From Mesostigma viride (taxonomy: Eukaryota > Streptophyta > Mesostigmatophyceae > Mesostigmatales > Mesostigmataceae): a DNA stretch of 64,000 bases. Shown here piece after piece: positions 1 to 64,000 of the stretch. Where the stretch lies: contig RPFO01000359.1 of the NCBI GenBank assembly GCA_009746045.1, forward strand, positions 363,683 to 427,682. The letters run 5' to 3'. The translations under genes were made by a program, and so were the position numbers. The notes beneath the pieces are model-generated. The model worked only from the letters and a program-made list of their open reading frames with translations. It ran no database searches and was not told where the DNA came from. Each line of letters begins with the position of its first letter. Positions within the stretch are counted from its first letter, which is position 1.

Positions 1-872
1 GGTCCAGGAATCATATGAGATTGGCAAACAGGTGGAATTGAGCACAACCCCCATCCAGTTCTGTGGCATCATGTTGCAGCTGCACAGGCAGCCAGATCAG
101 TGGGTCTGCTCTCTCTCTCCTCCTGCAGAATATATCCAAGATTGTCTAGATCTGCTGCAGACAACTACCTCCCCTTACACATGTGTGCCACTGTTCAGGG
201 CAAACTGGGGTGGTGGTCAGCCATCTGTGGGGCTCCCTTAGCTGTCATCAGCAGGGTCACCCATGATGTTCTAGTCAAGATAAAATGCAGTCACATCAGG
301 AAGTTGGTCAATGACTGCCCCCCCTCATCCTCCATGGCCTGAATCTGATGGAAGACATCCACATCCAATGTGTCATGGACAGCTCCATGGAGAGCAGAAC
401 AATCAATCAGATGGGGGCACGGGAATCAGGGCTGTTTTTTCTCACCAACAGGTCAGATTACATGTCCCTCACTTCCTGGTACAGCAGGCTACACCGCAGA
501 AAACCTGGCAGCAGCAACTCAGCTGAATGTCGTGCTGTGGTGTCTGCTGCATTGCATGCTCGTTCCCTGCAGCACATGCTCACCTGGCTACAAACCCAGG
601 CAGGCAGCACATGCAATGTCATCTCACATCTCTACACTGACAGCTTCTCTGTGATCAGTTTTCTAACCAAGAAATCTGTTTCTGCTGCTGTCCACACTGA
701 CTTGGATTGGGTGATCCTCAAACAGGAGGCCACCTATTTTTCCAGCTGGACTCATGTGGATGATGAGGACAACCCAGCAGACGCTCTAACGAAGCTGCGG
801 GATGCTGCTGGCCAACAGTACCAGCTCCTCTTTCAGAACATGAACCCCTATGATATCAGAGTCAGTGTTTGA
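1..872 (+). pseudogene. RT C-terminus and RNase H of a copia-like pol, frame-broken
   Basis: Two ORF pieces (32-241 and 348-872) in different frames together cover the end of the RT and the RNase H. The RNase H acidic residues are visible in order: VMDSSMES, AECRAVVSAAL, YTDSFSV and NPADALTKL. The last is the typical copia terminal motif. Between 241 and 348 the frame is lost although the sequence stays similar to E2, so this copy is degenerate or carries indels. In an active element this domain removes the RNA strand during reverse transcription. Confidence 0.8.
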
Positions 873-1246
873 ATAAATGACTGGCCATAGCACAGTACAC
901 AACCACCACACCCCCTTACCACAGCGATAGCTGCTGGGCGCCATAAAATTCAACACATTCGTTGTGGGGTGTGAGTGCTGGCTAGGTCAGATTTGTATCC
1001 ATTTGCAGCTTGAGGACACAAGCTTTGTATCCACTTACTTAATGTGTGCTCCAATAACTGGCCAAACCAGCCAGCTGTGTACACTTTATTTAATGTGCAA
1101 TTTAACACCTGGCCAGAACAGCCAGCTGTAACCAACCTGGCTCAACCAGCCATGTCTCTTTTGTACCCCTAATCAACTTAAAAACAATAACAATAATGTT
1201 GGGGGTGCAGACCTGCATTAAGAAATAAATAATAAAACAATACTGG

Positions 1247-1735
1247 AGTTAGTCTCCATGCTTTGCTGTAGACTAAGTCTCAAAGGCATTGTGAATACAA
1301 CGCATGAATAAGCCTTGTAAACCTACGTTGGTATATGAATATAAATACCATGTGGGCTATTCAGATAGGAATGCTAGTCGAGTCGCATACGTTTCCCTAG
1401 ATAGGTACTTTGGGTACTGAGGTACGTGACAGATGTCAGTACCCAGTATACGTAGTGTCCTGTCATTGGACGGTACTAGAGTACCCTAGATAGGGACCGT
1501 ACTGCATTGTGCATTGATCTGTGATCGCACGATGCAGTGACTAGACTGCTACCTATCATCGTGCGGCCTCGGGCCAACGGCCTGCACCCAACGGTCACTG
1601 GCGGCGCAGCCAGTGAGAGGAACGTTGATAAAGGGTAAACCTATTTTCTAATGAACCAAGCAATCAATTCATTGCTCGATCTCAGCACTCTGTGTTCTCA
1701 AGCATTGTACCAAGTCGGTCACTCGTATTCTAACT
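1247..1735 (+). repeat. 3' LTR of the left copia-like element
   Basis: It starts AGTTAGTCTCC just after a G-rich step (TACTGG) and ends GTATTCTAACT. The E2 LTR starts AGTTAGTCTAAG and ends GCATAACT, so the boundary logic is the same. Its length (489 bp) is close to the 482-483 bp LTRs of E3. The partner LTR is outside the window, so the target duplication cannot be checked. Confidence 0.6.
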
Positions 1736-1750
1736 TCACTGTGGTGGAGA

Positions 1751-3636
1751 TTAATACCCAGCATACCCCATGCAATGCGTCGTAGCCGCATTTCTCCAGT
1801 TCTGATGGGCATCCGTCGTTGCCGGATGATATTTATTCGTCAAAGACATAGTATTTTCCGCGAACGAGACGAAAGCATCGTTGCTGCCCAAATATAGCTG
1901 AAAACACAATAGAAATGGGCCATCTATGAAAAAACCACACATTTGCTTGGTGCCGGAGTGGCTGTTTTTACGATATAGAATTTTTCAGGGGACCCTTCAA
2001 AGTAGTATTTCGAAGCTTCTGCTTGCAACGCGGTCACAGAGTGGCGCGAGAACGATTCTAGAGAATGAAGCGTCGTAACGGGCCCATATATCTCCACGGT
2101 CTCTCCTGACAGGTTTGGCGAGTCCTTTGCGGTTATAATCCTGTATCTGAGTTCTACATCATCGCCTTCGGATGGGTTTTGAAACATTGTTGTCGTCAAC
2201 GTCCCGTCCAACACCGCTTGAGACACCCCGTTCGCCATCAGATGAAAACCGGTGAGAGGATTCAACGACTTCCCCCATCCAACGCCATGGTCTGCGTACA
2301 CTCCGTTAATCGAGATTTTTACAGGATTGAGGTACGAAATGTACGAACTCGGGGTCCGGATGCCGGGGTGAAGCTGGCTCATTTTAGAAACGCATATCAA
2401 CATCCCTCCTTTTTGGGTGCTGCATGCGGTAAGGGTGGAGTCGTTGTATACGTCTATCTCGTAGTTCAAATACTTATTTAATACTACCTGCTGCGACTGG
2501 CGCGGTGATTACGGCGTCTTCCCCGCGTAGTCCTCCGTTTTGCGAGAGGGAGACTCCGCCGATCGTCGGGGTGGTCGGCGTGAGCTGTGTGGAATTCATG
2601 TACCAACTGAGGGGAAGTTTGCGTTGGTACGCGAACGGGGTCGTCATCTTAATGCCCTGTTTGAGGGTCGTACCCTCCACTACCTCCCATGTAGCGCTGG
2701 CGGGAGTGCATGGTGCTCCATGCAGTGGAGTGGGTTCAAAGGTTCAATCGGTCCCATTCTCCAATCCGTGAGTGGCGAGTAGGTACGCGTGATGGTGAAC
2801 GATCTCCCAGTTAGTAAAAGGCGGCGGTTGTCGTCGCGGATAGTGGCGAAAGACAAAAACTCCACGCGGAGAGGGAGGCCGTTGAATCGAGATCCGCCGA
2901 GTCCAAAGAACGCATCGGAAAAATACGGATATCCCACTGTTCCTTTCACGACGTTATCGCCCGTGGCCGATTGGGTGGTATGATAGTCGCGATACGTAAA
3001 CTCACAAATCCCACTCGCGTCGCCATTAGTAACGTTGTAGGGAAGCTGAACTCGCACATCCTGGTCGTTGATGACGCTGAACGCGTTTTGGTGCGACAGG
3101 GTCGTCCCGTCTTCGAGATGAAGGACAAAATCCCCGTTCAAATTAGTTATCGACGTGGTGCCTACTCCGTGTTGGTCGAAAAGGTAGTCCAATTGCGCGC
3201 GGGTCAGGACTCTGCCGCCAGGGTCTAGCAGCGTGTCAGGGCTGAAGTCGAAGACGTGGTACTGGTTTGCTCCCACTTTCGCCGTGAGGTAAGGTTCGTT
3301 TAGAGTGAGATCGTCGACTGTCGTAGTGCCTTCTTTGAAATACGAATACCCGTTCACGACGAGGTTGTAGGCGAGTTCCGATGGGTCACTCGCGGTCTCA
3401 TTGTCGTAATTGTCTCCGAGTCGCAAATTTGTCGGTTGGCTTGGATAAAAAATTTTGAATCCGTCGACGACGAGCGACTCATCAAATGGGTGCGACTTGC
3501 TCAGAAGTAACGACACGCTAGTCTCAAGCCCGTCGATGTCCGTTTCGACAGTAGAAACACGCTCCTCCATTTCGGGGTCGAGCGTTAACCCGGTGGCGAG
3601 GTTTGTCGGTCTGCTCAGGGTTGTCAGCACGACCAT
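1751..3636 (-). pseudogene. Putative viral virion-surface protein, broken by frameshifts
   Basis: A long minus-strand gene of roughly 630 codons survives as four ORF pieces: 3636-2680, about 2700-2474, 2469-1924 and 1942-1751. Each opens where the previous one loses frame. The N-terminus has a heptad-like segment (EMEERVSTVETDIDGLETSV, residues about 22-41). The rest is beta-rich with many Asn, Gly and Thr, as in trimeric fibre or spike-type virion proteins. I recognise no specific family, and it does not read as a typical double-jelly-roll major capsid protein. It is transcribed divergently from the coiled-coil/ATPase cluster, with start codons only about 25 bp apart, which supports a viral origin. 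The function is inferred from composition and neighbours only. Confidence 0.5.
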
Positions 3637-3661
3637 TTATTATCTACCGTAGAATATAAAC
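3637..3661. promoter_or_regulatory. Compact divergent viral promoter
   Basis: Only 25 bp separate the minus-strand start codon at 3636 from the plus-strand one at 3662. The stretch is AT-rich and contains GAATATAAAC directly before the plus ATG. Similar AT-rich motifs precede the viral ATGs at 5107 and 8975, so this probably serves both genes. Confidence 0.4.
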
Positions 3662-4189
3662 ATGGCCTCTGAGGCTTCAGAGACCCCAACGAGCTTCCAG
3701 GACGAGACCTTCGCCGAGACGCGGGAAGAGCAGGTGGATCTGGTCAGGACGATTCGAAAAGGACAGCCGTTCAACGACGAACAGAAAAAGGCCCTACGTG
3801 ACAAGATGCGACTTTATCAACAGCGCTCAAAGGCAGAGAGGGAGAAGAGACGAAACGAGGAAAAGGAGGCAGAGATAACGAAGCGAAAGGTCCTCGCAAA
3901 GGAACTGGAAATCCAGCGGCAAAGGCTCGTCGAACTTGAGCTGCAAGAAGCTCGAAACAAATCGCGCATCGAACGCCTTCTTGCGGAAGACAGCGTCGCC
4001 TCGACACCCGCCGACACGCCGAAACCGCGACGGGGGCGGAAACCAAGGGAGTCAGAGCCGGACACCCCGCCACCCCCGGTCAAGACCCGCCAGCTTCCAC
4101 CGCCACCCCCGCCCCCTGTCGCGATGACCCCGTACGAGATTCGCATGGCCGCCATCCGCGCATCCCTCCTCGCTTCACTCGACGAATAA
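3662..4189 (+). CDS. Viral basic coiled-coil protein
   Basis: An intact 175-residue protein. Residues about 50-115 are a highly charged Lys/Glu/Arg helix (REKRRNEEKEAEITKRKVL) expected to form a coiled coil. A KPRRGRKPRE segment follows, which is AT-hook-like and suggests DNA contact, then a Pro-rich tract with runs of five and seven prolines. The C-terminus MTPYEIRMAAIRASLLASL is a short amphipathic helix. The start chosen is the ATG right after the AT-rich promoter. The gene lies 11 bp upstream of the packaging ATPase. I do not recognise the family; a virion-internal or packaging-accessory role is an inference. Confidence 0.6.
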   Translation: MASEASETPTSFQDETFAETREEQVDLVRTIRKGQPFNDEQKKALRDKMRLYQQRSKAEREKRRNEEKEAEITKRKVLAKELEIQRQRLVELELQEARNKSRIERLLAEDSVASTPADTPKPRRGRKPRESEPDTPPPPVKTRQLPPPPPPPVAMTPYEIRMAAIRASLLASLDE

Positions 4190-4200
4190 ATGTCTTAAGA

Positions 4201-5085
4201 ATGTTAATGGCTATCATCGAAGAGCGGCGAATTCATTCGTTGGAGAATAGGGATATCAAGCAACGATACGCCCCTCAGCGTCCCGCCCCGCAAAACATGC
4301 CGAGCATGCACTTTATCGCCAATTTCTGTGGGGCGAGGCGTTCGGGAAAAACAACCGCGGCGGTCAACATGGCGAAGGCTTACTTCACTAACAGCTCATT
4401 CGATAAGCTCTACCTTATCAGTGGATCCGCTCACACGGAGCCAAAGTACAGAGAGCTCCCCGAACCGGTAATGGAGATCGAAGTGTACTCCAACTTGGCA
4501 TTCGATGGAATGGTGGATCAGATCAAATCCGACTTGGACGAGTACGAGCGGTTCAAGGACGATCTCAAGGTTTGGGAAGCGTTCCAGCGCGAATACGTCC
4601 ACGGAAAGAAAAACGAAGATTTGATGGAGCTGTCGATGTATCTGCGTTTAGACGCCATGAACTGGACGAAGCCCGAGACCAGGTTCGAGCACGGTCCTCC
4701 TAGCTCGCTGATTCTTATTGACGATATGCAAGGGAGCGCACTCTACCAAAGCTCTTCCAAAAACGCTGTCGCGGCTTTCGCTTTCAAGCACAGGCACTTC
4801 CTTACGAGTATGATTTTCTTGACGCAAGCGTACACGAGCGGTGGTGTCCCTAGAGCAGTGCGAGCCAATATCAGTTTTCTGGCTCTTTTTCGCACAAAAG
4901 ACCACAGGGCCGCGCGTCAGATCGCGGAAGAGAGCGCAGGAGCCGTGGCGCCAGACGAGTTTATCGCGCTATGGGACCACGCCGTCAAGGACGACCCTCA
5001 TAGCTTTTTCGGGGTCGACTTCGACCAACGCGACCCGAAAAAAATGTTTCGAAAGAACTTCAATGTTTTCTTGTCGATAAAATAA
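4201..5085 (+). CDS. FtsK/HerA-type viral DNA-packaging ATPase (A32-like)
   Basis: An intact 294-residue P-loop ATPase of the type that pumps the genome into preformed capsids in PLVs, virophages and nucleocytoplasmic large DNA viruses. Visible motifs are Walker A CGARRSGKTT near residue 43, Walker B SSLILIDDMQ near residue 175, and a sensor-like segment MIFLTQAYTSGGVPRAVRAN near 205, followed by RTKDHRAARQIAEES. The length fits the family. It follows the coiled-coil gene by 11 bp and precedes the recombinase gene by 21 bp on the same strand. It is the best-preserved viral gene here and the clearest marker of the element's origin. A more distant P-loop protein is conceivable, but the Walker B and downstream pattern fit packaging ATPases well. 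Confidence 0.85.
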   Translation: MLMAIIEERRIHSLENRDIKQRYAPQRPAPQNMPSMHFIANFCGARRSGKTTAAVNMAKAYFTNSSFDKLYLISGSAHTEPKYRELPEPVMEIEVYSNLAFDGMVDQIKSDLDEYERFKDDLKVWEAFQREYVHGKKNEDLMELSMYLRLDAMNWTKPETRFEHGPPSSLILIDDMQGSALYQSSSKNAVAAFAFKHRHFLTSMIFLTQAYTSGGVPRAVRANISFLALFRTKDHRAARQIAEESAGAVAPDEFIALWDHAVKDDPHSFFGVDFDQRDPKKMFRKNFNVFLSIK

Positions 5086-5087
5086 AT

Positions 5088-5106
5088 TTCTCTGTTATAA
5101 TATACT
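5088..5106 (+). promoter_or_regulatory. AT-rich viral promoter motif before the recombinase gene
   Basis: The short gap contains GTTATAATATACT immediately before the ATG at 5107. The motif TATAATATA reappears as TAATATAATATC just before the ATG at 8975. Position right next to the start codon is typical of compact viral genes. Confidence 0.4.
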
Positions 5107-5353
5107 ATGGAACTTTCGCCCGCAAAACGATACACTGGCCTCAAGAAGGAGTACGTTCTAGACACTCAAGCGCTGCTTCGGTACTGCGCGGGATCTCGTC
5201 TCGGACAGACAACGTTAGAACGTGTCGTTAGGATCCTTCAAGAAGCTGGCCACAACGACACGATTCCGTCCACCTGTCACGATATGAAACCCGAAATCCG
5301 ATTGGCTATCCTCGCCTTGGTGAGCGACAGGAGGCGCCCACGTGGTCGTTTAC

Positions 5354-5876
5354 TGTCTGAGGTTATGCCCACCTCTTGCCGTGTATTTATGCTAGGTAGT
5401 CTAGCCGTGTGCTATTCCAACTTATCGCATCACATTTTATATAGTGGCGAGTGAGATATTTAGTGCCGATGGTCCTATTCCGGCACTGAGCGTGCAATAT
5501 GTGTGGCGATAATTAGAGTGGCCGTACCTATGTCCACGTCATGATGCGCCTGCACCTGTGCGCAGTACTTTCTAGAATGTGCACCGTATGCATGCATTCG
5601 ACACCACTAGTGATGCTGACCTGTCATTTGTGCCAGCCGTTAGATTGTCGCCAAGGGTAGTGCCGACCCCATGCCGCCGTGCATGATTTTAGGGTTGGCA
5701 ACTCCACGAACTCTCCCCTTTTCCTTGCTAGCAAGTGACAATGTAGCAATTTAGGCTAATGGCTGCCCGATGGCAAGGGCAATGCCATAGCCGTGCTGCC
5801 AATATGCGTTAATTAATTCTAATGAATTACGTCAATTATCATGTTGACCAAGTAACGCATTATACATATCTAAACA
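5354..5876 (+). repeat. 5' LTR of the TRIM element
   Basis: It starts TGTCTGAGG and ends CTAAACA, so it has standard TG...CA termini. By eye it is identical over all 523 bp to the copy at 6839-7361, which means a very recent insertion. Confidence 0.93.
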
Positions 5877-6838
5877 TGGTATCGGAGCTGATGGTTCATG
5901 GTCTTTCAGCCTTTGCCTGGCGAGCATTATTTTCTTCCCACCTCGAGGACGAGGTGTGCTTGCATCGCCGGCACTTTCGTTGGAGTTTCGCCTTTGCGCG
6001 AGTCTGGCCACGGCCGTTGTAGTCCGCCAAGCCATTTACGAGGACAGCGCAGCTAGCACTTGGTGCCGCTGGCGTTGCTGCCAGCAGACCTGGATTCGGT
6101 GTGTTGCATATATTTGCGTAAAACAGATTCGTGAGCACACCCGCAGCTGCCAGTGTGCATGGTGTGCAAGCGTTGACGCTGGATGCCTGAAGTCCGTGTT
6201 TGGTTCTGGGCGGGGACAGCCAACTTTTTTATTTTTTCGACGACAGCAAATTTATTGTTCCGGATGCTGATTCCGCTGCTGGCACAGTGAGCCGTGAGGA
6301 TTCAAGCCCATTTTCGCAGAGTCTACGAGCTGATATCGCCTTCTATGGCAAGCGGCATTGATCCGCTAGACTATTATACTCGACTTTTTATGTCGAGCGC
6401 CCAGTGCCTGCCCGAGAGCCACGTGCCGTGAGCCCAGTGCCGGGAGAGCCCGTAAGAGCCGCTGAGCCAGGAGCCGCCGAGCCAAGGAGCCTAGAGCCAA
6501 GAGCCAGGGGGTGTATGAGCCGAGCGCCTTTTGTCGAGATTTCGTTGATAATCAGTTTGGATTATTTATGACCTGCCGGCCATTGTTTTTTGTCATAGTT
6601 GAGCTAGTCCTTTGTTGGCCGTTGACCTGAAAGGACCTTCTCCTTGAGGGGGGGTGCCTGATTCCCCATCTTTCTTGCTGGTACTGAGTTTGAACCTCCT
6701 TATCCCCACCATGGTTAGCCGTGTAAGGGGGGTATTCCAGGGTGTTTTGTACCCGGCTATCCTAGTACCTAGTTATTGAGGGGGGAGAGGAAGGAGTGTC
6801 ATGTTTCTTTTGAGCACGCATGAGCTGTGCAAGGGGGG

Positions 6839-7361
6839 TGTCTGAGGTTATGCCCACCTCTTGCCGTGTATTTATGCTAGGTAGTCTAGCCGTGTGCTAT
6901 TCCAACTTATCGCATCACATTTTATATAGTGGCGAGTGAGATATTTAGTGCCGATGGTCCTATTCCGGCACTGAGCGTGCAATATGTGTGGCGATAATTA
7001 GAGTGGCCGTACCTATGTCCACGTCATGATGCGCCTGCACCTGTGCGCAGTACTTTCTAGAATGTGCACCGTATGCATGCATTCGACACCACTAGTGATG
7101 CTGACCTGTCATTTGTGCCAGCCGTTAGATTGTCGCCAAGGGTAGTGCCGACCCCATGCCGCCGTGCATGATTTTAGGGTTGGCAACTCCACGAACTCTC
7201 CCCTTTTCCTTGCTAGCAAGTGACAATGTAGCAATTTAGGCTAATGGCTGCCCGATGGCAAGGGCAATGCCATAGCCGTGCTGCCAATATGCGTTAATTA
7301 ATTCTAATGAATTACGTCAATTATCATGTTGACCAAGTAACGCATTATACATATCTAAACA
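6839..7361 (+). repeat. 3' LTR of the TRIM element
   Basis: The second copy of the 523-bp LTR, preceded directly by the polypurine tract and followed by the TTTAC duplication. The interrupted viral reading frame resumes at 7367. Confidence 0.93.
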
Positions 7362-8755
7362 TTTACCCTCCAAAACGGAAAAACGACACGAACCGAAGCG
7401 ACCCAGAGGACGCCCAAGAATCCACCCCGTGGGGTATAAAAGGCCACGGGCAAAAAAATTGTCTCACGTTCAGTCATCAGATGACGGTGACTGTAGAGGC
7501 TCGCCGCGAGCAGTGGCGACGGGCGAGGCGAAGAGGCGAGCCATCGCCCGCGATCAGACGAACTGCATCTCGGCCAAGAGCAAGGTCAAGAAGGGCGTTT
7601 GGAATCCGAGTGACCGATGGATCGCGAACAACCAGGAGTGCGCGGACAAAATCGGCTTGGAGGCGACCTCTTCACCCTCTCCGGAGCCGGTTCACCCCGG
7701 CGAAACTACCGCGCGAGTTAGCGATGGGCGATATTGGACGTTCAACGAGGCCGTCGCCGCAGCGGATGCCCGGCCAGAGCATCACGAGCCTGGCAGGCCA
7801 TCGAAGGAGCGCGGGGCGACGCGCAAAACCGCGAAAGGGTACATCGGCAGGCTGCGAGTTCTCCTCGACAAAATGGGGTGCTCGCAAGACGAGTCGGTCG
7901 ACTGCCTCGCCGACACCGCCCTCGTCCTTCGCGTCGTCCACGAGACCTCGGAACCCAAACGCAATCTCGCGCATTCGAAAGAGGACGCCAGCGTGGAGGG
8001 AGAACGAGAAGAACCTGCTCGGCGTCGTCAACGGGGTGAATCGAATGATGTCATCCGAGAAGAGGCTCCCACGCGACGTGACGGACGCGTACGCTGCCCG
8101 AGTCAGTGAGCTGAAGGTCGGCGATCTCGACAGGAAGTTCTACTGGGCCGAGAACAAGCCTCTGAGACACACGTACGAACAGCTCCAGCGGATCGCCGCC
8201 GCCGAGTACAAAAAGGACCCTACTTCCGACGCAGCTCTGATGGGTCTTCTATACCTGTCCGGCGAGAAACTGCCACCGACCAGGTACGACCACGATCAAA
8301 TGCGCATCGTAGGGTCTATCGACGAGCTCGGGCCGCACGAGAACGGATACATTCCTAGCGAGCATCGTATCATCATCAAAAAGTTCAAGACGCGAGAGAC
8401 TTTCGGCGTCTACGACTTCAAGATCCCAGATGGGTACTCTAAGCTGATTAACGCACTGGGGGCGAGAGCTAACCAGGCGTACGTATTCGAGGAACCGAGG
8501 TCTCCGGGCAATCCAATAGATCACACCTTGTATAGCAACCGCTATAACCGCATCTACCACGGCATCGATGCAACGAGGCAGGCGTACATCACCCGTTTCC
8601 TGAAGGGCGCGTCGTGGCAGAAGCGGAAATGGGCTGGAGACTTGATGGGACACGACGTGCTGACAGGAGCTGTTTACGAGCGGCAGGGGGGTGAATTCAC
8701 CCCCAGGGGTGGCGAGACTGGCGGACGTCGGCTGAGGCCGAGGAAAATACTGTAA

Positions 8756-8974
8756 AAAAGTCGCCAATAAGTTGTGGCGTGGACAGGTTTTCCGTGGGAG
8801 ATAGTTACCATAGGCCCATTTAAAACACTCATGCCATGGGAGAAATGTAAACCGCAGGTAATATCCGGGTAATAAAACTTTCATCCCAACATTTCCCACT
8901 CGAGGGTCAAGAGTCGATGGTTTCAAAACTTTTTGATCGAAATGTTTTTTTTTCTAAATGTGTAATATAATATC
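8756..8974 (+). promoter_or_regulatory. Viral intergenic region with AT-rich promoter motif
   Basis: No gene is seen between the recombinase stop and the primase-helicase start. The last 35 bp are T-rich and then AT-rich, ending TAATATAATATC directly before the ATG at 8975. This matches the motif before the recombinase gene. Confidence 0.4.
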
Positions 8975-11577
8975 ATGTCTTCTGCACCAAGTCGTGTCGT
9001 CTCAGTCGGACCTTCTGGAAGTTTTTCGACATCCGGTGGGAATATAAAGGACTCGGACATTCCATGGCTGGCTCTACTCCACCCACCGCCCGAGGCCACC
9101 CATGAGACCATGAACAAGGTCGTCACGCAATGGCGCTACAAGAAGGCCCCCACAAAAGAGGCTGGGGTGTCTCTCGGCCATCGTTTCATTTGCGCGCGTG
9201 GCATCAATACGCGAGACGCCAACGAGTACGCGCATTACGGCAACCTCGCAGACTTTTCGCGGATCTATGCGGAGTGCGCTGCTCATCCCATTCGCCGCAC
9301 GCTCGACGAAGTCATAAAGCCCGACGACCCGTCGTGGGCGTACGTCGACATCGACGACAAGGTCGATCCAGATGACGAGCGTCTGGCAAACATCGATTAT
9401 CCAGGACACTTTCGCCGTGTGCACGATGAGTACTGCCGAGTCGTCCTGAACATCGCGACGGAGGGCTTTCGCTACGAGGTCAGCACAGCGTCTCGCATGA
9501 AGAAGGACCTGTTCAAATCGTCCTTCCACATCGTCGTGCGCGGTCTCGTTCTTGCCGACCTTGCCGCGAGAGTGTATTGGTACAGCGGCCTCACCGATTT
9601 TATCAAGCGCGCATCGTTCGACACTTCTTCGCCTGTTCACGATGACGCTCACGAGCTGCTTAAATACAAGGTCAGCGGTCAAGAACAATTCGACGAGATC
9701 TGCCGCCACCCAGCTGACTATTTCGGTGAAATGGACACGGTGATCGACGAAGCAGTCTACAGGAGAGACAGCCTTTTCCGATGCGTTGGGATGCACAAGT
9801 TCGGGGATACCGACCCTCTGGGAATTCTGCGCACGTGCGAAGGCTCGTCGAGCGACTTCCTCGACCATCTCATCAACGTTTACTCGCCTGACGACGTCTC
9901 TGGCGGGGTGGTGGTGAGCGCGCCTCCGGACTGGGCGGCATCGCTGAAGAGGAGAGGGGTTCGCGGACGTCGCGAGTGTACGGTGAAGGGGGCGGGCAAG
10001 GACATCGACATTTCTGCATCTCTCGCCGCGATGGAGAAGGTGGCCCCCGAATGTGATTACCTCGAATGTGGCCGCATTGAGCTGTCTCCAGACGTCAAGC
10101 TCGTGAGGGTTAAGTACCAACAGTGTGCAACGACCACATCTGCCTCATCTGCAACAAGGTGCACGAGAAGAACGGCCCATTCACGCTCCAATACCCATCG
10201 GGGCAGGTATTTTACGACTGCTACAGGAAATCGCCAGATGCTCGCAAGATCGAGATCGCACCTTCCGTGATGCAACGGGCGGACTCTGACCAAGTCCCGT
10301 TCACTCACACGTACTCGTCCGAGAAAATCGAGCCTTTCAGCTGGGATGCGCTGTTTGGAGGCCCGCACAAGAGCACCATCCTCGTCCAGTCCAACTGCGG
10401 GACAGGTAAATCTGAGAGGATTCGTGAACTCGTCAACGAGGCGGTGAGGAGTGATCCAGGTATTCGCGTGTGCTGCATCGTTGCCAACATTAGCCTATCG
10501 AAGGAGGAGGATCGCAACTACAAGTCTCTGGGCGAGGGTGGGAGGACAATTGTATGGGAAGGCAACGCGTTCCATCTCCTGTACAGTGACCCAAATTTTC
10601 GTCACTATCTCAGCGGCTCAAAGGGAATGATTTCTGACGACAGGGTGTTGATAGTCCTGAACAGCATCTTGCGCCTCACGGACCAACCGTTCGACCTCCT
10701 CATCCTGCAGACGAAATATACAACACCCTCACTGCCCTTTCACACCGCTACGTGGAGAACCGTCGCGAGGTGTTGAGAAAATTCGTCAGGCTCATCGAAA
10801 CGTCAAAGGTCGTGATCGCGCTAGACGCTACTGTTACTCGAAAGGTCTACGATTTCATAGCGGCCTATCGAGCGGCGGACACTATGGAGGTGGATTGCAA
10901 CACCTTCAGGCGCCCTACCAACAGGACTCTGCGATGGGTGGACGTGACCTCAGAGAAGAACTGGCGAAAGGTCTGCGTGGATCGCTTTGTCGCTGAGTGC
11001 GAGAGGAGGATAGAGGCCGGAGAGAGGATTTTCTGCCCAATGTCTGGCAAAAAAGAGGCCGCCATGGCGTATGAGGCACTCAAACCCTTCATCGACAAGC
11101 GCAAGAACGGGCGTCTCTATACTAGTCTGACGAGCAAGGAGGATCTGGAGATTGGCGCGAATGCTGCGTGGGCTGACTTGGACTTTTTGATCTTCAGCCC
11201 CACGATCACGGTTGGAGTCAGCTACACGGAGCACACGTTCGACAGCATGGTGGGGCTCTTCATGAACGGGGACTTCTACGCGAGCTATACGACAACCCTC
11301 CAGCAAATTTTCAGGGTGCGCCACTTAGTCAAGGGAGAGATGGTCATCTTCTATCGAGACACGACTTCGCTTCTTGACAGACCTCCAACGGACTACGGCA
11401 CGATCGTCGAGAACATGATCGCGGGAGACACTGCGCTCATCCAGCTGCTGTTCGACAACGCTGACGTAGTCTGCGACTGGAGCGCGGACAAGTCGCGCAT
11501 CTACGACAGAAATGGTCCCAAATTCCGCCTCTTCTGCCGGAACCAGCAAGATCTCGCGGTGTCGAGGTCCCACTATA

Positions 11578-12059
11578 AGTTGCAAATAAATGGAATGCGA
11601 TGTAAATCAGAAAGCATGAAATGAACGTTGTGTTTATTGTTCTCATACGTTATTGTCGTTGTTGCATAATTCGTCTTCGTTGCGCATATATTCTGTTGCG
11701 CTTGGCACCTTCATCAGTCTTGCTGAATATCCTACGTGGACATGCATTCCATGTAGTTCAGTGCATGCCGCGTGTTAGATACTTCTAGAATCCTCTAGGA
11801 GGTACCAAGGCAGATGCGCATACATAATAGGCCGATAGTCGGCTCAGTCCTATTGACAGTACTACACCGGCCCTTGACCAGCCGGTGACGTGGAGGCCTG
11901 GGAGACGCCCACATATTCTACGTGGCGTTATCCCATTGGCGAGTACTAGTGAAGTACAGCCATTGGCCCAATACTACAATAAAGTATATTGTAGTAATCT
12001 GTACAAGATCCTCTATCTCTGAGGACCCATGTGGACCCTAGATGGGTCTCCAACCAACT
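11578..12059 (-). repeat. 3' LTR of E3
   Basis: 482 bp. Read on the element strand it begins AGTTGGTTGG and ends TTTGCAACT. It is flanked on the right by 3' untranslated sequence of E3, with a purine-rich stretch (AAGGGAAAGAATGG) just before it on the element strand. The same LTR family occurs at 43262-43744. Confidence 0.88.
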
Positions 12060-12327
12060 CCAGCCATTCTTTCCCTTGTGAAAGTGATAAGGCTTAGATG
12101 TATTCATTGATGTTCGGCCGCACCTGGCCAGTTCACTTTCACATATGTGGGCAATGGGGACTCACTTGGGTCTTATGGAGTTTGCATCTCATCATTGCAT
12201 GGTTGGTGTAACCTGCTGTAGGGAAAACCCAAATCTGAAGGAAAACCTCTTCTCCAGAGAGGACAAAACCTCCAGGGGGATAAAAACCTACAGGAGGAGC
12301 ATTAGGCTCAGGCTCCCAGATTACTCC

Positions 12328-15300
12328 TCATGACAAGGGTTTCCCAGCCATCATGGACCGCAGCAACTGGTACCCATTAAGGGCCAGTCGTGGAAGCTTG
12401 GTCATAGCATCAGCAGGATTTGAGTGTCCTGGCAGATGTATGGTTATACAGTGGCTGGACAACTCCTTTGCCACAAGGTAGTCCAAGTCAGTAGTAGTGG
12501 CCCTCTCATTCTTGATAAAAGAGACCACGGGCTTATTATCACAATAAACCCTGACATCAATCACGGGTTGAGGTCTTATCTGACTCAGACACCATAAGAG
12601 TAGCTCTCTTATGTATATGGCATCGCGAATGCACATGGCGTATGCCCTGCACTCAGCGGTGTCAATGCCAGCAAACCGCCTCCTCTGAAGGTTACTGGAC
12701 CAGTATACCAACGAGGGCTGTTTGCCTTCATTCCTGATGGTGATCAGGCATCCGGCTCTGGCACCAATCTTGTTGGCAGATCTAGACTCTTGGCTAGCAT
12801 CTGTGTAGGCGTCTATGATGATGCGCCCATGCCAGTCTACACCGGACAACACCAAGTCAGGAGATTCATTGAGGCAGCTCTCCAGGCGCCTCCTTCCTTC
12901 TCCTACAACAACAGAGTCTGGCATCCTACTCTGTACTGCCAGGTCAGGGTTAGTTGTGGCAGCCAGCCAACCCAGTTGACCTTTAACCGTAGGGGCATTC
13001 TCCTCAGTTACTCTCTTGGGCAACTGAGTTATTACTTTTTCTTTATACCCCTTCGCCGATTGCAGCTTAAGATGCCATCCTTTGTCATCCTGGAAAAGGG
13101 TACAGCCAATGCCACAGTAAGGTACCTGGCTGTTTTTACTAAACCATGCTCTGGTACCAATAGGGGACTTGTCATTGAGCCTTTTATAGGTCTCATTCAA
13201 CCATCCCTTGGGACCAATGCGTTGCATATCATCTCCATGTAAGGTAGCCCAGGTGGGTTGTCCTTTGGATTGCCCCACAAAGAGACAATAAGCAAGATGA
13301 GATTGTTGCATCTGACATCTCTCCTGGATGGCAGGAGCAATGGTTTCATACCAGATGACTGGACTGCTGACCAGTCCTTCCCAGCCCACTTTAGGCTGCA
13401 TGTAGGGATGACCTACTTCAGCTATCCAGCATGCTGGGGTCTTAACACAACAGGGTCTTTGAGCTTGCCAAGTGGCTCTGGCCACCTGAGGATCACCATG
13501 CAAAAAGGCCCTGGTGAAGTCATCAATTTCTGCTCCATAATCCAAGCCATAGTCCAAAGCACCAAGGTACAGACTAAGAATAAGCCTGAGAACAGGATGT
13601 GACAGGCCAGGAGTGTACAGCTCCTCCTTATCAAAGTCTGTAGTACCATGGAACTGGGTCACGACTGGACGTGCGTTTGGTATGGGAGGCTCACCAAGCT
13701 TGCTCTTCATCTTGCATACAAAACGCAACTGAAGCATTTGAGCATTGGGTGGAGGTTCTGAAATGCCTTCAAAAACATCCAGCGTTTGCCACTCCTGGAG
13801 CGCACGCGCCAATGCTACTCGCCAGGCCTCAAGGCCAGCGAAAGTGTGACAATCCAGGTCTACATCATCAAAGGACATGGGGCTATGAGCAGCAAATGAC
13901 CTTTTTGTGAGACCAAGAGAAGTCACACTGAGCTGGGCGGGTTCTACCAGCTCAGAAGCTGGGGGTATATCCCTTCCCCATTCTGCTCCTTTTATTGAAC
14001 CGACACAGGCGGTCTTCCAATTTGCCTTCTGGAACATTTCAAGAGGCAAGAGACATCTGAATGATTCCAGAGGAATTGGGTCACAATGGGTTTTTAGGAG
14101 ACTCTTTGTGTTATTGGGGCCATCAACAATGGTAACACCGGGAGTCACCAAGAATGGCTGGCCAATGAGAGTGGGTCCCTTATAGCCATCAACAACACAA
14201 AGTGTCAAAGACTCACCCAAGAATGGGATAGTGATATTCCCAAGAACTTGATGATCAGTGTTACCCGCAAAGTCTTGGACAATAGTCCATGGACTGGGTT
14301 CAAGGGAATACTTATCCAGCAAAGCATTAAAGGGCGAGGTGACAGAGACCTCTGCTTTGGTATCCACATCAAAGCCATCAAGGTCCATGCCCTTCTCTAG
14401 AAGAGAAGTTATTTTGGCAATCTTTAGTGAGGGCTTGAGCTTCTTTACAATATCCCGAAGCTCTTGAGGATTGCCTCTCTTGCCGAGCTGAGTGTTCAAC
14501 CTGGACAACCCCTCCTCAGCTTGTCTTCCTTGGGCTGGAATCCCATCAGTCTCCAAGGGCAATGGCTTATTACCAGGGTAATTGGATCCAAGCTTTGGCT
14601 GTTCAGACTGAAATATGTTATCCACCTGCCCAGGGGTCTCAAGCCCATGTTCCAACGGCCGGAGCTTCCGGTGCTGATCAGACACCCTATTATCCAACAA
14701 GTCAGCTTCATCCATATCATCCTGTGATATCCCAGTCAATGTCTTAGGCTGAGCTTGCTGAGTAGTAGGCTCCAGTTGATGGGAGGCCGCCCTTTCTGGT
14801 AGTTGGAGTCCAGCCTGTTCACTGGCCAAAGGTGGACAGGAAAGATTGGGAGATCCAAGTGCCTCTTCAGGGGCCATAATTTCCAGGGGATTTTCTTGAA
14901 CGTTCATTGGATCTCTCTTCAATCTATTCCAAGCCAGATGATAAGTGGTCCCATTCCAGACCACATCAGCAGTTTTCATCTCCAGGTCAACTGAGGTTAT
15001 GGTCCCTGGACCCTGCCAATAACCACGTTTACCAGGAGCATTTTCTTTGTGGAAGATCACCTGGTCTCCCACCTCAAATTTTAATGATTCTCCTCTCTGT
15101 TTATCCTTTTCACAGAGATGAGCATACTGTGCCCACCTCTGCTTACTCCATGCCTGCATGATGTCATCAGGGTAGAGGCCACCTGCTAGTCCACGAGGTG
15201 AGACCAGCCGTGGAACACCACGCACCTTGATAGTATGAAAACGGTTGTTCATGGTGTTTTCCACTTTTGCAGCACCCAAACACCTGACAGCAAAAGTTGG

Positions 15301-16251
15301 TTTAAACATCTCAGGATAGTCCCCGGATATTACCAACTTCTTAAGCTCCTGTATATATCTGTCAACCTTGCCTTGGGCTTGGTGATCTTCACGACCCACA
15401 ATCCTTAGGAAAGGCAGATCAGAGTATTTGGTCAGGCAGTTAAACTGCAAGTCCATCTGCAGCTTATGAATAACTGCAAACTTCTGCAGAATAACAAGAA
15501 CTGCGGCATGGAGAGTATTCTCATCCCCTGCTGCCATAGGTTCAATTCCAATGTAGCCTGACCATTCATCCACAGCCACCAAGTAAGGCAATTGCCTGTA
15601 ATTGGTGAAGTAGAGGATATCAGCTTGTAGATTACCCCTACCATCTGCAGGATGCTTTGCATGACGTTTGGAAGGCTTGTTAGCACACAATTGGCACACA
15701 CAATGTTCTCTGACATCTTGATAAGCCTGCCAGAGAGCCTTGTTATTAATGGCTTGAACAAGCCTAATGGCATTGTTTCCATGGCCACAGGGCAAACTCT
15801 TAGCCAGAGTCCTAAGATTAATACAATCATTAGGCTCAGGCTCTTCAGGACATGGACGGGCATCCACGTTCCTGGCAGAGCAAGAGTCCAAGTTTTTATT
15901 ATCAATATAACAAGGATTATTGCTCTGAGGAGCTTGACTGTTAACAATATCAATGGGTGCTTGGCTACAAACAGGAGCTGCACCACATGTATTGTTCACA
16001 GATACGTTGCTCACCTGGGCAACACCATGTGGCATCTGTCTACAACCAGGAGCAGATCCACATGTATTATTTACAGGAAGAGTTCCCTCTGGGGTACTCT
16101 TTTTATTCCAGGCATGGATAGGAATGCCACAAACAGGGGCACTTTTACTGCTGCTCACTGGGGCAGCTTTACGGTCAGTAGGGGTTACTGCTGGAGCCCC
16201 TACCACCTGGCAGGCCTCATCTGCCATGAGTCCACTCTCATCAGCATCCAT
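12328..16251 (-). CDS. E3 pol polyprotein: integrase, protease, RT, RNase H
   Basis: An intact 1,307-residue polyprotein. An integrase zinc-binding segment (ending CVCQLC, near residue 185) leads into the catalytic core with QADILYF and QMDLQF carrying the first two acids. The third position reads GKVDRY, where Glu is usual. A clan-AA protease follows with VDTKAEVSV (DTKA at 14353-14364) and a later GPTLIGQPF. Then comes the RT with IDDFTRAFLHGD and the catalytic box LHGDDM (13228-13239), where copia has YVDD. RNase H shows AYTDAS, TAECRAY, YCDNKPV and NPADAMTKL. Protease lying after integrase is contrary to the normal copia order. The start at 16251 follows gag in a different frame by about 40 bp. 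Confidence 0.88.
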   Translation of the reverse strand: MDADESGLMADEACQVVGAPAVTPTDRKAAPVSSSKSAPVCGIPIHAWNKKSTPEGTLPVNNTCGSAPGCRQMPHGVAQVSNVSVNNTCGAAPVCSQAPIDIVNSQAPQSNNPCYIDNKNLDSCSARNVDARPCPEEPEPNDCINLRTLAKSLPCGHGNNAIRLVQAINNKALWQAYQDVREHCVCQLCANKPSKRHAKHPADGRGNLQADILYFTNYRQLPYLVAVDEWSGYIGIEPMAAGDENTLHAAVLVILQKFAVIHKLQMDLQFNCLTKYSDLPFLRIVGREDHQAQGKVDRYIQELKKLVISGDYPEMFKPTFAVRCLGAAKVENTMNNRFHTIKVRGVPRLVSPRGLAGGLYPDDIMQAWSKQRWAQYAHLCEKDKQRGESLKFEVGDQVIFHKENAPGKRGYWQGPGTITSVDLEMKTADVVWNGTTYHLAWNRLKRDPMNVQENPLEIMAPEEALGSPNLSCPPLASEQAGLQLPERAASHQLEPTTQQAQPKTLTGISQDDMDEADLLDNRVSDQHRKLRPLEHGLETPGQVDNIFQSEQPKLGSNYPGNKPLPLETDGIPAQGRQAEEGLSRLNTQLGKRGNPQELRDIVKKLKPSLKIAKITSLLEKGMDLDGFDVDTKAEVSVTSPFNALLDKYSLEPSPWTIVQDFAGNTDHQVLGNITIPFLGESLTLCVVDGYKGPTLIGQPFLVTPGVTIVDGPNNTKSLLKTHCDPIPLESFRCLLPLEMFQKANWKTACVGSIKGAEWGRDIPPASELVEPAQLSVTSLGLTKRSFAAHSPMSFDDVDLDCHTFAGLEAWRVALARALQEWQTLDVFEGISEPPPNAQMLQLRFVCKMKSKLGEPPIPNARPVVTQFHGTTDFDKEELYTPGLSHPVLRLILSLYLGALDYGLDYGAEIDDFTRAFLHGDPQVARATWQAQRPCCVKTPACWIAEVGHPYMQPKVGWEGLVSSPVIWYETIAPAIQERCQMQQSHLAYCLFVGQSKGQPTWATLHGDDMQRIGPKGWLNETYKRLNDKSPIGTRAWFSKNSQVPYCGIGCTLFQDDKGWHLKLQSAKGYKEKVITQLPKRVTEENAPTVKGQLGWLAATTNPDLAVQSRMPDSVVVGEGRRRLESCLNESPDLVLSGVDWHGRIIIDAYTDASQESRSANKIGARAGCLITIRNEGKQPSLVYWSSNLQRRRFAGIDTAECRAYAMCIRDAIYIRELLLWCLSQIRPQPVIDVRVYCDNKPVVSFIKNERATTTDLDYLVAKELSSHCITIHLPGHSNPADAMTKLPRLALNGYQLLRSMMAGKPLS

Positions 16252-16289
16252 AAGGACGCTGTAGGGGTTATATAAACAGAGAGGATCAT

Positions 16290-17345
16290 CTAGTTTTTCT
16301 GCTGCTGCTTCCTCTTGCGGCCACGAGAGGTATTGCCACCCCGCGGCTGAGAAGCATCACCACCACGCGGCTGGGAAGCGTCACCACCACGCGGCTGAGA
16401 AGCGTCGCCACCACGAAGGGCACCGCTCTTGACGGCTTGGGAGATCTGCTGCAGCAGCTTGAGGACCTCCATCTGGGTATCCTTGGGTCCAGCGCCCGCC
16501 TTGCTCCTGCAGGCAGACGCATCATGTCCAGAATTGCCACAAGACTTGCACTTGCGAAAGTAGCAATCCTTAGCCAGATGGTTAGTCCTATTACAGAAAG
16601 TGCAGGGAGGGAAGGACTCAGAATTAGCGACAACCTTACCCTTACATGCGCGGCGTGTGTGCCCGGGCTGCCCGCAGTTGTAGCAGAAGATTTCCCGTTG
16701 CTGCTCCATCACCATGGCGACACGAGGCACCTCCGCGGCACCTCCTTCTCTGGAAACACGGGTTTGATTCGTCAGGAGCTCCTTGAGGTGAGCTCTGCAT
16801 CGGTGAGTGTCGCACAGGTAACCGCGGCAGTTGGCGACCAAATTCCGCTTCTCGGATTCGGACAGAGCACAGTTTTGGATCCATCGGAGATTCACCGCCT
16901 CGTCAGGCCACCGGAGCCCCTGCTTCTCCAGCATGTCGTAGTAAGAGTTGAGGTGCTCGATGATGGTCTGCCCGGGCTTCGGTTTTGCATCTACAAATTC
17001 CTCGATCTCGTCGCAGGTTTTGGCAGTGATAGAACGAAGAAAAGTCTCCCTCGCTCGGCGCAGAAACTCGAACGGCGACCACCGCAGACGCTGTGCTCTA
17101 TCCAGCAGCGAAATCCACTCTGGGTGGTTTTTCTCGCGGTCTCCCAGCGGGGTTCCACGAAGAAACTCCAGCCAGTCCGGAATGATGTCTCGGTTGCCCG
17201 CGAGCCTGCGGAAAAACGGCCCAAGAGAGCTTACAAAGCGATCCCGGTCTGCTTGAATAGCACCAGGCACCAGCGGGGCTGGAACCCATTTCTTGATTGC
17301 CGACAGCAGCTTCGCCTCCTGAAGCAAGGTCTCCCGCCGAAGCAC
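16290..17345 (-). CDS. E3 Gag with three zinc knuckles
   Basis: A nucleocapsid-type protein of about 350 residues that would package element RNA. The N-terminal two thirds are helical (GPFFRRLAGNRDIIPDWLEF). Three CCHC knuckles follow, CYNCGQPGHTRRAC, CTFCNRTNHLAKDC and CKSCGNSGHDASAC, where copia Gags usually have one. The C-terminus repeats GGDASQPR three times and ends in a basic tail. The ORF as bounded begins with GTG; the reading frame continues upstream, so the true start may be an ATG nearer the 5' LTR. The gag stop is TAG, and pol restarts in another frame. Confidence 0.85.
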   Translation of the reverse strand: MLRRETLLQEAKLLSAIKKWVPAPLVPGAIQADRDRFVSSLGPFFRRLAGNRDIIPDWLEFLRGTPLGDREKNHPEWISLLDRAQRLRWSPFEFLRRARETFLRSITAKTCDEIEEFVDAKPKPGQTIIEHLNSYYDMLEKQGLRWPDEAVNLRWIQNCALSESEKRNLVANCRGYLCDTHRCRAHLKELLTNQTRVSREGGAAEVPRVAMVMEQQREIFCYNCGQPGHTRRACKGKVVANSESFPPCTFCNRTNHLAKDCYFRKCKSCGNSGHDASACRSKAGAGPKDTQMEVLKLLQQISQAVKSGALRGGDASQPRGGDASQPRGGDASQPRGGNTSRGRKRKQQQKN

Positions 17346-17546
17346 CTTATCACGCGCACGCTGGTTGTCACTACTATAGTACTTCCCTGCCCGCAGCCCT
17401 CCTCCCGGGGCTGGTCGGACATATCCTTATTGTCATCCCTGTGCTCGCCTGGGCCAGGGTCGACAGAAAATTGAGCCGGTCCGTGCTCACCAGGGCCAGA
17501 CCTCTGCTCTGAAAGATTGTCGTCCGAAGACATCGCAATGAATACA

Positions 17547-19731
17547 AGTTGCAAATAAATGGAATGCGATGTAAATCAGAAAGCATGAAATGAACGTTGT
17601 GTTTATTGTTCTCATACGTTATTGTCGTTGTTGCATAATTCGTCTTCGTTGCGCATATATTCTGTTGCGCTTGGCACCTTCATCAGTCTTGCTGAATATC
17701 CTACGTGGACATGCATTCCGTGTAGTTCAGTGCATGCCGCGTGTTAGATACTTCTAGAATCCTCTAGCCCCTAAATGGTCTGGCTGCCGATTTTCCGCCT
17801 AAAACTGAGTTACAGCCGACACGTCGGCACCTTCTCGGGGGACCAAATGCCGCGAAAACTATTGAGAATTAGGAAACGTTTAGCTGAGAAGATCGAAAGT
17901 TTATAATTTTCCTCACAGCATGGTACTAGGTTTTGCATACTTCTGACAAAGTTATAGAGGTGTTCTGGCCGGTCAAAGTACAAGGGGTCAGGGTACTTTT
18001 TCACGTACAACGTGCATTCCGGAAAACGACGACCTGGCCATGGCGGCTTGCGCCCACGCATGGCATTTACGTTTTCGTTCGAATTTTCTGACCAAACTCA
18101 GGAAATTGATTTTATACGTCCTAAAGATGATACAGGCCAATTTTTGGTTCGCGGGAATGCCATTTGATAGGTGTCGGCAGCGTTCTTGCTGGAAAAAAAT
18201 GCGATCAGGCCGGACGATAGAAACGTTGACAGCAATACCTTTCCGGCGTATTTTAAAGGATATATTGGTTTCTTTGTACTTTTTATGATACATGGTAGTC
18301 GTAAACGTGCAAGGGTGGCCAGAAATCGCCGAATCCAGCGACCATGCTGCACAACTTTGGTGTTCCGAAATGCGCCATTTTGCGGCCACCGCCTGGGCCA
18401 AGGTAACGCCATCCATGCCTGGTAAAGCTTAATCATCGTTTTCCTATCGATGTTTGACGTTTATATATACGTTCTAGCTTGTGTAGCACATTCTTTTTGC
18501 ATTATTCATGCTCTTTCTTGACCCTGGCCTGGCCCCTTTCTAAAACACCCTTCTTAGATGCTTCCCTCAGTCAGTTGACCTGCCACAGGGTGATGGTGAA
18601 AAGTTTTAGAGGCTGTATGGGTTTGAATACCTCCATATATGTTTGTTATACATTTCCCACACACATATTGCATGAGTGTGAGGCAGTTGGCTGGTCTCTG
18701 TGGCGTCATCAAGCATGTAACCGGTGAGTAGAAGCTTCCCATTGTCAGCATGTGCCACCAGGTGTGCTGGCCATCACCTGGCAAGCTATAGCAGCTTAGG
18801 CCTAGTTTATCCTTGCTAGGGCAAGCTGAAATAGGCTTAAAATCACTAGTTTGTTGGTGGCTGCCTCCTAGAATGCATGCCTTGCGTAGGGTATCCGCAC
18901 CACGTTACCTACGTGCATGGACAAGGTGGCACCTGCACATAGGTGCCATGTAAGGGCAGTGTGATGATGCAGTTATGTTTCCCCATCATTGTGGAAGGGA
19001 AATGTATTGTGTGGCATGGTTGGGGGCCATATTAGTAGGTATTAGTAGGTAGTATGCCCACTCCTACCCCCTTGGTTGCTTTTTACCAACGGTACCCCTA
19101 TGGGCTGTACTGGGTGTAACTGCTGGTATACCCACCCAAATGATGACCCCAATGGCTCAAACTGTTCAGCAACTAATTGTTTATCATCCCTGAAGTGGTA
19201 GGTGCCTAGCTCTTACAACATAATTCAAAATGCACATTCTACCAAAAATGAAAACGCTCGTCTTGACCCCCCTGACTTTGAAGGCAGTTATACATGGCCT
19301 ACCCTGCATATATGTAAGGTTGTGATATACCAACCCGAAGGGCAACTCATGGACATGCTTGGCCCCCAAGGACAGCCATTGGATATGGGTGGGTTGGATG
19401 GCATCTGGTTTGCAAAATTGTGAAGTTACAGCCGATGCATCGGCAGTATTTCTGCCCATTTAGGGGCTAGGAGGTACCAAGGCAGATGCGCATACATGAT
19501 AGGCCGATAGTCGGCTCAGTCCTACTGACAGGACTACACCGGCCCTTGACCAGCCGCTGACGTGGAGGCCTGGGAGACGCCCACACATTCTACGTGGTGT
19601 TATCCCATTGGCGAGTACTAGTGAAGTACAGCCATTGGCCCAATACTACAATAAAGTATATTGTAGTAATCTGTACAAGATCCTCTATCTCTGAGGACCC
19701 ATGTGGACCCTAGATGGGTCTCCAACCAACT
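17547..19731 (-). repeat. 5' LTR of E3, interrupted by a DNA transposon
   Basis: Outside the nested insert (17768-19466 plus a 4-bp duplication) it is 482 bp, exactly the length of the other E3 LTR. On the element strand the internal region starts TGTATTCATTGC right after the LTR. This does not resemble the usual initiator tRNA primer site. Confidence 0.88.
17768..19466. mobile_element. Non-autonomous DNA transposon, CCCCTAAATGG termini
   Basis: A 1,699-bp insert in the E3 LTR. Termini are inverted CCCCTAAATGG ... CCATTTAGGGG, flanked by CTAG duplications (17764-17767, 19467-19470). The uninterrupted LTR at 11578-12059 gives the empty site. Near both ends the sequence GTTACAGCCGA precedes a short palindrome (GCCGATGCATCGGC on the right). 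No transposase is recognisable. The superfamily is unassigned; a 4-bp duplication with an 11-bp inverted repeat is not enough to place it. Confidence 0.82.
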
Positions 19732-20810
19732 CTATAAGGGAAATCTCATCAAGCTATTGAATGAGGACTACGGCGTGGAGGTGTCGGCAATGTAGGAGTT
19801 GGGGGACATCGACGCCCCTCCGCTTCCGGTACTAGAAGATCCAGACAAGGACAGGGAGGTGGTGCTTTTGAGCGAGGAGGGGTACAAAGATCTAGAGGGG
19901 AGAATCGGAGGCACGGTTCCACTTTCACCGTACGAAATGCGTCTTAAGGCGGTGTACGAACTGGCTCACCGGTTGTACATGATTCCGTATGATCTCATCA
20001 ACGACGAGCTCCCTCGAATTCTGGACAAGGAGATGGGAAGGAAGGCGTACGCTGGCATTCGTCAATATTCGAAGTTGACGGGACTGGGAACCAAGGAGCA
20101 TTTCAAAGACAATCTGTTGATTCTGCAGAAGTCAGAGTCCTTGTTTGATCTGAAGGCGTATTCTCGTTTTGGACTAGCACAGTCTCTGGCCATTACGCTC
20201 AAGCTACTAGAAGGGACGCCTATCATCGACTTCATCACGACGGCTGATCCGTCCAATCTCACATGCAATGAAGTTGACGCGCGACGAGACGATTGCACTA
20301 GGGAATAAAATTGACAGCGAAATCGCCGACAAGGCCTGGTTCATGCGCTCAACATTTGGATACCAACGGCGAGCAGGCGAGGCTTGTAGCCTTTCTTTTG
20401 CACAATGTAGCGGTCTCATCAAAAGGCTGTTAAGCCCGACTCTGGGAATTTCTGCCAAGGGGGCGAAGGGCAACAGTCGCGGCGGTGGTTACTTGGAAAT
20501 TTCAAAGGCGGACATGCACGCGTTTCTTGATAGGTATAAACCCTCGTGGTGGGGCGATGAGAAGGATTATTCGATAGCGTCGTTGTCTGGCCTGTCGATG
20601 GATGAAATCGCCTCTTTCCTGCAGGGAGCGGATAAGTAATTTTAATATTTTAATAAAAGCCTGTTTCTGCCATGCATTTCTTTGTAAAGATAGTTTACAA
20701 CCTCCAGGACGTCGCGCTCAATGTCTCCTCATCGCCGAGTAGACGTCGATCCGGTTCCAGTCACACCCCGCCGCGCGGCCCTCGCCGCCTCCCTCACCAT
20801 GCGAGGCCAT

Positions 20811-21413
20811 GGCGAAAAATTGGGCGTTCTTTTCTTAAGAGTAAGTACGTGCAATTTTTCGCCACCTCCAACAATTACCCACGCCACCTCAGCGCCGGCC
20901 AGTGCAGGGGAAGGTGGCGAAAAATTGGGCGTTCTTTTCTTAAGAGTAAGTACGTGCAATTTTTCGCCACCACTCTCATACCTTGACAAACACCTCCTAT
21001 GACCCGCGCCAAGGGGTGGCAGGGTGGCGAAAAAATGGGCGTTCTTTTCTTAAGAGTAAGTACGTGCAATTTTTCGCCAACACCCCTCACACCTTGACAA
21101 ACACCTCCTATGACCCGCACCAAGGGGTGGCAGGGTGGCGAAAAATTGGGCGTTCTTTTCTTAAGAGTAAGTACGTGCAATTTTTCGCCAACACCCCTCA
21201 CACCTTGACAATACACCTCCTATGACCAGCGCCAATGGGTGGCAGGGTGGCGAAAAATTGGGCGTTCTTTTCTTAAGAGTAAGTACGTGCAATTTTTCGC
21301 CAACACCCCTCACACCTTGACAATACACCTCCTATGACCAGCGCCAAGGGGTGGCAGGGTGGCGAAAAATTGGGCGTTCTTTTCTTAAGAGTAAGTACGT
21401 GCAATTTTTTGCC
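20811..21413. repeat. Six-copy hairpin repeat array at the viral end
   Basis: A 53-bp unit starts at 20811, 20916, 21026, 21137, 21249 and 21361 (spacing 105-112 bp). Each is an inverted repeat, GGCGAAAAATTG ... CAATTTTTCGCC, around a conserved loop containing TTCTTTTCTTAAGAG and TAAGTACGTG. Spacers share CACACCTTGACAA and CACCTCCTATGACC. It lies 170 bp beyond the last viral codon. Open frames through it result from the unit length and are not coding evidence. It could be a viral terminal or origin-associated repeat, or a host minisatellite. Confidence 0.85.
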
Positions 21414-21699
21414 AACACCCCTCACACCTTGACAATACACCCACAACTGCCGGGGTGGTGACAGATGCCAGCATAAGGGTGGTCCACTTCTCCTAGTCGC
21501 GATGACGGAATGATGACGGACATTTGATGATGGAAGATAATTAATTAATGGCCATTAATTATGGTCGCACATGCGCTGGGGCCTCGTGGTAGGCTAAGCC
21601 TTACTAATCTACACTACTGCTATCAAGGAGCTTACTAATCTACACTACTCCTATATTCCTTAATCTACACTACTCGATCCTATATCCCTTTGCGGGATA
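21414..21699. other. Non-coding stretch with short direct repeats
   Basis: No gene is visible. The phrase TAATCTACACTACT occurs three times (about 21605-21680). An AT-rich TTAATTAATGGCCATTAATTA segment is near 21540. Confidence 0.4.
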
Positions 21700-22240
21700 G
21701 CGGGATGGTTGCTGTCAACTGCTGGCACTTCCAACGTCCCTCACAGGACTTGGTCACTTTCCGTGGCCCTAACGGCCGACAGGCCTGTCTGGACTACGTG
21801 GTGGTACGTACGGCAGCCCAGGTGCACCTCGGTTCTGGACACCCGAGTGTTTGACACGCCCACGGTGTGCTCTGACCACCGCCTGGTGCGTGCGACCATT
21901 CGGCTCCGGTTCCACGCGTCCAAGCGCCGCGCCCCAGTGGCCCGTCCTGACTGGTCTGCTCTACGCCCGGTCCGAGGAGATCCTGAGGACTGGACGGACG
22001 CCGAGCGCGAGCGGAACCGGTGCCGACAGGAGTACATGGCGGCCCTGGACGCCCGGGCGGACGTCGACGAGCTGGACCAGGGTGCTCCCAACGCCGCCAT
22101 TTTTGCGGGCTTTGCTGCCCGCGCCCCGCTGCTGGCGGCCCGGCACCTGCCCGTCATGCCCCGCCGCCGCCCCGGCCCGCTCTACCGCGCCAGGACCCCA
22201 AGGTCTTGGCCGCCCGGCACCGCCTCAAGCGTAACCGGGA
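21700..22240 (+). pseudogene. LINE fragment: end of the apurinic-type endonuclease domain
   Basis: The residues LVTFRGPNGRQACLDYVVVR, then after a frame change near 21830 VCSDHRLVRATIRLRF, match the C-terminal part of the endonuclease domain of non-LTR retrotransposons (LDY...SDHRLV). A helical linker rich in Arg and Ala follows, as before a LINE RT, but no RT follows. It is a truncated, frame-broken piece. It may belong to the same LINE family as the RT fragments at 37.5 kb and 41-43 kb, which cannot be proved here. Confidence 0.6.
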
Positions 22241-22594
22241 CCCATTGCTGAAACCGGTGCTCGATCCTCAGTGTACAGCCATACGCAATACGCAATCATA
22301 CGGGGCCCGTGGGTATGGTGTATAACACGCCATACGGGGTACGTATAATACGCAAATCATACGGGGACTCTTGAAAATGCTGTTTTTTGCATGGTTCAGG
22401 GGGTTCTTCAACATTCTGACCAATTCGGCATGTTTTTTTTGTGTTCTTGCAACACCAGTGACTTGCCTTTATTTAACACATCATCACATAATATTGCCGT
22501 TGCCGTCGCTGCATGCCTACAAATACAAGCATTCGTGTATCCATTGCTCCCACTCCACCAACTTCTTATTGAAAACATTAAGTGGTCGCTTAAA
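22241..22594. other. Non-coding stretch with short repeats
   Basis: No supported gene. Variants of CATACGGGG and ATACGCAAT recur between 22280 and 22370, suggesting a degenerate minisatellite or element edge. Confidence 0.35.
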
Positions 22595-22990
22595 ATGGAC
22601 AGCAAAATGGCGTCCCCTGCCATTTGCAGTTCTCCGAGCAAAGTTTGCGAATCCCCAACTCCCCCACGCCTGGCTGACGTACTCAAAGCCGCTCCCCTCT
22701 CTCCCAGGACCGCGTGTCCATCGAGAATGCCCTGCCGCAATGGACCCCGTTTTAACACCAGCAGCTGTGGATGCATTGATGCACTCAAGAAAAAAGACCT
22801 TCCCCTTCCTCGCAAGGCCCCTAAAAAGACGACACAACACGCTACATGGCAACGCCCCTACAAAAATCCCAGCCTTACTGACACAACTATGTCAGACCGG
22901 CAACTACGAAATGTCAGCAAAATGATTCGAGTCAGTTTAACTACACTAGTCGCCAATCAAGGGCAGTTTCAGGCCAGCATACAAAATTAA
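22595..22990 (+). CDS. Hypothetical basic protein
   Basis: An ORF of 131 codons from the ATG at 22595 (MDSKMASPAIC). It is rich in Pro, Ser and Lys with a basic middle (KKKDLPLPRKAPKKTT) and a short helical C-terminus. I do not recognise it. Such a composition could be a LINE ORF1 remnant or simply an open frame. There are no neighbouring genes on the same strand to support a role. Confidence 0.25.
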   Translation: MDSKMASPAICSSPSKVCESPTPPRLADVLKAAPLSPRTACPSRMPCRNGPRFNTSSCGCIDALKKKDLPLPRKAPKKTTQHATWQRPYKNPSLTDTTMSDRQLRNVSKMIRVSLTTLVANQGQFQASIQN

Positions 22991-23513
22991 AAGGCCTTAT
23001 AAATACGACCTTTTTAACCACCTGAACAACAACGAAAACTGCCCGTAACTAATCACCCAGTTACAAAATCCAAACTGATTATCATCCGCTAAAAACGGCC
23101 CTAGTCGCCGGCCATGCCAGCGAAACTGGAACCCCAAGAGCATGCCACGTAATCTTTGCCGCCGTCAGGAACACTTCGATTGCGGCGTTCGTTCTCGCCC
23201 ATTATAAGAAACTATTTTCAGAGAAATCCGATTGTACATCTGTTGTTATTAATAATGTCTGTAAATAGCACATGGTCAGTCGGCCAACTTGCCAAAAGCA
23301 ATAAGACGTGCCAGAAACAGACATCTTGCCTACTCGTGGTAGGCCACCATGCAATATTGATCTACATGAAGCAAGAATCCATACGGGCTGCCAACAATGT
23401 GGCTAGCGTGCAGGATACCATGCATGCCAGCAACCCGACCCAGCTTCCCTAAACCATTAACACATATGGTACGGTGGCTGGCTAGCAGCAGCCTGCATGG
23501 CTAAATAAGGCAT
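22991..23513. other. No recognisable gene
   Basis: AT-moderate sequence without convincing ORFs or repeats. One open frame (23156-23452) has no protein-like features. Confidence 0.3.
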
Positions 23514-23813
23514 TTATGTGCATCGCGAGTCACACCAAATACCCCGCAGCCTGCGACGTAATGCCTCCGGCGGCCTCTTGCACTCGCTCACTCTTGCCTC
23601 CTTCGCGTACGTAGCGCCCATGATATGGCGGGTGCTAGCCTTGCTCGGGTGGTAGAACCCGAGAATTTTGCATCCAAAAGTGTGCACGTCACTTAGCTTG
23701 TAGTTACCTGTCGGCTGCCCTTTCTTGTTGAGAGTCTGTTCTTTCACGATGTGTGTCCAGACAGTCTCGAATACGGCCTGCATCTCGTCGGCCCAGTCAT
23801 CATCGTGTTCCAT
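23514..23813 (-). CDS. Hypothetical protein fragment
   Basis: A 99-codon ORF from the ATG at 23813 with balanced composition (EHDDDWADEMQAVFETVW, then KLSDVHTFGCKILGFY and a basic C-terminus). It reads more like real protein than the surrounding frames, but I recognise no domain. It may be an exon or transposon remnant. Confidence 0.3.
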   Translation of the reverse strand: MEHDDDWADEMQAVFETVWTHIVKEQTLNKKGQPTGNYKLSDVHTFGCKILGFYHPSKASTRHIMGATYAKEARVSECKRPPEALRRRLRGIWCDSRCT

Positions 23814-24027
23814 AGACCCACACCATCACCGTCGCTATAGCCATGGTGCCTGGATGTCAATTGTGCTACGATTAAATGTTAGGTGCCAGATGCGCGCCCT
23901 TGTTGGCAGACAACATAACTTTGTCACCTAATTTCCTCGTCCTTCGTCTCCTAGACCCTAGTCCGACACGCAGCCATCTGCAGCAATGCACGTACAGTCG
24001 TACATGCACGGCCAGCTTGGCACCTGC

Positions 24028-24604
24028 TGTTACGTCCCAGCCCTTTTGGTCGGACGTAACAATGGAATAAATTACTAAGGCTGTTTGGTCTATTGTATTT
24101 GGGTTATATGGACCTTGGCCATTGTGTGAATTGGACTAGTTATTTGGTCCTAGGTTGCCCTTTTAGGGGCCGGTGCCGTGGCGCCGCGCCGTTCTGAGTC
24201 CTTCCGTAGTTCTAGGCGTGGATCCTATAGTTGAGGGTCGATGTCGGCCCGGATCTTACGTGGAATGAGTGACTTGGATTGTTCTAGGGAAATTGGCGTG
24301 TATCTGCGCCGCAATCAACCTAGGTTAAATTGGTCCGAGGACGAGAGTCTCGTCCTCTTGGTGAATGATAAGTGCGAATACGCCTACACATTGAGCCCGG
24401 GGCAATTATCCATTTGTAATTGGTCTTGCTAGCCATTATAAGTGTGTACAATTAGCTTGGCATTAAGCCGTGATGCCAGATATCTCACGACTCTCGTCGT
24501 GAAGCGCAACTTACATTAGGCCATCTTGGATTATTCCTAATTCCGGCAAGGAGGGTCTTTCGCTACGTAGCCCAGGCTAGGAGTGTCTGGGCTGGGACGT
24601 AACA
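24028..24604 (+). repeat. 5' LTR of the gypsy element
   Basis: It begins TGTTACGTCCCAGCCC and ends GGGCTGGGACGTAACA, a perfect 16-bp terminal inverted repeat with TG...CA ends. TGGTTATCGGAGG, a candidate tRNA-Met primer site, follows at 24606. Confidence 0.75.
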
Positions 24605-25358
24605 CTGGTTATCGGAGGAAATGTGCTGGAAAGGTTAGCTAACTCTCGCGGAGAGGGTTAGTGAGCCAATTAGGATACCAAGGCGGAGCTTGGCGTAGGT
24701 AGAGGTTCCGGAATTCAACGATTGCTGACAGGTCGGCGGCCAGCCCGTAAAGGGATTCAACGACGACCTAGACAACAAGCGGCCAGTCTGGGATACTCGG
24801 CGGGGCTAGCAATAGTCCTGTGGTGAGGTGCTGTCAACGATAGCGTTCAGCTCTCCTGTTTTCAACGACACCTAGTGGCGGCCAGGGCTTGCCTTCAACG
24901 ACACCGGGTGGCGGCCAGCTCAGGAGGGATCTACGTCATCGAAGATGGTATGTCCCCTAGTTAGAATTCTTCTTTACAAGCTACGCCTGCTGAAGGCTAG
25001 CTGGTGAGCTCGCTTTCTCTCCGGAACCGCATGCGCACGCGTAGGGGGTTTATGTTCTATGTTGTACCCTCTATAGGTTGTGATTGTCGTTGGAGCCCAT
25101 GGACGTCGCGGAGACGGACATTCGTTGTTTGACCTGCAAGGGGTCGTGGGGGTGGATACCGTCTGGCTGTTGCCGACTGTGTTGACGGTGTTTACCTCCT
25201 TGTGTGCGTATAGCCCGTTCCGCGGAAAGCTCGGGCGTGTGCTGTGTTAGGCTCCGTGCTTCTCCCTTGTCTGTTTGGTAAAGGTCACTGCATTTAGAGG
25301 TAGCCTGGGATTCCCCTTTTTCTCCTGCTTGCAAGCTTCTACCAGGTTATGATGTATC
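24605..25358 (+). other. Gypsy leader region
   Basis: No gene here. It contains repeats of the phrase TTCAACGACACC(T/G)(A/G)G(T/G)TGGCGGCCAG around 24760-24920, each ending in GGCGGCCAG-type motifs. These may act in RNA packaging or be remnants of tandem duplication. Confidence 0.4.
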
Positions 25359-25664
25359 ATGCCGAGACGCAACAGAATAAATAAGGGTGGTCAGTCTGGT
25401 TTTCCTTACTATGCTGTGGCCCATGATGGAGGCGAGGGTAGACCAGCCATATTTTATAGTTGGAAGGCATGTGAAGAACACATCAAGGATAAGATAATGT
25501 CCAGAGACTCTAGTGCTAAGTGGAAGGGGTTTGATAACATCACTGATGCAGATAGGTTTGTTATAGGGAACACATGCCATTGCCTGAGGGGATGCACACC
25601 ACTCGTGAATGCTCTAAGCCACCCACGCTCAGCAGTCAGGGGGAGGGGACAGCAGTTACAGTGA
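25359..25664 (+). CDS. Caulimovirus viroplasmin / RNase H1 N-terminal (HBD-like) small protein
   Basis: A 101-codon ORF whose first 65 residues fit the RNA-DNA hybrid-binding fold found at the N-terminus of eukaryotic RNase H1 and in caulimovirus viroplasmin: YYAVAHDGGEGRPAIFYSW, then a Cys/Glu helix, then WKGFDNITDADRFV. The aromatic/Trp pattern YYAVA...YSW...WKGF is the diagnostic part. No RNase H catalytic domain follows. It lies in the gypsy leader 170 bp before gag, so it may be an accessory protein that binds RNA-DNA hybrids. It could also be a captured fragment. Confidence 0.6.
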   Translation: MPRRNRINKGGQSGFPYYAVAHDGGEGRPAIFYSWKACEEHIKDKIMSRDSSAKWKGFDNITDADRFVIGNTCHCLRGCTPLVNALSHPRSAVRGRGQQLQ

Positions 25665-25832
25665 CCTTCTCTCAGTTGACCATTGGCCCTAGCAAACAGT
25701 AGAGGAGACTATTACTAGGGAGTAATACTAGGCTCTATATTTATAGATCTATAGCACGTGGTTGCTCTCTCTCTCTCTCTCTTTCTTCCTGGGGAGGTGT
25801 TGCCTGCAGTGTAAGGTACCGGTACGAGCACC

Positions 25833-26134
25833 ATGCCAACACGGTCCCAAACAAGGAACGCCAGAGAGACAGAGGATGAGACCAGAGAAAGAGACCCAGA
25901 AATTACAGAGGTAGAACCGGTAGACAACCACGAGCACGGTACAGAGGGGCTAGAGGTACCACTGCACGTCCAAGCAGGTACAGGTACAGGTGAGGTCATG
26001 GAGAGACCTGCTGAAGGCTTCCCACGATCCAGAGATCAGAACCCTAGGTTCCCAGCAGATGGGGACAATCTAGACGCCTTAACAAGGCAGGGAGATGACA
26101 GGAGTGACCTAGAGAGGCTCCAAGAGTACTCGCT

Positions 26135-26169
<35 letters not shown>

Positions 26170-27629
26170 GGCAGCAGCAACAGCAGCAGCAGCAACCGCA
26201 GCAGCAGCAACCGCAGCAGCAGCGACAGCAGCAGCAGCAGCAGCAGCAACGTTCACCGCAGCAGCAACGGCAACAGCAGCAACCCCGGATGCAGCAACCA
26301 CAACCCCAGACGAGACCACAATGGCTACCACCTGATCCAGAGCAGCAGGGAGACGAGAATGAAGATGCCCTGCACTACCGTTATCAGCAGCCAGCCACAG
26401 GGCGGCCATTGCATCCCTGGGCGGGGCGGGGGCGTCCCCTGGGACCTCCGCCGGTCCCCACTCACCGGGGCAGACGCAGAGTGTCCTTCGGCAGTACTTC
26501 CCTGTTGCCCACGGCGCTATGGGCTTCGGATGAGGATGGTGAGATTCCAGGGGCAGATGGCGAGTTCGACGATCTGGACGGGATGGGCGAGGTTGACGAG
26601 GGTCCCGTTACTCAGGGCCCGCCTGTTGGTACTCATAGACCTTGGACCAGGCCAGGGGACGACAGAAGCAGTGCCACTGCCCGAGGCGAGGAGACTCATA
26701 CGCCCGTCCAGCGTCCGGTACCCCAGCCGCAGCGTCCACGGGCGCTTGACAGCAGCGTGGTCCCTTCGCCCGCGGCCGTCGGTAACCTGAATTTCAGCAG
26801 GGTGGCACTGGATGACCCGGGGTACGAACACCCCTCGTCGGTACAGGTGCGCCGGACACACGGCGCACCGGACAGATCCGGATCTCTCCCGCGGTCGCAG
26901 CCTCCAGCATTCGGCTCCATCTCATACAGAGAGGTCGGTGGGCCTAAGCTTAACACGATAAAGGCCCCACCGATGCCTACCTTCAAGAATGTACCCAAGC
27001 TGCACGCGGATATGAAACCGCGAGAGGTCGACGAATGGGGACGCATGTGGCAACAGCAGTATACCGTTTGGTGCAATCACAACAGCTGGGAACTGGCCAC
27101 CTGTGATTTGATCCCACATGTGGTCAACACCTGCATGGACCCCTCGGTGGTGAGCATCTTGAACTGTGAGAGCATCGCATCCCAGTCATACCCGCAAACC
27201 GTGGAGGAGCTGATGGACCGGGTGCGCCGCAAGCTGATACCCCCAGACGCGGAGCTCCACGAGCGGATCGCTTTCGGCAAGCTGCGCCAGGGGACCACCC
27301 CATATCGCGAGTTTCTGTCCAAGTTTGAGTCCAGCGCCGCTTATCTATCCGACATGACCTGGTACGAGTACAAGATCAGATTCATCGAGGCGCTCAGCCC
27401 CGAGCTGCAGGACGAGGTATTCAAACACTACGCTGAGGTCCCCTGGAAGGAGTGGGACATCCTGAATATCCAGAGATACCTTCTGCAGGTGGCCGACGTG
27501 GTGTCTCGCGGGCGCGCCCCCTCGGTGCGCCGTTTCTTCAGGCCAGCTCCCCCGCGACGGGTGAACCAGATGTACTCCACCGAGCTCGCCGGCGAGGAGG
27601 AGGACGAGTACATACCTCGACGACCCTGA
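25833..27629 (+). CDS. Gypsy Gag with a long polyglutamine tract
   Basis: A 598-residue Gag starting at an ATG 25 bp after a CT-rich stretch. Residues about 100-160 are a CAG/CAA-coded Gln tract (26130-26290). A Pro/Arg-rich middle follows. Residues about 370-570 are the capsid-like helical domain (PKLHADMKPREVDEWGRMWQ; TPYREFLSKFESSA). The ORF stops at 27629 before its zinc knuckle: CFMCSEVGHLKRDC is encoded about 50 bp later in the pol frame. So Gag and pol are joined by a frame change near 27610-27620, either programmed or an indel. Confidence 0.85.
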
Positions 27630-30600
27630 TGATGGCTACCCTGACCCGGGCGTCAACGCGATCGACGCTAGTAAGGCGTGGTGCTTCATGTGCAGCGAGG
27701 TGGGACACCTCAAGCGCGACTGCCCCAAGCTCCGGAGCAAGCACGCCAGTCGTGGTTCAGGGGATATGGAACCCAGTGTTCGCTTCTCTGGACCGGCCTT
27801 CGGCAGCCGCCCCGACTCCTCCGGGCCCCGGGACCGACCCCGCAACGCGGGCGAGCGTGCGGCTCGCCTGCAGCATGCCAGACAGGTTCCGACTCAGTAT
27901 CAGCAGCCGCGACCGCCCGCGACCAGCTCTACCAAGGGCGTGCTACGTGCGGTTAACGAGATTGAGGCGCGGCGACAGTCCTCCTCTTCCGGCCAGACGT
28001 ACGCTGTGGCCGGCTACGAGTATGACGACGAGGAGGAGGCTGACGAAGAGGAGGAGGGGGGGGAAAGAGGGCGGGCGGTCGGGCGAGGGGGCCTCCCGTC
28101 CCACCGCTCCTCGGGAGTAGTAGCCTTGCCCATGGGCTTGGGCCCCGGGGGAGAGGATAGGGTAGAGAAATCAGATAGTAGCCCTGACGCGGAGTCAATT
28201 AGAATAGAGGTAGACGTCAATAACGTGGCTTCAGACGCGGCCACCCAACCGGCGGCGCGTGCGGCGCAAGGAGGCTCGCGCCATTTGTTTCTTTTCAGTG
28301 GAGGGTTACTGGTTCCTCCCACCGTCCTTGATCCGTATTTGAAGGAGAAAACGGTCATGGACGTGAAGTTCCTGGTCGACACCGGTGCCTCCACGTCCTT
28401 CATCAACGAGGCCCTGGTGCGCCGGCTGGGCCTGGTCCCGCGACCCCACACCACGGCAGTGTATGTCACGTATTCGGATGGCCGGCGACACCAATCGCCA
28501 GGCCTCGCCGACATCAAGGGGGTGCTGCAGGGCACGCCGGTGGACCTGGTGGCGACTATTGCGCCGCTGGGTGCTGCTGACATCATCGTTGGAGTGGACT
28601 GGTTGGACAAGCAGGATGTGGACATCAGTGTGCGCCGACGGGTAGTTTGGTTCCCGGACGGTTCCTTCTGGTGCCCCGATAGCGAGTACAGGGCACAGGC
28701 TGCTGCGGTCCATAACATTACACACGAGCGCTCGGCGGACGGGCCTCGTCCAGTGTCCCAGATCCTGATGAGTAGCAAGACGCTGGCCCGCCAGCTCCGG
28801 AAGGGGAAGGAGTATGCGATGTACCGCATCGACTTGGACAGCACCCAGGTCATGCTTAACGAGATCGGTGCCGGCTTCACTCCGGACGAGCTGGCGCGGT
28901 TCAACGCCGTCCTGGAGAAGCGCGCTGCTCTCTTCGCGGATCGCACCCCACAGTTCCCTCCCAATTGGTCGGTGCTACACCGAATACAGGTCCAGGAGGG
29001 CGCAGGACCGACAGCGTCTCCTATGTACCGCATGGGCCCAGTCGAGCTGGTGGAGCTCAAGAAGATTCTTATTTCACTGCTCGACGCCGGGCTCATTGAA
29101 CCCAGCAACAGCCCCTTCTCAGCGGGCGTGCTGCTCGTTCCCAAGCCAGGGGGCAAGTGGCGTCTGGTGACTGACTACCGGAAGCTGAACGCCATCACCG
29201 TCAAGTCCCGGTATCCTCTCCCGCGGATTGACGACATCTTCAACCGTGTCCAAGGGGCTACATGTTTCACCGTCATCGACTGCGCGGACGGGTTTTGGCA
29301 GCTGCGCATCGCGCCCGAAGACTGCCACAAGACAGCGTTCGCCACGCCCTTCGGTCACTACCAGTTTCGGGTGGCGGCAATGGGGCTGTGCAACTCGCCT
29401 GCGTCCTTCCAGATGCTGATGAACGACATCCTCCGTCCGGTGATGGGCACGGCCCACCTGCCGCAGGTCTCCAAGGATCTGACGGACCCGCAGAAGGGGG
29501 CGCGCCCACCCTGGACCTACAAGCGCACGTGCGCGCTGGCGTACCTGGACGACATCTTGGTGTACTCCAAGACGTTCGAGGAGCACCTGGAGGATGTTGA
29601 CGCAGTGCTTCAGATCATGGAAGACGAGCACCTGTCGGCGAGGAAGGCCAAGGTGCGCGCTGGCCGCTGTGTGCCCTTTTTGGGCCATACCCTGTCGGCG
29701 GATGGTATCGCGACTGACCCGGAGAAGATCGAGGCCGTCCAGCAATGGCCGGTCCCCACGGACGTGAAAGGGGTGCGCAGTTTCCTGGGGTTGGCTTCCT
29801 ACTACCGGCGGTTCATTCCGCGGTTTGCCACCATCGCCGCCCCGATTAACGCTCTTCTCAAGAAGGGTACTCAGTTCCTTTGGGCTGAGCAGTGCCAGCA
29901 GGCCTTCGAGGCACTTAAGCGCCACCTCACCACAGCGCCGGTCCTCGTCCTGCCGGACCCGTCCCTTCCCTTCGTCGTGGCTACGGACGCCAGTAAGGTG
30001 GCCATCGGGGGTGTTCTCCTGCAGGACCAGGGCAAGGGCCTTCAGCCCATCGAGTACATCTCACGCACAATGATTCCGGCGGAGCGGAATTACCCAGTGC
30101 ATCAGCAGGAGCTCCTGGCAGTAGTCTACAGCTGCCACACGTGGCGTCATCATCTTCTGGGGGCCCAGTTTTCGGTGGCCATTAGTGAGCAGGGGGATCT
30201 CGACCCCCACCGCCTGGTGATCCACACCGACCACCGGCCGCTCACCCACCTCCTGGTGCAGCCCAACCTGACGCCCCGCCAAGCGCGGTGGATGGAGTAC
30301 TTGTCACAGTTTGCGCCGTTCAAGATCCAATATGTCAAAGGCGCGGACAACGTGGTGCCAGACGCCCTCTCGCGACGGGCGGACTATTGGTTCTACGAGG
30401 ACATGGATGTGCTTCATACCACCTGCGTACCCGTGGCCGCCCCGGGGACCGCCTACGGCGTGGAGCCACGGTCTCCCCGGGCCCGCCACCTATTTCATCT
30501 GGGGCACACCACCAGTGATGACTTGTCACCTCTCCTGGAGGAGACGAGTGCCCACGAGGACGTGGACGCCCCCGGGGAGGGGGAGGGATCGCATACACGC

Positions 30601-32998
30601 ATGCCCCTTAGTCATGTGGTGCCGCCCCAGGGAATTTTTCAGCTTCAGCCGATCGGCCCGCCCACAGTCTTCTCCGAATTCGTCAACCAGGCGAGCGCGG
30701 AGACAGACCCGGCCGTGGACGCGTTCACAGTCACGTCGGACCTGGAGACGATGATCAGTCGTTTCACGGTCACGGAGGAAGCGGCGCTTGAAGCCATCCG
30801 GGCGCATCCCCAGCAGATGGGTGCCTACCCTTGCAAGTTCCAGGATGGACGCCTGTTCGTGAGTGTCCAGCCGGAGGAATGGCGGCTGTATGTCCCGGAG
30901 CTTTGTAGGGCCGCCTTGCTTCACGAGCTCCACGATTCGCTTCTAGGCGGACATCAAGGAAGCCACCGTCTCTTTCCTCGGGCCCGCAAACATTTCTACT
31001 GGCCCGGGATGAAGGAGTATATTGAGACATATGTGCGCCAGTGCCCCTCGTGCCAGATCATGAAGTCCAGGAACACGGGCTCTCAAGCCGTCCCAAAGAC
31101 GTTACCTGATCCGATGGGTCCTTGGGATTCTATCATGATGGACTTCATCGGCCCGTTCAAGAAGACGAAGAGCGGCAACAGCATGGTCTTGGTTTTCGTG
31201 GACCGCCTGACGCGCATGTGTCACTTGGCCCCGTGTCCGGCCGACCTCACAGCGGAGGAGTGCGCCAAGGTATAAGTTACGTTAAATAGTGCCGGAACCT
31301 TTTGCCGCCTGAGGCAAATCGGGCCGGAACACTATTTTGCCCGGAATAACCACTTCCGAGCACCCAAGTTAATTCGGCCGAATTAACTTGGGTGCTCGGA
31401 AGTGGTTATTCCGGGCAAAATAGTGTTCCGGCCCGATTTGCCTCAGGCGGCAAAAGGTTCCGGCACTATTTAACGTAACTAAAACCTGTGCACCTTGGAG
31501 GTCAGGGGTTCGAATCCTCACTGAGGCAGCTCCGGCGCATTTAGTGGTGCGTGCTCAGCGGCCTAGGCGGATGTCTCGGGCTCTTCGTCCCCCCTCCACG
31601 AGGCCAGGTTTTAGTTACGTTAAATAGTGCCGGAACCTTTTGCCGCCTGAGGCAAATCGGGCCGGAACACTATTTAACGTAACTAAAACCTGTGCACCTT
31701 GGAGGTCAGGGGTTCGAATCCTCACTGAGGCAGCTCCGGCGCATTTAGTGGTGCGTGCTCAGCGGCCTAGGCGGATGTCTCGGGCTCTTCGTCCCCCCTC
31801 CACGAGGCCAGGTTTTAGTTACGTTAAATAGTGCCGGAACCTTTTGCCGCCTGAGGCAAATCGGGCCGGAACACTATTTTGCCCGGAATAACCACTTCCG
31901 AGCACCCAAGTTAATTCGGCCGAATTAACTTGGGTGCTCGGAAGTGGTTATTCCGGGCAAAATAGTGTTCCGGCCCGATTTGCCTCAGGCGGCAAAAGGT
32001 TCCGGCACTATTTAACGTAACTGTATACCTGACGCACGTGTTTCGGTTCCACGGGCTCAGCCGACAGTTCATCTCCGACCGCGACAAGCTCTTCACGGCC
32101 AAATTCTGGCAGGAGTTTTTCGAACGGCTGGGCACCAAGGTGTCGCTGGGCACGGCCTACCACAGCTCGTCGTCACATCTGGTGGAGCGGTTGAACCGCA
32201 CCGTGCAAGAGACCATGCGACACTACACCGACGCGGTGGGCAGCAATTGGGAGGAACTTCTGGGCTTGGTGGAGTTCTCCTTGAACAATGCCCCCCAGGC
32301 CGCCCATGGATTTGCCCCCTTTTTCCTCAACTCTGGCCGGCACCCTCTCACGCCGCCCGACTTGCTTATGAGCCCCGGACTGGGAGAGGATCAGGTCAAG
32401 CTGAACACACGCCAGGGGGTTGATCGTTTGCTGCAGCGGATGCACCAGGCTCATAACAGTGCAGTCCAGGGATACCGCGCAGCGACAGAGCGGTATCTGG
32501 AGAGGACAGCCGGCAAGCGGGATAACCGGGCGCCGTCCATTGAGGTGGGCGATTGGGTCCTGGTGGAGGGCCCACAGATCGGACGATTTTCACACAAGGT
32601 GGAGAAGGAGCTGAAGACTAAGCTTCGTCCCATGTTCCTGGGTGACCCTACAAGGTTCTCAGCAAGTTCGACGATGTCATGTTCCAGGTGGACGTCCCAG
32701 TGTCATGGAACCTCACGTCCAACCGTTTCCATCGTGACCAGCTCAAGTTGTACCACCAGAACACCATCCAGGGCCGGGTCAATCCCCCGGCCCCGTTGGA
32801 GTTCAACCCGGACACGGGGGAACAGGAGGATGAGGTGGCAGCGATCGTGGGACACCGGGATGTCAAACGGGGTCGGGGGACTCAGCGACAGTACCGGGTG
32901 CGATGGCGATTCGCGCAGCATGAGTCTGAGGACTCCTGGCGCACTTCTACTGAGTTAGCTGGGTGCGCCCGCTTACTGGAGCCCTACCAGCCATTAAG
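27630..32998 (+). pseudogene. Gypsy pol: zinc knuckle, protease, RT, RNase H, integrase, chromodomain
   Basis: Domains in order: CCHC knuckle near 27690; protease VDTGAS (28376-28393) with AADIIVGVDWL; RT with VTDYRKLN, FTVIDCADGFWQ and YLDDILVYS near 29540; RNase H VVATDAS and a later HTDHRPLTHLL; integrase HHCC (HQGSH ... CPSCQ, near 30950-31055), core acids MDFIGPF, SDRDKLF and HLVERLNR. The core is interrupted after ...EECAKV by the composite element 31275-32022 and continues in frame. A one-base frame change near 32650 separates the GPY-type module from the chromodomain (YRVRWRF...SEDSW, 32845-32995), which targets integration to modified histones. Residues match an active chromovirus apart from these breaks. 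Confidence 0.88.
31275..32022. mobile_element. Composite palindrome element A in the gypsy integrase
   Basis: A 748-bp insert with the target duplication GTATA (31270-31274, 32023-32027). It is built of three palindromes, 31275-31480 (206 bp, perfect arms of 103 bp), 31613-31684 (72 bp, internally deleted) and 31817-32022 (206 bp), separated by two nearly identical spacers of about 132 bp in direct orientation. Ends are AGTTACGTTAAATAGTG and its complement. Each spacer begins AAAACCTG, ends CAGGTTTT and contains GGTTCGAATCC, a tRNA B-box consensus. The gypsy codons continue exactly after it. Confidence 0.9.
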
Positions 32999-33000
32999 AA

Positions 33001-33900
33001 TGTACTCCAGCACGCAAAATGTACTTCGTACCGAAGTTTGTCTTTTTATGCTGAAAATTGTCATGCATGATGTTTGCAACCAAAATAGACCTCGTACAAA
33101 GTTTGGTATTGATCGGACGTCATCTTGGTGACATTTGCTAGCAATGAAGGTACATTTTTGTCATTTTTTGTTAAATTAAATAGTAATAAATAGGAAACAG
33201 TACTAAATCACGTCAAACCATCATGGATATTTGCAAGCAACCTAATTACCACTAGAATAGACCATGCACAAAGTTTGGGGTCAATCTGAACTCAAAATAG
33301 TGACGTTTGCTAGCATAAATACTGCATTTTTTGCCATTTTCAAGCATTTTGCTCAGTGTAAGCTACTAAACAATATCAAACTACGTCATAAAGCTATGAA
33401 ATATTGGAAGCAACCTAAACACCACTAGATTAGACCATGGGCCAAGTTTGGGCTCAGTCTGACGTCAAAATAGTGACGTTTGCTAGCATAAATGGTGCAT
33501 TTTTTGCCATTTTCAAGCATTTTGCTCAGTGTAAGCTACTAAACAATATCAAACTATGTCAGAAAGCTATGAAATGTTGGAAGCAACCTAAACACCACTA
33601 GATTAGACCATGGGCCAAGTTTGGGCCCAGTTTGATCTCAAAATAGTGACGTTTGCTAGCATAAATGGTGCAATTTTTGCCTTTTTCAAGCATTTTGGTA
33701 AGTATAGTTGCCTCAAACTATGTCAGAAAACTGTGAATTGTTGTAAATAACCTGTTTGCCACTACATTAGACCATCCTCAACTTGTAAGGTCAGGCATAG
33801 GTAAAGGTAGTGACATTTGCTAGCACTATATACAAGCATATTATGCCTCTTTTCGCATATACACATTAAAAATAACAAGACATCATCATATCATGGCCTT
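33001..33900. repeat. Degenerate satellite of about 170-180 bp units
   Basis: Roughly five units share AGACCATGGGCCAAGTTTGG, CAAAATAGTGACGTTTGCTA and GCATTTTGCTCAGTGTAAGC. They start near 33088, 33262, 33433, 33605 and 33770. The middle copies are the most alike and the outer ones decay. No coding potential. Confidence 0.75.
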
Positions 33901-34284
33901 AATACAAGGTGTGCAAATGCAAATCACACCAGATCGGATGACCAATGATGGGTGGCTGCATGCCAACACATCTACCAGGCTGCAGGGTGAGAGGCCACAT
34001 CGCTACAAGACAGGAATCCTCGCAATTGCACAACACCGCTAGTACACTGTGCACATACCCCAAGAGGATTTGGCTACAAGCCATAAAAGTTTGGCCATGC
34101 TAACACATTCTTCATCCAAGCAAAATGCAGCCTCTCCAAACTCAACTCATTGATTTAAATTCAGCTAGGCCAGGCGTGCATGCTCTACTTGCCGACAACC
34201 ATGAGTAAACTTGTCTACCACTTCATTCCATGCGCCGGTAGATGGCACCGTCTCATCTACCAGTCATCCCCGGCTCCCATTCCG
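33901..34284. other. No recognisable gene
   Basis: AT-balanced sequence between the satellite and a CT-rich tract. I see no supported ORF, RNA gene or repeat. Confidence 0.3.
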
Positions 34285-34435
34285 CATCCTCCTCTCCCTC
34301 TCCCTCTCCCTCTTCCTCCTCCCCCTCCCCCTCCCATTCTCCCTCCCCTCTCCCTCCCCCTCTCCCTCCTCCTCCCCTCCTCCTCCCCCTCTTTCTCCCC
34401 CTCTTTCTCTCCCTCTTCCTCCTCCTCCCCGCCTT
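34285..34435. repeat. CT-rich simple repeat
   Basis: About 150 bp of CCCTCT, CCTCCTCC and CCCCTC variants. Open frames across it (Pro/Ser/Leu runs or Glu/Gly/Arg runs) are composition effects. Confidence 0.85.
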
Positions 34436-34482
34436 CACTGTCACTGTGCACAGCAGGGACGGCATCGTCTATGTGGGTGCCA

Positions 34483-36243
34483 TCACCTGCGTTCACGGTG
34501 CCAGCCTAGCTCCTGTGGAAAGAAGCGAGCGCGGCCAAATGCCTCGACTGGGTGTGGGCAGCCGCACACGAACTGCGTCACCTCCGCCAGGGCATGATAG
34601 TCCTCATACTGCCCATCAGCCCACATCGCCTTGATGAGCAGGTGACCTCCCCTTTCCTGAACCTTAGTGACCCAGCCATGGAAGCGCTCCCTCTTCCTCG
34701 CTATCCCCGGAAACAGGGCACACAGGCGCATCCCGATAAGCGCACGTGCTCCATGCTCGGCAAAGTAGGCATTGCAGTCATCCTTTGCTGCTGCCCTGGC
34801 GGCGGTGGCAGTCTTGTAATGCTCAAAGTCAATCTGCGGGTGCTCTTTCAACGCCGCCACCGTGGCAGCTGACAGTTTGCCGGTACTGATCAGCTCAGGC
34901 TGGTGCACCTCTGCCGTACCGCCCACTGTCCAGTGCTGCAGGTGTACATCAGAAATGGGGACCGTCATCCCTGCGCTGCCGCCACCTAATGTCACTCTAG
35001 AAAACTGGCCCGTCCACGACGGTGCGTAGTAAGGAGAGGCGACAATGCTGTCACGCTCCGTGCGATCGCCTTCCAGATCAAGGACCTTCACCAGCATGTG
35101 TGGTGCCCACGGCATTCCCTGCCCGCAGGTGACGGCTGGCCGCTTAACAACGAGTAGGTCGCTGCGTCGTATGAGGCTTCCATTCACCTTGAAGGTGTGC
35201 CTGCCGGAAATCAGTGTGCGCAAAGCGGGCGTTGCCGTTGATGTGCTCCCTCGCGCAGCGGGCGCACATGCGCGGTTGATCTGCGCTTGAATCTCGCGGG
35301 CAGGGCAAGCGACGTGTGAGATTACTTGTTTTATGGGCAGCCTCAGTGCTCGTGTTGCCCGCGCAACCGACTGGTCGCCTGCAGATCGCAGCGGTAAGGG
35401 TACCGCCTTGTTCGCTTGCAGTTCACGCTTCTCTTTGAGCTTTTGCTCCATGATGTCGAACAGATTCTCGTTGTTGGCACGCACATCCTCCACGGACTTT
35501 GGCACCTGCTCAATCCATCCGTCCAGCAACTGCTGCTTCTCAGCGGCGACGATGTCAGGAAAAAGGCTGTGAAGGCTAGCGCAGGTACATCTCCTGGCAC
35601 CGCCCTCGTCCCATTCAAAAAGCGGCACTAGACCAGGACTTCCTTTGGGGGCCTTGCCACGCTCTATGAGGAGGCACCCATAGACAGGATCTCCCTGCGG
35701 GGTGTACCCAATGGGCGTGACCCCGTCACAAGCCTCGCCATTAGGCCCTGTGGGCTGCCACTTGTTCACCGGTGCATTTACCAACGTCTCCGATGCGGCT
35801 AGGCGCCAGCGGACATACACGGTCATATCCGGGCCCCAAAACACTTCGAGATCGAACACCTTCGAAGAGCGGTGCCTCTCCCTCTCGGCTTCGGTTGCTG
35901 GCTCATCATCCAAGTCGGCGGTGGCGCCCGCGCCCGCACCCGCGCCGGCGCCTGCGCCCCCACCCCCGCCCGCGCCCGCGCGCGCGCCTTGGGTGGCGCC
36001 CGCGCCCGCACCCGCGCCGGCGCCTGCGCCCCCGCCCCCGCCCCCGCCCGGGCCCGCGCCCGCGCCCGCGTCTTGGGTGGCGCCCGCGCCCGCACCCGCG
36101 CCTTCTCCCCCGCCCCCGCCCCCGCCCGCGCCCCCGCCCGCGCCATGGGTGTGGCCCGCGGCTGGCTTCTTCGGAAATGCGTCCATCGATTTCACCCACC
36201 GGCCGTCAGCGGTGGATGCACCCTTTCGGCCACGTTGTGACAT
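34483..36243 (-). CDS. Unrecognised Gly/Ala-rich protein
   Basis: A 586-residue ORF from the ATG at 36243 (MSQRGRKGASTADGRWVKSM). Residues about 30-105 are a low-complexity Gly/Ala tract coded by a GC-rich minisatellite. Four blocks of normal composition follow: FDLEVFWGPDMTVYVRWRL, a short Cys pair (CTCASLHSLF), a Lys/Glu helix (DIMEQKLKEKRELQ), and a C-terminal beta-rich region with KAMWADGQYEDYHALAEV. That last piece resembles a small Tudor- or chromo-type barrel but is not a confident match. It has stayed open over 1.7 kb in a decayed neighbourhood, so it is probably a real gene, host or transposon-borne. Function unknown. Confidence 0.5.
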   Translation of the reverse strand: MSQRGRKGASTADGRWVKSMDAFPKKPAAGHTHGAGGGAGGGGGGGEGAGAGAGATQDAGAGAGPGGGGGGGAGAGAGAGAGATQGARAGAGGGGGAGAGAGAGAGATADLDDEPATEAERERHRSSKVFDLEVFWGPDMTVYVRWRLAASETLVNAPVNKWQPTGPNGEACDGVTPIGYTPQGDPVYGCLLIERGKAPKGSPGLVPLFEWDEGGARRCTCASLHSLFPDIVAAEKQQLLDGWIEQVPKSVEDVRANNENLFDIMEQKLKEKRELQANKAVPLPLRSAGDQSVARATRALRLPIKQVISHVACPAREIQAQINRACAPAARGSTSTATPALRTLISGRHTFKVNGSLIRRSDLLVVKRPAVTCGQGMPWAPHMLVKVLDLEGDRTERDSIVASPYYAPSWTGQFSRVTLGGGSAGMTVPISDVHLQHWTVGGTAEVHQPELISTGKLSAATVAALKEHPQIDFEHYKTATAARAAAKDDCNAYFAEHGARALIGMRLCALFPGIARKRERFHGWVTKVQERGGHLLIKAMWADGQYEDYHALAEVTQFVCGCPHPVEAFGRARFFPQELGWHRERR

Positions 36244-36671
36244 CAAGCGCGGCGTCCCCAATAGAACAGTCATGCAATATGAATAATCATTAGTATCAAC
36301 GATGCGTTCATGCAGGCGTGAACTGTGAAATACAACAAGCATGCAACAACGACTCCAGCACACTTAGTAAATACTGCTCATAATATCTGTGGCACATGCA
36401 ACATGGTTAAAACACACATGGATGACCTGTATGGCTGCACATGAACTGTCCATCTAGAGAAGACTAGAAATTCAGCATGATATCAAGAGCCATCCACACA
36501 AATATATGTCTTACCGCAGCTTAGGGCTTCTTCGGGTTGAGTTGGCGAATCGAGCTTGTTGAGCCCTGCTCGAAGTAATGCTCAAATGCGATGCCCAGGC
36601 CCGCCAGCACATCATCAAATGTGATTAGTTTCACAGGTGGTCCGAAGAGTTCCAAACGTGGTTGCTAATTT

Positions 36672-37145
36672 TCAGGCAGTGCCTGAAGGCCGCCTCGAAA
36701 GTGAAACGCGAAAGTGAAAAGGGGTCACAAACCCAATGTTCATATCCTTGACTCCCCCGTCGAGAACGAACCGAAAACCAGCGCCATGAACGAACTTGTG
36801 ACGAGTAGATGACGACATCGTGGTTATGGCGTCGTACCCCCCCTGGTGCAGCTGCTGCTTTATCGCCGCCTTCCTGTCCTCTTGCTTCCGCCCGGGCGAA
36901 AACCAGGCGCTTCGCAATGCCTGGAGATGTGATATTCTAATGGGCTTCATGCACTCGTGGCCGCACTTACAGTCGAACGTCTCGTCGGTCACTAGGCTGC
37001 CGGCATGGGTGCTGCCGCTTAACACTATGGCTGCGATTTTGCGCTTCCCATGGTGTCCCATCACCATGATAGCGAAAGCCAGGAAGCAGATAGCCACGAT
37101 TATGTCCCAGCAAAGCCATAGCACACCTTCCGTTTCGACCGCCAT
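36672..37145 (-). CDS. Hypothetical protein with one hydrophobic segment and a Cys cluster
   Basis: 157 codons from the ATG at 37145. Residues about 8-30 (LWLCWDIIVAICFLAFAIMV) could form a membrane span or signal anchor. Then FDCKCGHEC and a charged stretch (SPGRKQEDRKAAIKQQLHQG). The Cys-Cys-His pattern followed by a charged helix recalls N-terminal regions of some eukaryotic transposases, but this is a weak likeness. It lies upstream of the Gly/Ala-rich gene on the same strand, so both could be exons of one gene; I cannot confirm splice sites. Confidence 0.35.
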   Translation of the reverse strand: MAVETEGVLWLCWDIIVAICFLAFAIMVMGHHGKRKIAAIVLSGSTHAGSLVTDETFDCKCGHECMKPIRISHLQALRSAWFSPGRKQEDRKAAIKQQLHQGGYDAITTMSSSTRHKFVHGAGFRFVLDGGVKDMNIGFVTPFHFRVSLSRRPSGTA

Positions 37146-37239
37146 GTCGGCCACTAGTCCGGATAGCTCAATGTGCACCTGACCTTGACACTAATCGCAC
37201 AAACAGCCACAACTTTGCAAGCAAGAAGACATGGCTACC

Positions 37240-37396
37240 TCGGCATTTCATGAAATGTACTTCGTGAAATGCATTTCGTGAAATATACTAAGGAACGTGA
37301 TTGGCCGGCGTTCGCTCGCCAAATCTCGCAAAATGTACTAAGGCACGTGATTGGTCCCGCAAAATGTACTAAGGAACGTGATTGGCCAGCGAAGAT
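37240..37396. promoter_or_regulatory. CCAAT-box-bearing short repeats
   Basis: Three copies of ACTAAGG(A/C)ACGTGATTGG (near 37288, 37338 and 37366), each including an inverted CCAAT box. Just upstream are three TTTCATGAAAT / TTCGTGAAAT variants. The position, upstream of the minus-strand ORF that starts at 37145, suits a promoter, but a degenerate repeat is equally possible. Confidence 0.4.
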
Positions 37397-37413
37397 TCTG
37401 TAGGGAATTTTAA

Positions 37414-38280
37414 TTGCAGCGCACCCCGGTGGAGCACACAGGGGACGGCACGGCGCCGGTCAGCCTTGACCGCTGGTTGGCCCACAATGTTTCCTTGACA
37501 GGTGGGGCTCGCGCCCCCCCCCGGCCCGCGGCGCTTCACCCCGAGACGGCCGCCCGTCTCGGGGTTGCCGGACCCCCGCCGCCGCCTGCATGCGCCACCC
37601 TCCTCGGCCGCGGACTACCAAGTCCCCGCCTTGCAGGAGGGCTCCCTTGCCACCGACGACGTCGTCCCCCCCTTCACTTTGAAGGAACTGGACGGCGCCC
37701 TTGCTCGCCTGCGGTACATACGATGCGGCGGTCGGTGCCGACCACCTTTCTGCTGAGCTGCTGAAGACCCCTGATCCGGCGGTTAGGGATCTTCTGCTGG
37801 CGTTCTGCAACCGTGTCCTGCTTTCTGACGAGCCTCCGCCTGCTGAGTGGCAGACGGCCATCCGCGTCATGCTGTACAAGAAGGGCTCTGCTGCTGACCC
37901 CGGTAACTACTACCGGGGTGACAGTCTGCCTCCAGAGCGCCGCGCTGAAGGTCTTCATGCGCATGATGCTGCACAGGCTCCGCGCCGCGCTGGACCCACA
38001 CCTGGGACAAGAGGAGGTGGAAGATCATTGTCCAGGCTCATACGCCCGCCCCTGTGGGCAAGCCCCCTCCCCCCAAGCGGAAGGGGCGCTTTGCTGAGTA
38101 GACTAGGTAGGGTTTTCTAGATTAGATTAGCTTAGAGTTAGATTAGTTCGATTTCGCGGCTTTGCCCCCCCTCCATCCGTCCACGGGAATATGTGCTACA
38201 TGATCTCCCAACGGAGTCATGTTATAATTTAATTTAATTTAATTTAATTTAATTTAATTTAATTTAATTTAATTTTTTAT
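37414..38280 (+). pseudogene. LINE RT fragment with 3' end and AATTT tail
   Basis: The residues VGADHLSAELLK and PPAEWQTAIRVMLYKKG are typical of the N-terminal part of LINE reverse transcriptases. A frame change lies near 37710, and after about 37975 the sequence jumps to what looks like the 3' end of the ORF and untranslated region, so most of the RT is deleted. It ends GTTATAATTTAATTT followed by a (AATTT)n tail (38228-38275), as expected of a LINE 3' end. The minus-strand LINE at 40.2 kb has the same 3' untranslated sequence. Confidence 0.65.
38228..38275. repeat. (AATTT)n microsatellite, LINE tail
   Basis: Nine or so pentanucleotide repeats ending the plus-strand LINE fragment. Confidence 0.9.
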
Positions 38281-38285
38281 ATTCC

Positions 38286-39475
38286 CTAGACTGGGGCCTG
38301 GGGGTGCCTGCCAAGGCTTGTGGTCGACGTGGATGACGTACCCCCGCCAGTATACCGGTTTCCCCCCTGCGCTTTGCCGGTCAGCTGGAGGTAGCTGTCG
38401 GCCATAGCTCGCGTCGCCGTTGTCAGTTGCTGGGCCAGGGTCAGGTCGTTGTCCAGCGTGAAGCGAGTCCCCGAGAGCTTCTTGCGGTTTTTAAGAAACA
38501 ACAGCTCAGTGTCCGCCATGTACTTAAAAGTGAGGAGCAGGGGAGCCGGGCCAGCCTTACCCCGCGCGCGGGGAAGGCGGGCAGCCGACATCCGCAGCTC
38601 ACCAGTTATGTGCATGGGGGCAAGAATGTCGCGCTTAAATGCCGTGAGAAGAGTCGTCGAGGTCTCATCTTTGGGCTGGTCGAAGTGCTTGACGATGACA
38701 TTGTGGCTGCGCTGGGTGCGGTCGGCCTCCTCGCGGAGGTCGAGGGCTTGTTGCTTAAGCTTTGCCGCGATGGTGGAGGTGGTGGAGGTGGCGTGGTGCT
38801 TGAGCACGGGTCCGCCCAGGTCTGGGTGGGAGGGGCATCGCCGGTCGGGCCAGCGGGGGCTGGCTTGGCGGCAATGTCCTTCACCGCCTGGGCGGTGATG
38901 CCTGCGGTTATCTGCATGCACTCGATGGCGATGGCGGTGTCCTCGAGGCGCTGGTCGATGTCGAGGAGCTGGGCCTTGAGGGCGGCGGTGTAGGTACGTG
39001 GCGGTGGCAGTGGAGGTGGAGGCGAGGAGGGTGGAGGTGGAGGTGACGGTGGTGGAAATGTGAGGGATCGAGCTCAGCAGCCAGCGTGCCTCCCATTGCC
39101 GCCACATCAGACTGTGGCAAGGGGGGTCACGTGCTGCTCGAAAGCTTCCTTAAGGAGGGTGCGGACGATGGATTCTGTCGCGACGGTTGGAGGGGGGGGG
39201 CAGATCTCGGCTTCGGAACGCCCGGGGAGGGAGCAGAGGGCGAAGCGCTGGAGCCGGGGTCTATTCATGCGGAGAACTTTCGGGAGATCTTCGGCGGTGA
39301 CGAAAGGCTGGCCACTTGGCCAGCGGCCGCGGTCAAGGGGCTGAGAAAACTGAGAAATGACAAGGGACTGAGAAAACTGAGAAATGACAAGGGACTGAGG
39401 AAACTGAGAAATGGCAAGGGACTGAGAATGCTGAGAAACAGGGGCGACTGAGAAAACTGAGAAAATGCACACCAT
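38286..39475 (-). pseudogene. LINE ORF1-like nucleic-acid-binding protein, frame-broken
   Basis: The C-terminal part (38286-38790) looks like a LINE ORF1 protein: a Lys/Glu coiled segment (KLKQQALDLREEADRTQRS), then an RNA-recognition-like core (NVIVKHFDQ ... LLLTFKYMADTEL ... FTLDNDLTLAQQ). The best upstream continuation (DIDQRLEDTAIAIECMQ) is in another frame, changed near 38800. Further upstream 39107-39330 carries RMNRPRLQRFALCSLPGRSE in yet another ORF. ORF1 proteins bind LINE RNA as trimers. No RT follows it on this strand, so it is a truncated copy. Confidence 0.5.
39341..39445. repeat. Four-copy 27-bp minisatellite
   Basis: Units of the form GGACTGAGAAAACTGAGAAA followed by TGACAAG, with small changes in the last copies. 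Confidence 0.8.
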
Positions 39476-40160
39476 AGACCTTATGCTAGCAGCGGCGATC
39501 TGCCAACAAAATAATCAGCATTGTTGCAAACATGGCTAGCAAGACATATGAAATCTTTATTATAAAAATTGAATAAATTAAATTTATTCTCTAGATTTGC
39601 TGGCCACATTTGTCATCATCGCTGCATTTCCCCTTGGCACATTTCTCACAATGGGTCTGCAATAAACCTGCCTATGTTGTTGACATGGCTGTCCTTTACG
39701 CTGCATGCTACTCGTGCAGGAACTGTACAAAATCGACCCCATGCGCCAGCTCTACGTCCCAAAAATCGGGGACTACCAAGGCATAAAGGCTGAATTCGCA
39801 CTGCGCCAGTTTGCCGTTTGTCTGCATCACAACATAAGAATTAGTATGAAAAATAAAGGCAGAACACGGGAACAAAAATCAAGCTCATGTGTAAGAAAGC
39901 TTTCTATATGCAGCTGCACTACAAGAAACAGAAAACTAAACCTCTGGAGAGAATCGAGTAAAGACATCACCTGTGCACTACAATTGGTTACCAAGTCTGA
40001 TCTGACGAAAGATGAGATTGCTGACACGCACAAAACATTGAAAGGGTGACCCAAGTGAAAGCCTATGTAGCACCACCATTATCGAGATGTACAAGACCAA
40101 GAAACCACGACATTGCATATGACCGACGCATTGAAAACGGGAAAACAAGTTCATTAACTG
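39476..40160. other. No recognisable gene
   Basis: AT-rich sequence. An open frame (39705-40049) is Lys/Ser-rich without family likeness. The region ends at the tail of the minus-strand LINE. Confidence 0.3.
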
Positions 40161-40344
40161 TGAAAAAAAATTAAATTAAATTATAACATGTCTCCGTTGG
40201 GAGATCATGTAGCACATATTCCAGGTTGGATGGGTGGTGTGGAGGGAGCCGCGTAATCGAACTAACCTAACTCTAAGCTATAGCTAGTCTAGAAAAGCCT
40301 ATCTACGCTACTCATCAAAACGGCTCCTCCTTTTGGGGGGAGGC

Positions 40345-41120
40345 AGTTACGTTAAATAGTGCCGGAACCTTTTGCCGCCTGAGGCAAATCGGTCCGTCAC
40401 ACTATTTTGCCCGGAATAACCACTTCCGAGCACCCAAGTTAATTCGGCCGAATTAACTTGGGTGCTCGGAAGTGGTTATTCCGGGCAAAATAGTGTTCCG
40501 GCCCGATTTGCCTCAGGCGGCAAAAGGTTCCGGCACTATTTAACGTAACTAAAACCTGGCCTCGTGGAGGGTGGGTTGAATATGAGACATCCGCCTAGGC
40601 CACTGAGCACGCACCACTAAATGCGCCGGAGCTGCCCGGATTCGAACCCCTGACCTCCAAGTTGCACAGGTTTTAGTTACGTTAAATAGTGCCGGAACCT
40701 TTTGCCGCCTGAGGCAAAAGGTTCCGGCACTATTTAACGTAACTGCCTCCCCCCAAAAGGAGGAGCCGTTTTGATGAGTAGCGTAGATAGTGAACCTGTG
40801 CAACTTGGAGGTCAGGGGTTCGAATCCGGGCAGCTCCGGCGCATTTAGTGGTGCGTGCTCAGTGGCCTAGGCGGATGTCTCATATTCAACCCACCCTCCA
40901 CGAGGCCAGGTTTTAGTTACGTTAAATAGTGCCGGAACCTTTTGCCGCCTGAGGCAAATCGGTCCGTCACACTATTTTGCCCGGAATAACCACTTCCGAG
41001 CACCCAAGTTAATTCGGCCGAATTAACTTGGGTGCTCGGAAGTGGTTATTCCGGGCAAAATAGTGTGACGGACCGATTTGCCTCAGGCGGCAAAAGGTTC
41101 CGGCACTATTTAACGTAACT
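40345..41120. mobile_element. Composite palindrome element A' in the LINE 3' region
   Basis: A 776-bp insert with the target duplication GAGGC (40340-40344, 41121-41125). Palindromes are at 40345-40550, 40675-40744 (short) and 40915-41120. The two spacers are in opposite orientation and each carries a GGTTCGAATCC B-box. The first palindrome is asymmetric: one arm has TCGGTCCGTCACAC, the other GTGTTCCGGCCCGA, so its arms come from two subfamilies. About 46 bp of flanking LINE sequence (GCCTCC...GATAG) is duplicated in inverted orientation at 40745-40790. Confidence 0.88.
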
Positions 41121-41671
41121 GAGGCGGCTTGCCCACAGGGGCTGGCGTGTGCGCCTTGACAATCTTCTTCCACCGCGTCTTGTCCTGCATGGCAGTCCAA
41201 AGACGGGAGAGAGAGTGGATGCGGTACTCAAACTGGGCTGGGACCACTAGGTCGGCCAGCAACATCTGGGTATAGGTCATGGCATGTTTCCCTACCTTTT
41301 TAGGAATGTTCTTGGGGCCAGGCCAGGTCAAAATGTGCCGCCCCGGTTGGCCGAGCCGCTGGGGACCGGCCAGACCAAGGGCGGTGTCGACCTGGCTGGT
41401 GCGAGCAAGATGTCCTACAAATGCTATCCTACGCTGCCTAATCTCGTCCGAAATACGCGGCATACTGTGATACAAAGACTCTAATGACCTACGCTGAGAA
41501 AACCCGACATTCAGGACCTGTCGGAGCATCCGGGTTACCGTGCCGTCTAGCTTGGCTGCCAGTGTTGCCGTGAGTGTCCATGCCTCGGCGCCATACGTGA
41601 GCACCGTGAGGACGAGGACCTTGAAGAGCATGCGCTTGCGGTGCTCGTCCAGGCCCTTGGAGCGCCAGTAG

Positions 41672-42701
41672 AGTTATTATAAATAGTGACGGAACCTTTT
41701 TGCCACTTGGCAATTAGGTCCGTCACTATTTATCCGGCGAAAACCACTCGCCGGCATCTATTCCGCGTTAAGTTCACGTGAACGTGGCGCGGAATTGATG
41801 CCGGCGAGTGGTTTTCGCCGGATAAATAGTGACGGACCTAATTGCCAAGTGGCAAAAAGGTTCCGTCACTATTTATAATAACTAAAACGTCGTAGTGTGG
41901 GGGCCGATATCTATCGTACCGCTGATGCCTACTGCAGTACCGAATCTCGCCTTAACGATATTCCAACCGGGCTTTTTTTCCCTTCTGGCACTTTCGTTTG
42001 GCCTTCTGGTATCTATTCCGGTATTTGGAAATACTCGTGTCACCACAGGGATTCGAACCCCCGACTTACGAGGTCTTAGTTATTATAAATAGTGACGGAA
42101 CCTTTTTGCCACTTGGCAATTAGGTCCGTCACTATTTATCCGGCGAAAACCACTCGCCGGCATCAATTCCGCGCCACGTTCACGTGAACTTAACGCGGAA
42201 TAGATGCCGGCGAGTGGTTTTCGCCGGATAAATAGTGACGGACCTAATTGCCAAGTGGCAAAAAGGTTCCGTCACTATTTATAATAACTAAGACCTCGTA
42301 AGTCGGGGGTTCGAATCCCTGTGGTGACACAGGTATTTCCGAATACCGGAAGGATTGATACCAGAAGGCCAAACGAAAGTGCCAGAAGGGAAAAATGCCC
42401 GGTTGGAATATCGTTAAGGCGAGATTCGGTACTGCAGTAGGCATTAGCGGTACGATAGATATCGGCCCCCACACTACGACGTTTTAGTTATTATAAATAG
42501 TGACGGAACCTTTTTGCCACTTGGCAATTAGGTCCGTCACTATTTATCCGGCGAAAACCACTCGCCGGTATCAATTCCGCGCCACGTTCACGTACGTGAA
42601 CTTAACGCGGAATAGATACCGGCGAGTGGTTTTCGCCGGATAAATAGTGACGGACCTAATTGCCAAGTGGCAAAAAGGTTCCGTCACTATTTATAATAAC
42701 T
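41672..42701. mobile_element. Composite palindrome element B in the LINE RT
   Basis: A 1,030-bp insert with the target duplication AGTAG (41667-41671, 42702-42706). Palindromes of 212, 212 and 216 bp (41672-41883, 42078-42289, 42486-42701) begin AGTTATTATAAATAGTGACGG and end with its complement. Two spacers of about 195 bp are inverted copies of each other, so the whole element is close to one giant palindrome. Each spacer has a GGTTCGAATCC B-box next to a middle-palindrome edge. LINE codons for ...SLNTY and WRSKG join exactly when it is removed. Confidence 0.9.
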
Positions 42702-43261
42702 AGTAGGTGTTGAGCGAACGGAGCTTGGCCCAGGAGAGGCCGATGCGGGTGTCCACATCGTCGGCAGTGTCAGGAAGCCAACTCCCCAACAGCTTGAAGC
42801 GGTCGCGGAATGGGACCTCCGTCCCATCGAGCAGGCGCGGCAGCGGTGGGCGACTGGAGGCCCCAATCACCATCGCCTCAGTTTTGACACTAATCTCCAA
42901 CCCCACCGCCCTCGCCTGACCAGGCCCAGACAGTCCAGCCAGGTCTGAATGTGCTCGGGGCGCGCGATGAGGGTGGTGTCGTCCGCATAAATCAGGTCAG
43001 CCAGGCGGTAACCCGTGCTAACCCCGCCGTGCCCACGCTCGTTAAGGATGTCCAAGCCTGGCTCGAACCCCTAGTTAAGAGCAGTAAAGCGCGCACGTGC
43101 CTGGCGCATGACGTGGTCCACGACAATAATGAACAGGTATGGAGACAGGACACAACCTTGCCACACCCCGTGGTGAAGGGGGAATGGTGGGGTGTTGCCT
43201 TCCGCAGTCCGCACTACTGCTTGTGAGCCCTAGCATACAGTCGGCGAATGGCAGCAATAAA

Positions 43262-43744
43262 AGTTGGTTGGAGACCCATCTAGGGTCCACATGGGTCCTC
43301 AGAGATAGAGGATCTTGTACAGATTACTACAATATACTTTATTGTAGTATTGGGCCAATGGCTGTACTTCACTAGTACTCGCCAATGGGATAACGCCACG
43401 TAGAATGTGTGGGCGTCTCCCAGGCCTCCACGTCACCGGCTGGTCAAGGGCCGGTGTAGTCCTGTCAGTAGGACTGAGCCGACTATCGGCCTATCATGTA
43501 TGCGCATCTGCCTTGGTACCTCCTAGAGGATTCTAGAAGTATCTAACACGCGGCATGCACTGAACTACATGGAATGCATGTCCACGTAGGATATTCAGCA
43601 AGACTGATGAAGGTGCCAAGCGCAACAGGTTCTTATGCGCAACGAAGACGAATTATGCAATGACGACAATAACGTATGAGAACAATAAACACAACGTTCA
43701 TTTCATGCTTTCTGATTTACATCGCATTCCATTTATTTGCAACT
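43262..43744 (+). repeat. E3-family LTR, plus orientation
   Basis: Closely similar to the 482-bp E3 LTRs in reverse orientation. It abuts the LINE RT on its left. Confidence 0.88.
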
Positions 43745-44860
43745 TGTATTCATTGTCATTTCGACAACCGAGGGCAGTTTCCGTTAAAGCCTAGCCCGAG
43801 TGAGCATAGGCTTTGCCGAATTACTGTTGGCTCTGGCCCCGGTGAGCACAAGGACGACAGGACTAAACTTCGAGCCAGCGACCACCATGCGTACGTTATG
43901 GCTAGACGGAGTTTAGAAGGCTCGGAATCTGACTCGGACAGCCTGCATCTAATTCGGTTTTGATTCTTCATCAAGTTGATGTGCTGTAACCAGTTTACAT
44001 CAGCCGGTTCAGGCGTAGGGTGTATAAACTGGTTGATAGCACATGGTTGAAGAGATTTTCCCTTCTGAGCGGAATCTTTTTCAGCCTCGAATTGGATCCA
44101 AGCTGTTGGAATGTCAACGCAAGCCATCGAATCGTCAAGAACGGTTTGAATTGCGGTTTGCATTGCTTTGGTTTCGGCGGCCTGCATGCCTTTTGTCGAC
44201 CATGCTCGCCGTCAGGCTGAATTGGATATCATGCCGCTTTGGATACTTACGAGTATCATGCATCATAAAAGGAAGTTGCTTTGTGTTTTGCAAAGGCGGT
44301 TGAGTGATGAACGATTGGATTTCAGCATCATGCCTGGTTTCTCGGCAACATAAAGCGACGCTGTCTTTATTTCAACGAGCTTTTTTGCTATAGTAACGGA
44401 TGTTTTCTGCATGTTACTAATTGGCTCTTTTTCTTTTGGAAAGGCCGTGTGTGCTGTAAAGAGCTGGTTGGAAACCGTGGAAGGCTGGACATGTGCCTCA
44501 GGTGTGCCATGTTTTGTCTTTCCACCCTGCAGGAAACAAGCCATGACAACACAAGTACACGCCCAGTGACGTGATGCTTATACGTAAGAAGCTGGAATAT
44601 CCAAGCTGGAGCAAAGCCTGATTGAGATGCCAGCTGTGCCCCGGCCGGTGAGCACGGCGGTATTAAAATCCCGTCATTGTCTAGGGCCCCTGGGGAGGTT
44701 CCTAGTACATGGACGTATGTGCCCTGTGAGCATGTATATGATGGGATGGAACCCCTGGCAGTGAAGGCCTGCCAAGGCATAGCCCCCCACAAGAGGCTCG
44801 TTCCATTAATTAACGCGGATTAATGATCCTCTCTGTTTATATAACCCCTACAGCGTCCTC

Positions 44861-45070
44861 ATGGACGTTGATGAGAGTGGTTTCATGGCAGATGAGGGCT
44901 GCCAGGTGGTAGGGGCTCCAGCAGTAACCCCTACTGACCGTAAAGCTGCCCCAGTGAGCAGCAGTAAAAGTGCCCCTGTTTGTGGCATTCCTATCCATGC
45001 CTGGAATAAAAAGAGTACCCCAGAGGGAACTCTTTCTGTAAACAACACATGTGGATCTGCTCCTGTTTGA
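44861..45070 (+). pseudogene. N-terminus of an E3-type pol
   Basis: The ATG at 44861 opens 69 codons nearly identical to the start of E3 pol (MDVDESGFMADEGCQVVGAP). A TGA replaces the next codon (Gly/Cys region), after which similarity continues to 45216. It encodes only the poorly conserved leader of pol, before the integrase. Confidence 0.75.
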
Positions 45071-45289
45071 AGACAGATGCCACACAGTGTTGTCAATGCA
45101 GGTGCCCAAGTGAGCAACATATCCGTGAACAATACATGTGGTGCAGCTCCTGGTTGCAGCCAAGCACCCATTGATATTGTTAACAGTCAAGCTCCTCAGA
45201 GCAATAATCCTTGTTATTATCTAACTATATAAAAAACCATCGGGCATCCTGTGGCCCGTACGCCGTAGTTTTTTACGGAATTCAGTGAT

Positions 45290-45968
45290 TGTCAGGGTTT
45301 TGATCCTATGATCATGTGCCCAACTGCCTATGTGAGATAATTGTGTTTGTGGCCATCCTGATGTACACGGAGGTATTAGGGTTTGCGTCCCTAATAATCG
45401 CACCCGCCTGCCGTATATCTGGCCGATATAATTAATAGGCTAAGTAGGGCTTGCTGTGATATTTCCGGCACAATTTGTAGCAGTGAAAATAGTGCCGTAT
45501 AGAAAAAGTTACAGAGTGCCGAAGTTGTAATTTTGGCACAATACTTTTCGTACCTACGGTGTCAGAATTACTTGGATCATTGCTTGCGTGGCTGTGTCCA
45601 TAAATGATACTAGCGGACACACTAATAAGGCGTGACAAAATGTTTAAGTTGAGCCGTATGCACTTGTGGAAAGAAATCTGATATACTAGGTAGAGTACCA
45701 AGTGCTGGGCGCCGCGCCCTTCACCCATGTATGGGCCAAATGCATCCAACGCCCACGAATGCGCCGCTCCTAGCTGGACGGCCAATATTGCGTGGTTTTG
45801 TGACTTGCCAGCTTTCAGGCAGGCAACGTAGCATTTAACCTTTGGGTTGTCTCCTTAACAATTATGCCTCAGGCTCCGCAATAAAAACTGGCTATGGTAA
45901 CAAAGTTGAGATGAGTTACACATGCAATATATAATTTCGAGACGACTCCTAGGTCTATTTTCTTGACA
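45290..45968 (+). repeat. 5' LTR of the gag-only element
   Basis: Starts TGTCAGGGTTTTG, ends TTCTTGACA. Confidence 0.93.
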
Positions 45969-46200
45969 TGGTATCGGTCTGAGGGGGGAGAGCATCTTCG
46001 AAATTTTAAAAAATTGCAAATTCGTACAAACCTGAAATCAACAAACCTGGAATCAACTCCCTGTGCTACAGCCAGTCAGTTTTTAATCCAAGAGTTCCGG
46101 CTCCTTGACGACAGCCTGTATTTCGTCTTTGTAGTCGTTGACCATCGTTGCTACCTCATCGCCATCTTATTGTCCTGAAATTTCTCTTTTTTCTTCAAGA

Positions 46201-47100
46201 ATGGCAACTGCAACTGTGGCAGCTACCACCAAGGCTACCAAGGACCTCAACCTGATTACCGCCTGCAAGAGCATCACTCCTTTCAATGGCTCCGACCCCA
46301 GCAAATGGGAGGACACGAAAATTCCGCTTGTAGCAATTGTGGCCGCTTTTGGCATGCTCAATATCCTGTTGGGCGTGGAAGATGATGAGCAGCGTGACTT
46401 TATTCTTTTTGCTGCTCTGACGCAGTGCCTAGTGGGCCCGGCTCTTAAGCTCGCGAATAATGTCCCCCAGAAAGTTGGGAGCATTGCCTATAAACGTCTA
46501 TGCGAGGAATACGAACAGCCAAAGCTTTTAATGAGCAATCGTCGTGCCCTTAGACGCAAGATTAATAGAATGAAACTGGAACGGGGACAGACCATGCGCC
46601 AATTTCTCACGCAGGGCGAGATGGATCACGCTGACCTACAAGCTGCCGGTGGCCACATGGCCGAGGAGGACCTGGCTGAAAATTTTATTGCTGGCGTGCC
46701 TGATGATTTACTGTCTGCACTTGCTTCTCTTAACCTGGCTGACAAAGTGACGCTTCAAGAAACCAAGGCCGCTCTTCTCAAGGCCTGGGATATTGTTCAC
46801 GGCACCAGGTCTGCCGAGGAGGCACACTCAGGCACCGCCTACCACACCCACCGTGGCCGCGGATGCGGGGGCGGGGGCAACCGCGGGGGACCTACTCGTG
46901 ATGCATCTGTCAAGTGCACCCACTGTGGCCGCTTCTCTCACGAGGCGGATACCTGCTGGCATAAGTACCCTCACCTGCGTCCCACCCGTGCCAATCACAC
47001 CGACGGGGGACAGCCAGCAGCCCATCTTACCTTCACCGGCACCACGGACACCACTCCCCCTGGCAACACCATGGACATCCCCTATGGGTTCCACACCTGA
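46201..47100 (+). CDS. Copia-type Gag of the gag-only element
   Basis: A 299-residue intact Gag. I chose the ATG at 46201 (MATATVAATT) because an upstream ATG at 46138 adds an unrelated leader. The first 200 residues are the helical copia Gag core (FNGSDPSKWED; LKLANNVPQKVGSIAYKRL; LLSALASLNLAD). A CCHC knuckle CTHCGRFSHEADTCWHKYPH near residue 252 has the Trp-His-Pro tail common in copia. It would form particles and package element RNA; with no protease present, processing depends on a helper. Confidence 0.88.
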   Translation: MATATVAATTKATKDLNLITACKSITPFNGSDPSKWEDTKIPLVAIVAAFGMLNILLGVEDDEQRDFILFAALTQCLVGPALKLANNVPQKVGSIAYKRLCEEYEQPKLLMSNRRALRRKINRMKLERGQTMRQFLTQGEMDHADLQAAGGHMAEEDLAENFIAGVPDDLLSALASLNLADKVTLQETKAALLKAWDIVHGTRSAEEAHSGTAYHTHRGRGCGGGGNRGGPTRDASVKCTHCGRFSHEADTCWHKYPHLRPTRANHTDGGQPAAHLTFTGTTDTTPPGNTMDIPYGFHT

Positions 47101-47473
47101 GACAGCACGCAGTAGCTTCAGCTGCCAGCTGCACCCAGCGACCAGACGTGGCGTCTTGAGAGCTGCAGCAGCACCTGAGCACCCCTGTCTCTAGGCATTG
47201 CCGCAGTCACCCACCCCGACCAGACGTGGCGGGCAGGAGCAGGAGTAACTGCCAGCATATCTGCCTCATCAGTGACAAGTACCAGTCACCAGCAATCAGT
47301 ACCAGAAATCACCGGCTGTAGCGCACTCCCAGGGACACTTGGGGGCTCCAGTCATCTTTGTGTTTGTAACAACCGTCTTTTGGTCCCTGTCACATCAGGA
47401 TAGCCGTGCAACTTAGGGGGGTGTCAGGGAACCTGTTGTATACCCGGCTACCCGGCTAGTTGAGCAAGGGGGG
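47101..47473 (+). other. 3' untranslated region and polypurine tract of the gag-only element
   Basis: No ORF. An extra CTTAGGGGGGTGTCAGGG at about 47412 imitates the true polypurine tract-LTR junction at 47466-47480, suggesting an earlier tandem duplication of that junction. Confidence 0.6.
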
Positions 47474-48152
47474 TGTCAGGGTTTTGATCCTATGATCATG
47501 TGCCCAACTGCCTATGTGAGATAATTGTGTTTGTGGCCATCCTGATGTACACGGAGGTATTAGGGTTTGCGTCCCTAATAATCGCACCCGCCTGCCGTAT
47601 ATCTGGCCGATATAATTAATAGGCTAAGTAGGGCTTGCTGTGATATTTCCGGCACAATTTGTAGCAGTGAAAATAGTGCCGTATAGAAAAAGTTACAGAG
47701 TGCCGAAGTTGTAATTTTGGCACAATACTTTTCGTACCTACGGTGTCAGAATTACTTGGATCATTGCTTGCGTGGCTGTGTCCATAAATGATACTAGCGG
47801 ACACACTAATAAGGCGTGACAAAATGTTTAAGTTGAGCCGTATGCACTTGTGGAAAGAAATCTGATATACTAGGTAGAGTACCAAGTGCTGGGCGCCGCG
47901 CCCTTCACCCATGTATGGGCCAAATGCATCCAACGCCCACGAATGCGCCGCTCCTAGCTGGACGGCCAATATTGCGTGGTTTTGTGACTTGCCAGCTTTC
48001 AGGCAGGCAACGTAGCATTTAACCTTTGGGTTGTCTCCTTAACAATTATGCCTCAGGCTCCGCAATAAAAACTGGCTATGGTAACAAAGTTGAGATGAGT
48101 TACACATGCAATATATAATTTCGAGACGACTCCTAGGTCTATTTTCTTGACA
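47474..48152 (+). repeat. 3' LTR of the gag-only element
   Basis: Second 679-bp copy, apparently identical to the first. Confidence 0.93.
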
Positions 48153-48429
48153 GTGATCAACTCGTGATCGACGGGTGTCCTTTTCGCCTTTTCCCGTTGG
48201 GCGCAAGTCGACGGAATTTGGAGATCGTACAGGCTTCCGTGCGTGGTTAGACGGAAGACGGCGTATCTTGGGCGGCGGACGGAGTGCGTTGGTGCAGTGG
48301 GATACGATTGGCGTTCACTCGCTGAAATCTTTAATGGCTTTAAAGTCGTCTCGCAACATTTTGACGTTAGCGAATCGATCGAGCTTGACTGGAGCGTAGT
48401 TGGTAGATCTATAACGCCTTGCCACCTGT

Positions 48430-49036
48430 CGGCTCACCGAAACTGGGTCGTCTACTAGAGTGACGGTCGGATTGACGGCTTTTGTCTTACACTTTTGTCT
48501 TACGGCCGCCACAATCCGTGCTCAGACCAGAACGTGGCCGCTAGCCATGTACCAACCTACGACGATCGTCGTAGGTTGGCTGAGCGAAACTGGGTCATGA
48601 TCAAGACGTGAAACTTCGACCAACTACGCGCGAAACTGACCAAACTTTCTGACAGGCTCACCGAAACTGGGTCGTCTACTAGAGTGACGGTCGGATTGAC
48701 GGCTTTTGTCTTTTAAATACGGCCGCCACAATCTGTGCTCAGACCAGAACGTGGCCGCTAGCCATGTACCAACCTACGACGATCGTCGTAGGTTGGCTGA
48801 CCGAAACTGGGTCTTGATCAAGACGTGAAACTTCGACCAACGTGTGTGTGCCCACCTTCATTAGGATTCGCTGATACTCATTTCCCCTCTCACCTCTTTG
48901 GTCCATAATTGGCTAATAAAATATACCCATTTCCCCGAAAAAAAAAAACTTCGACCAACGGCCGCCACAATCCGTGCTCAGACCAGAACGTGGCCGCTAG
49001 CCATGTACCAACCTACGACGATCGTCGTAGGTTGAT
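48430..49036. repeat. Tandem repeats each carrying a 28-bp palindrome
   Basis: Two long units (from about 48430 and 48654) and one partial (48946-49036) share GGCCGCCACAATC, ACGTGGCCGCTAGCCATGTA and a palindrome CCAACCTACGACGATCGTCG plus its completing arm (48552-48579, 48769-48796, and a 26-bp version from 49009). The units also share CACCGAAACTGGGTCGTCTA. No coding potential. A replication, recombination or terminal-repeat role is possible; none is shown. Confidence 0.8.
48843..48945 (+). mobile_element. Short retroposed sequence with poly(A) and 15-bp target duplication
   Basis: About 95 bp ending in a run of A residues, flanked by AAACTTCGACCAACG at 48828-48842 and 48946-48960. A possible polyadenylation signal AATAAA lies 19-24 bp before the A run. 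This is the signature of LINE-machinery retroposition of a short or truncated transcript. Confidence 0.75.
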
Positions 49037-50640
49037 TTAGATGAACGCGGATCAGTGAGTTTCTGGTCTTCCCAAGATGTGATGAATGGAGCCATGGTTT
49101 CAACCAGCGGCTTTTAACCTTTACCACAGTTGCCTCACTACCCTGTGGTCACTAGCCTGAGGCGGCAGTACCCACGGACGGTGTTGGGAAAAGACGCTTG
49201 GCCACTGCTGTGTCCGAGCCTTTCTAGGTCTCACCATTGCTGCCAGGCCTTGCACGCCTTGGCAGGTCCGCCACTGTCAATTTCCTTGGTTGCATCAATC
49301 CAGGACGTCTGTCCTTCCATGAATGACAGTAACGCTCTGGATTTATCCGTCATGACAAGTACCCGTCCATCCCAGGCCTGCAGGACTGCCAGTCCTGAAG
49401 TCCTGTGACATTCTTGGTACCATCAACCAATATTGACCACAGTACCTCCTAGTGACAGTCGGTCCTGTGACACGTAACGTGTGATGGTTCACCCAACACT
49501 GCCACGTGCCCTGTCCCTCACGTGTCCTTAGTCCTGGTACTGCTGTAGCGTCCGGCGGCATTACTTCGGGACTTGATAACTCTCAAGTTCCTTGTCCAAA
49601 TGAGGCGTTTAGCACGGCGTTGGAAAGGCCACTTCAAGTATGATATGCTTAGCATATTGCATCACCAATATGCTAACTCCAACCCTTTCTTGTTTTGGAG
49701 CTGCAAGCTTCACACCATGACCAACCCATTCCTTGCTGCCTTGTGAAATGGACACCTGGTTACCCTGGACTTATAATAAGCCTCATGAGCACCCCTTTTG
49801 CCACCTTAATGGTATCCTTCTTAGGGATCTATGGTTCAACCCTGCCATCTGATCATTAACTTGACCTGCAGGTCATCCCCAACCCTTTCTTTTGCAACTG
49901 TACCTTGGCTTGGGCTTAAAGGAGGATATTGAATATTCCTTAGGCAACATATCCTGGATATCTGAATGAGAGGCCCTGACTACAGGAAACGTATTACAGT
50001 GAGTTCCTGGTCTTCCCAGTTATCACTGGCGCCCGTTTCATGGCGCCCGCCCCGAGCGTTCCAGGCATCATCCATCCAAATGTTCACCAATGGAAACCAC
50101 TTCAACACCACTGTGCCACTGCTTGATGGGGAGCCCATGTCATCACTGGGTGTTAAAGCCCAGGAGTCATACATACCAGGCTGTGGCTCAACTAGGGAAT
50201 CGAACCCTACCCCAGAACCCCAGGTTAAACTTAACCTGGTCACATGACAGACAACAAGAGAGATTGGCATACAACATGATTATGTTTTATTATAGAATAT
50301 CCACCAAAACCAATGTTGAGTGTTCCCAGTGGACCAGCCTGCACCAGCAAGGCCCAACTGTCAGGTTACAACACCATAATATCCAAGGTTGTCACTTATT
50401 CACAGCTAAAGAAAACTAAACAAGAGAGATATATACAAACAACCTGGAAGAACTCTCAACATGGCCTGCCCTGTCATGGCCTAACTGCCCGAGGCCAAAG
50501 GCATCCCACTGTGCTAATCCTTTACAGGAAGAGCTTGCTCCTGTTGAGCCTTCTACCTGCTTGGTGACAGGTAGGCTACCTGTTGCCCTCCCCCCTGGGG
50601 ACAACAGCACTGGTCAGCCACCAACTGGCAAAGGCTGGAC
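49037..50640. other. Non-coding region downstream of E1
   Basis: No convincing gene. The phrase CAGTGAGTT(T/C)CTGGTCTTCCCA appears at 49054 and 49997, about 940 bp apart. A GGTTCGATTCC B-box-like sequence is at about 50196-50206 on the minus strand. This stretch should contain the 3' end of E1; a candidate LTR edge AGTTGG lies on the minus strand near 50627, but no partner LTR confirms it. Confidence 0.35.
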
Positions 50641-50641
50641 T

Positions 50642-52000
50642 TCAAGTCCCACCAGAAAAGGGGTCCATGAGCCCTTTGAGCACAGGGTATTGTAGCTCAG
50701 CCTTGCTCTCCAGCTTGGTGAGGGCGTCTGCTGGGTTGTCAACACCAGGCACATGTTCAAGATGAGCAAGGTAAGACATCTCCTTCAGCAACAAATAATC
50801 CAGATCCCTGCTCCTGGCGAGCTGTCTGTGCACAAACTGCACCATGCCCATGCTGTCTGTCTTGACCAGTGTGTGCAGCTGCAAGCTACAGGAAGCTACC
50901 TGACAGAGCTGGTAGAATAACTCCCTGAGGTAAAGAGCAGTGTGTAGCCCCTCACATATTGCCCTGCACTCAGCAATGTCACTGCTGGGCGTCACCCTGT
51001 TCTGTAACCTACTGTACCAGCTGACCAGAGAAGTGTGCTCCTGTTGTAGTGTAATGAGTGCTGCTGCCCTACCCCTGACATCCGTCACCTTCCTGCTGTC
51101 CATGGAACTGTCCACAAAAAGCACCATGTTGAGTGGTTTGTACAAGTCCACAGCTGCCAGTATGAGTGGAGGTGAGCTCCTGACAGACTCAACCACCTGC
51201 TCTGCCCCTACCTCAACCAGCTGAGCATCTGTGAGCCTACTCAGCACCAACAAATCTGGGGCACAAATGCTAGCTAGCCAAGCCAACATTCCCCTGATTG
51301 TGGCACACCTGGCCTGGGTAATGGGCTGCTGGAGGGCATCAATGATCTGCTGAGGATAGTTGTTGCCACCCTCCATCTTGATAAACCAAGTACCTGCCCT
51401 CTTGATCAGCGTGGCCTGCATTCCACAAAACACCATGGGCTCATCCTGCTTCATGTGCTGGACCTTTCCTAACTCAAACCTCTTCTGGATCTTGGACAGT
51501 ACTGAATCCACCCACTCAGGAGGCCCTAAAAGGTGCAGGTCATCTCCATGCAGAGATGCAAACACAGGCAACCCTTCATGAGTACTCTGGAACAAGCAAG
51601 GATCAACTGGAGACACAGTAAAGCCACAGTGAGTTTTCAGAAACTTTTCCAGGCTCTTTCTCCAGATGATAGGGCTGGACCTGAGACCCTCCAAACCCTT
51701 GAGTATTCTGAGATATTTTGACTTGATCTCTGCTCTCCACACCTTGGGCACTGTTACAAAGAAGGGAGGGATATCACGCCACGTCTCCTTGGCCTGCTCC
51801 ACATCACCCTTGAGAAAAGCCCTCTTGAAATCAATCAGCACAGAGCTGTACGCAATGCCCTTGACCAGGAAAGACAGATATATACACAGAACAATCCTCC
51901 AGGTATCATGCAGCATCCCAGGCGTATACAACTCCTCATCTGTCAGCTCCCCCGTGCCATGGTACTCAGTCACAACTGGCCTCACATGTGGCACCTGCAC
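50642..52000 (-). CDS. E1 reverse transcriptase and RNase H
   Basis: 452 codons. The RT opens with VRPVVTEYHGTGELTDEELY and has IDFKRAFLKGD, then the catalytic SLHGDDLHLL (HGDD at 51539-51550) and FCGMQATL. RNase H shows FVDSSMDSRK, IAECRAI, VKTDSMGM and NPADALTKL. It overlaps the protease ORF by 19 bp in another frame. Alignment with E2 and E3 indicates one continuous polyprotein interrupted by a one-base change near 52005, so this is a break or a programmed shift and not a separate gene. Confidence 0.8.
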   Translation of the reverse strand: MQVPHVRPVVTEYHGTGELTDEELYTPGMLHDTWRIVLCIYLSFLVKGIAYSSVLIDFKRAFLKGDVEQAKETWRDIPPFFVTVPKVWRAEIKSKYLRILKGLEGLRSSPIIWRKSLEKFLKTHCGFTVSPVDPCLFQSTHEGLPVFASLHGDDLHLLGPPEWVDSVLSKIQKRFELGKVQHMKQDEPMVFCGMQATLIKRAGTWFIKMEGGNNYPQQIIDALQQPITQARCATIRGMLAWLASICAPDLLVLSRLTDAQLVEVGAEQVVESVRSSPPLILAAVDLYKPLNMVLFVDSSMDSRKVTDVRGRAAALITLQQEHTSLVSWYSRLQNRVTPSSDIAECRAICEGLHTALYLRELFYQLCQVASCSLQLHTLVKTDSMGMVQFVHRQLARSRDLDYLLLKEMSYLAHLEHVPGVDNPADALTKLESKAELQYPVLKGLMDPFSGGT

Positions 52001-52860
52001 CCGTCTATCTCCTTCAGCTTGAGCACAAACAAGAGCCTTAGCAACTGATGCTCCCTGGGCAACTCATCCACAGGCTCAGCACAGTTAGACACTATCCAGT
52101 CATGCCCACTGGAGACAAACCCTAGAATCCATGCCTTAGCCATCTTGGGGCTTTGCATCAACTCTACCAACTGGTGCCAGGAAATAGGACTGTGACCAGC
52201 AATCTGGTACTTGTGCACCCCCAAGTCCCGTGGATCTAGGGTGGTTGGGATGATCAACAAGTCCTCAGCAATGGGCTCCTTGCCTTCAGGCCCCACACTC
52301 TGCTGCCCCTTCACAGCCTTGACTGCCACAGCTAGACCCTTGGAGTAGTGATATCTCTGGAGGGGCAAACTGCCATGACCTTCTAGTGCAAGCTCATCTG
52401 CTGACAGAGTCACTCCTGGCATGCACAAGAAATTCTGGCCCAAAATGGCAGGCCCCTGGTACCCTTCCACCACACAGAACGCAGTGGGGACACCCAGGAT
52501 AGGCACAGTCACTTCCCCTAGGATCTTCATTGTTACAGTGCCCGTAAAGTCACTCACTGCCCTGCAGCCAGCCTTATTCACCTTCAGGCCCTGAGCATCC
52601 TCCACCCTGATGATAGACACCTCTGAGTTAGTATCCACTTCTAGGGTAGCAGCCCAGCAAGAACCCCATTCAGTCAACTTAGATACCTTGGGATCCTTGT
52701 GCTTGTTGAACATGAGCGACCGGACAATGTCTGCCATGAGTGGCCTCTTGGACCCTGGTGCAGGCCCAGCCCCCGTTGGCTCCACCACAGGTGATGCAGT
52801 TGCCTCCTGCACCTCATCATCATCAGAGGGATAGCCACCTCCCACGTCAGTGACAGGCAC
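51982..52860 (-). CDS. E1 aspartic protease segment
   Basis: 292 codons. The first 60 are an acidic/Pro linker. Residues about 74-150 are a clan-AA protease: LEVDTNSEVSII (DTNS at 52624-52635) where DTG(A/S) is expected, then VSDFTGTVTMKILGEVTVPI and the second motif GPAILGQNF. The following 150 residues lead into the RT (LLFVLKLKE). It lies between integrase and RT, not before integrase. A frame change near 52862 separates it from the integrase ORF. Confidence 0.72.
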   Translation of the reverse strand: MPVTDVGGGYPSDDDEVQEATASPVVEPTGAGPAPGSKRPLMADIVRSLMFNKHKDPKVSKLTEWGSCWAATLEVDTNSEVSIIRVEDAQGLKVNKAGCRAVSDFTGTVTMKILGEVTVPILGVPTAFCVVEGYQGPAILGQNFLCMPGVTLSADELALEGHGSLPLQRYHYSKGLAVAVKAVKGQQSVGPEGKEPIAEDLLIIPTTLDPRDLGVHKYQIAGHSPISWHQLVELMQSPKMAKAWILGFVSSGHDWIVSNCAEPVDELPREHQLLRLLFVLKLKEIDGCRCHM

Positions 52861-52865
52861 ATCAA

Positions 52866-54176
52866 CTACCTGGTCCTAACCTGGCCCTCCAGCCAACACT
52901 GGGGTCCAGGCCCGTCTGCAGGCCAGATTGCATGTGGCTTGCGTTCCTTGACGTTGGCCCAGCTCAACCTGTAAACATGCCTGGGATTACTCTCCAAGGC
53001 CACAAGGCAGGAACGATTGGCATCTTCCACACAGGTCACCACCCCGTTCTGCCACTTGCCCCTCTTGCCCTGCATTGATGGCTCCTTCCACATTCTGACC
53101 TTCAGCCCCACCTGAGGCCTCAGCACATTCCAGCCCCTATCCTTGCGTCTCAACTGAGCAAACACCCTGTCTGCTTTCCTCAAGCAAGCCTGGACCACTT
53201 CCTGGGCTAGCATCCCAAACTGCAGTGCTACAGGATTGACAGCCACCCCGTCATAATAGTAGTTTATTCTGAGGTTCAACTGTTCTTCCACCTGCCTGGT
53301 CCACACTGCCCTCTCCAAAGCAGATGCTACCAGTGGCACCTTAGGTTCTGCCAGCACTACGGTCTTGACCTCCCTGATGGATCTCTCCACAGCACCTTGC
53401 TGTCCATGGCTCTCCCTGGGCGTGACCAGCAGCTTGCATGGCAGTTGCTCCTGCTGTGACAGTAGGCACTCAAACTGAATATCAGCCTGTACTGTCTTGT
53501 ACACCCCAAAGCCTGGTAAGAGAGTCTGCAAGCCCAGCAGCAGGGTATTCCCCTTCATATCTGGCAGAATCTGGAGCAGCCTGTACCTGCTAAATCTGTC
53601 CACTGCCACCAAAATGTATAAGCCCCTGATATGCTGGACGTCTACCTGGATGTCCCCCTTCTCCCTGGCAGGCTCCCTAGCATGGGACCTTGGCTTCTTG
53701 GCAGCATTCTCCTTACAAGCACATTGCTCAGCTGCAGCCCTGCATGCTTCCCTCAGTGGCTCATCTCCAATCTTCCAACCAAACATCTCAGCCATGGCTG
53801 TGTGACCAAAGATATTGTGCAGCCTGCGTCCAGCATCCGTGTAGCTCAGTTGCCTAGCCAGATTACGCACCTGGGAAGACGCCTGGACGGGCCCTGCGTG
53901 TGAGGACGCAACATCCACCTTCTGCATCTTGGATCCAGAGGACCCAGCAGACCCTCCCAGCAGAGCATCTAGGCTCCCAGAGCCAACCCTGTCTGGGGAC
54001 CCTCCACCTGTTGACAGTTGAGGGGATTGTTGTGCTGCAGCATGCATGCAATCTTGTGGAATGAGAACATCAGTACACCCCTGGTGCTGATCAGAGGTGG
54101 CACCCTGCCCAGATTTATTTACATGTGAAGCTGTGTCCCCACAGGGTGTCTCACTATGTACACGGGACTGCTTCAC
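52866..54176 (-). CDS. E1 integrase
   Basis: 436 codons, in frame with gag across a single TGA. After a variable leader, the zinc-binding region (HNIFGHTAMAE ... CACKENAAKK) precedes the catalytic core: QVDVQHIRG (first Asp), QADIQFEC (second Asp), QQGAVERSIREVK (Glu). A C-terminal module follows with VGLKVRMWKEPSMQGKRGKW, like the SH3-type end of integrases. Integrase inserts the cDNA into the genome. Complete DDE suggests it was functional. Confidence 0.8.
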   Translation of the reverse strand: MKQSRVHSETPCGDTASHVNKSGQGATSDQHQGCTDVLIPQDCMHAAAQQSPQLSTGGGSPDRVGSGSLDALLGGSAGSSGSKMQKVDVASSHAGPVQASSQVRNLARQLSYTDAGRRLHNIFGHTAMAEMFGWKIGDEPLREACRAAAEQCACKENAAKKPRSHAREPAREKGDIQVDVQHIRGLYILVAVDRFSRYRLLQILPDMKGNTLLLGLQTLLPGFGVYKTVQADIQFECLLSQQEQLPCKLLVTPRESHGQQGAVERSIREVKTVVLAEPKVPLVASALERAVWTRQVEEQLNLRINYYYDGVAVNPVALQFGMLAQEVVQACLRKADRVFAQLRRKDRGWNVLRPQVGLKVRMWKEPSMQGKRGKWQNGVVTCVEDANRSCLVALESNPRHVYRLSWANVKERKPHAIWPADGPGPQCWLEGQVRTR

Positions 54177-54185
54177 TAGTCACTT
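54177..54185 (-). promoter_or_regulatory. Candidate stop-codon readthrough site between E1 gag and pol
   Basis: Gag ends with AAG TGA CTA G, and the frame continues open into the integrase. UGA followed by CUAG is a known strong readthrough context in eukaryotes and their viruses. So Gag-Pol may be made by readthrough instead of frameshifting. Confidence 0.6.
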
Positions 54186-55481
54186 CTGATCAGACTGCCC
54201 CTTCTTCTTGTTTGGGCAATCCCTCTTCCAGTGACCTTCCTTGCCACAAGCAAAACACTTGCTCTTGCCAGACCCTCCTCCTGGGGCCTTGCTGTCCTGC
54301 TTGTTCTGGTTGCCTGAGGCCTGATTGTTATTCTGCCCCTGGCCACCACCCTTACCCTGCTGATGGCTGTTACGGTTGCCAGACTGGTTCCCCTGATTCT
54401 GGTTCCCCTGCTGACCTCCTCCACCACCCTGGTTCTGCTCCTTCTGGGTCTGCTTCCTTCTCCTGCTACCATACCGTGTCCCAGATGGGGTACGGTTCTT
54501 GCCCTGGCTAGCCTGAGACGCTGACCCTCCCTGAGAACTGATACCCTTGCAGGTAGGGACCCGGGTCCTGAAGTTTAGTATCACACGCTTCAGAGCCCCC
54601 CAGGTGCCATCAGTGAGATCACAGAGCTGTCTAGCAGTAGCCCTACCTTCCTCTGACAAGCCCATCTTATCAAAGAAGTGGTCTGCTGCTGCCCTGACTG
54701 TCACACTGAAGCCCTGCTTCTTGCCTGCCTCCACGATCAACTCAAACCTGGCCAGCTCAGCAGCCACCTCACCCTTGATCTCAAACTCATCAAATTCTCT
54801 CTTCTTTTCCATGGTGAGATTGTGAACCCTGTCAGAAAACTCCTCCTTGATGTCATCTAGGAACTGTAGCCAAGTGTGCCCCTCTTTCAGAGCATGCCTA
54901 GCCATGTCATTGACCCTTTCAGACGACCCCTTGTTTGCGGTGGAAGAGTGAAACACCCTGACAATATCCACACCTGCTGCGACAGAGCCCACGACTAGCT
55001 TCATGTCATCAAGCCATTTATCCAGGTTATCTTGCCTCAGGGGAGGGTTGAGCGCTTTCTGCCCATTCATGACTGTCACAGCATCAGAAAATGGACGGGT
55101 GCCGGGCAACACACTCCCCACACGCACTGGTGGTGCCTGGGGAGGGTCAATCCTAGCCTCCAAACGCTCGGGCAACATACCAGACACCCTATCGTGAACA
55201 GCAGCTTGCTTTGCAGCACGCACACCTGGGGTGACGATGGCGTCCTCCTCACCAGGCGTTGTGAGCACCACTGCCTCCGTAGGTCGCCTGGCACGCTTGA
55301 CTTTCTCCGCCTCAGCTTGCCCATCACGCCACCGCTTGTGTGTTCTCCCGGCTCTGGGGTCCATCTCTGGGATAGGTTGCCCAGCTGGCGCCTCCACGCC
55401 CCTCTCCTCCATCGCCTCCCCTTCCTCTCTGGCGATGTCCTCCTCTGCCGTTCGCTCCCGTTGCTCCTCGAATGTCGCCGC
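54180..55481 (-). CDS. E1 Gag (3' 98%; its first codons lie at 63016-63034)
   Basis: About 440 residues. The E2 insertion after codon 8 separates the true start (ATG at 63034, MPRRASRG) from the rest; removing E2 and one ACCCC copy restores the frame. The N-terminal third is acidic and variable. The capsid-like core includes PLRQDNLDKWLDDMKLVVGS and ARFELIVEAGKKQGFSV. The C-terminus is Gln/Asn/Gly-rich with one CCHC knuckle CFACGKEGHWKRDC. An apparent in-frame ATG at 55499 comes from the E2 LTR. Confidence 0.82.
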   Translation of the reverse strand, partial: AATFEEQRERTAEEDIAREEGEAMEERGVEAPAGQPIPEMDPRAGRTHKRWRDGQAEAEKVKRARRPTEAVVLTTPGEEDAIVTPGVRAAKQAAVHDRVSGMLPERLEARIDPPQAPPVRVGSVLPGTRPFSDAVTVMNGQKALNPPLRQDNLDKWLDDMKLVVGSVAAGVDIVRVFHSSTANKGSSERVNDMARHALKEGHTWLQFLDDIKEEFSDRVHNLTMEKKREFDEFEIKGEVAAELARFELIVEAGKKQGFSVTVRAAADHFFDKMGLSEEGRATARQLCDLTDGTWGALKRVILNFRTRVPTCKGISSQGGSASQASQGKNRTPSGTRYGSRRRKQTQKEQNQGGGGGQQGNQNQGNQSGNRNSHQQGKGGGQGQNNNQASGNQNKQDSKAPGGGSGKSKCFACGKEGHWKRDCPNKKKGQSDQK

Positions 55482-55486
55482 ACCCC

Positions 55487-55865
55487 AGTTATGCAACACA
55501 AAGCTTGGAATGCTTGGGCACTGCCAAATGGCGTGTGTGTGCGTGAACGACGAGACACCTTGGCATTAGGATAATGTGGCACATATACTGCTGGCCAGCC
55601 GTCAACGATGGCTGGCCAGACTTTGCGTAAGTTAAACTAACTTACTGATCCTGGACGGACTAGCCTATCAGTTACAACCTGATCTAGTCAGTCCTAACAT
55701 GACAACTACAGTCCCGGTACTGAGGTACCGGCTCATCACATACTGAGTACAGCCACGTGTCCATGCCACGACTGCTCTAGTCCAGCACCGTCCCAGTACC
55801 CAATTGGGCGCCGGCGGTGCTGGCACGTGTCCACTTAGGCTACAGGCGGGAGACTTAGACTAACT
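55487..55865 (-). repeat. 3' LTR of E2
   Basis: 379 bp, on the element strand AGTTAGTCTAAG...GTTGCATAACT. Confidence 0.93.
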
Positions 55866-56248
55866 CCCACTTTAAGTTTTCTTTGGGTTTCAACAGAAAC
55901 ACACATAGCCATCAAATGGACGCAGCCATTCCCAATGCCTTAAAAAACTGTCAGATAACCTACTAGGACCCAAAGGTCACCTCACACATGTACAAGAGAT
56001 GCATTAAAAAGGCCCCATGTCTCAAGCATGGTTTCTTAACTGAGTGAGATGGGTGCTCCAGGCCCCAGCATGTCATGGTCATCCAAACAAGTGTCTCACA
56101 AAATTTTATTCAATAAATAACACATTCATCATGTCCCAACTTTCTAGACCAGTGCTTCTCACTGTCAGAAAACTACCCAGCTGCCACTGCAGCCTTTCAG
56201 CTGCAGTATTAGGCAGGGGGTCATGGGCTAACATGTACAATGTGCCAG

Positions 56249-59200
56249 TCACTTCAGACTGTAACCAGGGTTCATCAACCCATACAAGACCTGGTATTGT
56301 GGTCCTGCTGCTTGTGGCACCTTGGTCAGTGCATCTGCAGCATTGTCTTTGTCCCTGACGTGGGCTTTAGACTCCAGGTACTTGCATTCCTGTTTTAGCA
56401 CAATCCAATCCAGGTCCGAGTGTACAGCCAAAGGATTGGCAAGGAAAGAGATGATAGATTGAGAGTCAGTCAGCAAATGTGCTTTCACTCCTGCAGAGCT
56501 ACCAGCCTGGTGTTGAAGCCAGACCAGCAAGTGATTGAGATACCTTGCATGCAAGACAGAAGATACCACAGCCCTGCATTCAGCTACATTGCTACTCACA
56601 GCTTTCCTCTTGTGCAATCTACTGAACCAGGAGACTAGTGACTTCTTCCCACCTTGGTTATGCAGGAAAAACAATCCAGCCTCTCTGGCTTGAACCTTGG
56701 TAACTACCCTGGACTCCATTGAACTATCCATCATGCACGTGATGTGAATGGGAGTAAACAGGTCCAGTGAGTGAAGCATCAAAGGTGGACCATCATGCAA
56801 CAACTGCTTGATTGCCCGTGCTCCTACCTCCTGTAGTACCTCATCATCTACCCTGCTCACAAAAGCCAGGTGGGGTGCACATGTAGCACATAGCCAACCA
56901 AGCTTGCCTCTAATGGTAGGGCACATGTCAGGGGTGATGTGAACAGGCAGGACATCCAGACAAGACTTAATGTATTCAGCAGAGGCCTGCATGGAACAAA
57001 CCCAGCTGCCCTGCTGCTGCAGCAACTCAAGCATCATGCCACAGAACTTGACTGGCTCCTTGCCCAGCTCTAGCTGCTTGCCAATCTCAAAACTGGCAGA
57101 CACCTGAGCTATGAAAGCATCCACTGCAGCTCTAGGACCTGAGATTAACTGATCATCCCCATGCCAGACAAACATCATCATTCCATCAGGGTGTGGGATG
57201 ACAAACAGGCAAGGGTCAATGTCATCATAGGTGGCCCCTAGCTTCATGAATACCTCCTGTGCAGACAGCCTAAAAATTTTTGGAGCTGACTGCAACCCTT
57301 CAACCCCCAGGTTTGGCCTCAACAAGGGTTGAACAATATCCCTGTGCCACACCTTAGGAGTATTCACCACGTATACCTGACCTCTCCAGACCTGCTGTGC
57401 TATGGCAGGGTCCCCCTTTAGAAAGGCTCTTTTGATATCTGTGGCTTTACACACATAATCCTTCCCTGTATTAAGCTGATGCAAAAACAAGGAAAGCAAC
57501 ACCTTGAGAGACGTTTGCTGAATACCAGGAGTATAAAGCTCAGCCTCTGTCAGCTCTGTAGAGCCCCTGAACTCAGTAACACATGGCCTAGCATGGAAAA
57601 TGGGTGGTCCCCCATCAGCCTGAGGTTTATGCTTGCACACAAACTTTAACCTTAGCTTCTTGGCTCCAGCTGGCATAGCATCAAGAGGAGTCACAGGTGG
57701 TGTGTGTGTGGGACTACGTGCATCTGGAACAACCCACTCCTCCCTGGCTTTGGTAAAAGCCTCAAGCCACTTAAGAAACCCAATCTGCGTCTGGCAGTCC
57801 CGTACAATATCATCATAGGACAGGGGAGACATGGATGCAACATCCCATCTACCAAGCCCAAACGCTGAAGGGTGTAGCTTTTGAGAGTGTATGAGGTCCT
57901 CCACACACGGTTCCTGACCTGGGAGGTACTTGGGCTTAACTGCATTGATGGCAGCATCCAACCCAGTGCTAATCTGGCTCAAAGGGATTTTAAAATGATC
58001 TAGAGGCACCTGTCCTACCCCTGCCACACTCAACCTCCCAGCTGAGATGACAACACCAGGGTAAGATACAAAAGGTTCCCCTAACAGGGCATTCCCTGAG
58101 TAACCCTCAACCACCTGAAATGGAGTGGGCATACCCAAGATTTGAATGCTCACCTGACCTTTGACCTGCATTTTGGTTTTGCCTGAAAAATCTGACACTC
58201 TAGCCCATGGTGAGGCCTTCATTTTCAGACCAGATACAGCTTCTGCACTGATGATACTCACCTGTGCTTGGGTGTCTACAGCCAAAATACTAGGATCTTG
58301 ACCTGCATCCCCTACAGCATTGACCTGTGCTGTACCTGTTGCCACAACTGCTTTAGTGTTGTGTGCCTTGTGCAAGGCCTTAAGAATCTCAGCAAATGAC
58401 TTCCTGGGAACGACAGGATCTGCTCTATTTTGTGACTCCTCCAGGTGTGAGGGAGGTGCTACCTGCTGCTCACCCTGTGCACCGTCCTCCTGCCCAGGTG
58501 GACTATTGGGTTGTAGTGGGGCTGCACTACTGAGGAACACAGGAGCTTCTACTGTGGTACTAGTGCTTGCATCAATGACGTCCTTAGCCAATTCATTGGG
58601 TGAGATCAATCCACCAGACTCCTGCTCTGAATCCATGTCCAAGAATTCTACCCCTGACACGTCTGCCAGTGGTGGGTAATAAAGCTTGAGTCTATGCTTG
58701 CTGACCACACGCTCTCTGTCATGTTGTATAGTGACTGCAGTCCCTTCTTCATGAATTTTGGTGACTACAGCTGGACCGTGCCATCTGGCAGAGTGTGCTC
58801 TTCCTCTGTCACCCTCTCTGAAAAACAACACATGGTCCCCCACTTCAAACACAGGCCTGGCATTATTTTTGTCTTTCTTTGCCAGCAACTTGGCTAAGTG
58901 CTGCCTTTGTGTGTTGTAGTGAGTGTGTACCTCTGAAGCATAGCTGCCTGACTGAAGGCCAGTTGGGGTGATTTCCCCAAAAGGTGAGGACATTATTGGT
59001 TTGGCGTTTAGCTGGGTAGTCACCCCTGCTGCCCAAGATGCCCTGTCAGCATAGCTACCAGAGTCAGCCAACCTGGATGGCATTTTTCTTATCACATCCC
59101 TGATGGCTCTCATGGTACGTTCTACCAACCCCTGACGTTCATGATCTTGAGCCCCAGACACTTCTATCTTGGGCAGGTCATTCCTGTCCTGGATGCAGAG

Positions 59201-59548
59201 AAACTGCTGATCCAGCATTACTTTTTCAATGGGGTGAAAACGTGCCAAGGCTATCTGTAAAGCTCTGTGCAGCTGCTCTTTATCCATCCCAGGCAGGGGC
59301 TCCACTACCACAAACCTTGACCAGGCATCCTTTATGACTAGGTAGTATACCGTGTCCTTCACCACGTGTATAACATCCCCAACCAGTTTGCCTCTAGCCA
59401 GTGGTGGTGTGGCCACATGCCATTTTCTGGGCTTAGGAGCATATAGCTGACATTGCTCACAGTGCTTACGTACGTGCCTGCACATCTGTTCCAGATCATG
59501 GCCTTGTATTTTATTGGCTAGCCTTTCAGCCACAGCCTCATGGCCCAT
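56249..59548 (-). CDS. E2 pol: integrase, protease, RT, RNase H
   Basis: 1,099 intact codons. The zinc-binding part (LHKVMGHEAVAERL just upstream, then CRHVRKHCEQCQLY) leads to the core acids: VGDVIHVV, MLDQQFLC and RQGLVERTMRAI. After a linker rich in Pro and Glu, the protease shows LAVDTQAQVSII (DTQA at 58265-58276) and GNALLGEPF. The RT has DIKRAFLKGDPA and the catalytic VWHGDDQLIS (HGDD at 57152-57163). RNase H shows MMDSSMESR, AECRAVV, LTDSQSI and NAADALTKV. The start lies after upstream gag sequence in another frame; the real polyprotein probably begins further upstream. Confidence 0.88.
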   Translation of the reverse strand: MGHEAVAERLANKIQGHDLEQMCRHVRKHCEQCQLYAPKPRKWHVATPPLARGKLVGDVIHVVKDTVYYLVIKDAWSRFVVVEPLPGMDKEQLHRALQIALARFHPIEKVMLDQQFLCIQDRNDLPKIEVSGAQDHERQGLVERTMRAIRDVIRKMPSRLADSGSYADRASWAAGVTTQLNAKPIMSSPFGEITPTGLQSGSYASEVHTHYNTQRQHLAKLLAKKDKNNARPVFEVGDHVLFFREGDRGRAHSARWHGPAVVTKIHEEGTAVTIQHDRERVVSKHRLKLYYPPLADVSGVEFLDMDSEQESGGLISPNELAKDVIDASTSTTVEAPVFLSSAAPLQPNSPPGQEDGAQGEQQVAPPSHLEESQNRADPVVPRKSFAEILKALHKAHNTKAVVATGTAQVNAVGDAGQDPSILAVDTQAQVSIISAEAVSGLKMKASPWARVSDFSGKTKMQVKGQVSIQILGMPTPFQVVEGYSGNALLGEPFVSYPGVVISAGRLSVAGVGQVPLDHFKIPLSQISTGLDAAINAVKPKYLPGQEPCVEDLIHSQKLHPSAFGLGRWDVASMSPLSYDDIVRDCQTQIGFLKWLEAFTKAREEWVVPDARSPTHTPPVTPLDAMPAGAKKLRLKFVCKHKPQADGGPPIFHARPCVTEFRGSTELTEAELYTPGIQQTSLKVLLSLFLHQLNTGKDYVCKATDIKRAFLKGDPAIAQQVWRGQVYVVNTPKVWHRDIVQPLLRPNLGVEGLQSAPKIFRLSAQEVFMKLGATYDDIDPCLFVIPHPDGMMMFVWHGDDQLISGPRAAVDAFIAQVSASFEIGKQLELGKEPVKFCGMMLELLQQQGSWVCSMQASAEYIKSCLDVLPVHITPDMCPTIRGKLGWLCATCAPHLAFVSRVDDEVLQEVGARAIKQLLHDGPPLMLHSLDLFTPIHITCMMDSSMESRVVTKVQAREAGLFFLHNQGGKKSLVSWFSRLHKRKAVSSNVAECRAVVSSVLHARYLNHLLVWLQHQAGSSAGVKAHLLTDSQSIISFLANPLAVHSDLDWIVLKQECKYLESKAHVRDKDNAADALTKVPQAAGPQYQVLYGLMNPGYSLK

Positions 59549-59586
59549 AACCTTGTGCAGTTGCTCTGCTAGAGCACCATACGTGA

Positions 59587-60857
59587 TTACCTTTTCTGCT
59601 GCTGCACTAAGGGAGCTATGGTGGGGTCACGCATCATGTGTGACAGTGTCATGTCATATGCCACTTCCCAATCCACATCATCACACTCAGGCAACACTTG
59701 GCAGACAGAAGGTAACAGGAAACCATTTGTGAAAAATGGTGAGGGTAGCTTACAGGTGTCACCCTGGTCTGCCGCCCCCGCGCGGTTGTAGCGCCCTGGC
59801 GTGTCTTGTTGTGCCTGGGTGCCGTGCAGCGCGCTCCTGCTGCAATGGGGTGACGTGTTTTCCAGCATCCAGGACAAACATCAACGTCAGAACCATAGTC
59901 GGGTTTGCCTTTCCAGCAGTCATCTTTTAGGTGCCCCTTACAAAGGCACCTAGTGCAATGCTTGGTGGGGTCATGAGGCAACCTCTTGTCCCCCCCTGCT
60001 GGCTTAGCACCCCCTGGCTTGCTAGCTCCCCCACTTTGTTTTCTGTTTTTATTGTTATTGTTCTTTCCCCCCCCTTGTTTCCACCTCCCCCACTTTTGTT
60101 GTTTTTGTTTTTATCCCCCCCATTACCGCCTTTACCTGGGCTACCAGCGACTGCATCTGCTTCTTGGAGAGCCCCGTACCTGAGGCTTCCTCCCCCTTTA
60201 CCTGCTTCACCTTTCCTCCTTGGCTGCAGCAGCAAACGGCTCTAGGCATTGCTGCACATAGGCCATTGCCTTCCTGAAGTCCTCCCACTTATCCTTCAGA
60301 CCTGCCAGGATTACTGACAGGGTGGTGGGTCCAGTTCTGCCTTTTGTAGCCATAGGTGTACTAGGTACTTGGCATTGAGCTTCTTCAGCTCCTCATCTCC
60401 CTCTATGTACATGACATATTTTTTGTTGTCACTCACATAGTCACGCTTATTGACCTTATAGGCCTCTATCCACTGGAAGCCCTTAAGCACTTCTAAGTGC
60501 TCCCCCGTGGTAACAAGTGCCCTAAGATCAACCATGAACTGCGCCCACAACACATTTTCTGCCACGTCTACCCCGCTGCTGGCACGCTTTTGGTACAATT
60601 GTACCAACTGCTGGATAGGCTTGGCAGATTGATGGATGGGTGTGGACGCACGTAGAGAGGCAAACCAATCACGGACATTGTCGCTAGCATATGCATGTGA
60701 CAACTTAAACAACCACTCCCTAGCTTCGTCCTGGGTGTGGCCCTCTGGCAAACCCGGAAACACTAGCTTGTCCTCTTTCTTTTTTGGATCAAACCTGGGC
60801 CTGTTCAAGGCCATATTGGAGGTTGTGGTCGTTCCTGCTGGTTGTGGCTGCTGCTGC

Positions 60858-60889
<32 letters not shown>

Positions 60890-62522
60890 CCGCTCCCCGC
60901 CCTCGTGCCGTGTTGGTGCAGACTCCTGGGTGCCGTGTCCACCCCCGCCCTGGTTGCCCCCCCTCTCCCCGTCATCCTCCCCCTCGTCCCTCTCGTCCCT
61001 CCTGCGTTTTTGCTGTGGCTGGCACGCCTCCTCCGGTGCCCTTCGTTTTGCTGGCTTCAGCGAGGCCACCAGCCTCGCCACCGTGTCTGCTAGGCGGCCA
61101 TGCTCGCCCGGGGTGAGCTCCCGCCCCTCGTCCAGCATCTGCTGGGCCAGTTGGAGTTGCCTCCGGATGTCCTCCCGGTGCGACAAGGTCGCTGGACCGG
61201 GTTCGCCCCGGTGCGTCACCCTGGTCCTTGCCGCTGTGCCGTCTCGGTTTGAAATGGTATGCGTTGGCTGCGACAAAAATGGTAAGTTGCTCGGTAGAAA
61301 TGCGCTCATCCGCGGCATCAAACCAAATTCAGCTCTTACCGCCTCCCCCATGCATCCCCTCACCGCAGCCTTCTTGATGTTCTTCGACATACGGCGTCGC
61401 TGCTTCAGCATACGCCTCTCCAGGCGACCTACGCTTTCCTCCCAGGCGGCCAGCTTCCTGCGGTAGCGCTCCTCGGCTTCCCGACGAGCCGGCCCCTGCA
61501 ATGGTGCTATCTCCGCGACCTTCCGGTACTTCCAGCTCTTCAGGTCGCGGTGGAGACGCTCACACCGCACCTTGGTGTGAGACATCTTCACCCGAATCCT
61601 GGCCGCGAGCGCCTCCGCCCTGTCACGCTCCTGCTGCTCACGCAGCTTCCTCTGCGCGATCACGTTCCGCCTCCGCTGCTTCTTCTCCCGCTCCGCCTTG
61701 AAGACCGCGAGCCTCCTCTGCGCCTCCTTCTCTCGCGCCTGCATAGCCGGCGTCATCTCCACCAGGTCGTCCGCTTCGGACGCCGACGGACCCGTCAAAG
61801 AATACTCCGACTCCTGCAGCACCCATCAATCTCCCTCGGGATCGTTGCGACCGTCGAAGGCGCTGGAAACACGCCAGGTCCGCCCTCCTCACCACGTCAT
61901 AGGTCGGCGACTCTGGCCTCGGCGACGCTGACCTCCTCATCAATGCCGCGCGGACCTGAGCCGCGTCCTCCATTTGTTGGGCGCGCTCACGTGCGCGCAC
62001 AGCCAACCTCCGCTCTTCCGCGGACTCCTGCTCCTGCAGGCTCTGCGCCATTGCAGCATCCGCTGCCACCTGCGCACTGCGCTCCTCGTCAGCCGACGAT
62101 GGCTGCAGTCCAAACAAACCCAGCGAGCTGGTTTCCGACACGCTGCCGGACTCTCCACTCGCCTCCTCTTCCGACTCGGGCCCCGCCCCCGCACCGCGTG
62201 GTGCATATGGTGGTCCCCTCGGACGCACCACCGGGGTCGACCCCCGCGCCCTACGCATCAGGGGCACGCGCACCACGACGTTCTCCACAACGTCACGGTA
62301 CGTTGGGTCCGCTGCCTCCATGGCCACATCGTCAGGATGCATGGGATCATGAGCATCCCTGTTCTCGTAATCCTGGCGCATACTCGCCAAGATCGAGTCC
62401 GACGTCCCCGAGTCATCGGACATCGGGGACGACGAAGACTGGTACTTCGTCACCGACGGCGACTCCTCCTCCGAGGAAGTCGCGCCCATAAGGGCCTTTC
62501 CCTTGTTGTTCTTGGGAGCCAT
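59587..62522 (-). pseudogene. E2 Gag region, several frame changes
   Basis: Begins at the ATG at 62522 (MAPKNNKGKALMG), an acidic N-terminus to about 61800. It then shifts frame into 61820-60311: a long Arg/Lys/Glu coiled coil (KMSHTKVRCERLHRDLKSWK), a polyglutamine tract (60846-60893) and a capsid-like core (PGLPEGHTQDEAREWLFKL). Further frame changes near 60310 and 60230 lead to LKDKWEDFRKAMAYVQQC and a knuckle CTRCLCKGHLKDDC near 59955, followed by a second Cys pair (CPGC). With identical LTRs these breaks may be assembly indels at homopolymers or inborn defects. Confidence 0.7.
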
Positions 62523-62631
62523 TGGTTCAAAAAGGGTGGGTAAAAAAAATGGAATGGGTGTTTTTGCGAACTGAACGTTTCGCACGCTCGTCGTCTCGTC
62601 TTGTGTATTGTTTTTGGAGTTTTTTAATGCA

Positions 62632-63010
62632 AGTTATGCAACACAAAGCTTGGAATGCTTGGGCACTGCCAAATGGCGTGTGTGTGCGTGAACGACGAGA
62701 CACCTTGGCATTAGGATAATGTGGCACATATACTGCTGGCCAGCCGTCAACGATGGCTGGCCAGACTTTGCGTAAGTTAAACTAACTTACTGATCCTGGA
62801 CGGACTAGCCTATCAGTTACAACCTGATCTAGTCAGTCCTAACATGACAACTACAGTCCCGGTACTGAGGTACCGGCTCATCACATACTGAGTACAGCCA
62901 CGTGTCCATGCCACGACTGCTCTAGTCCAGCACCGTCCCAGTACCCAATTGGGCGCCGGCGGTGCTGGCACGTGTCCACTTAGGCTACAGGCGGGAGACT
63001 TAGACTAACT
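62632..63010 (-). repeat. 5' LTR of E2
   Basis: Second 379-bp copy, identical by eye to 55487-55865. Confidence 0.93.
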
Positions 63011-63102
63011 ACCCCGGCTTGCCCTCCTAGGCATTATATACAATGGCTGCGACCAACTTTGCAACAAGAAAACAGCAAACTCTCCACCTATCCTCCACCC
63101 CC

Positions 63103-63288
63103 TCAAGCCTCGTTTTCAGACGAAGCTTCTCCTGCAACCGGTGCAGGTGCTGGCTCGTGGAACGGTCCCTCCACCGGATTCAATGGCTGCCCCTGGTCGT
63201 CGTGAGTAGGCACAGGCCTAATAACCACCGGAAGCCTCAAACCATACGCGTAATCACGTATCCAGCGAGAACGCCCCCACCTCAACAA
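63103..63288 (-). CDS. Unrecognised ORF, possibly the end of the neighbouring gene
   Basis: About 60 codons with protein-like composition (RWGRSRWIRDYAYGLRLPVV) and an acidic C-terminus. There is no ATG; the frame follows the upstream ORF after a few bases, so a frame change could join the two. Family unknown. Confidence 0.3.
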   Translation of the reverse strand: MLRWGRSRWIRDYAYGLRLPVVIRPVPTHDDQGQPLNPVEGPFHEPAPAPVAGEASSENEA

Positions 63289-63299
63289 ATGGGCCTCAC

Positions 63300-64000
63300 C
63301 TAAACCAACGTTGTCGTCAATGTGGTAGCGATTTCGTCCCGCTGCGCCTGCTCACGGCCCTCCTGAGAGCCGTCGCCCTCGTGACGCCTCTGGGCCGGCT
63401 GAACTACCGCCCCTTCTGGCTGATCTACGAAGTCGTAGAAGGCGTCGTCGGCTGAGACCTCTCGACCGCCAACCACGTCGACAGTCAAACTTAGCTGGTT
63501 TAACTCTCGGCGAGAATGTGGAGTATCCCGACTGGTGTAGATGGAGAAGGGATTAAGAGTAATGAAGACACGATCAGCAGCGCCTCTGGTCAACTCCAAG
63601 ACGGAGTGCGCCAGATTCTGGCACTCTGCCACCAACGCCTGCGTACTGCCACGAACGATGGCCTCCCGCCTGTCCCGGGCGACCTGCACCACGTTTGGCA
63701 CGCCGGTGTAGTCGTCCCCAAGGCGTAGATTGGCGACAAGGTCGTTTATCTCTCGGGCACCCCCGAGGCTTATGGCAATTATCTGCAAAAGCAGAGTGAC
63801 CACCTGCTCAAACGCGAATGCGTTTGTGTGGCCAGCCCGCCAAGACGCTGGCAGCCTTCTGATGATTTCCGCGAGGTCCTCGCGAAATCTCAGCAGCTGC
63901 TCGGCTGCTCCTCGGACGTACTCGCCCGGCGCCGACACCGCACGAATATTTCGGCGCACTTCCTCCGAGTCCTCGTGCCCTCCTGCGGGTACTGGACTGG
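63300..64000 (-). CDS. Unrecognised protein, open at the window edge
   Basis: At least 230 codons, running off the right edge without a start (the GTG at 63959 is internal). It is largely helical (RGAAEQLLRFREDLAEIIRRL; FEQVVTLLLQIIAISLGG), then beta-rich with SIYTSRDTPHSRRELNQLSL. I recognise no family. It is not retrotransposon-like and could be host or viral. Confidence 0.4.
   Translation of the reverse strand, partial: SPVPAGGHEDSEEVRRNIRAVSAPGEYVRGAAEQLLRFREDLAEIIRRLPASWRAGHTNAFAFEQVVTLLLQIIAISLGGAREINDLVANLRLGDDYTGVPNVVQVARDRREAIVRGSTQALVAECQNLAHSVLELTRGAADRVFITLNPFSIYTSRDTPHSRRELNQLSLTVDVVGGREVSADDAFYDFVDQPEGAVVQPAQRRHEGDGSQEGREQAQRDEIATTLTTTLV

Follow-up and report, generated by a model that had tools for sequence, protein, structure and literature searches.

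The genome of Mesostigma viride very probably harbors a distinct LTR retrotransposon lineage with the layout Gag(CCHC)-INT-PR-RT-RH, in which a predicted retropepsin, presumably the sole protease of the element, lies between a DD29E integrase and a copia-type RT-RH, and whose origin may have been modular. The evidence comes from sequence: the domain order itself, the lack of a detectable protease upstream of integrase, LTR pairs with 5-bp target-site duplications, and many near-identical copies with open frames. Within the middle domain, amino acids are conserved while synonymous sites are near saturation. Three such elements, E1, E2 and E3, lie on the minus strand of the window, the 64,000-nucleotide stretch of contig RPFO01000359.1 analyzed here, and the search was extended to this one genome as a whole (440 Mb, 2243 contigs). 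E1 has the following parts:

11578..19731, minus strand: E1 element, LTR to LTR, with ends AGTTG...CAACT
16290..17345, minus strand: E1 Gag frame with three CCHC knuckles
12328..16251, minus strand: E1 pol frame INT-PR-RT-RH, encoding 1307 aa and offset from Gag to the -1 frame
14047..14418, minus strand: E1 retropepsin domain, motif DTKAEVS...LIGQPF
17768-19466: 1.7-kb insert splitting the right E1 LTR; its inverted ends are CCCCTAAA/TTTAGGGG, and CTAG flanks it on either side

The element is bracketed by the duplication CTATA (11573-11577 and 19732-19736), and the third catalytic residue of its integrase is D rather than E. Its Gag frame ends at 16290-16299 in G AAA AAC TAG, with pol in the -1 frame, a possible ribosomal frameshift site. 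The insert within the LTR is probably a DNA transposon. E2 and E3 are physically intertwined, E3 sitting inside E2 and splitting it near the start of the Gag frame:

49035..64000, minus strand, continuing beyond the window to L009:732: E2 element, with ends A[CT]TTAG...CTAACT
54180..55486, minus strand: E2 Gag, carrying a single CCHC knuckle; its TGA CTA G end is in frame with the downstream integrase frame
52866..54179, minus strand: E2 integrase frame with D, D and E, 31 residues between the last two
52330..52692, minus strand: E2 retropepsin domain, motif DTNSEVS...ILGQNF, inside frame 51982-52875
50642..52063, minus strand: E2 RT-RH frame with LHGDD and ADALTK
55487..63010, minus strand: E3 element, LTRs at 55487-55865 and 62632-63010, ends AGTTA...TAACT
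60311..61825, minus strand: E3 Gag frame
59649..60110, minus strand: E3 CCHC knuckle frame, continuous with the pol frame in other copies of the genome
56249..59626, minus strand: E3 pol frame INT-PR-RT-RH
57971..58333, minus strand: E3 retropepsin domain, motif DTQAQVS...LLGEPF, the domain used for folding

The LTRs of E2 (49035-49678 and L009:89-732) are flanked by GGTTG and those of E3 by ACCCC (55482-55486 and 63011-63015). E1, E2 and E3 thus all carry the LTR pair and target-site duplication of an LTR retrotransposon, and were therefore inserted by integrase. In the window, the reading frames of E2 and E3 are broken; for E3, open-frame copies occur at other places in the genome, and in one of them (L003) 124 residues separate the knuckle from integrase. 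The TGA CTA G at the end of E2 Gag occupies 54176-54182, in frame with integrase, and is a context of the kind known for stop-codon readthrough.

Several other elements share the window. A Gag-only element at 45290-48152 has two 679-bp LTRs that are 100% identical (TGTCA...TGACA), the target duplication GTGAT and TGGTATCGG after its left LTR; its Gag gives a copia-type match to PF14223 at 18 bits, below the cut-off. The LTR ends of this copia-type element contrast with those of E1, E2 and E3 (AGTTG...CAACT, A[CT]TTAG...CTAACT and AGTTA...TAACT, respectively). Two identical 524-bp repeats (TGTCT...AAACAT), 1.5 kb apart and the first of them followed by GGTATCGGAGC, probably make up a small non-autonomous LTR element at 5354-7362. 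A virus-like gene cluster spans 2680-11624 and includes a Pox_A32-like ATPase (3940-5085, below cut-off) and a Herpes_ori_bp helicase match (10638-11624, 50 bits, above cut-off).

Read frame by frame, E1, E2 and E3 all run from INT through a DT[KNQ][AS]xVS...[LI][LI]G domain to RT-RH, with a zinc knuckle ahead of INT. The order is confirmed as real, and the domain that the first-pass annotation had read as a clan-AA protease between integrase and RT is there in all three. Neither the Ty1/copia order (Gag-PR-INT-RT-RH) nor that of Ty3/gypsy (Gag-PR-RT-RH-INT) describes these elements; the window's gypsy element has the usual order. A pair of long ORFs at 25833-31275, considered as the E2 of that annotation, which names E2 without coordinates, proved to be this gypsy element, with PR-RT-RH-INT. 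Because 25833-31275 is ordinary gypsy and no further element of the kind is present, E2 was taken to be the pieces at 50642-55565. Nested direct and inverted palindromic repeats of about 230 bp belong to one family, which occurs where the gypsy integrase is broken (31251-32037) and a second time at a distance of 9 kb (40321-41121).

No copia-type protease was detected upstream of integrase, by motif scan in E1, E2 and E3 or by profile in E1-E4 and P0007, so the earlier claim that no protease separates the Gag knuckles from integrase holds for a canonical one. A motif scan for D[ST]G[AST], covering all three minus-strand frames of each of E1, E2 and E3, gave no upstream protease, the sole match (n = 1) falling in an acidic, serine-rich, low-complexity stretch at the start of E3 Gag. 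Against a copia-PR profile, the pre-integrase segments of E1, E2, E3 (copy L003), E4 and P0007 scored 11.3-12.9 (5/5), scores equaled by 16-41 of 100 shuffles. Ordinary copia controls reached 313-352 (3/3), figures that show scale only, because the controls are themselves members of the profile. A gypsy-PR profile, run without shuffles, gave 8.6-14.1 for the same five segments, like the 9.3-14.8 of the copia controls.

The arrangement extends beyond these three elements. E4 (L031) encodes INT-PR-RT-RH in one open frame of 1196 aa, P0007 (an ENA contig of 6224 bases) does so in one 1214-aa protein, and a fifth family reaches into the window:

315..872, plus strand: RNase H end of E5, with knuckle, INT, PR and a frame-broken RT upstream in L030

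All told, the order is common to five families in the genome and to P0007, as expected of the stable, distinct lineage that had been proposed from divergent families, and the PR domains are 35-69% identical across the five pairs compared. At least 42 scored matches to E3 were found, 41 of them without internal stops and 28 at the top score including the window copy, and at least 10 matches have an open frame of 1287 aa; for E4 there were at least 38, all of those scored (38/38) without stops. So many near-identical open copies suggest recent spread. E5, whose RT frame is broken in this copy, stands outside the RT tree, the RT-RH profile and the upstream-PR profile test.

Among named proteins, the closest matches are the jgi/Mesvir1 gene models P0004, P0005 and P0011, and in two protein searches, each covering about 8000 scored candidates, there were few relatives outside the genome. 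One fragment from the dinoflagellate Prorocentrum lima, P0012, is closely related to the proteases of E3 and E5 (62% to E3 in the aligned part; compare L030:3432-5741), and its presence in that protein set is put down to contamination or horizontal transfer. Scans of viral_contigs with P0007 and P0003 returned no relatives, NCBIfam gave nothing useful, and a 200-kb stretch of contig C1690 (L010-L029) held one gypsy element and no E-type element. P0011 and P0012 hold PR only and were kept out of the INT and RT sets; P0005, which matches 11% of the query, and P0008 and P0010, which are pieces of the window's E3, were unused.

A structure model of the E3 PR domain predicts a retropepsin fold for the middle domain. 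The fold had been named beforehand as a point on which the first-pass reading might fail, as had a canonical protease upstream of integrase, and neither refuting result came about. An AlphaFold model of a longer PR piece (pLDDT 44) was set aside, and PDB sequence searches with alignment A1 and P0012 returned no retropepsin. The Gly after Asp-Thr is near-invariant in retropepsins. Here the D[ST]G triad is replaced by DT[QNK][AS], with Q, N or K at the Gly position in all eight domains, and a second motif, [LI][LI]G[EQD][PN]F, follows 63-65 residues after the Asp, again in 8/8. The pattern DTx[AS]xVS served to find these domains and would miss members with another motif; P0004 begins inside the PR domain and is outside the eight.

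The altered triad bears on the alternative that, although the order is real, the middle domain has no catalytic activity and is kept as a clan-AA module with a dimerizing or structural role, Gag-Pol being cut by a host protease or left uncut. We consider this fairly unlikely. Loss of the Gly in 8/8 favors it, as does the E2/E4 comparison, where the middle domain ranks last of three in conservation (PR 43%, INT 46%, RT-RH 56%). Yet the Asp and Thr are kept in 8/8, in part through selection by the search pattern, and between E3 and E5 the order of conservation is the other way round, PR being 69% identical and INT 46%. For the E3/E5 PR, dN is 0.25 and dS 1.97; because dS is near saturation throughout, the dN/dS ratios are rough, and they fit purifying selection on all domains with no special role of PR. 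Moreover, the protease of ordinary copia loci reads DSAAS, not DSGAS, in 3/4 cases (L032, L034 and L035; two of three families, L032 and L035 being one), so amplified ordinary copia in this genome has lost that Gly as well. A crustacean copia with DTGC retains it (PMC3587641).

The first-pass label "copia-like" stands for RT-RH and for nothing else. Profile comparison matched the E-type RT-RH to three ordinary copia elements over 439 columns with E 1.3e-16, against 0.5 for two gypsy RT-RH, and RVT_1 had no match in E1, E2, E3, E4, P0004, P0007 or P0009. Pfam RVT_2 scored below cut-off in E3 (29.4), E2 (27.2), P0009 (26.3) and P0007 (15.5) and was absent in E1, E4 and P0004; in the protein database, the fragments P0009 and P0010 come with a precomputed RVT_2 annotation. 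Ordinary copia matched RVT_2 in at least 150 places, 150/150 of those scored lying above cut-off at 148-178 bits, and four copia loci from three families ran from knuckle through a WV[LV]D[ST][GA]A[ST][SY]HM protease and integrase to RT (4/4). The copia profiles were built without L035, which repeats L032, and with the L034 RT-RH row shortened by a frame break. For PR, the gypsy profile (0.011) scored nearer than copia (0.22), as for INT (0.022 and 0.62), all weak; since copia and gypsy score comparably against each other (0.025 for PR, 0.0026 for INT), these values do not fix the origin of either domain. The corrected interpretation, with RT-RH alone of copia type and the protease triad altered, is supported.

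The integrase triad is D-52..55-D-29-E, with the last spacing 29 in five of six cases and 31 in E2, in place of the DD35E usual in Ty1/copia. In an RT-RH tree of 11 rows, six E, three copia and two gypsy rows separate, so the E rows group apart in the phylogeny that the first-pass annotation had suggested, but with support of just 58/99, three open forks and long branches; copia sits on a branch of 2.13 changes per column, its rows drawn from this genome only. We argue for one origin of the E families because they share the order, the triad variant, the integrase spacing and, in E1-E3, the LTR ends; the RT tree alone is no proof of it. The long branch between the E rows and the three copia rows would also suit a third arrangement that is ancestral or independent, predating the split of the copia-type orders instead of arising from copia by rearrangement, as would the different D-E spacing of INT and the PR and INT scores weakly nearer gypsy. 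We regard that history as doubtful: RT-RH is clearly copia-type, the arrangement is known from one genome and a few outside sequences, and a tree with copia from this genome only does not decide.

Comparison with known systems places the E elements apart from each of them. With Ty1/copia (Pseudoviridae) they share the RT-RH type, a CCHC Gag, 5-bp target duplications and INT before RT-RH; they differ in having PR after rather than before INT, a PR unlike the D[ST][GA]A[ST]xHM type of the copia loci read here, a DD29E integrase, LTR ends other than TG...CA, and HGDD instead of the HVDD of the copia controls at the RT active site. Ty3/gypsy likewise has PR directly before RT, and its PR profile is the nearer, if weakly, whereas its INT comes last and the E-type RT-RH is not of gypsy type. 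The retroviral-like protease domain of Ddi1, which keeps D-S-G, differs from the E-type PR and belongs to a cellular protein rather than a retroelement. Gmr1-like elements offer a precedent for LTR elements in which the pol order is at odds with the affinity of the RT: as recounted in PMC2774666 and PMC3587641, citing Goodwin and Poulter 2002, Gmr1 is a gypsy with INT upstream of RT as in copia, unlike the copia-type RT and third order described here.

The lineage could already have been described as an algal or protist copia-like group under a name we missed, for instance in a repeat library without a paper, which we think improbable; the search covered open-licence full texts. No INT-PR-RT-RH order was found in the portions of that literature searched. 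A large plant survey defined its 5410 copia elements by GAG-PROT-INT-RT-RH and removed unexpected domain orders as likely mispredicted, so elements of this kind would have been filtered out (PMC6317226). Neither "copia" nor "gypsy" appears (0 occurrences) in the main text of the two Mesostigma genome papers (PMC6947507, PMC7027972). Finally, the window is full of nested elements (E3 in E2, the insert in the E1 LTR), which speaks for an artifact in which copia elements acquired a foreign protease through nested insertion, recombination or mis-assembly. This is scarcely credible: five divergent families and P0007 agree in their order, near-identical open copies number in the dozens and are spread over many contigs, and LTR pairs and target duplications bracket E1, E2 and E3.

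In the mechanism that we favor, that of an active middle protease, Gag-Pol would be made in E2 by passage of the in-frame TGA CTA G stop at the end of Gag and in E1 by a -1 shift at G AAA AAC TAG. Integrase would then remain attached to Gag until a dimer of PR makes the cut. This homodimer of the middle domain, acting inside particles as the element's only protease, would cleave Gag-Pol using the Asp of DT[QNK][AS]. Modular exchange may have placed PR beside RT, with a gypsy-like element as a possible donor, and the copia protease that preceded INT would have been lost. On balance we lean toward a fuller reading, in which Gag-INT-PR-RT-RH would be a third LTR pol architecture, carried by a lineage outside ordinary copia that has permanently lost the glycine and whose DD29E integrase acts on A[GCT]TT...AACT LTR ends.

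Pol domain order is one of the main criteria for classifying LTR retrotransposons. E-type proteins fall below Pfam cut-offs or lack a match in the scans made here, which points to a blind spot. They offer a natural retropepsin without the Asp-Thr/Ser-Gly triad, and the lineage makes modular exchange of PR and INT testable. A successful, multi-family INT-PR-RT-RH lineage means that the order can change while an element keeps spreading.
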